NCBI GenBank assembly: GCA_001630475.1
Contig: KV419438.1
Span: 252,287-289,075 of the forward strand
Origin: Sistotremastrum niveocremeum HHB9708
Taxonomy: Eukaryota > Basidiomycota > Agaricomycetes > Sistotremastrales > Sistotremastraceae
Reading direction: 5' to 3'
Length of the DNA: 36,789 nt
Positions 1 through 36,789 of the stretch are shown one piece after another (position 1 is the stretch's first letter; each line of letters starts with the position of its first letter). Under the pieces are notes generated by a model. The model was not told the origin of the DNA, ran no database searches, and saw nothing but the letters and a program-made list of their open reading frames with translations. Made by a program: the position numbers and the translations under genes.

Positions 1-597
1 GGTAGAGGGCTTGCGTGGCGCGACTTTTCGTCGCTTAAGTCCGATATGTCCGAGATTATCTAATACTACTCTATCTACTAGCTCGATTTCCAACAACGAC
101 TGTGGACACCGGTCGCCCGAGCCATCTGAGCACCAGCAGACATCATGACCTGGTTTAATATCAACACCCTCAGACTGGCCGAAGGCGACGACTGGAGGAA
201 TTCCGCTGACTGTGGTGCGTCGCAAAAGAGGGAGCAGGTCTTGTGAACGTTCGGACATTGGAATCCAGAGGAATTCGTAGGATAAAGTATAGAGATCGTG
301 GACCATTTTCAGCAATACAGCGCCAGGAGTATAATGGAACGCCATCCACGACAGAGGCATGCATGCGTCATATAGATAGCAGGTTAGCTTATGATCGGCC
401 TGAAAGAGATCAGTATCATTCCAGAACGAATTCTCATTTGTAACGCACTCTCGATTCCGTAGGCAGTTGGGAGCGTGGCTCTGTCCTTCACATCCATCCC
501 TAAATATATCCTACCATTTTTCGAACACCATAGTTCAAAGCTTCACGGGCACGAGAAAATGTGATAGTATCACTGTTGCAAAACTCCACGACGTAAC
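1..597 (-). CDS. Hypothetical protein, partial, two exons, running off the left edge
   Basis: I do not recognise this protein. An open frame of 133 codons fills 399-1 without a stop and leaves the window. It follows a good acceptor (TTTCAG, 400-405 on the minus strand, with TACTGAT upstream as a possible branch site). A preceding exon, 597-515, lies behind an AATCAG acceptor and ends at ATG|GTAGGA. Its frame (YVVEFCNSDTITF...) is 27 codons and joins the second exon in phase, across an intron of about 115 bp that is longer than others in the window. The second exon contains SYEFLWIPMSERSQ and the Cys-containing VDIKPGHDVCWCSDG. It sits at the 3' end of the leftmost array unit (TATA near 2180). 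The first exon and start codon are not found. A chance open frame is possible. The exons are inferred from splice signals and phase only. Confidence 0.33.
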
Positions 598-2122
598 CTG
601 ATTTCTTCTTCTCGTCCTAGCCGTTGCGTTGATTCTTCCTTGGTACCGACGACTGATTGCCTGTTTCCTTGGGGAGACCCTGCGAATTACATTTCACAAA
701 AGAAGTTCGTATGTCAATGGTTTAACGTACCGGATTGTCGGGATGGATTCATTTCTGATCCAAGATCGATAAATTTGACCGACCTTGGATGGTTATGACT
801 CGCAGCCTGAGATTGACGTGAGTATTCCTGTAAGTGCATTGGCCTACAGGGATACACACCATGTATCTATATTTCTCCGTTGAAACTCTGCCAGACTATC
901 CAAAGAGACGGCCGTCGACGACAGCGTGAAAATGCAGCGAAAGAGAAGGTCACGTCACACCCTGTCACAGTTTCGGACTTTCGTTCGGCCTTGTTGATTT
1001 CACATATTTTCTCGTCTTTCACCCTGAAATTTCCTATAAAGTCTGACAGCGTCAATAGGACCAAATGTCCTTCCATATATCTTCAAATAAAAATTCTCAA
1101 ACGCCTATACGCGCCGACAGAGCTCACAGACCCGATGTTGATTCCCAGCCTGAGACAAAATTTTGTCAAGCCTACATCTCAGAACGTACCAAATGTCGAA
1201 CAAAATCATCCACTCCATTCAAGAAAAAATTCACAACATTGACTACTCAAATTATCGCACCCTATCCCCCGCGTTGATCGAAATTCCACTCCGGTCCTTG
1301 CTCCAGAAGCACAGTCGCAAAGCTATCCCCAGAGTCCCGTTCTGCGCATATACTATCAGACAATCGAAAGATCAAACCTCTAGATGACCTAATAATCTCG
1401 TCCTGAACCGTCCACCGTATCAGTTGAGATTCTTTGCGCCGACAAGCACCCATCTGGAACGGAAGAGACGACATGGATACGGGGATGGCCAGGAGAACGG
1501 ATATTAGGAGTACGAGTCCCAGTCAGAGTTCATCCTGAGTGCACTGGATATCACTATTGGTATATCTGAGTGATGTCCGAGATATCCGATGCGATGCTAA
1601 AACTTACCGGCTGCCAGCCCTAATGGACACTATCCTAATGATCATCAGTCGTTGTTCTAGTTTTGCAACAAAACCTTTCACGCACCATGCTTCACCACAT
1701 GACGCCGAAACGAGATAGAGCCGTGAACTAAAAGAAACGAAGTTGAGCTACGACGGCCTGAAATTAACGCAAATTTGACAAGACTCACGTCGCGAAGGGT
1801 AAATTCGACCTTGAACCCCCACCACACATCACATCGCCGTAGCTGGCACTCACGTCCCTCGGACAGCGGATCCCCTAATGCGATTATCGAAGTCAATAGT
1901 CATAACACGTCGCGACGACAGAATAAAGAAGACATACATGAAGCCAAAAAGCTCAGCCAGATGCGGCGAACTGATCCATGAAGATGCACAAGGCAGCTGA
2001 AGCGGACAGGCAAGGCGATTAAAGGGCAGTAACAGCATGAAGACGAATAGAGGAGGCAAGCAGATCTGCAGAATGCATGCGGATTTCTTTGATCTCGCCA
2101 AGACAAGAAATAGAAGTGGTAT
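598..2122 (-). other. Body of array unit 1 (degenerate, spliced-looking transcript)
   Basis: This is the transcribed region expected downstream of the promoter near 2180. Several GTGAGT/GTAAGT donors are visible on the minus strand (near 1840, 1790 and 1605). The clearest coding piece is an ATG-started frame of 70 codons at 1474-1262 (MSSLPFQMGACRRK...). Its segment GLIFRLSDSICAERD resembles, at the nucleotide and protein level, the IYFDRNSGLCVSVEDER exon of the unit near 17.3 kb. The leader region (2101-1850) encodes a hydrophobic stretch (LPPLFVFMLLLPFN), but that frame has no in-frame ATG. No complete gene model could be closed. Products are unknown. Confidence 0.4.
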
Positions 2123-2620
2123 AGATGATGAGAGATAAGTGTGAGATGGGGGATTTTTGAGCCTATCGTCGTGTCTTTATATAACCCCCCAGAGCTACCA
2201 AAGCGATTTCGGATCAATTCGGCGCAAGGGAGAGATCGAAAGAAGCCAGAAGTTTCGGGAGGAATCGATCGATGATATCCCCGATCTCGAGCGTCTGAGC
2301 AGATCAAGAGGAAGAAAGTGCGCATATACGGTATACACCTGTCAAATCGGAAAGATGTGGAGGAAGGGAAGCACTGGCCGATGGCATCGGCTTACAGGAC
2401 TTCGGAAGACCAACCTAGCGATCGTGGAGAACCCGAAGCAAGCGGAGGACGTTCCGAGGATCGAAGGAGAGAAGGGAATCGATCGAGAAGAGATATGCTT
2501 CGTAGGCGCTCTCGAGAAGACCTGTCAAATGATTCAGATCGGACGATTTGATCAATCGCACCTCGGATCATGCTCTTCAAAGAGATCGCGCGAAATTCAG
2601 GCAATATCAAATATATTTTC
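2123..2620 (-). promoter_or_regulatory. Promoter cassette of unit 1
   Basis: TATA box at 2176-2184 (TTTATATAA on plus) flanked by a C run. The purine-rich leader on plus (2123-2153, AGAGATAAGTGTGAGATGG) reads CCATCTCACACTTATCTC in the sense strand. The GATC-rich block to the right contains CCTGTCAAAT twice (near 2340 and 2522). The cassette is nearly identical for about 190 bp to that at 8162-8360, including the segment AAGAAGTCAGAAG/AAGAAGCCAGAAG and the string GAGGAAGAAAGTGCGCATAT. TATA and leader are seen directly; promoter function is inferred from their repetition across the array. Confidence 0.6.
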
Positions 2621-2639
2621 AATACCAAGACGATCCCAA

Positions 2640-3207
2640 AACTGGCAGCATATAAATCCCTCACATAAATTCTCGGCACTCACGCACGGCAGCCAGCTGC
2701 ACTCCCGAGCGATTCACCGTCTCTGGTAGACCTCTAACCTTCGTTTCGTCTCTCGCATGGGTGTAGAAGTTGATTCCGCTAGCTCACAACAATTAGCAGG
2801 TGATTATTCGAGAGCAGGAAGAAAATCACATACTGAATTGTGGCACCATTATACTAGCAAGAAACCGATGCAGATTCCTGGACAGTTGTTGACAAACGTC
2901 GTACAATTGGCGTCGGACTCTGGAATTTTTCTTATGAGTGTCAACATTGCGAGCGAAAGCCTGAGAACGTACATGCTTGGGTGACCAGCCTCTACATGAC
3001 AGCACCTATCAATAGCGTAGCTGAGCGGCCAGCAACAGCCCTACAAACCGCTTCGATCAAATACCACAACAAAAGGAACAAATTGCATACCGCAACCACA
3101 GAGCGATGAACGCTAACGGAAAACTGCCACGGCAAGAGCATGACGGAGGGCGAAAAGGGAGTGAAAATAGAATGTGAGGGAATATTAGGCTCGTCGGGTG
3201 CTGTTAG
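2640..3207 (-). other. Body of array unit 2 (short, about 0.6 kb)
   Basis: Region between the leader of unit 2 and the regulatory block of unit 1. The sense strand after the leader carries no early ATG in a long frame. The 3' end near 2615-2650 reads TCTTGGTATTGAAAATATAT, resembling the TTGGAxATATTAT element that opens the conserved V-R-N module in other units. No open frame could be defended here, so it is either a decayed copy or non-coding. Confidence 0.35.
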
Positions 3208-3590
3208 GTGAGATGGGGATAGATAGAGATAGATGGGGAATTCCCGCTCTCGACGAGCTGGTTTTATACTCCCAGAATCAAAGAACTCAGACTTCGGAGC
3301 ACTCGGGACGGAAGTATCAATCGATCGATCGTCGGAACGAGACACGATCTCAGCTCGATCGACAGGTTGCCCGAGATCTTCGGAGCACATGGAAGATCTT
3401 CAGCACGTTTCCGGAGATCGAGATCGAGACGTCGAGAAGCCAACAGCCAGAAGCAAATCATGTGGCAGCGATCGAGAGACTTCGCCTTTGGCTTTTAGAT
3501 CGGGATGTGAGACTAAAGGGGCCAAGGATCGGCGACAGAGGTTTGCCAAGGGAAGTTCACCGGACTCGGATCCGAGATCGCCCATTATCG
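3208..3590 (-). promoter_or_regulatory. Promoter cassette of unit 2
   Basis: TATA at 3262-3268 (TTTTATA on plus). Leader at 3209-3240 (GATGGGGATAGATAGAGAT on plus). The bipartite upstream module is at 3320-3369: TCGATCGATCGTCGGAACG, then after about 17 bp CGATCGACAGGTTG. A stop-poor frame runs across the GATC-rich DNA in both directions and is not taken as coding. Confidence 0.6.
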
Positions 3591-4179
3591 ACACAAAATG
3601 AATAATATTTCCAAGAACGCATTGTCAGAAATACATGGATTCTTGGCGGTGTTCAGACGGAACACATCGAGTCCAAGCTATGTCACAGGGGTCTCCACCT
3701 TCAGGTGCTCGCGAGTCTTCAAATCGCCAGTGCTTGGGCGATGGATGCTAGAGCAGAATGATCGTCAGTATCGATTTGAAAGATAGGGAGACACAACATA
3801 CTATCTGTCCTAGAATCAGAGTTGATGACACGGTCCTCTCATCCCAACACGAGCCGCAAGGGATTTATCACCTCTGTGATTATCGCGTCAAAAAGGGGAC
3901 AGTGGCAAAGAGGAATTAGATCTAGAAGACTCACTGTAACAAGAGTACAGGGACGGTGGACGGACACGGTGGGAATATTCTCTAAAGTTCAACAAGACAT
4001 GCTATGCGCCATAGTCAGTATTCATCAGAAGAGACATGCAAGATCCAATGACGTACGTTCCACGTGTGAAGTCACCAACTCATCCGTGGAACTTCATATC
4101 CACCATGAGACCCGCGTAGAAAGACAAAGCACGCGAGGTAATAGCCTCTTAAGACTGTGCAATTATCCAAGAGAGGAAG
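3591..4179 (-). other. Body of array unit 3 (short, about 0.6 kb)
   Basis: Lies between the unit 3 leader and the unit 2 regulatory block. Its left end (near 3600) reads CTTGGAAATATTATTCATTT in the sense strand, the same TTGGA-AT-rich element seen before the V-R-N module of other units. The body shows GTGACTTCACACGTGG and several possible donors, but no ATG-started frame of useful length. Decayed or non-coding copy; no function assigned. Confidence 0.35.
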
Positions 4180-4470
4180 GGAAAGATGGAGATTAGATGA
4201 GGAACGACGACTTGGAGGGCTGGCTTTATACTCCAGGACTCTGAGGAGATCGGAAAAGGGGGCGTGGATCGATCGATCGTCGGGATGGATGGTCGTCCGA
4301 TCGACAGGTTGAAAGAAGTTCTCGGAGGAGCGGAGGAGCTCGGGACGATCATTCAAGTTGAGTCTTCAATTGAGAAAGGCGGTCGGGAACGATCGTTCGT
4401 AGCTCCTGCGGTCAGATCTCGATCCGGTGCTCGCCGGAGGATATGGGATTCTGGGCAGAGGTTCAGGAGA
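4180..4470 (-). promoter_or_regulatory. Promoter cassette of unit 3
   Basis: TATA at 4224-4230 (CTTTATACTCC on plus). Leader at 4181-4203 (AAAGATGGAGATTAGATGAG). A clean bipartite module is at 4266-4311: GATCGATCGATCGTCGGGAT followed about 15 bp later by CGATCGACAGGTTG. Further GATC sites continue to 4436. Confidence 0.6.
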
Positions 4471-6048
4471 GAAAAAAAGTGACGTTGATGAGACTGGGAT
4501 CCGAGATAATCGGAGTGATTTCTTGTCATCATCGCGAGCTATATTTGTTGAGATCATATTCAGCGAAGAGACGAGAAACGAACGAGTCATGATAAGCAAC
4601 TCACATAGAGAGGATACATCAGGCGAGCTCTAATATTCCCACTAACCTTCTTCTCCCATTCTGCCCAGCCTACACCTTCGAAGCCAATGAAACTCCGAGC
4701 AAAAAGTAGTCGTCCAGTTGATTTCCAGAAGGCCCCGTCTGAAGTCCTGGATTTTTTACGTGTGCCGTCATTGAGTTCAGTCCTGGTACATCTCGGGGCA
4801 CGGTCGTAGACATCGAATAGCTGACGACTATGAGGCGTAGGGATGACGCTTGAGGGCTAACGACGAACTTGAAGAAATCCAAGTCGAACGCCTTTCTTCG
4901 TCGCCAGAATACTATGGTGAAGGATGCGGTGGAGAGAGGATTTCAGCTGCAGGACGTGAAACGGAAGCTCTGATTTGGAGCTGATTCCGATCCGGCGGAA
5001 CGACGAATTATTCTGGAGGCGAAGCTGGATGTAGTGCTACAGGCTGAAGCGTGGCGAATCGGGGAATAAGCTCAAGCAGAATACGGAACGAGCATTCCAA
5101 GCTCACCATTGCTCGCATCTCGGATTTATACATTATACAAAACAATCCAGTGAAGCCGTGGCCTCGAAAGTCGAGAACGCGAGACGAAGGGAAGGAAGCG
5201 GAGTTGCAACCTCCCCCAAGCTCAACTACAAGCATCGATACGTAACACAACCTCGGACACTCAGTCCTTTGTTCTATTTATGCTCATATTTCTCTTCAAC
5301 GGAGGAAAGCCTTATCATATCACGCAGATTATTTCAGACCATGGGAAACCTGATTATATCCAAGAGCGAATGTACAAAATTCAGCTAACCTTAAAACCCT
5401 TGACCACGTGCATGTCATAACACTGATACAACCGCTTACTTCTCAACGCAATCCCTCGTATCTAAGTGGCATTAGCATACATCACAAGGCCTATCAATAT
5501 AAAAGCTTGTACTCACCCGGATTTTCTACGCACGGCTTCGTCCGAAGTTCCACACAGATTGCTGAACAGGGGATATATAGAATAGGCAGATGGTAAATGA
5601 TATCGTCGCAAAACTGTCGTGTTGATGTCGCGCTTCGGGCACGAGGGACACTGTGATATATTAGTCAGTATCCTGAAATATAAGTAACGCAAGACATACC
5701 TTAAGTTGCACCGTCACATCAGACACCCAGCAAACGACATACGAAGGAGCAATCCAAATCCACAGGACTATCATAACCGCGGCACAAGAGGAAGAAGGCC
5801 AAAATAGCTGTGACCGCTCTGCTCAGATATAAATAGGCTGAACAAAGAGGAAAACACTCACATAGCCAGTCAGCGTCGGCAAATTTATTCGCGCGAGAGA
5901 GTACGCGTCGCTTGTCGTCGCCAGAGCCGAAAAAACCGCTCGTGACACCGAGGAACTAGGACCCCGAGAGCCAAGGAAACGAGGTGTCTCTCTCCGATTC
6001 GACAACTTCCAAGAAGAGGGGAGATGCAAGACGACAGGGAAGAGGGCT
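4471..6048 (-). other. Body of array unit 4 with decayed protein-like exons
   Basis: The leader-proximal exon (6029 to about 5861) is open in one frame (PSSWKLSNRRETPRF...) and ends at TAT|GTGAGTG, but it has no ATG. A GGTATGT donor (near 5700), a CACAG acceptor (near 5655) and a CCGG|GTGAGT donor (near 5520) indicate spliced structure. At 5375-5300 the V-R-N module is recognisable, but the arginine codon CGA is TGA (tca on plus at 5335-5337). A frame of about 115 codons lies at about 5012-4670. Its TIVFWRRRKAFDLDFFKFVV resembles VIIFWHRSSSRTDVSRFEAF of the unit near 20 kb. Probably a pseudogene of the family. Confidence 0.4.
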
Positions 6049-6560
6049 CCAGATGGGGATAGATAAGTGGGAGATGGGGAATGTCGAAGGTTTGATGAGG
6101 GTTATATAGTCCTCACATCAAGCAAAGACCGGAAGATTCGGGCGATCGTCATCCAAAGGGTGGAGGAAATCGGAACGGCGGGGTCCACGCCAAGCCTTAG
6201 AGTTTGTCGATTGGGCAAGTTTGTTTCCGAAGATCGGATAGTGCAGCTCATCGCCGTCATCGGGAATGCATGGCACATTCAAATTGAGAGAAGGGACAAG
6301 AGGAATTGGAGGAACAGAGACGCTGAATGGAAGAAGCATGAATAATCCGATGGGAGCGGCCAGTCGATGGGTGGATGACAGTCTGGTAGACAAGAGGAGA
6401 GGAGGCCGAAGTTGGTATACCCCCAGCCTTGAAGAGAGTCGATCGATCGATCGTCGGAAGGATCTGTTCGATTGACAGGACGCAAGGAGATCTAGGAAGC
6501 GCTCGGAGAAGTTCCATGGTTTGAATTGAGACGCTCGATCATGCGCGAGTGCTGGAAGTG
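6049..6560 (-). promoter_or_regulatory. Promoter cassette of unit 4
   Basis: TATA at 6101-6107 (GTTATATAG on plus). Leader at 6051-6081 (GGGGATAGATAAGTGGGAGA). The bipartite module is unusually far upstream, at 6439-6480: TCGATCGATCGATCGTCGGA, then TTCGATTGACAGGACG. A CGATCTCGATTCCGTGCCCT-type element follows near 6566-6585. Confidence 0.6.
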
Positions 6561-8161
6561 CGACGAGATCTCGATTCCGTGCCCTCAGTTCAAGAAAGGA
6601 ACTGAGCGCGTACTCCGAGCGGGTACGTCATTCCGGGTGAGCTCAGATCTGACTAGGTCCTACAGATACGCATTGGGAATATGTGTCCCATCTAGATGGC
6701 GCATGGGTATTAGTGACTGCAAAGGAATGGGAATTCATGTATAACACGCACTTGAAGTTCCCACTTGTCCATGACTCCATCTGGATTCGCCGTACTCCTA
6801 GGACGAGTCTGATCTTCCCTCGAACCCGATCCCGACCGCAACTTGGCACAACGAGAACTGGGTAATAAATCGGCTGATACCGCGAATCAATTCATGTTGA
6901 GCGACCGTCGAGTCTCACAATACTCACAATGTCATCAAGCTTCACGGAAAATATTTCTATGATCGATTCAAGGCTGCGTTGGAATGACCACTCGCGTTGT
7001 CGGACGACGAAGGAGAATTTTCGAGTCCCTGAGGCGCTGAGGTGACATCGAGATGCAGTTATCCCTCGACGTCGGGGAAGCGCACAATAGGTCGGGATCG
7101 GTTTCAAGGTGGAAATATGAACGCTGCTACTGTATTCTTTTCTGGCCCATCATCAAGAGTGATGACTCGCAGAGGCTATCCTTCGGCTGAAGAGCACCAT
7201 TGTGAGAAACAAAGCTTCACGACAGCAAGAGAGTTGAGGGGCCCACTACTCACCAAATATTAATCAAGTTACATCGCAAAACCATCACTCAACCGATTCA
7301 CCAAAGTCGTATCGAAGAAATAGCAAAAGCGTCGAAAGGCAGCTCGAGAGCGGAGTTCCAACGCGCGTTTCCTGAGGTTGAGATCTTACGTAACCGCTCT
7401 TCGGCCTTCTTCTCCGTTTGTTGATCTCGCTCACTCAATGGTATATTTCGAACAATCATGATTATATATTCATCCAAGAGCTGCTATCCAAATCACAGAG
7501 CGAAGCGGCGTTTCAATCTAAATTGATATGGTCTCAATTGCGGATCTGTGGAAGCGTCGAGAGATTCCAGGGTAACCTCTCCGTGCTGCGAAAATGATGA
7601 TGTCAGAGCAATGAAGGTATGGAGGGGATTTCACACGAGCCTCGTTCCTGTCTTTCGGGGAAATCGTCTCAAATGAGGCCAAGACTCACTCTTCCCCACG
7701 TCTAATCATCGTCAGCTATCAATTCAATGATTCCGCCGAACAGTCGTTGACTCACAAAGCTTCAGCATGCCGTCGGGTCGAAATCCAACTGTGAACTAGG
7801 ATGAGCGAAGATGAGCATTGTGAATTTCTCAGCGCGATAAGATTATGACATTACTCACGTTATAGGGGAGAAATGGCACGGTGCAGCTCGGCACGCATCA
7901 CGATTCTCCAAGAACCGCACGCATCACTTGACATTCCTCAGGAGCTCTATTCCAAATAAGCGATCATAATTCGAGAAGAGGAGAGAATAGAACCTTCAAC
8001 AGTTACAGGAAAGCAAAACTATTCGGCTGGCTGATCCGTGCGAATCCACTCGTCGATAGATACCCATCATATCCTAGAGTGAGACGGGATAGGGAGCATT
8101 TTGGAACAGTGTACAGGAGTGTCATGTCGGAGGTTCTAAGACAAGAAATCAGCGTTGTCTA
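6561..8161 (-). pseudogene. Body of array unit 5, multi-intron paralogue with small ORFs
   Basis: Closest paralogue of the unit at 10.9-11.9 kb (long alignable block, see findings). Near the leader an ATG-started frame, 8125-8003, encodes 40 residues including YLSTSGFARISQ. The LSTSGF string recurs in frame in units at 10.2 and 18.1 kb and as RTSTF at 15.8 kb. Several GTGAGT donors with matching acceptors (introns of about 55-65 bp near 7860, 7755 and 7690) imply tiny exons. The V-R-N module at 7474-7385 reads DEYIIMIVRN...SERDQQTEKKAEERLRK, very similar to unit 7. It then goes out of frame before the F-E-L-R part. Family function unknown; likely a frameshifted or incompletely understood gene. 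Confidence 0.42.
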
Positions 8162-8600
8162 GATGATGAGAGATAGGTGTGAGATGGGGAATTTTGAGCG
8201 CGTCGTCGTCTCTTTATATATCCCCCCAGGACACGGCAGTCGGATCCGGAGGAGATCGGGGCAAGGAAGAGATCGAAAGAAGTCAGAAGTTTCGGGAGGG
8301 ATCGCTTGATGACATCCCCGATCCCGAATTTCTCAACGGATCAAGAGGAAGAAAGTGCGCATATATGCACCCCATCGTTGAGCTGGAGGAAAAGAAGCAT
8401 GAAGTCTGGGATCGATCGGCGTCTTATCTTCCGATCTCGGGCCTTAACCTGTCAATCGTGACGATACTGAAGCCAGCGGAGTACCTTCAAGCGCTCACGG
8501 AAGAGAGGGAAACGATCGAGAAGAGATGTGCTTCGTAGGCGCTCTCGAGAAGACCTGTCAAATCATTCAGATCGGAACATTTGAATGGAGTGAGCAATAG
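8162..8600 (-). promoter_or_regulatory. Promoter cassette of unit 5
   Basis: TATA at 8212-8220 (CTTTATATATC on plus). Leader at 8164-8192 (ATGATGAGAGATAGGTGTGA). It matches the unit 1 cassette almost base for base from the leader to about 190 bp upstream, including GATCGAAAGAAGTCAG. Two CCTGTCAAT/CCTGTCAAAT sites are at 8448 and 8552. Confidence 0.62.
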
Positions 8601-9955
8601 AGTGAGCTCGTTCGACGATAGAAACACCATTACTATTACTGTACTGCCCGTTGAGCTGCTCAGATCATATCTAACTACGTCCTTCAAAGATTAAGCGGGG
8701 CTCTATCATAGGATAGCGGGTGGAAGTTAGTGACGCTCAAGGCATGATCACAGGCGGCACACACGCACTTCAAGTTGTCACAAATTCTCTCATACTGCCC
8801 ATCTAGATCTCTTGGCCAAACTCTCTTCCCCTCTCCAAGACAATTGCGGCACCACGAAGCGAGAATTTGGGACTGACCGGAGTGACCTGCTGGTGATCAT
8901 GCCAATGCTTCCGGACCGGTTCAGAGTTGATTGTATAATCAATTACGACTCTATTCATCCTCGCAGTCCATCCCTCTATGGTTTCCCGACGTTTATATCC
9001 GAGATTAGGATAGCTGAGGAGCGAAACCGAGCAGATGAAGTTGAAGGCGAACAATACGATGAACGATTGTACGCTCGTCAGCGCATTCTGGCGCGTAGTA
9101 GTGGAAGGGCGACATGAGGTGACATCCCCGAATCAAAATAATTGCGTTTAGGCATGACTCGAGCTCGGCTACTGTTGTTTATAAGTGGGAGGCCAGCGTC
9201 ATCCTGCCGCTGAGAATTCTCTGAAGGCCATCCACGTGAGCCACAGATTTTGGCAAGCGAAGGAGTAGGATTCAAGAGCTCACGTTCACCGATCCCTTCG
9301 AACTCGAACATTCACAGAGATCAACCAGGAAGGTCTTTTCGCAGTTTCCACGAACGCATCGAGTGACGGACAGCGAGCGGAGTTGGAAAATAATATGTAA
9401 TCTACGTTCGGCCGCTCTTGTTTGTTGATCTACTAGTATCACTCCCGTTGCGTTATTTCGGACAATCACAAGTATATTTATATCCAAGATACAAAGTACC
9501 AATCGCCGTCTACACACCATCATCGAAATAGGGCGACCTGAACCCAGTCACATAAGATGGGCCAGATGCGTTCGCATCAACAGGGTCGCTCATGTATACC
9601 CACTGCCCTGGAGAAAGGATGTATTAGGATTGTGCAAATACGAAAGAATGTATGCGGGAACGTACCGTCATCCAGATACACCACACATTCAAGCTCTGGA
9701 ACTTCGGCATACCTTGCTGCAAAAAGCCTTAAGGCTGAGACGCAGAGTCGTTCAGCGATGTGAGCGATCCTCGTAGTCATTGTAAGTGATGGAGGATACT
9801 ACACGAATGGGTGAATGAAGCACAGATGATAAAGAAAGACGACGCACCGAAGACTCTGCACCCTACATATGCTAGAAGGCTCGTAGCTCGACACCTCCCG
9901 AAAATCCTGAGAAGACGCGTGCCCAGGATGCGTGGGAGCATCTCTTGGATTCAAC
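8601..9955 (-). other. 3' part of array unit 6
   Basis: Downstream part of unit 6. The V-R-N module is at 9484-9377: LDINILVIVRNNATG, then DQQTRAAERRLH and FQLRS in one uninterrupted frame, with no stop through about 9272. This is the best-preserved reading frame of the module, although no ATG of its own is seen. The frame at 9523-9272 ends just past a GTGAGC (near 9280). A 67-codon frame at 9780-9577 (internal GGTACG donor near 9665) is another candidate exon. How these exons connect to the leader-proximal ORF at 10237 could not be settled. Confidence 0.38.
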
Positions 9956-10237
9956 CTATGACGACAATGCTTTGATGGGCTATAAATGGAGGGATGAGCT
10001 TGTCGTGGTCTAGAGAAGGAGCGTACTTACATGTAGCCACAGTACGGCACTCAATCCACCGGCACATCGAACGACTCTCGACGACGCAAATCGAGACTGG
10101 CATGATCCACGAATCGGCGAGCAAATGAGAAACCCCGACCAAGCCAGCGTAAAAGCCCGACGTTGACAGATAGAGGAGGGCGAGAATACAAGCCAAAGGT
10201 CCAAGATGTAGGAAATAAACAAGAACTTATGGTACAT
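9956..10237 (-). CDS. Small hydrophobic protein of array unit 6 (tentative two-exon model)
   Basis: ATG at 10237 is the first ATG after the TATA box, about 60 bp downstream of it. Exon 1 (10237-10031, 69 codons, phase 0) starts MYHKFLFISYILDLWLVF, which looks like a signal peptide or membrane anchor. It continues as a Cys/Arg-rich stretch to LWLH|GTAAGT. A 51-bp intron (10030-9980) with a TTTATAG acceptor leads to an 8-codon exon ending in TAG at 9956, giving 76 aa. A competing frame over the same DNA (LALLYLSTSGFYAG...) matches other units better but has no ATG. Family and function unknown; which frame is translated is uncertain. Confidence 0.33.
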
Positions 10238-10890
10238 GGTATAAATGGGAGAAGATGGGCGAAAGATGAGGAATTTTGATGAATTCGCTGGTCCTTTTAT
10301 ACGCCTCAGCCATCGGCACAGTCGGAGTTGAGATCGGATGAAAGGAGGAAGACATCGAGAAGGTGAGTTTCGATCCAAGCCCTCTTTACGAGATCGGCAA
10401 GATCGGGAGACACTGAGTTCAGTTCGGGTGACCGTTACAGTACAAGTCTCGTCCCGGCTCTCGTTCGTGCCAAGCCTTGAAGTTCCAAGATCGAGACACA
10501 TTGCCTCAGGGATCGGAGGGTGGAAGATATTGAGAACCCGGTCGAAGCATTCAAATCGAGTTCGGATCGGAAGATGGCTTTGAATGGCTTTGGAATCCAG
10601 AGACGCCGAAGAGAGTACGCATCCGAAAGAATCCGTCAATCGATCGTCGGAGGAATCCGTTTGACTATTGACAAGGGGAGGGATGGCAGGAGGAAAGAAG
10701 ATTGCGGAGAGGCGATCCGGGTTTCAAGAGGCGATCGATCGAACGTCGGGAATTGTTTCGATCGACAGGACGGAAGAAGTCCCCAGAGACGCTCGCGACG
10801 ATCTTGAGGTCCGAAAGAAGAATCTCGATTATGAGACGGTCCCGACTACGGCGAGATCTCGACTCCGTGCCTTCAATCTCAGCGGAGTGA
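10238..10890 (-). promoter_or_regulatory. Promoter cassette of unit 6 with two upstream modules
   Basis: TATA at 10294-10302 (CCTTTTATACG on plus). Leader at 10241-10275 (AAATGGGAGAAGATGGGC). Two copies of the bipartite motif stand in tandem: 10638-10675 (CAATCGATCGTCGGAGG, then ACTATTGACAAGG) and 10731-10770 (GCGATCGATCGAACGTCGGG, then CGATCGACAGGACG). A 209-codon minus frame spans this DNA only because GATC-rich sequence is poor in stops. Confidence 0.6.
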
Positions 10891-11894
10891 GCGGACTCAC
10901 TTGGTCGGCCGAATGACGAAGTGGAATTTTTGAGACCCCTAGGCGCTGACGCGTCGCATTGAGGTGCGTCAATTTCTCGATGTCAGAGAAGCTCAATATG
11001 GGTGTAAATTGGTCGTAAGGTGGAAATATGAATGCTGCTAGTATTTTCTGTCCCATCATCGAGAGGGATGACTGGTAGAGGTTATCCGTCTGCTGAAGAG
11101 CGTTGTGAGAAATGTACTAGTAGCTTCACGACAGCAAGAGGGTTGAGGGGTCCAATAGTCACCAAATATTACAAAGGTACATCGTGCAACCATTCTTGAA
11201 GTGGGCCAGCAAAGTCGTATGGAAGAAACAGCACAAGCGTCGAAAGGCAGCTCGAGAGCGGAGTTCCAACGCGCGTTCCCCTGGCTAACATCTTACGTAA
11301 AGTCCCTTCGGCCGTCTTCTCCGTTTGTTGATTTCGCTCGCTCGGTAGAATATTTCGAACAACCATAACCACATATTCAGCCAAGAGTTACTATACATAT
11401 CTCACAACGCCATCAATAACGCAATATTCATACTCCTGCATCCAAAGCAAGCTAAAGCGAAGGTCGCAACATCGCTAACCCTTCTGCCGCTTCGGAAAAC
11501 ACTTGAACGGTATCAGAGCAATGAAGATACGGCGAAAATTGCACACGAACCACTCCGTGATATAGATTCTTGAATGTCGGATAGGTGCCCGTATACCTGA
11601 GACCCGAGCACCTATAATAAATCATGCTAAATGTAACTCTTCGTTAGGCTAAGAAACACGGAGGAAATAGGAAATGCGAAGACTGACCGCGATTCTCTCT
11701 TGATCCGCATAAACTAGACACGTTGGATCTCGCGGGAGAATATCTGCACGCCCTTGCGCTTGGTCAAAGAGATCCGACGAGAGGAAGTCAAACACGAGTA
11801 TGACGGCTGCTCAGAAGCTGGAATGCGGACGGAGGACGGTAGACTGGATCCAAGAAGAAGGTGATATTCAAGATGACCCGTTACCGGCGCAAAT
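10891..11894 (-). pseudogene. Body of array unit 7, paralogue of unit 5
   Basis: The V-R-N module at 11381-11292 reads AEYVVMVVRN...SERNQQTEKTAEGTLRK, in frame with unit 5 and differing mostly by conservative changes. A second conserved exon at 11059-10900 starts MMGQKILAAFIFPPYDQF (ATG) and ends at GACCAA|GTGAGT. Its counterpart in unit 5 (7107-6930) is shifted in frame. The leader-proximal frame (about 11860-11714, HLLLGSSLPSSVRIP...) lacks an ATG. Some exons are therefore preserved while others are broken. Product unknown. Confidence 0.42.
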
Positions 11895-12170
11895 GTGGAG
11901 AGAGATAGGTGGGAGATGAGAGACATCGATGAATTTGCTCGCCTTTTTATACCTCTCAAGCATCGGAGGATCGGAACGATCGGCGGAAAAGATTGAAGAG
12001 GAGGAAGATCTCGGAACCGCGAGTCTCGATCTGATCCCGTGTTGAGGTGAGGGCTCACCATTCGGAGCCATTGGAGTCCGAAGATCGGGGTGGGGCAGAG
12101 ATCGGATTGCATGTTGAACGCTCAGATCTGACTATGCCCCGATCAGAAGATCGATTCCGATCTTTGACAG
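11895..12170 (-). promoter_or_regulatory. Promoter cassette of unit 7
   Basis: TATA at 11944-11951 (TTTTTATACC on plus). Leader at 11897-11925 (GAGAGATAGGTGGGAGATGA). Upstream are GGATCGGAACGATCGGCGGA (11958-11977) and a CTTTGACAGCCTGAG site near 12160. The strict GATCGTCGGAA pair is degenerate here. Confidence 0.55.
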
Positions 12171-12923
12171 CCTGAGTGGAACTTTTTTGGGTCATTTTCC
12201 TCTCCGATCTCATCCTCGGCGGCGGTGTCAACGTTCGTCATCGAGTGGGTTCGATCCGGGGATTTTCACTACTGTTCGCACAGTCCTTTACCGTTCAAAC
12301 ACTCATGGTTCAGCAGAACGAAAACATGATATTTCCAAGACATAATGCAGTGGGCACAGTCCTTTACCGTTCAAACACTCATGGTTCAGCAGAACGAAAA
12401 CATGATATTTCCAAGACATAATGCAGTGGATAGATCATATACTACATAGCCCTCGTCTCCGCACCCGCACTACGAGACTACTTCGGTCTTGAGAAACTTC
12501 TAAACAAGTTCATCGACATCGGGAATCACTTCTATAAGATGGTGGAACAGAACATACGTGTGACGCTCCTGATCATGCCCATCAGACATAATGTCTCTTT
12601 GAACGTCTGTTGCCAAGTTAGCTTCGTGCAGATTCGAGGCTCGTGAACAGAATATTACTTACGGAAGTGTCAGCGGAACTCTTCAATATTTACAATCGAC
12701 GAACTAGGATTCGGGGCCTTGCCCACCCACCAAGTATAAAACTTGAAGTCAGCGCTCGAGAGACTGCAAAGAAAATATCGAATACCTTAGATCACCCACT
12801 CCATCAAAGCTGGGACTCTCGTACACGCCGCCGAATAACCTTGCAAAAAATAGATTTATGAAGGCACACACGGAATGGCAAGATGGGCTGGTGAATTCAA
12901 GAAAACGTGAGGAGAGCGGGAAC
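12171..12923 (-). other. Body of array unit 8 containing a perfect tandem duplication
   Basis: Sense-strand signals include a GTAAGT donor (near 12662), a CAACAG acceptor (near 12612) and other short-intron signals. The 72-codon plus-strand frame at 12643-12861 is antisense to the unit and not taken as a gene. The 3' end contains a perfect 76-bp duplication. No family exon with an intact frame was found; probably a decayed copy. Confidence 0.35.
12278..12429. repeat. Perfect 76-bp tandem duplication (2 copies)
   Basis: Copy 1 is 12278-12353 and copy 2 is 12354-12429, each beginning GCACAGTCCTTTACCGTTCA and ending ATAATGCAGTGG. I see no difference between the copies, so the duplication is recent relative to the very diverged array around it. 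Confidence 0.95.
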
Positions 12924-13140
12924 TAGATGATGGTGGTAAGATGGTGGGAGATGAAGAGAATCGCTCGTGCTCTTCGGGTTTATATACTGCTGAGGCGACG
13001 GGAGATCGGCAGATGCGGGAAGGAATCGAGTCGATCGCCGGAACGCATTCGATTGACAGGTCTCCCGATCTTCCAGGTGTACACGGAATGTTTTGAGGCC
13101 TGCTCCCGATCGAGAACGCCAAGAGATTTCTTCCAGTTAC
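12924..13140 (-). promoter_or_regulatory. Promoter cassette of unit 8
   Basis: TATA at 12979-12986 (GTTTATATACTG on plus). Leader at 12925-12957 (GATGATGGTGGTAAGATGG). Compact bipartite module at 13029-13062: GTCGATCGCCGGAACG, then TTCGATTGACAGGTC. Confidence 0.6.
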
Positions 13141-13597
13141 CCACAGATATGCAGCAGAGATAATATATTTATCCTATCCAAAAATGCTCCAGCGATGACA
13201 GATTACTCGCCAACCCCTACGCACGAGTCTCTCGCCCCGGTAGCACTTGTTCCTTGCTGCCTTTACGACCTTACCCACCAATATTCAATCAACTGAGATA
13301 ATCAGTTGTTAGCACCGAAATCTAGTGAATTGAGAAGGAAGATAAACTTACCCTGTGCGCAGAGATCGAATCACGAAAGACGGGGTGACTTCAAGACCGC
13401 CAAGTCATTAGACTGATCTAACAAAGCTCAGCGGCGTTATTAGAATATATAACTCAAGGCAAAATGACATACCTCATTGTCAGAAGGTATGCAAAGCCGC
13501 TCCAAGACTTTGGCGGCACGTATCCCGTCTCCTAGATGGTGGGAAGGCCGTTCGAGGCTCGGGACGAGGAGGAGAAATGTATAGTTCAGATGACTTT
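13141..13597 (-). other. Body of array unit 9 (short)
   Basis: The leader is followed by a frame (FLLLVPSLERPSHHLGDG...) that aligns with the STFLLRAHDP region of unit 11 but has no ATG. The first ATG (near 13472) sits at ACAATGAG|GTATGT, and splicing of the 55-bp intron (acceptor TTGTTAG near 13415) meets a stop soon after. A second intron (GTAAGT donor near 13352, TCTCAG acceptor near 13294) is clear. The transcript looks spliced but not obviously translated. Confidence 0.38.
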
Positions 13598-14010
13598 AGA
13601 TGGGGATAGATGAGGAAACGAGTGCTTGAACGCCCTGTATTTATATTCTCCAGGACCGAGGAAAGCGGACGGAAACGCTCGATCGTCGGAAGGAGTGTCT
13701 CGATTGACAGCTTGACCGATGTTCTCTCTGGATCGCCAAGAGTAGAAGATTTTGTGCCATTGAGCGATGTTATCGGAGGAGGAACTCTTGAAAAGGAAAT
13801 TCGATCATCGGAGAGATCTCGATCGGCGGGATGATCGCTCCGATCGTTCGATCGTCTCGATCGACAACTCTCCTTTCGGAATAATCGGGGCACGATCGAA
13901 GTTCCTTTTTGAGTGCGGGATCGACCTCGATCTGAGCGACCGAAAGAGGAAGCTTCATGGAGACCGGGGCGATCGGAGGAGAAAATATCAAGAGTGCGAG
14001 GCATGACGCC
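13598..14010 (-). promoter_or_regulatory. Promoter cassette of unit 9
   Basis: TATA at 13639-13646 (TATTTATATTC on plus). Leader at 13598-13615 (AGATGGGGATAGATGAGG). Bipartite module at 13678-13718: GCTCGATCGTCGGAAGG, then CTCGATTGACAGCTTG. A degenerate second copy (GATCGTTCGATCG, then CGATCGACAACTC) lies at 13840-13870. Confidence 0.6.
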
Positions 14011-14430
14011 ACATGATTGAGATTCGTTGAGTCATGGCCGGTGGATCTAAGCGGGATCGGGATGAGGAGGAAAGCGCCGACGAATGAGGCCGGCGGGACG
14101 ATCAACTTCCAAGTTTGATTGGCGAAACGAAGTGCGTGGCTATGTGACTGCCAGCTTGGATGGATGGAGGTCACGGTGGTAAAGCAGGTGAGGTGTGAGT
14201 GAGGCGTATCTCTATACGCTTGAATTATAGATGAGAGGACGAACGAGACGAAGCATTATTGTTCCGCACTGTGTATACCACAATCTCTTATTCGATCAGA
14301 CAAGACCCAGACACTCAAATAGCCACGGCGATTAGCGAATGTTAACCTGAAAGATTCGGTTATCAAGCAAGTTCGGCGTCAGGCTAGGATGAGCAGAAGA
14401 GACACACTGACGACATCGCCTTTCATCGTC
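14011..14430 (-). other. Spacer with a possible diverged promoter
   Basis: CTCTATACG at 14210-14218 with a leader-like GGTGAGGTGTGAGTGAGG (14187-14204) could be a worn promoter of a minus-strand unit. There is no GATCGTCGGAA module beside it. A GTG-started 134-codon minus frame (14174-13770) runs into the unit 9 regulatory block and is probably spurious. Nothing firm is seen. Confidence 0.25.
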
Positions 14431-15422
14431 ATTCTCATCCCAAAATATTCTCGCTCGAACTAGCAACAGTGCGCTCGTATAAATTTGCATTCACTTAGAC
14501 AGCGAATGAGAAGATGGAGGCTCTGTTGATGACGTGTCAGTTAGCACATTTGCATTAGCGATGTCAAGGCTACACGCACCGACGTACACCCCATTTCAAT
14601 TCTCTGAATCGCCACCTTCAACTTATGGGATTGCTTGTGAGGCCTCGAGCGATGAGGCTGCTTCACGGTTTCGACATCACAAGTTCCGTATCATGCCCCA
14701 TGACGGATGGACGACCCCTGGCTTTATTTTCACGTTTCAAATAAGTCAGATTCTCGTTCAGTACGCCCAGACGTTCGTTGCAGATGTCAATGTTTGGTTG
14801 AAGTATTGAAGACGAAAAGCCTTGCAGAGAGAACCGTAGCGGAGTTCAAACTCTCCCTCAGGTACACGATCATCTTCAGCTACGGACAGACCGGATGTTC
14901 GAGAAAAATATATCATCTATTATTCAAAAAAGCTCTACGTCAATCCAGCTGATCCCCTTCTTCCGATCCTGCGAAACAATCCTCCGCGAACACGTCCCGT
15001 TACTAGACAAACCAGTACCGATGCTACTACAACGTAACGCAAATCAGGCATCATCAGAACACTTAATCGCCGGGATTGCGATGCTGAGCCTTTAATATCT
15101 CCGGCTGTGATTGGGTTGATGAGCGGAACGGTCTCCATCTATCACGAATTTCTATCATAGCACCGAATCGCCAATCAGACGATAAATAACCAGAAAATGA
15201 ACACGAACCTCAGGGACGAAGTTGGTCACCTCGTACTCCGGTGCACAAGAGCACTTTAGTGTGCAATCAATAAAATTCCGACCCATCTACCATCTCACGC
15301 GACATAGCACGCGATCTTAAGCAACAACAGAATGAGCTCAAAATGTTTCAAGCGAGATACTACGATCTTTACCTCGTTCATCAGAGGCGACGGATCCCAG
15401 ACAACCAATCACCGGGCTAGGA
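14431..15422 (-). other. 3' part of array unit 11
   Basis: Downstream part of the unit with TATA near 15874. It contains an AAG acceptor near 15322 and TTTATTGATTGCACAC in the sense strand. Its best element is the V-R-N-type module at 14916-14758, annotated separately. The connection between that exon and the upstream CDS model (15733-15423) is not resolved; if joined, the upstream TGA would have to be skipped by an alternative splice. Confidence 0.38.
14758..14916 (-). CDS. Conserved C-terminal-type exon/ORF of the array family (unit 11)
   Basis: A 52-codon ATG-started frame, MIYFSRTSGLSVAEDD..., contains GEFELRYGSLCKAFRLQ. It aligns residue by residue with IYFDRNSGLCVSVEDER ... GDFELRCAALFAAFRRQ of unit 12 despite strong nucleotide divergence. 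TAATAG stands immediately upstream of the ATG, so it is either a separate small ORF or an exon whose frame was cut. The conserved reading frame argues for protein coding in the family's past or present. Role unknown. Confidence 0.42.
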   Translation of the reverse strand: MIYFSRTSGLSVAEDDRVPEGEFELRYGSLCKAFRLQYFNQTLTSATNVWAY

Positions 15423-15733
15423 TCATCGCGCATTTGGCTGGGTAGCGTGAGCATCGGGTCTCTGAAACTCTGGGTTATTCGTGTGCGGAGGAGTATAACA
15501 CAAGGATGTAACAAGGAGTTCGGACTTTGGGGAAACGGATACTAGTCCGGCTGTCAGGACCATCAGTCAAGAAAGGAGCGCCCCTGAGATAGAGAGAATA
15601 ACGTACCGGGTTCGACAAAATGCTTTGCGTATGCGATCAACTCATTGTCGAGAAAGTATCCTCTCTTCATCCCTCTCGGCGATAGATCATTGAAGCACGT
15701 GAATTGGGCCAGCAACCTGTCGTGAGCGAACAT
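15423..15733 (-). CDS. Small protein of array unit 11 (tentative two-exon model)
   Basis: Exon 1, 15733-15607, starts at ATG (MFAHDRLLAQFTCFNDL...) and ends at CCCG|GTACGT. The 56-bp intron has CTGACAG at its 3' end. Exon 2, 15550-15423, reads AGLVSVSPKSELLVTSLCYT and stops at TGA; phases close to give 84 aa. The frame is open upstream of the ATG for about 40 codons with a hydrophobic run (ILIYGFFLYLCLRTSTFLLR) homologous to other units, but no earlier in-frame ATG exists and upstream ATGs lie in other frames. The intron 3' end and start of exon 2 align with unit 12 (ACTAGTATCC / ACTAGTACCC). Function unknown. Confidence 0.38.
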
Positions 15734-15817
15734 CCAGCTTTGGGGGTCATGAGCGCGGAGGAGGAATGTTGAAGTTCGTAGACAAAGATACAAGAAGAAG
15801 CCATAGATCAAAATCTG

Positions 15818-16480
15818 AGATAGACATAGATGGACGTGAGATGGGGGAATCGTAAAGAAGGTCGAGTCCTTTATATACCCCGCGGTGGAGAATGTGCCAA
15901 GACTTGACAGTTGCGATGATTGAATGTGAGTGCGGGGATCGTCGGATGGCAGAGAAGGATTGCTTGACGAGTTGGGGCGATCCGGAAGAAAGAAGCACAT
16001 GAAGGAATGGGGTGCTAAAAGATCGGAGCACTGAATCGGGAGGAGTGAGCAACTGAGTTCCGATCTCGATCCTTTGAGCATCACGATTCACAAAGTAGGA
16101 AGACGGGGTCGGGAGAAGCACGAATGTTGTCAGATCGACGAATCACGGTTCTTCCATTGACAGTTTGACAACTTTGAAGGGGAATCAGCGTTGCGATTGA
16201 GGGTGTCGATCTGATGGTTTGGCTGGATCAATTGGGCGTGATCGGAGGCAGAATTCTGGGAAAGGAAACTCGATCGTCGGCCAAGGTTCGATTATCGATC
16301 ATCGGAATGACCATCCCGATCTTCTCAATCGGCATCTTGAAGGATCCGCGATCTTCTTCCGGGGTGATCAGGGGAATTTGAAGAGTTGTCCGAAGACTGG
16401 GGTTATGATCGAGTGCCATTTTAAGTTACTTGGAGGGAATGAAGTTCGATTGGCGCTCCGATATCGGAGGTGATGACTCG
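15818..16480 (-). promoter_or_regulatory. Promoter cassette of unit 11
   Basis: TATA at 15870-15877 (TTTATATACCCCGCG on plus). Leader at 15818-15848 (GATAGACATAGATGGACGTG). About 50 bp just upstream of TATA, ending in AAGACTTGACAGT, match unit 12. GATCGTCGGA at 15937-15946, CCATTGACAGTTTGAC at 16154-16169, and CTCGATCGTCGG at 16270-16281. Confidence 0.6.
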
Positions 16481-18160
16481 ATTTGTCTACCGCGATATTT
16501 GAGAATTGACCATAGATAATGTATATCTCCGGCAGATCTAGATTGAAGGTTGGCTTGAGATGACTTTCTTGACCTCGCGAGGCGGGAGGCCGTTCGATTC
16601 TGGGATCGGGAGAGCACGGTGAATTATTGTTGGAACACGACTTGGGCGTGGATGGATGTAATTGAGGACGTAGGCTTCAGTTATGAATGACCTAGTCTTT
16701 CGGAGAGTTCAGCACAGAGAGCTCAACTTCGAGCTTGGATGTAGATTCACGATAGGAACGCACCACGCTATGGCCTCGTATTCTCAGTGGCATTCTATAT
16801 TCTCGATTCATCATAGAAGCTCGCTGCCCGGATGCTACTTTGTTAGATGAGGAAATCGTAAAAGGATATATGAGGGCTCTGATGAAGACGTGCTCGTCAG
16901 CACGTACACTCTTGCCAATAAGACCAGACGCACCACAGGACATATTACTTCTCCCCTTCCCTCACATCCAAGTCCAAGCCAAAGTATTAATTCTCCACAA
17001 GACCTGCGCCTGTGAGAAAGCTTCACCCTTCCAACATCACAGACATGGCCGACAAGAAATATTCCGTGCTTTGCGCCACGACGGAGCGAACTTGCGAGCC
17101 CTCAGGCTTGAGATTTCTGCTACCAATCGTTCAGATAATCGAGGGGTTATTTAGAATTGTTGAGCTTTCCAAGAAGGATTGACGACGAAAAGCAGCGAAG
17201 AGAGCAGCACAGCGGAGTTCGAAGTCTCCGTCCGCTCGAGGCACGTAATAGCCACGTTCATCTTCGACTGAGACGCAAAGACCAGAATTTCGATCAAAAT
17301 ATATGGTTTTATTATTCAAGACTGTACAGCTAGGTACCCGCTGGCTCCTATCCCAAGCTAACACACCCGAATACCCGTCGAACACTCACAGAGCGCTTCA
17401 GGACACCCACCGCAGAGAATTCGCATATCACAACAATACCAGTGCTCTCTAACGGACAACCTCTACCCTAAAGATCTCTTGACAATTATATCCCCAAGAG
17501 TCGTCAAAGACACTATTGTACGGTTTATCAGACAACGCAAGAACAACCTGATGAATGAGAACGAACCACAGAAGAGACCGAGTTCATTACAAACTGGGGA
17601 TAACAGATGCACAAATTTCCGCCGAGGAGCTGATGGCGCTCGCTCAAATATTCCGACCCTATGCGTGGAAAGCGACCTAAACCGACAATCACGAATTAGA
17701 AATTCTCAAGAGCATGACGAACGCACCGGAGTCACCATTACATCCTCAAACAACTATCAGTATGGCCAGACCGGCAGTGCTTCCTGGGGTTCGCGAGCGT
17801 CAATCCCACTGATTTTGTGCACTAGTGTCGAAGACGTACGAACGGAGAATGCACTGTCGTCTTCCAATGGTCGGAACAAGGGTACTAGTCGCCTTTTACA
17901 GACCATCAGTCAATACAAAAACTGATATATAGTGAGAGAACGTACTGGAATCACCAAAATGCAACTTAGCCCTCTATATTTGAGGAGCCGACGGCATTAA
18001 GTGCATCGTCCGACTTTCCTCGTCGCTGACGGGGATCTCTGGGATATATAGAATTGCGAGATGAGATAATGATTGGTCGCCAGAAATGGTCACGAGGACG
18101 GGCCAGAAAGCCTGAGGTTGATAGAGGAAGATACAAGAAGACTCAACCTGTTTGAACAGC
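16481..18160 (-). pseudogene. Body of array unit 12
   Basis: Leader-proximal frame VFLYLPLSTSGFLARP... (about 18140-18000) is homologous to unit 11 but lacks an ATG. An AGTACGT donor (near 17945) and GTAAAAG acceptor (near 17898) are seen. The downstream exon is interrupted by stops. The V-R-N-type module at 17304-17131 (IYFDRNSGLCVSVEDER... GDFELRCAALFAAFRRQ) is open over about 58 codons, ending in TGA at 17131. In unit 11 the same position has ATG; here it is ACC. A 148-codon plus-strand frame at 17479-17925 is antisense and discounted. Bases 16481-17130 show nothing else I can defend. Confidence 0.4.
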
Positions 18161-18600
18161 TAGATAGAGATAGATGGGGGAGAGATGGGGAATTCGTGAC
18201 AGAGATCGAGTGCATTATATACCCCGCGTTGGAGACTGTGCTAAGACTTGACAGTCGCGATCATGGATATCGAGGGCGGGGATCGTCGGAAGTTAGAGAA
18301 AGAGTTCTTGGCGAAATGGAGAGATTCGGACGGAGAAAGAAGCACGATTCAAGATCGGAGCGCCGGGAGAGGGAGCGTTGATATGGGAGGATTAAGGAAC
18401 TGAGGTCCGATCTCAATCTTTCTCTTCATCTTCGTCTTCACAACTCAATAGAGAAGAAGGGGACCCGGGAGGAGCATCGCCATATCGAGAGCATGCGGAT
18501 CCGCGATCGCTGTCGATCACTCGCAGCGATCCTCGGAAAGTCTTCGATTGACAGGTTGGCGCCTTTGAAGGGCGGAGAGCTTGGCGAGCGAATAAGATGA
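18161..18600 (-). promoter_or_regulatory. Promoter cassette of unit 12
   Basis: TATA at 18213-18221 (CATTATATACCCCGCG on plus). Leader at 18162-18192 (GATAGAGATAGATGGGGGAG). GATCGTCGGA at 18281-18290. TTCGATTGACAGGTTGG at 18543-18559, followed by CCTTTGAAGGG, which also recurs near 16175. Confidence 0.6.
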
Positions 18601-19197
18601 TAGGATATTTTGATACCGTGATATCAGGATCATATGAGATTCTATTGAGTTGAATCAGAGCAGCAACCGATAGGAGCACAGAGTCGTCAGATTATCGGGA
18701 GGTCCCTGGCCAAGGAAAGCAGGATTTAGATGTCTTGAATATCAATAGATCATTCGTCCGAGGCGCATCGTGATGGTATAGAGGAGGTATCGAGACGGCT
18801 GAAGGTAGGGGTTTAATCCAGGAGAACGTATCCGAAATTCAAGGATGTCGATTTGACGCACAGAGATTAGCATCGGCAGATAGTGGGGAGTGCTTGATCA
18901 CTTACCTGTCGTAATAGGTCCATCTTCCTTCTATTATCCATCCCGACGTCAATTCAACTGAGCCCTCTGGTCGTGTCTTTAAGAATGCGGAAAGAGAACA
19001 AGTAAGCGGACCAGCTGGATGTCGTAAGCCTCTAGAAATATTCTAGTTCTTCTCTCGACGCGGATGAGCGAGCGATCGATCGTTCTGCACGTTCTTGCTG
19101 CGATGCGTTCGTTCATAGCACCGGTTGAATGTTATCTTCGTTACATGTAGTCTAGGAGTCAACAGCGTCGAAGACGACAAGCATCGCAGAGAGCAAC
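18601..19197. other. Distal spacer between units 12 and 13
   Basis: No gene seen. Bases 18905-18990 (CACTTACCTGTCGTAATAGG, then CCATCTTCC-type sequence) resemble 20970-21080 and 25685-25800, which sit at comparable positions far upstream of other promoters. A GCGATCGATCGTT motif is at 19074-19085. Confidence 0.3.
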
Positions 19198-19269
19198 TCA
19201 TCGGAGTTGAAATTCTTCCCGTCTTGTGATTATGGACGACTGCACGTAATTTCGAACAAAAAATCTCAT
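19198..19269 (-). pseudogene. Truncated V-R-N module of unit 13
   Basis: An ATG-started frame of 23 codons, MRFFVRNYVQSSIITRREEF, then Q-L-R and TGA (19198-19200). Where other units read L-R followed by a sense codon (CGC TGT, CGC TAC, CGC TCG), this copy has CGA TGA. The homologous sequence continues past the stop (VALCDACRL...), so this is probably a nonsense-truncated copy or a terminal exon that ends early. Confidence 0.45.
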
Positions 19270-19282
19270 AGTATTATCCAAT

Positions 19283-19663
19283 CTAGTCGTACATAACTCT
19301 CAATGACTGTAATGAACCAAAGCGCTTCATATCTCTCTCCCCGACGCGAGGCGCGAAGCCATCCACTACCGAACCCGCTAAATCGATAGCACACTCTCTC
19401 TCTTCGTTACCGCACTTCTCCGGAATACCAAATATAATATAATCTTCTGGAAGGAAAGTCTTGTACGGGCCGCCCAAATTTAACTGAGCTCGGTTATCAG
19501 ATGCTGAAACCGGGCAAGAGTGACGAATGGACACGAACCGTTGTTGGACGTTAGAAATTGGGGTAGAATACGGAGCGTGGACGTTGGCAATATTCACCAC
19601 AAACGACTTGCAGCCTAGAGAGACTGAGCCGACGCGATAGACGTCACACCCCTGAAGTAACAT
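19283..19663 (-). CDS. Hypothetical 126-aa ORF, 3' part of unit 13
   Basis: ATG-started open frame MLLQGCDVYRVGSVSLGC..., with five cysteines and a C-terminal GFAPRVGERDMKRFG. It directly follows a CTTCAG acceptor-like site, so it could equally be a 3' exon beginning GCDVYRV. That exon would be phase 0 and does not match the phase of the upstream four-exon model (19713-20340), leaving two alternatives: separate ORF, or exon with one frameshift. An ORF of this length is not rare by chance in the window, so confidence is modest. No family recognised. Confidence 0.3.
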   Translation of the reverse strand: MLLQGCDVYRVGSVSLGCKSFVVNIANVHAPYSTPISNVQQRFVSIRHSCPVSASDNRAQLNLGGPYKTFLPEDYIIFGIPEKCGNEERECAIDLAGSVVDGFAPRVGERDMKRFGSLQSLRVMYD

Positions 19664-19712
19664 TATCAAGGACGAGAAATGCTAGAACCACGAGCATCTT
19701 CGTCAAAGAGCT

Positions 19713-20340
19713 CTACTTCATCATACCGCCATCCAGGAGGAGCTCTTCACGTTCATTCCCCCGCTTGCGATAGCTACAGGGGCAACAGTTATTAGCGCTT
19801 GGCAAAGGGAACGGAAGGAAAGTCGTACATGATTGGACACGTATTTGGAGGCAGTTCACGCCTCAGTACTCTCCTTACGGAATCTAAAAGAAAGGTCAGA
19901 GAACGATCGAATGAATCAGTGCCCAGAATACGAACCAGGCACCAAAAGTCCTCTCTACCGCACACGAGCGGAGCTACGATGAGGACGACATGAAATGCTT
20001 CAAATCGAGAGACGTCAGTTCGGGACGATGAACGATGCCAAAATATAATCACCTTCTTCGGCTTGACGAAAGCTTGCGCATTACCGCTGCACCACGATCC
20101 AATTCTAATCGAAATGGCTACACAACCTGAAGTCATTCACGCTCGACAAAGGTGAAGAGAAAACATACTCATTGGACTGGTTGGGAATCTGCAAGGTCGA
20201 CCACGTCCGCCTGCATGAATGTTAGTCGAGAAGAAGCGATACTGAGTTCAGAAATGACACGAACCAGGACCTTCGGGCACTTCCTCCAATCCATCGACGC
20301 ATACATGTATCATGCCCCTTGCGATGACTCCTGAATACAT
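19713..20340 (-). CDS. Hypothetical protein of array unit 13, four-exon model, 158 aa
   Basis: Exons: 20340-20265 (starts ATG, MYSGVIARGMIHV), 20210-20169, 20126-19829 and 19773-19713 (TAG). Introns of 54, 42 and 55 bp have GTTCGT, GTATGT and GTACGA donors. CTAAC or CTAAT branch-like sites precede two of the acceptors. All phases close. Exon 3 contains VIIFWHRSSSRTDVSRFEAF, which resembles TIVFWRRRKAFDLDFFKFVV of unit 4, so at least this exon is family-conserved. The frame is open upstream of the chosen ATG (LYFLVFRLKAGVCWDS, hydrophobic) without an earlier ATG. The 42-bp intron is short. Function unknown; best candidate for a still-coding member of the array. Confidence 0.4.
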
Positions 20341-20480
20341 GTCAGCGAAACCATATGAAGTGTCATGGAAGGATTGGGTGACGACGCGGGAGCAGGAGGG
20401 CGATATGAGCGAGTCCCAACAGACTCCAGCTTTCAACCGGAAGACAAGAAAATACAGTGACGCAAACCACAAAAGATACG

Positions 20481-20990
20481 AGATAGATGGGGATAGATGG
20501 GGGACTTTTCAAGGAATGCGAGGGCCTTATATACCCCCAGAGAACGCATAGGCTCGGGGAATTGACGACTCTCCGATCGCGAGACTCGGACCGGGCTTGG
20601 CGCTCGGGAGGATATTTGACAGTTTAGCGGAAGAGCAGGAAGATCTCGGGAGAAGCACAGATCGGAGTCCTTGAAGATCGGGTCGAAGATTGGAGGAGGT
20701 TGGGTGGAACTGTCAAGTGAGTCCCGATCTCGATCTGGGGAAGTCAATGCAAGTCAAGAGCGGAAGATCGAGCGATCAATAGTTCGCGATTTTCGTTCGC
20801 CTGAAGCGAGGCTCGGAGGGAGGATTCTTGAGTGAGATAGAGAAGCTTCCAGAGGACGGCGTCGCCGATATTTCAAGGTGAGCTTCGAATATCTTCGATT
20901 GACAGTTTGACAGTTGCGGAGGGGCTGCAGATCTGGTTGTGGAGAGGATCAGCCGCGATCATTAGAAGAGGGTTTGGTAGCTCACCATCT
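20481..20990 (-). promoter_or_regulatory. Promoter cassette of unit 13, last minus-strand unit
   Basis: TATA at 20525-20533 (CCTTATATACCCCC on plus). Leader at 20482-20502 (GATAGATGGGGATAGATGGG). TTTGACAGTTTAGCGG near 20606, and TTCGATTGACAGTTTGACAG at 20894-20913. No good GATCGTCGGAA copy. Confidence 0.58.
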
Positions 20991-21640
20991 TCGATTCTTT
21001 CAACTATCGCTATGAATCATCCATTGCATCCTCTCGTAACCTCTCTGATCACGTTCAAGATTGAATAGACTGAGGAAGCATGACCGGACCGACATCGTTA
21101 GCCTGCAGAAATTTTTCGGTTCGTCCTCCTACAGAAATAGACAGGCCATCAATTTCAAAGCTCCTTCCGACCATGGCATTCATGACGTGTACCAGTAGAA
21201 AATTTCAATCCATCTGACAGCGAAGTCGCATCCAAGAGGTGAAGCAGCGTAGAGGATGGCTCGGCGAAGTCGGGCGGAGTTAGAAATTTCCATCTGCGGC
21301 CCACATCATCCAAGTGCGAAAAATTCTGTCGATTGCTTTATTCACCCTCAATCTCAAACTGAGCTACGTATAAACAAGCCTACAAGCGTACCCTTTCAAA
21401 GCATCTATCCTTGCTGTCACAATTTCCGTCAATATCCTGTGCTCGATACCCTCAGTCGTTTTTCTCCTGCTCACCCTTCAGTCGCAAAAGCCCATTTATT
21501 CTATTCATGACACCACCCCTACACAATTCGTTCCTTTTGCATACTTTTCTAGACCCCTACGCCTGCCTAGACGCGTCTCCACCCAGCTATGGCTTTCATC
21601 CGTCACCGCATCTCCATCGAGCGCTTAAAACGATCGTATG
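20991..21640 (-). pseudogene. Orphan relic of the array family in the divergent spacer
   Basis: Bases 20975-21080 carry the distal element (TCACCATCTTCGATTCTTTC ... CATCCTCTCGTAACCTC) shared with 25685-25800. At about 21345-21255 the minus strand reads AIDRIFRTWMMWAADGNF, then TAA, then LRP. This matches IYFDRN... GDFELR of unit 12 with the Glu codon GAA replaced by TAA. No promoter is recognisable to its right, so it is a stranded 3' fragment. Plus-strand frames here (21256-21510, 21411-21641) look like chance. Confidence 0.33.
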
Positions 21641-22125
21641 ACTTTCCTAATATAGCGGCGATCGAGACGATCGAATCGATCGAACGACGGAATTAGCATG
21701 ATCGTCGATCACCTCTTCCGAAACTCCAAAATCTATTGGTCCCCGATCACTCGATCTGGCAGATCATTTCCCGAATGCGGAATCTTCTTTCCCTTTCGAG
21801 GCCCCCTTGTGTTCTCAGACTTCCCCATTGTCTGTGGGTGTTCAAATGCGACGGCGCCGCTCCTCGAACTGTCGATCGTGCGATCTCAAGCCTCGGAGTC
21901 GTGTAGGGGCCTATGATCCTCCCGAGTCCTCCGACAGACCGCGAGTTCCATTCAATCATCTTCCGGATGCCAAGCAAAGTCTCCGATCGACTGCCATTTT
22001 CACCCTTTCATCGGATCCTGCATGATCGGCTGAGAGCTGTTGGCTCAATTTCTAGGGTATATAAGGACACCAGAACCGTCTAGATGCCCCATCTACTTTC
22101 ATCTCTGTCCATCTCAGCTGTTCTC
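21641..22125 (+). promoter_or_regulatory. Promoter cassette of unit 14 (plus strand)
   Basis: TATA at 22056-22064 (GGTATATAAGG). Leader CCCCATCTACTTTCATCTCT at 22088-22107 and CCATCTCAGC near 22112. This is the same core as the minus-strand units but in opposite orientation. The block 21655-21715 is GATC-rich (GATCGAATCGATCGAACGAC). The region between 20,533 and 22,056 is thus a head-to-head intergenic space. Confidence 0.55.
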
Positions 22126-23730
22126 CGCTGGATAATTTTTCTTGATTCTTGTCTTCATCGCTATTTTTCTTGCCTATGCTACTTTGCCTTGATCCTCCAT
22201 GCGCATATTCCGTCTTTGAACCAGCTGTCTTTCAAGTTCCAAGATCGGTCACGTCAATGGTCTTTCAGGTAGCGGCATGATTTACTTGTTTTGTACGTCA
22301 TTTCGCTGTCGATCCCAAGTGAGGTTTTCATCAGTGTCGAATTTGATCTTGATTAAACATGTCATAGAATGCTTGCTGGGATTCTCTGGAGGTGATCGGT
22401 ATTGTGGTGTTGCGAATCATGACGGCATTGCATGGTAGCTCCTTGAAGATGCAAGTCTGTTTGTACTGTCCAGCTCTGTTTGCTAATCAGCCTCTCAGTT
22501 CCGAACTATTCTTGGGTATTTCATAACTGAGTCAAACTTGGAGTTAACGTCATCTGGAAGTATCTCTGTTGGCAAACCGGTGGGCTTGGCATATCATTTC
22601 CAAGTTTTGTCTACTTATTGTTCTTTCATTCTCCAGCGTCCTCGTTTGACTGTACATCTGTGACGTTGAGCTCTCGCAATGCGTATGTCCCTCATCATCT
22701 CGCTTCGGTGACCATATCATCTTCCCTCTTTCAATGACTTCTTTGAAATTCTGATTGTCTTATCAGTCCGCGTATCGCACATCGAATGCAGGAGCTTCGA
22801 TTTCTCGAAGGTGCGGCGTCAGAGCAGGCAACGCAGTCACTATCATGCGTTGTAAAAGGTATATGCTCGCTTGTGACTCACAAGTTGTGAGAGTGATGAT
22901 GCATCCAGTTGAGAGTGGCAACGGAATGGTGACGTGGTGTAGTGAACGTCTCCATTAGGATGCGCTTAGTTTTGTATCGTAATCTTGGATACCTCGGAAA
23001 CCCAATCGTTCGAAAATATCCCTAGTGTGAAGCCAGTGAGATGAGATCGCCCTGGTAGTAACATCTCAGAAGTACTTACAACGACTCTCCGACGCCGACG
23101 AGCTTCTTACATCTCAATATCTCACCGAAAGCTATGAGATCAAGGTCTAGTTGTGTTTGAGGCCGGAAGCAAATAAATCTGATGTCGGCTCAGAATCGTC
23201 TCGCCGCGCGCTTCTTTCTCCCTACCACCGCCACCTTCAACCAAGGCATTCTCCCTCTGCTCTCGAACATCTCACCGCATGACCTCCTCCTGATCACTCC
23301 TTGATACCATATGGAACTCTAGAGCGGTATGGCTTGAGATCGACCCCACGAAAGCGGCGCTCAAAGATTACACAGGAAAATTTCTCAGCTTCGTTGAAAT
23401 TTCGTTCCGAGCCACCTCGGACGTCCTAAACTGAGGATCGCGCTATGTCAAGCATCATCATCAACTCTGCATCCACTTCGTGACGGAGCCCATTCTCTCT
23501 AAATCTATCGTTTGACCGATGACGTGGCATAAACATCCTCCTTTGTTAGTTGAGATTGCTATTGGATGATCACCGTGGTAAGCCCTATTTCTTATCGTAT
23601 CGTTCGATCATCCTCTCACTAGCTTTGTCGGATAGACATCCTATCATCCCTCTTCTCAATATCCAAATCTGAAATCTGGTCGTTTCCCGTGTCCTCGACT
23701 TTCGCATCCACCTCATCCACATTCTCCGAC
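22126..23730 (+). other. Body of array unit 14 and trailing sequence
   Basis: Just after the leader a hydrophobic frame (RWIIFLDSCLHRYFSCLCYF) ends near a TTTCAG|GTAGCG donor (about 22268). Its only ATG (22084) lies 20 bp from TATA and is probably upstream of the transcription start. AATAAA occurs at 23170. I could not align a V-R-N module here. Bases 22300-23730 show no gene I can support. Confidence 0.3.
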
Positions 23731-24366
23731 GTGCCGCGATTCATACATCCCCCCTCTCCCCCTTGTCAGGACGGGGATCGCGATGAAAGCTCAGCTGGAC
23801 TCGGATCGTCGATCGTAGGAAGGTGACAGGTACGTTCCCCTTCTGCTTCTTCGATTATCCGACCTGACAGCTCCCTTCCCAAAAGCGGTATCTTCTGTGC
23901 TTGATTGGGTTACGATCGTCGATCGCAGCCAATGCATCCTCAAGATTCTCCCGCGATCTTCGTGTGACGATCTTCTCCTTCCGTGTCATCTCGAGCCGCC
24001 CTGGAACGAGTTGACGAGTATATGGAGAACGGGAGCAGAGTAGATATGAGATCGAGATCCGGAAAATGAAGATCGATCACACCCAATGCGACAACTCACT
24101 TCAGTTGAAGCTCCTGTCCATCAACCGAAGGAGCTTCCCCGCGATCATCGGACTCGTCTTACGATTCAAGACATCTCAACTCCACATCCTTCCGAGAAGC
24201 TCAAAAAACTGAAGACCTGTCGATCGAGCACATTCCGAAGATCGAGAGAAGCATCATTCCGAGTCTTCCGGTCCTCCGGCGTCTTGGATTTGCAGTATAA
24301 GAACAGGACTTGCTACCCTCGTTCTCTTCATCTTTCCCCATCTCTGCACCATCTCGTAACGACGAC
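23731..24366 (+). promoter_or_regulatory. Promoter cassette of unit 15 (plus strand)
   Basis: TATA-like GTATAAGAA at 24295-24303. Leader TCTTCATCTTTCCCCATCTC at 24326-24345 and CACCATCTCG near 24348. Upstream, GGATCGTCGATCGTAGGAAG with GTGACAGG (23804-23830) and CGATCGTCGATCGCAG with CCTGACAG (23871-23930) are two worn copies of the GATCG...GGAA / TGACAG pair. Confidence 0.5.
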
Positions 24367-24930
24367 TTTCCGTTCCTCTTCTTGATTTTTCTCTATCGCT
24401 CGCGTGGGCCGGGTGTTTCTTCCTATCTGGGATATCACTGCACTGCGTCTCAGGACTTGCGCATGCATCCAGGTATATATATCCTTTCGGCGAGCGTTAC
24501 TCGGCATCGATGGCTGATATGCTTTATAGACTTGTAATCCCCGCGTACATGCGTGATGTAGCAACGCCTGCAGGGGAGCGGAACACTCAAAGTGCGTGAG
24601 CACTTACACTCCCTCTTTTTGTTCCCATCTAATCGCAAACACAGCCGCCGAGACCATTCTTGATATTCTATCAGATTTTGGATATTCCACGCGTAGGCGG
24701 AAAACCCTGGTGAGTTTGACGATTATATAGTCCACAACTATCCGCTCAGACGTTTAGAAGGCTAGTGCATGATCTATATCCGTCCATATCCAAGTGCCCT
24801 GCGTCAAAGCATCCTGTATCGTGCTTAAACTCGTCCGCCTGACTCGGGTGAGTCGCTGTTCCTACCTGGCTTCGACAACCATCTTATTTTATCCCAGAGC
24901 CTTGGTAGCTCGCAACAGAGTCTTGAGATG
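24367..24930 (+). other. Body of array unit 15
   Basis: The leader leads into a hydrophobic frame (FPFLFLIFLYRSRGPGV) without an ATG, ending near CATCCAG|GTATAT (about 24473). Nothing longer is open. On the opposite strand CTCTATAAAAGC (24948-24959) could be the TATA of a further minus-strand unit whose body would lie here. Weakly supported either way. Confidence 0.28.
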
Positions 24931-25860
24931 ATATGGATGTACGATGCTTTTATAGAGGTGTGAATTCAAGATCGCAGGGGGTGAGAGGAGGTGTGAGGAC
25001 TCCGTGTATGAGAATATCTTTTTTTGGTTTTTGAATTCCTTGTTTGCTGAAATATCCTCGTGTGATCTCATCGATCTAAGGCGGTACTCAGAGTTGAATT
25101 TTGAAAGCCACTACCGGTTCTGCTGCTGTATAAAATCCACTGCCAAGGCCATGGGAGGTTGGGTGGACCGGTCGGATCCTGATCTGCGGGGCTTAAATCG
25201 AGTTCAAGAGGGGACATCAGTTCGGCAGAGATTGAACGAAGGTGATAAACCATTGACGAAGGTAGTTTATAGAGGACATCTTCGTCAGTCACTCTCAGCG
25301 AACTTTACAAGGCATCGATCGAACCTTCGATGGACAGACTGACGACTTGGAGGGATCCGCAGATCTGGATCAGGAGCTTCGAGATTCCACTTCTGGACTT
25401 CAAAATCACTTCCGCGTTTCCTTGATGCGATGGCTTGATCACAGGGAGAGTTAGAGGCGAGGCAGAGTCATCCCGAGAACCGATGAGAAAGTAGACCCCG
25501 GTGGAACGTCAGTATCCCGAGTATTATTCCATAAACGGCAGCAATTGGATCCTGTCCACAAGTTATATCTCGAAAGGTAGATGTGAGTTGAAAGTCGATA
25601 GATGTAGAGGTGGATGTAGTTAAATACGAGGGATGTTAACTTAATGGATACGTATCAGCCGCGTTCAACAGAAAAGAGGTTCTGACAACTCACCCGTCGT
25701 TACAACTCCATCTTCCATCTTCCATCTTCTATCTTCCAACCGTCGTCATCTATCAATCACTCCATCCTCTCGTAGCGTCCATGGGCATGTTCAAGTTGAA
25801 ATAAGGGAGGAAGCCCCAGCAGTAGGACCTCGTGCATCAGCAAATCCGCATGGACCTGAG
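24931..25860 (-). other. Right-hand edge of the array: possible upstream block without a clear body
   Basis: CTCTATAAAAGC on minus (24948-24959) is TATA-like. To its right are GCATCGATCGAACCTTCGATG (25314-25333) with GACAGACTGACGAC, and TCCGCAGATCTGGAT near 25361, resembling 20894-20945. Bases 25685-25800 (CAACTCACCCGTCGTTACAA, a CATCTTC microsatellite, CATCCTCTCGTAGCG) match the distal element of units 12 and 13. The array therefore reaches at least 25,800. No ORF supported. Confidence 0.35.
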
Positions 25861-25867
25861 CCTGTCT

Positions 25868-26020
25868 GATCAGACCTGTTCAGACCGTTCAGACCCGTCA
25901 GACCCGTCAGATGCTCCCTAATAAGCCGTCAGACGTGAGCAGGTCTGTCTTGGAAACTCGGAACCTGAGCAGAGAGCGGTCAGAGGCTGGTCATTTTACT
26001 TTCAGATCAGATCAGACAGA
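25868..26020. repeat. CAGACC-rich short repeats, possible transposon terminal region
   Basis: A perfect palindrome GTCTGATCAGAC stands at 25869-25880. It is followed by TTCAGACC, TTCAGACCC, GTCAGACCC and GTCAGATG in quick succession, then the inverse AGGTCTGTC near 25940 and TCAGATCAGATCAGACAG near 26003-26020. Clusters of short direct and inverted repeats are common at ends of large fungal DNA transposons. Terminal inverted repeats and a target duplication could not be defined because the other end is missing. Confidence 0.5.
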
Positions 26021-26138
26021 GTAGTAAAAGGCACGAAACTCGTATATAGGAACTGAACACGTCTGATTACATCGGAACATAGACTAGATTTCTGTACATA
26101 AAGAATAAAAGTATTGTCCAAATTGTTGTTCGCTCGAT

Positions 26139-28138
26139 TTAATCGCTCCCTTCCAACTCGCTCAATTCGCTCTCGGTCTCGCTGGCTTCTTCCTCCTCTT
26201 CTTCGACCACAGCCACCTGCTTACGGCCTTTCCCTTTTCCTTTTCCTTTTCCTATGCCCCTCCCCTTTCCCTTCCCTTTCTTCGCCGGAGCTTTCGCGGT
26301 GGGTTTGCTTTTCTTTGCGGGCTTGTTCGTCGCGTCGGCAAGAGGTCGTTTAGCCGAGGTTCGAGTCGTACGAGGGATATCGGAGACGATGGGCGTGGAG
26401 GTGGTCGCACGGGGCTTGGGCCTGGGACGGATGGATGTCACTGGGGTAGGAGAGGTGTTGGGAGCAGAAAGGGACTCCTGTGTGGCAAGATCTCCGGCGG
26501 ATGACAGGTGGGGATTAGCAAGGGCGCGGTTGGCAGCATCTTTGGCGACATTTGAGGCGATGGCGCGGAAAGTGTTGATGAGAGGCACTGGGGGAGCTTG
26601 TATGGGGGTCTGATGATTGTTGACTGGAGGGGGAGGAGGGGGAGGTGCCGTTGGTCTGACACGGGGGACGCTGGATGGTGGGGTAGGAGGAAGGGGTATG
26701 CCGGCTGCCGCTTTCTTTGCTCGTCGCTGACGCTGTATCTTAGCCAAAGAGGACTCATCGGACTCGCCCCTTTGTGTGGAATAATTGGCGGTACCAGGGT
26801 ACAAGATCCTAGAGGCTGTGATGAGCAAGTTTCAACGGCATGCATTGTGGCGTACCTGTCATAAAAGGCGATGAGGTCCTCGGTAAACTCTCGACTTTCA
26901 GGATCCTCGAAGAAGCGAATTTGAATGCGATAATAGGTCTGATAGTCGAATTCGTCGATGCGACCGTGCGAAGAGAGTGCGAAAAGAAGCTGAATGGGGT
27001 GAGTTCATGCCAGCAGGTGAGGTAATGTCTGAAACTTACCAGCGTCGCCCAGTATACAATTGTTTGATAGGTCAGGAGCTTACGCGGTTGCGTGGAACGG
27101 CCGACATCCTTGAGAGAGCTGACATTCATGTGACAGATGACCATGACCTATGGTGGGAGCAAGTCTGCGATCGGCGATGCAAGGGAAAGTCAAATGTCTT
27201 ACGAGGATCATGAGTTGGCTTCGGTAAAGACCTATGGTGAGGTCATCGGCGTTGGAAAGGTAGTTCTCATATAGATATGCACGAAAGATGCTAGGGGGGA
27301 TTTCGTTTCCGGGAGCAAGGTAGTAAGCCCGTTCACTTGAGCAAGGTATGTGTTCAGTGCTGTCTGATCAGAGAGTGAACTGCACTTACGTGGCATTGAG
27401 GGTGTCCCAAACGACGTCGCCTTCAACAAGTAGTTTGGCGATGGCGGGATGATGAAAGCCACGGTCCGATTTGTTCCGTGCGATGAGTGGTGGATTGAAA
27501 GGGAGAAAGGGATGGTTATCGGCGGGGGTGATGTTGAAGCTGTCCTTGACAAGGTTCTTGATCTTCTTTGTATCGGTATTCCGCTGCTCAGTTTGACCGG
27601 TGTTAACCTACAGTTTGTATTAGGGCTTATTTGCAGGCAAGATCACGAGCACTCACATTTTTGTTATACGACTCAAGATCTTCGGGCGATGCTTCATCGA
27701 TCAGCCTACCCACATGAGGGCTCATCTCGTTTGCAAAGGTCACGATCTTGACGTCTTCGAAGAGCCTTATAAATGGTGAGAAACGAGCACAGCAAGTGTA
27801 GTGAGGGGAACTGACTCGTCTTCATTGTCGAGGGAGGTCACCTCACCGGCAGCTAGCTTATCTAATTGAACCTTTGCGTTAACGCCAGCCCAGAAGTTTC
27901 CATAGGCATCAAAATGGCGAGCGATGAGATGTCCGACGCGGATTGGATCTCGGACCTTGGGATCACTGGGGTGGTGTAAGTTCTCTGTTGTATTATATAT
28001 TGTTATGGTGACTTACCGCCTGCCTTGTGGGGGAATATTTGCAGCGACTGGAGTGTGGAGAACTGGCGCTACTGCGGGGGCAGGTTCAACACTTTGAGTG
28101 GATGGGGTAGCAGGAGGTGAAGACATGCTGAGGGCCAT
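26139..28138 (-). CDS. DUF6698-type protein, 547 aa, eight exons
   Basis: Exons on minus: 28138-28017, 27965-27816, 27765-27657, 27607-27390, 27335-27203, 27147-27040, 26989-26856, 26808-26139. The seven GT-AG introns are 47-55 bp and every phase closes (1644 nt). ATG at 28138 is about 75 bp past a TATAAAT (near 28213). The central part (about residues 170-325) carries RGFHHP (176-181), ATLLLFALSS and FFEDPESREF with a downstream AFYDRILYPG. I recall these as DUF6698 hallmarks, a family expanded in Agaricomycetes with unknown function. The C-terminus (about 325-547) is Pro-rich, then has a KGKGKGRGIGKGKGKG basic stretch and an acidic EEEEEEASETESELSELEG tail, suggesting nuclear or nucleic-acid-associated protein. 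It is divergent from the Plavaka-like gene and could be its cargo. The model looks intact. Confidence 0.78.
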
Positions 28139-28467
28139 TCGCTGTGAGGAGGAATGGAGAGGATTGGGGGGCTTTGTTGGAAGTGCAGAGTGAATCTCAA
28201 CATGGGAGAGAATTTATAGAGGTTTGCGATGTTTGTTTTTCGCACGTTCAGCTTATATCTGTAAAACTTGGCTTCCGCTACAAATAAATACAAAGAAGTT
28301 GATATTCCCTTTCTGAGTTAGACGGAAGCCCGCGTCATGCGCTTCGCTCTCGGCAAGGCTCTCGGCATTGCCGATCGTATTCAGTTTAGCCGACGCTTAG
28401 GGCTGCAGAAGCGTGACCCTTACGCCCTTCTGCTTCTCTGAGTCAGACTTTAACAGGCTTTTGTCTC
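28139..28467. promoter_or_regulatory. Divergent promoter between DUF6698 gene and Plavaka-like gene
   Basis: 329 bp separate the two start codons. On minus, TATAAAT (28212-28219) fits the DUF6698 gene. On plus no clear TATA is seen; TACAAATAAATACAAAG lies at 28279-28295. An imperfect inverted repeat (GCAGAAGCGTGACC / CGCCCTTCTGC) spans about 28404-28436. Confidence 0.45.
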
Positions 28468-29548
28468 ATGCCCTCGCTGTCTTGCCCAGGCGCGCCAGGG
28501 TGCGACAGGGTTTTCGAAAATAATCGAGCTGTGAATATTCACAAATCGTCTTGCCAGCACTATGCGCAAAGACAGACTGCGTTGTCCCTTGCAATTTCAA
28601 AAAAACAAGAAAAAAGGGCCTCAGTTGCGCATGCGGGGCCTGCCCCGAAGAAAAGAGCTGTCTTCTCATGGGACGCACTCTCATCTCGCAGAAAGCGTCC
28701 CAGACTAGACACAAGTGCTGTTCTTTCGCCAGAGGTGTGTAATTCTGTGTTCCTCGCGATTTTGCCAATTAATATTTGTACAAAAGGAGGCAGTGCGCCA
28801 ATCTGCCGCTGAGCCACCAATTGCGTCCTCTTCGAGTGATCCAATCGTCTCAGATCATGGCTTATCACAATCACATCATGAGATGAACATACCCGAATCC
28901 CCTCCCGCGCCAGAACCAGAGTTTCAGACGCGACGAGGTCGAAATGTCAGGCAGCCAGCTCGATTCCATGACTTTCTCCCTCACGACCTTAATGAACCCG
29001 AGCCAGAGATCAGACCACTACCTGAGGCGGAGAATGATCGAGTCAACACAGTGCTTCCTCGTATCCGTCTCGTTCTTAATCGCTGGCGAACCAAAGCAAA
29101 TAAATTTGGTTTATTTCGAGAGTATTCTCGGAAGCCGGGTTTTGTGCCTCGGATGAAATCCCCAATCACAGGTGCCTTGTCCGGATCTCCTCATGAAGCG
29201 ACCTCATCTCCTGCACCCTCTGTAATCCCCAATATCTGCGATACCGCTATGCCCGAGAACAACTCTCGCACCAAATCTTTCGCTCAGAAGCTTGCAGACG
29301 CTCTCCAACCATTTCACAACTACTCAACATTCTCTCAAACCCGCTGGTATCTCCGCGGTGGCACAACTAAGCTCACCAAGGCAAAGCATGAAGATTTAAT
29401 CAACAATGTGTATCATCCCAAAAATGGCATGCATTTTGATACGGGCGACGTTACTGTGAAAGCAGTTAACAAAGGTCTAGAGGATTTGGCTGACTTCAAT
29501 CCAAATCCCGACCTGTTTTCAACCGTCGAGGGTGTTGAGAATATATGA
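28468..29548 (+). pseudogene. Plavaka/KDZ-like DNA transposon protein, N-terminal part, truncated by LTR
   Basis: Exon 1 (28468-28734, 89 codons) has a C2HC zinc finger: C6-x5-C12-x12-H25-x3-C29, within GCDRVFENNRAVNIHKSSC. A 52-bp intron (28735-28786, GTGTGT...AAAAG) closes in phase 0 to exon 2 (28787 onward). Exon 2 carries RRGRNVRQPARFHDFLP (about 138-154), KFGLFREYSRKPG (195-207) and PFHNYSTFSQTRWYLRGG (about 264-281). This order matches the N-terminal half of the basidiomycete Plavaka transposase proteins as I know them. The DDE catalytic domain is absent. At 29533 the frame enters the LTR of a copia element, reads V-E-N-I and stops. Exon 2 codons before that have no stop or shift, so the insertion broke an otherwise open gene. 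The rest of the transposon is not found in this window. Confidence 0.68.
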
Positions 29549-29928
29549 CAGTCTTGTGATGAGTTTTGAGTGAGAGAAGGTTGTGACCACAATATGGGGG
29601 CGAATAATGCGATAATATTCGAGTAGACTACGCTGGTCTTTTATACATGTAGTAGGATAAATTAATCTACTTCGCATAAACAAGAAAGGAGGTCAAAAGG
29701 AGTGAAAACAGGAGAAAATAGGGGAAATGGCCGCTAGGAGCCCGAGGTCCATATGGACAAGTTATTAGGGGAAAGGAGATCGCAATATTTACGAGAATAG
29801 ACAATGAAGAAACAGGAGAACATAGGAGAGAAAGTGCGAACAAAGTCGCAAGAAAAGGAGAAGAGAAAATAGATTAATGATCGCACCGATCTTTCTCGAG
29901 GAGTCTCGGAACTCCTAATAATCCAACA
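29533..29928 (-). mobile_element. 3' LTR of Ty1/copia element (396 bp)
   Basis: Read on minus it begins TGTTGGATTATTAGG (29928 downward) and ends ATATATTCTCAACA (29533). The TGTTG...CAACA termini are canonical. A G-rich tract CGAGGGGGTG immediately precedes it, as a polypurine primer should. An internal promoter-like TGTATAAAAG is near 29640. The pol stop codon lies 14 nt inside the LTR. The 5-bp outer flank is GAGGG; its duplicate cannot be found because the 5' LTR is missing. Confidence 0.85.
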
Positions 29929-32900
29929 CACCCCCTCGAGACGACGAGTCCTGGGTCTGAAGTTCGCTGAGGAACTCGAGACCAATCATATGACGGAATT
30001 CCTTGAGCTTTTCGAAGTCGAGAGGTTTTGTAAACATGTCGGCGGGATTGGATGTGCCGGGGACATGCTGTAGGTCGATTTCTCCTTCCTGTACGAGATT
30101 CCGTACGTAGAAGAATCTTATGGCGTAGTATTTTGCCTTTTGAGGGACTTGGAGGTTCTTTGAGAACGCAACAGCAGCGGCATTGTCGGTTGCGAGAGTG
30201 ATCTTGAGCTGAGTATTGCCGAAATCTTCAAAGTATTTCTTCATCCACATGATTTCCTTCGCTCCTTCGCATGCTGCTATGACTTCGGCTTCCATGGTGG
30301 ATTGAGCAACGATCGATTGGAGTTTCGAACGCCAAGAGATAGCGGTGCCATTCAGGCAAACAACGTAACCGCCTGTGGATTTAAAGGCTTCTCCATCGGC
30401 GAAACTGGCATCGGTGAAGCAAATCGGATTGAGATGCTTGCCGGCATGATCATAGAAAGAGGTTCTCTTTCCTCCGAAGGTGAGTCCGATTTCGATGGTT
30501 GTGAGAAGATATCGAGCGAGATTCTTGAGAGCTTTCCACGCGGGATAGGTGGGTGCATGAACATATTGGCAGAGCTGAGATACTGCATAGGCGATATCTG
30601 GGCGTGTCATAACACAAATCCACAGACATTGGCCGACTGCCCGACCGAAAGGATGATTTGGGAGTTCTGAGGTTGGGATGAGGTCCACCCCCTGTTTGAG
30701 ACGATCCTCGGCTCCAGAATTCATGGGAATGCAAGTAGACTTGCCAAGAGTCGCACCGACGAGTTTGGAGAGGGATTCGATAATGCCGGGTTGAGATATG
30801 TGAGTCCAAGATTTGTCTTCGGCATAATGGTATCGACATCCAATGAAGTGTTTGGCGTCTCCGATTTTGATAGGTACGAGCCTTCCGATTTCTTCCATGA
30901 CTTCATCAATTAAATCTTCAGGAGCTCCGGTCTTCGAGTCGTCAACAAACCAGGCGGTGTGTTCGAAAGTAGGGTTCTCTGGATCGCCCGAGAAGCGATA
31001 ATAATAGCAGGGATCTGCTTTGGACTGAATCCATCCGACTTCGATGAGTTTCTTCGTCAGATGTTTGTTCCATCCCATAGGTGCGCCATGCAATCCGTAA
31101 AGCCATTTGTGGGCACGAATGCAATATCCTTCGGCATTTTCGATTCGAAGTTCCCGTGGGATTTGAAGGTGAATGGCCTGTGATTCATCTAGAGGTGCTT
31201 CGAGAAATGCACCACTGACGTCTGCTTGTCGAACAGCATATCCGAGGGATTGGTTAATCGCCTCGAACAATCTCCAAGTGCCCATTTTGAGCGTCGTGGC
31301 AGAGACATCGGTTGGAATGAAGTCTTGTCCTGCTTTCTCAGTATCTCCGCGGACAACAATTCGAGCCTTGAATGAGGTGATGTTTCCATTAGCATCTTTC
31401 TTCTTCCGGTAAACGACTCGAGTAGGAATGATGTGGGGTTTTCCTTTGATATCGGAGATTTTGGCGAATGAGAAGACATTTTTCTCGAGAAGCTGATGCC
31501 ATTCCTTAAGCAACGCTTCCTTCCACCTCTCATCGCTGATTCTTTCTTCAAGAGTAGGTTCGTCTTCGTGAGGAGCAACAAGAGTGGCAAAATCCATGGG
31601 AGTCTGGTCGACCGAAGCGAGTTTCTTCTCGAGGGCTTTGATATGGGCATCGAAAGGACCAGTGGTGAGCAGGGACCTATTAACAGGCTTTCTGACTCGT
31701 TTACCACGGCCTAGATGCTGATTTTCTTGCGCAGGATCTTCTTCTGGTCGATATCGCCATCCGTCCTGTTGGAAAGTCGGCGGATCGGTGAAATTCTCTC
31801 TACCCACCCCCTCACCGACAGACGACTCATCCGAAAGCTCAGTGAGTTCACTGAGAGGCTCTGAAAGGCCTCGATGGTCCACTTGATGGGTGGACGTGGT
31901 AGTATTGATAGGGGAAGAAGGGGAGTCCGAAATAAATTCCAGAGAGGAATCTTCATCGTCTGGAGCTTCAACAAGCTCTGCTCCAGTGCCTTCGGATAGA
32001 ATGCGAGAACCAGGAATATTCTCTGGTGGCGCTCGCTCGTTACGACCTTCATAGAATATAAGGTTGCGAGAGCGGATAAATCGACGCTTCGATGGAACCC
32101 AGACTCGATAGATATCGGAGTCTCCATAGTAGCCAACAAAAATACCATTGTAGGAATGGCTTTCGAGTTTGCGGCGAATATCCTTGGGTACAAGAATTTT
32201 GACATCGGATCCAAAGACCCGAAGATTGGAGACATCTGGCTTATAGCCAAAGAAGTCAACAAACGGAATTCGACCAGTGTAAGAGTGCACTGATCGATTC
32301 TTGGTGTGATTAACACATTCGAAGGCATCCGGCCAAAATGAATGTGACATGACAGCGGCATCGAGAATGATGATAGCGTGTTCTTGAATGTGCCGGTTGT
32401 AACGCTCGGCGAGACCATTGGATGCAGGAGAATATGGAGAAGTCGTATTGTGAGTGATGCCTTCTGCTTCGCAATAATGCTTCATCTCCGAGTTAACAAA
32501 TTCTCCTCCATTGTCCGAAAAGAAAGTCTTGAGCTTCTTTCCGGTTTGGCGTTCGGCCCATCGATGGTAGATCTTGAATGAGTTTACGACATCGGATTTC
32601 TTCGCCAGGTAAAAGAGAGTTGAATGACGAGAGTATTCATCGATAAATTCGACGCAATACCGGTTTTGGCCAAGTGACATGGGAAAGGGTCCTGATACAT
32701 CTGAATGGACTCGTTCGAGTACAGATTCAGCAGGATGGCGACGGATTTTTGGAAAGGACTTCGCCGTCATTGTGCCAGATGGGCAGTCGAGACAGCGAGG
32801 ATCTTCGAAAGGAAGATTTGCAGAGTCAATGCCTGCAACAAGACCAGATTTGAACAGATGCTTCATCTGTTTGGATCCCATGTGATTGAATCGTCGATTA

Positions 32901-32980
32901 CGAGAGGCTAATGAAAGAGCGATAGCGAGAGAATAGTTTCTCGTTTTTAACGTGCGTCCGGAAACCTCCGCTCCTGACAC
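29915..32980 (-). CDS. Ty1/copia pol polyprotein, 5'-truncated (integrase, RT, RNase H)
   Basis: An uninterrupted frame of 1021 codons. The integrase HHCC zinc site is H33, H41, C63, C66. The catalytic triad is D94, D156, E192 (spacing D61D35E). A linker (about 310-440) separates the reverse transcriptase, with QADVSGAF (D587) and WFVDDS (D680, D681; FVDD in place of the usual YVDD). RNase H has D857, E897, D932 and D981. The order integrase before RT defines copia. Gag and protease are absent. The first homologous residues are near SLASRNRRFNHMG (about 25-35); upstream codons, beginning with GTG, belong to satellite DNA, so no native start exists. All catalytic residues are intact and no stop or shift is seen, implying a fairly recent insertion followed by loss of the 5' half. 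It cannot be autonomous as it stands. Confidence 0.93.
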   Translation of the reverse strand: MSGAEVSGRTLKTRNYSLAIALSLASRNRRFNHMGSKQMKHLFKSGLVAGIDSANLPFEDPRCLDCPSGTMTAKSFPKIRRHPAESVLERVHSDVSGPFPMSLGQNRYCVEFIDEYSRHSTLFYLAKKSDVVNSFKIYHRWAERQTGKKLKTFFSDNGGEFVNSEMKHYCEAEGITHNTTSPYSPASNGLAERYNRHIQEHAIIILDAAVMSHSFWPDAFECVNHTKNRSVHSYTGRIPFVDFFGYKPDVSNLRVFGSDVKILVPKDIRRKLESHSYNGIFVGYYGDSDIYRVWVPSKRRFIRSRNLIFYEGRNERAPPENIPGSRILSEGTGAELVEAPDDEDSSLEFISDSPSSPINTTTSTHQVDHRGLSEPLSELTELSDESSVGEGVGRENFTDPPTFQQDGWRYRPEEDPAQENQHLGRGKRVRKPVNRSLLTTGPFDAHIKALEKKLASVDQTPMDFATLVAPHEDEPTLEERISDERWKEALLKEWHQLLEKNVFSFAKISDIKGKPHIIPTRVVYRKKKDANGNITSFKARIVVRGDTEKAGQDFIPTDVSATTLKMGTWRLFEAINQSLGYAVRQADVSGAFLEAPLDESQAIHLQIPRELRIENAEGYCIRAHKWLYGLHGAPMGWNKHLTKKLIEVGWIQSKADPCYYYRFSGDPENPTFEHTAWFVDDSKTGAPEDLIDEVMEEIGRLVPIKIGDAKHFIGCRYHYAEDKSWTHISQPGIIESLSKLVGATLGKSTCIPMNSGAEDRLKQGVDLIPTSELPNHPFGRAVGQCLWICVMTRPDIAYAVSQLCQYVHAPTYPAWKALKNLARYLLTTIEIGLTFGGKRTSFYDHAGKHLNPICFTDASFADGEAFKSTGGYVVCLNGTAISWRSKLQSIVAQSTMEAEVIAACEGAKEIMWMKKYFEDFGNTQLKITLATDNAAAVAFSKNLQVPQKAKYYAIRFFYVRNLVQEGEIDLQHVPGTSNPADMFTKPLDFEKLKEFRHMIGLEFLSELQTQDSSSRGGVLDY

Positions 32981-34960
32981 GAATCATTTATTCTGTACTC
33001 TTCCCTGTATTTTTTCATTATTTTTAAAAGTTAATTCACGATTTGCTCTTCAAATCCCGACACATCCAATTCTGTTCTAACCAATCATTTTGTCAGACGA
33101 ATTCCAATAAGACTGAAGTGATCTTTTTCTTTGCCTTTTTTGGTAAATCCGATTCTCACGTCTCGCTTCTGGCGCTGGTGATTGGCGCTCAAATGTTGAC
33201 CCCAGCTGGTGGGCGTCTCTCAAAACTTCCCTCTTGACACGATTTCCTGAATACATGTCAGACTGATATTTAAAAAAAAAATTAACTTCACATTGCATGG
33301 CATTTGTCTTTGGTTCTGTCTGATTTTGATACAGTTATTCATGACACTGGTTATGTGAGCCCACCTCCGAAATGATCTCCTATTATATCTATCAGGCGCC
33401 TGTGATTAGCGCCTGTTGATCTTTGATGGCCCATCGTCAGCGTGGCCTCTAAAAAATTCCCTCCTGACACATTTTTCTGCTCTTATTTGGTCTAGGTTTA
33501 TTTTATTTTTTTAGCTTACATTTCCTTAGGTAGAGCTTTTTCATTCCATCTGCTTCCGATGAACATCTGTGCAGTCTCTGTCTCATGAGCTTGCGTTTAA
33601 CACTATATTGATCATAAAGCTTGTCGGTCTTCGGCAGAGCCTCGTGACTGATTCAGTGTAAGCGCCTCTGATAGGCGCCAAGTGATTGCTTTTGAGCTGC
33701 GTACCATCCCTCAAAACTTCCCTCCTGACACATTTTCACGAATATATGTCAGTGTGAAATTTCTGATAAAATTTACCCAACATCTCATGCCAATTCTCTT
33801 TGGTTCTGTCTGCTTTGGATACAGTTATTCATGACACTGGTTATTCGAGCCCGCTTCGGACTTTATCTCCTATTAGTCTTATCAGGCGCCCGTGATCTTT
33901 TTTGATTGATCTTTGATGGCCCATCGTCAGCATGGCCTCTGAAAAATTTCCTCCTGTCACATTTTTCTGTTCTTACGTGGTTTTGATTTATTTTATTCTC
34001 TTGGTGTAGACATCTTTGGCTTGAACTCTTTCGTTCTATCCACTTTTGATGTACATCTGTGCAGTCTCTGTCTTGTTAGTCCAGGTTTAACAATTTATTG
34101 ATCACAAAGCTTATCGGCCTTTCGCAGAGCTTCGTGATTGATTCAATGTCAGCCCCTCTGATCTGATAGGCGCCACACTGCATGCATTTCCCTCTCGCCT
34201 TTCACACTTCGGCGTGTCCAAAAACTCTGCACCTGACACGATTCATTTATTCTGTATTCTTCTCTGGATTGATTTGTCATTTTTAAAAGTTAGTTCACGT
34301 TCTGCTCTTCAGATTCCAACACATCTGATTCTCTTCTGTCCAATCATTGTGTCTGGCGAATTGCAATAACACAATAGCAATCACAAAAAGCATTTTTTTT
34401 GGTAAGTCCGATTTTTTTTATTGTTTTCTCCTTCTAGCGCTGTCTAGCGCTGTTGATTGGCGCCCTACAGTTGACTCCAGCTGTAGGGCGTCTCTCAAAA
34501 ACCCCCTCTTGACACAATTTACTGAATATATGTCTGACTGAAATTTTTGATAAAAATTAACTTTATGATGCATGTTAATTCTCATCGGTTCTGGCTGCTT
34601 GCAATACAGCTATCCAAGACGGTAGTGATGTGAGGCTGCTTTGGAATTTTCTTCTATTAGCTCACTCAGGCCCTTGTGATTGGCGCCCGTGGATTTTGAT
34701 GGCCCGTCGTCAGCGTCAGCGTGCTTCAAAATAATTCCCTCTTGACACACTTCCTTATTTTATTTTCCTGTGTTTTCAATTGTGTAAACATTGCGTGAGA
34801 GTCATCTTTCATCCCAGATGCTTACGGTGGAGGTTCGCGCAGTGTTTCAAATATAAGTCTTTTTCTTTTTTTCTAGTTAAAACGGGGCTTCTTGGAATTG
34901 CTTCCTCATTAGGATCAATCAGGCGCTGATGATGAATGTCCAGTGCCCACAATCTTGACC
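32965..34960. repeat. Degenerate satellite, about 250-bp monomers, about eight copies
   Basis: The anchor CTCCTGACACATTTT (variants CTCCTGACACGAATC, CTCTTGACACAATTT, CTCCTGTCACATTTT) recurs near 32972, 33229, 33468, 33722, 33950, 34224, 34502 and 34737, spaced 228-278 bp. Monomers fall into types by the sequence after the anchor: ATTCATTTATTCTG (32982, 34242), ATATGTCAGTGTGAAATTT-like (33254, 33745, 34527) and TTTCTGCTCTTATTTGG-like (33473, 33955). The order is A-B-C-B-C-A-B-C. A GGCGCC-containing element (TCAGGCGCCTGTGAT) sits between anchors. AT-rich and without ORFs. Confidence 0.72.
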
Positions 34961-35075
34961 TTGCTCTGGAGAATCGTCTGTGCCAGTAGACTAGTAATAC
35001 CTCGGCTTCACTGGGTGTTCGACACCATATACATTGCGAGTCTGCTAAAATTAATGATTCAATTTGAGCTGGGTG

Positions 35076-35132
35076 TGAAATTTCAAACTCCCTTGGATCG
35101 GTCAAACCTATTTAGCGGAGTTTGAAATTTCA
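35076..35132. repeat. Foldback inverted repeat, perfect 16-bp arms
   Basis: Arms TGAAATTTCAAACTCC (35076-35091) and GGAGTTTGAAATTTCA (35117-35132) are exact reverse complements around a 25-bp loop. The outer part TGAAATTTCA is itself a palindrome. A related structure stands at 36404-36446. Confidence 0.9.
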
Positions 35133-36403
35133 AATTCACCTAAGGCAGTCCGCCCATGTCACCCGAGCACATTCTTCTGCAATCCAGTCGTAACTCAGTA
35201 CCATTTCCCAGTTTCATGAGTCTAAAAACAGATACAATGCCTGTCTAAAACTCCACAATAACTGCTGTCTGTATCATGTCTTCGCCCAGATAGACTGGTT
35301 GACCTGTTCATCCTTAGAAATTAAGTTGACCAGAGCTGTTGATCTTGCCAGTACACTCCAACGCCATACAGATAAGTTCCACTGTAATCATACACGGTTT
35401 CAGATGCATATTGAACTGCAATAGCAGAAAATTATCAGTTAAGTTGACAAAAGTCGCATGTCGGCACATTTTGCACCCCCCGATGTCAAATATGTACTAC
35501 TGCACTTAAAATATGCCGTTTTCTACTATAAGGAGTAGTACATGTTCGTGACTACTCAGGTATGCTATGTACCGAGGGCTTGTTGACTAGAGTGTGATAT
35601 GTTGCGTTGCTGTCAGACGATATAGTGGGCAATGGGATTAAGAAATTTGGCTGGAAAAATATCCGAGGGTTCGTTGGTGAATTGTGATGTTGGCCTTTGA
35701 AATTTGGTATTGGCTCAGTGGTGCCATGTAAATGGATAAAGACGGTGATTAAGAATGCAGTGGGCTAGTGTCTGGAAAGGACGGACTTATGATTTTTATG
35801 CTCACAGGGGGGGTGGATCAGAGGGTGTTAGCATCCGTCCCATGGCTATACGACTTCTGACATCCAACACTGAAATGTATTATTGTTTGTTCTGTGGACT
35901 GGTGTATTATGGCATGCTACCCGATATCAGCAACCTAGTATAATGTCTGTTCAGAATTGGAACATGATCCAGAGTATGATGTGGATGGTGTTGTGCGAGT
36001 GGGATGGTGTTATAAAATGTACGGCAGTGGCTGGTATTAATTGATTTGTTGTTGGTTTCTAGTGGGATCCGGGGGAAATTGTCTGTTGATAGATCTGTGT
36101 TTTTGAAACCGGACTACCCAGGCTTCTAGTCCATGTCTACTTCAGGGCAGGCGCATGAACTGTTGGATATTGTTGGGGGGGAACAATATTAGAATGCAAT
36201 TGATCATGGAGCTGCTTTCCATGTTTGAGCTTGAGAGTCGAGTCCTGCCTTTAGACGTGGTATTCTCTAGTAAGTAACACAGTCCTGTTCCTGTTATATG
36301 GACTGTATCTATACTCACACCACTGCGTGTTGCTGACTGTGTATGTCCAGTCCAGTCTCGTGCAATGATCGTCAGTTGGCCTGTCGTTAAATCTGTGTTC
36401 ATT
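35133..36403. other. Region with no supported gene
   Basis: No coding or RNA gene could be supported. Seen: a 10-bp inverted repeat ATGTACTACT / AGTAGTACAT (35492-35501 and 35534-35543), and several TAAGTTGACxA strings near 35325-35450. An ATG-started minus frame (36462-36142, MCLYNLKLHLVGQTDTAEF...) contains a possible 52-bp GTGAGT...ACTAG intron that would shorten it to 68 aa. It has no recognised relative and begins over the second foldback, so I rate it as probably spurious. Confidence 0.35.
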
Positions 36404-36446
36404 TCAAACTCTGCTGTGTCGGTCTGACCGACTAGGTGGAGTTTGA
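36404..36446. repeat. Second foldback with related arms
   Basis: Outer arms TCAAACTC (36404-36411) and GAGTTTGA (36439-36446). The inner palindrome is GTCGGTC-T-GACCGAC. The outer arms match those of 35076-35132, so both may derive from one element. Downstream to 36789 no feature is supported. Confidence 0.75.
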
Positions 36447-36789
36447 GGTTATAAAGGCACATGAAGTTGGGTCGTGTCCCTCATTTATTGTGTTCCTGCA
36501 GATGATGTCGTCCTGTTCTTGTTAATGTTTCATCAGTGCTCAAGAAGTTATTGACCCCATCCAATTCTGCGAAGCGTATTAAATATATTTTACATTTGGC
36601 GATGCCTATCCTGTGGAAACTGTCACAAACGCGCTCGGTGGGGCACACAGGACATATAGAATTGACGCTACATTCACGCGTCGTCTGACATAGGGACAGA
36701 TGGGTCCCCGGCGTTTGGGCTAGCAGATAAACGCAGCCTGATTACGTCTTCGAGTCGATCTGTACTCTCGTTGATTCGCTTTCTTTTAC

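Follow-up and report, generated by a model that had tools for sequence, protein, structure and literature searches.

Clusters of short, promoter-led cassettes recur in the genome of Sistotremastrum niveocremeum HHB9708, and with a probability of roughly 0.58 we read them as clustered, co-regulated, spliced and polyadenylated-looking noncoding RNA genes that may have spread by duplication and by reassortment of promoters and bodies. Each cassette would be a complete small RNA polymerase II (Pol II) gene of ~0.85 kb with a noncoding RNA as its product: a common promoter (GATC-rich block, GCCAAG near -90 in most clusters, TATA and a C/T-rich start leader) would drive transcription, and the transcript would be spliced at about two introns and terminate at a TTGGATA..AATA..TTCGAA module. 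Clusters would expand by duplication, promoters and bodies would recombine, and selection would keep the start, splice and end parts of the transcript as the intervening sequence drifts. The sequence shows common ends, strand-specific splice signals, bodies that lack a coding signal, clustering, and differing promoter and body partners; we infer that the units are transcribed and jointly controlled by one regulator, and we also infer their function.

The window, a 36,789-nt stretch of contig KV419438.1 (positions 252,287 to 289,075), had been given a preliminary description as an array of at least 14 cassettes, 12 on the minus and two on the plus strand, and all 14 were recovered by regular expression, alignment and a profile. 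This sequence-only profile (R1) was trained on the 14 promoter cores (TATA plus C/T leader). Units are named here by their approximate TATA starts. The minus-strand cores are those of units 2183 (2112..2183, 48.8 bits), 3268 (3205..3272, 46.6 bits), 4229 (4166..4234, 38.8 bits), 6108 (6039..6112, 44.7 bits), 8220 (8149..8221, 52.0 bits), 10301 (10232..10305, 44.2 bits), 11949 (11887..11953, 40.5 bits), 12986 (12921..12989, 35.3 bits), 13645 (13575..13648, 41.6 bits), 15877 (15806..15879, 44.3 bits), 18221 (18155..18223, 44.0 bits) and 20533 (20464..20535, 40.7 bits); the plus-strand cores are those of units 22058 (22056..22126, 43.6 bits) and 24296 (24293..24365, 39.2 bits). The TATAs at 4229, 11949 and 24296 lie outside the regular-expression hits and were shown by alignment and profile. 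Minus-strand neighbours are 659–2344 nt apart and the plus pair 2238 nt, in agreement with the 0.65–2.3 kb spacing described before. Within the window the training sites scored 35.3–52.0 bits (E 2.5e-10 to 1.4e-15), and the best score elsewhere was 7.8 bits (E 0.099); since R1 was trained on these cores, the independent test lies in matches elsewhere in the genome. A TATA with a fixed leader is present in 14/14 window units and would suit the Pol II-type promoter of a lncRNA gene.

The preliminary description had proposed a genome-wide profile search. Profile searches of stretches read from the same 34.7-Mb genome, together with pattern searches, showed that the core recurs beyond the window. 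At E <= 0.01, R1 gave 75 matches in 20 other stretches (89 with the window included) and 14 further matches in three later stretches, a total of 103 matches on eleven contigs in 267 kb read. A strict core pattern applied to the whole genome gave 65 matches against 0 for a reversed control, 64 of them on nine cassette-bearing contigs and mostly grouped; a loose core pattern gave 137 against 4. Each group has one dominant strand, with mostly uniform orientation. The genome thus has many arrays besides that of the window, which goes beyond what had been envisaged. The unit set used below comprises 85 of the 89 R1 matches, the four excluded being two at stretch joints (L012:9961-10000 and L006:9953-9996) and two that scored low (14.0 and 13.8 bits).

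The order of elements within a cassette is a GATC-rich block, GCCAAG near -90 (in most clusters), the TATA and, 30 nt later, a CCCCATCT/CCATCTATC leader. The GATC-rich upstream block reported earlier was borne out by CGATCG, with 201 copies within 400 nt upstream of the 85 TATAs and 17 copies within 550 nt of body; an example with CTGTCAATCG (repeat family D9) lies at 13676..13710 on the minus strand in unit 13645, and CTGTC[AG]ATCG was found in 10/14 window units. An upstream block near 25324, which adjoins no R1 match, appears to be a remnant. Upstream GCCAAG occurs 64 times in sense versus 30 times in antisense, with 43 of the 64 sense sites between -100 and -50, and is rare in the window (4/14 units), although present near -90 in most clusters. 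Promoters of PacC/Rim101-regulated genes carry GCCARG sites (PMC10455529); GCCAGG, the alternative PacC core form, was not enriched upstream (5 sense, 5 antisense).

Splice signals are biased towards the sense strand across the 85 units, with GTRNGT motifs numbering 417 in sense versus 163 in antisense and candidate introns 2.15 versus 0.52 per unit. In paralogue alignments, with pairs counted from both sides, GTRNGT was kept in 26/36 sense and 1/14 antisense cases. The bias was weaker in held-out clusters (motifs 33 vs 17, candidate introns 19 vs 8).

The cassettes also share a 3' module, TTGGATA..AATA..TTCGAA, for which a profile gave 55 matches, 55/55 on the array strand, a bias partly built in by the 29 sense-strand seeds of the profile; in held-out clusters the module lay on the array strand in 7/7. 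A lncRNA gene would be expected to give a spliced and polyadenylated transcript longer than 200 nt, and the cassettes carry signals for this in their candidate introns and 3' module. The profile was used in place of an earlier regular expression that fitted loosely in 42/85 units. Most matches (51/55) lie 551–1449 nt past a listed TATA; the other four fall outside the usual range, three at 1764, 3418 and 3741 nt from a listed TATA and one with none, and two of these were placed by hand ~0.7–0.9 kb past the two excluded joint cassettes. In the window, modules that also served as profile seeds lie on the minus strand at 7443..7493 (unit 8220, 727 nt past the TATA, nhmmer E 5e-5), 9451..9494 (unit 10301, 807 nt, E 9.5e-5), 17285..17329 (unit 18221, 892 nt, E 3.3e-4) and 19246..19298 (unit 20533, 1235 nt, E 6.5e-6), and on the plus strand at 22967..23018 (unit 22058, 909 nt, E 7.8e-3). 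Beyond the body of unit 6108 there is a AACTCCGCT element (5197..5205, minus strand; pattern with <=1 mismatch), found again at 7357, 9384, 11265, 14846 and 17219 and, with a single mismatch, at 19208 and 21281 (positions are highest coordinates); further one-mismatch matches are scattered, and the element is mainly specific to the window's cluster. The AACTCCGC element at 21281 has no minus promoter upstream and appears to be a remnant.

A gene-like layout, in which candidate introns are followed by a 3' end, is also what would be expected if the units encoded very fast-evolving short proteins or secreted peptides in several short exons behind one promoter type, a reading that we consider unlikely. 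Tandem families of fast-evolving protein genes are clustered, co-oriented and intron-bearing, with diverging duplicates; the cassettes resemble them in clustering, orientation, candidate introns and divergence and differ in having no coding signal. Spliced frames averaged 71 aa versus 69 aa when shuffled and exceeded their own shuffled mean in 41/85 units, whereas a coding control (one host-like locus, a putative gene model) gave 163 aa versus 43–102 aa in five shuffles. Codon-use scores, referenced to seven loci, were 5.5 in sense, 5.2 in antisense and 4.4 shuffled versus 15.0 for simulated spliced genes, whose 10th percentile of 4.9 overlaps the cassette scores. The first ATG has a purine at -3 in 37/83 cases, and indels are out of phase in 36/44 cases in bodies, similar to 135/158 upstream. 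Only 1/24 paralogue alignments had a sense coding score with p <= 0.05, in a pairwise test that detected 6/18 simulated spliced genes at omega 0.5 and 4/18 at 1.0, and a frame kept between paralogues, as in protein-coding multigene families, was not found by tests whose power is low for fast evolution. Signal-peptide-like ATG frames, present in 11/85 units versus 7.2 +/- 2.3 shuffled, lean towards a protein product; Pfam gave no above-cut-off match in ten window frames. A mating-pheromone gene array was also considered and rejected, since a CAAX scan of the whole window gave four frames that do not recur from cassette to cassette. Open-frame length, codon use, the context of the start, the phase of indels and substitutions between paralogues all fail to give a coding signal in the bodies, and in lacking a conserved protein product the units match lncRNA genes, with room left for fast-evolving short exons. 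Of the two suggestions made earlier, spliced noncoding RNAs under selection for transcription or processing are the better supported (strand-specific splice signals, 3' module, no coding signal); a fast-evolving product family is weakened by the absent coding signal and retains some probability because the pairwise test is weak for short exons at omega >= 0.5.

Alignments of paralogues (E <= 1e-10), divided into 50-nt bins and with every pair entered once from either side, confirmed that downstream sequence is barely alignable: aligned columns per bin number 2216–2871 from -150 to +50 of the TATA versus 273–526 from +100 to +700, and climb again to 442–811 from +700 to +950. The claim that promoters are more conserved held in that they are alignable far more often, but not for identity, which in alignable bodies (0.58–0.88) is not lower than in promoters (0.69–0.78). 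A promoter partner is present for 79/85 units and a body partner for 48, and the best promoter partner differs from the best body partner in 29/47 units having both. Unit 8220 is an example on the minus strand: its body (7046..7641; repeat families D4, D7, D11, D15 and D20) is common with that of unit 11949 (10957..11551; repeat families, alignment) at 77.6% over 500 columns, and its upstream region (8247..8584) is common with that of unit 2183 (2210–2551; D6 85%, D12 94%), so that its best body partner is 11949 and its best promoter partner 2183, the bodies of 8220 and 2183 being different. Local duplication is clear in the cassette clusters and, with the apparent remnants near 25324 and at 21281, would suit a decaying gene family, in which arrays descended from protein-coding ancestors have lost their frames and keep recognisable promoters and ends through recent duplication. 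Plain decay, however, would not yield ends and splice motifs that outlast the alignability of bodies, and the excess of promoter over body partners, the kept splice motifs and the one-stranded 3' module make this history quite improbable.

That the cassettes are pieces of a transposable element or dispersed repeat is very improbable: the promoter and 3' end of a cassette lie within 1 kb, solo LTRs likewise combine the two, and transposons lie nearby (a copia frame at 29915–32980 in the window and a DDE_1 transposase frame at C42:16055-17098, flanked by two cassettes), but scattered copies with a common body would be expected, whereas the cassettes are grouped, mostly in one orientation, with candidate introns on one strand and bodies that are not common, and a search with 19.9 kb of array, which scores the best candidates and left the query's own place unlisted, gave matches at C80 and C83 places alone (E 0.001), which also speaks against transposon or gene copies in the bodies. 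The concern raised in the preliminary description, that the cassettes might come from inside a common dispersed repeat, can be set aside on the same grounds of grouping, mostly uniform orientation and the lack of a common body. The end of the window is the end of the contig, and the telomere repeat (TTAGGG)4 was found nowhere in the assembly.

Known RNA classes gave no match. Neither the window nor 15 of the 23 stretches read elsewhere in the genome gave an Rfam match, no tRNA was found in the window, and C/D-box-like pairs were not in excess (1 sense vs 3 antisense, 85 units); a snoRNA host gene was rejected on the Rfam and C/D results, H/ACA being covered by Rfam only. Fold stability over the first 450 nt of 40/85 units had a mean z of +0.36 in sense and +0.66 in antisense, hence no excess stability. 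A functional RNA product gains no support from RNA structure, Rfam or C/D boxes.

If the cassettes are noncoding RNA genes, our leading guess is that transcription at the cassette loci, or the delivery of RNA to the RNAi machinery, would matter rather than the RNA sequence. RNAi genes are present in the genome, with RdRP and Piwi-domain loci numbering at least five each. A tentative and rather unlikely extension is that ~100 or more spliced RNAs, each with a promoter of its own, form a fungal equivalent of piRNA gene clusters or mark chromosomal sites by means of RNA; their sequences would be free to diverge because transcription at the loci, or feeding into RNAi, is what counts.

No equivalent of the cassette layout was found in the open-licence literature searched; the nearest systems are compared here. 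Nematode type-I piRNA (21U-RNA) genes, with a ~28-nt primary transcript (PMC6436959), are likewise many separately promoted, clustered RNA genes with a common upstream motif and differing products (PMC6436959, PMC11262695); the cassettes differ in being ~0.85 kb long with a TATA, candidate introns and a 3' module, and this predicted anatomy (introns, 3' module at 0.55–1.45 kb) argues against a ~28-nt primary transcript of the type-I kind. In fission yeast, three meiotic lncRNA loci, sme2 among them, promote homologue pairing, and lncRNA transcription at set chromosomal loci is the acting part there, as it may be here; those three loci are not arrays with a common promoter (PMC6898681). In the mushroom Ganoderma lucidum, lincRNAs are intergenic and are described as polyadenylated, spliced products of Pol II, which the cassettes, with a predicted Pol II promoter and splice and 3'-end signals, would resemble; in the available text the word 'tandem' is absent, 'cluster' occurs only in a reference title and no common promoter is described (PMC4059649).

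It is usually the conservation of its products that reveals a multigene family, whereas what the cassettes have in common is the signals for start, splicing and end, and in most cases not the body. With switch-like promoters ahead of a stretch that looks ready for splicing and 3'-end formation and has no protein signal, they could make up a large family of noncoding RNA genes, so far undescribed. Annotation that seeks proteins would miss them, so such cassettes may sit unnoticed in related genomes. If transcribed, they would be a natural case for studying whether selection acts on transcription or processing itself and how arrays spread, and for asking about small-RNA supply or chromosome marking in fungi.

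The window is the terminal 36.8 kb of contig C45 (289,075 bases), with which it shares its end point, and the number, strand and spacing of its cassettes stand as in the preliminary description: 14 in all, 12 on the minus and two on the plus strand, with neighbours 659–2344 nt apart. R1, a sequence-only profile from an alignment of the 14 promoter cores, recovered these at 35.3–52.0 bits, with everything else in the window at or below 7.8 bits, and also matched elsewhere in the genome. At 12278–12429, two copies of a 76-bp unit stand head to tail with 100% identity, a duplication far younger than the cassettes around it. A AACTCCGC element (21281) and a block of the upstream type (25324) both lack an adjoining minus-strand promoter and look like remnants of lost cassettes. 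The array is adjoined by a Copia-type retrotransposon frame of 1021 aa (29915–32980, minus strand; RVT_2, rve and retroviral SH3-like domains), 3.8 kb from the contig end; the stretch 33000–36000 at that end is AT-richer (GC 0.41–0.42), with several diverged copies of one repeat apparent by eye.

Across the genome (34.7 Mb, 111 contigs), a strict core pattern gave 65 matches (control, 0) and a loose pattern 137 (reversed control, 4), the 137 including double counts where TATATAA fits at two offsets. All strict matches but an isolated one on C59 (64/65) fell on C9, C27, C42, C45, C54, C68, C74, C80 and C83, mostly grouped, and additional cassettes on C33 and C37 were detected by R1 and among the loose-pattern matches listed. 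At E ≤ 0.01, R1 gave 89 matches in the window and 20 fetched stretches (236,789 bases) and a further 14 in the 30,000 bases of three stretches added later, counts that are no measure of genome density because the stretches were chosen where the patterns matched. The units analysed were 85 of the 89, and the figures derive from one genome and depend on the stretches chosen.

The earlier view of barely alignable bodies held in terms of aligned columns, which peaked at −150 to +50 of the TATA box and were about sevenfold fewer in the body; promoters are likewise the more conserved part in aligned columns, but the identity of alignable bodies is no lower. A promoter partner was found for 79 of the 85 units and a body partner for 48, and the best of each differed in 29 of the 47 units with both; in window unit 8220 (named, like the others, by TATA coordinate), the promoter region matches 2183 and the body 11949. 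The cluster pairs C33/C37 (stretches L019 and L020) and C27/C42 (L018 and L021) have several collinear stretches in common at ~68–83% identity, and segments therefore move between loci. Within otherwise diverged units of C27 (L018) and C54 (L015, L016), pieces of 70–180 bp are 90–99% identical, perhaps through recent small insertion or conversion, and at C9:215001–335000 (L005–L014) inter-cassette distances often alternate between ~1.1–1.4 kb and 2.7–3.3 kb, a pattern suggesting duplication of two-cassette blocks.

The GATC-rich upstream block was confirmed, CGATCG occurring 201 times upstream vs 17 times in bodies. In the core, the TATA box is followed ~30 nt later by CCCCATCT and CCATCTATC; 41 units also have a TTCTTG box at +60 to +180 (antisense strand, 1). 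GCCAAG is oriented and positioned, with 64 sense sites within 500 nt vs 30 antisense, 43 of the 64 at −100 to −50; at least one is present in 59 of 85 units but in only 4 of the 14 window units, where CTGTC[AG]ATCG replaces it in 10 of 14. For the pH regulator PacC, the core motif given in the literature is GCCARG (PMC10455529), but PacC would be a lead only, since GCCAGG is not enriched upstream and most window units lack GCCAAG.

Downstream, GTRNGT density at +200 to +700 was 0.4–0.64 per 100 nt in sense vs 0.07–0.15 in antisense (417 and 163 in total out to 2 kb), candidate introns numbered 2.15 vs 0.52 per unit, and splice-like motifs were retained in paralogue alignments in 26/36 sense and 1/14 antisense cases, each pair being counted from both sides. 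Beyond the body lies a 3' module (TTGGATA, an AATA-rich part and TTCGAA), whose profile, seeded by 29 sense-strand instances, gave 55 matches at E ≤ 1, 55/55 on the array strand and 51 at 551–1449 nt downstream of a listed TATA box; the exact pattern matched twice genome-wide, both times on cassette contigs (control, 0). Three held-out clusters agree: 3'-module matches were on the array strand in 7/7 cases and 462–1113 nt downstream of a TATA box in 5/7, GCCAAG lay ≤200 nt upstream in 9/14 units, and, with a weaker bias, splice-like motifs numbered 33 vs 17 and introns 19 vs 8. At the sequence level, the units are a family of small Pol II-type genes with common ends and mostly free bodies, spread through duplication and reassortment.

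Longest open frames in 84 units averaged 97.1 aa in sense, 97.4 in antisense and 88.6 in shuffled sequence; best spliced frames averaged 71 aa, vs 69 in splice-site-keeping shuffles and 65 in antisense, and exceeded their own shuffled mean in 41/85 units. Sense coding scores reached p ≤ 0.05 in one (a C33 internal repeat, p 0.025) of 24 paralogue alignments, which take in upstream parts too, and in 3/3 simulated uninterrupted coding controls, the omega-1 control solely through absence of stops. Run on exons shortened to 108 nt, this scoring detected 18/18 simulated spliced genes at omega 0.2, 6/18 at 0.5 and 4/18 at 1.0; it thereby rules out conserved proteins, whereas the units may still encode fast-evolving ones. 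Codon-use scores, referred to seven transporter loci, averaged 5.5 in sense, 5.2 in antisense and 4.4 in shuffled sequence (maximum 9.9), vs 15.0 in simulated spliced genes (25/42 above 9.9). The first ATG had a purine at −3 in 37/83 cases and opened a frame of 23 aa on average (shuffled, 26), and indels were out of phase alike downstream (36/44) and upstream (135/158) of TATA. Signal-peptide-like starts numbered 11 vs 7.2 ± 2.3 in shuffled sequence, and ten window frames had no Pfam family above cut-off, with two weak matches (E 0.099 and 0.012).

We favour spliced noncoding RNA genes, at a probability of roughly 0.58, put slightly lower because a frame that passes the Pfam cut-off for DDE_1 transposase (C42:16055–17098, L021:8055–9098, minus strand) is flanked by two cassettes and because alignable bodies equal promoters in identity. 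The nearest known system in logic is the nematode type-I piRNA genes, whose transcripts differ in being ~28 nt. LincRNAs are already known from a mushroom (PMC4059649), with no tandem arrays in the text examined, and no equivalent of the cassette arrays was found among the papers listed by a literature search.

Five RdRP and five Piwi-domain loci in the genome make an RNAi route possible, and a second model is offered by fission-yeast lncRNA loci that promote homologue pairing (PMC6898681). Folding of the units showed nothing unusual and a non-exhaustive search gave no long matches of the array to genes or transposons, results that favour neither model. As noncoding RNA genes, the units would be regulated in common and may act through transcription at their loci or by supplying RNA to another pathway.
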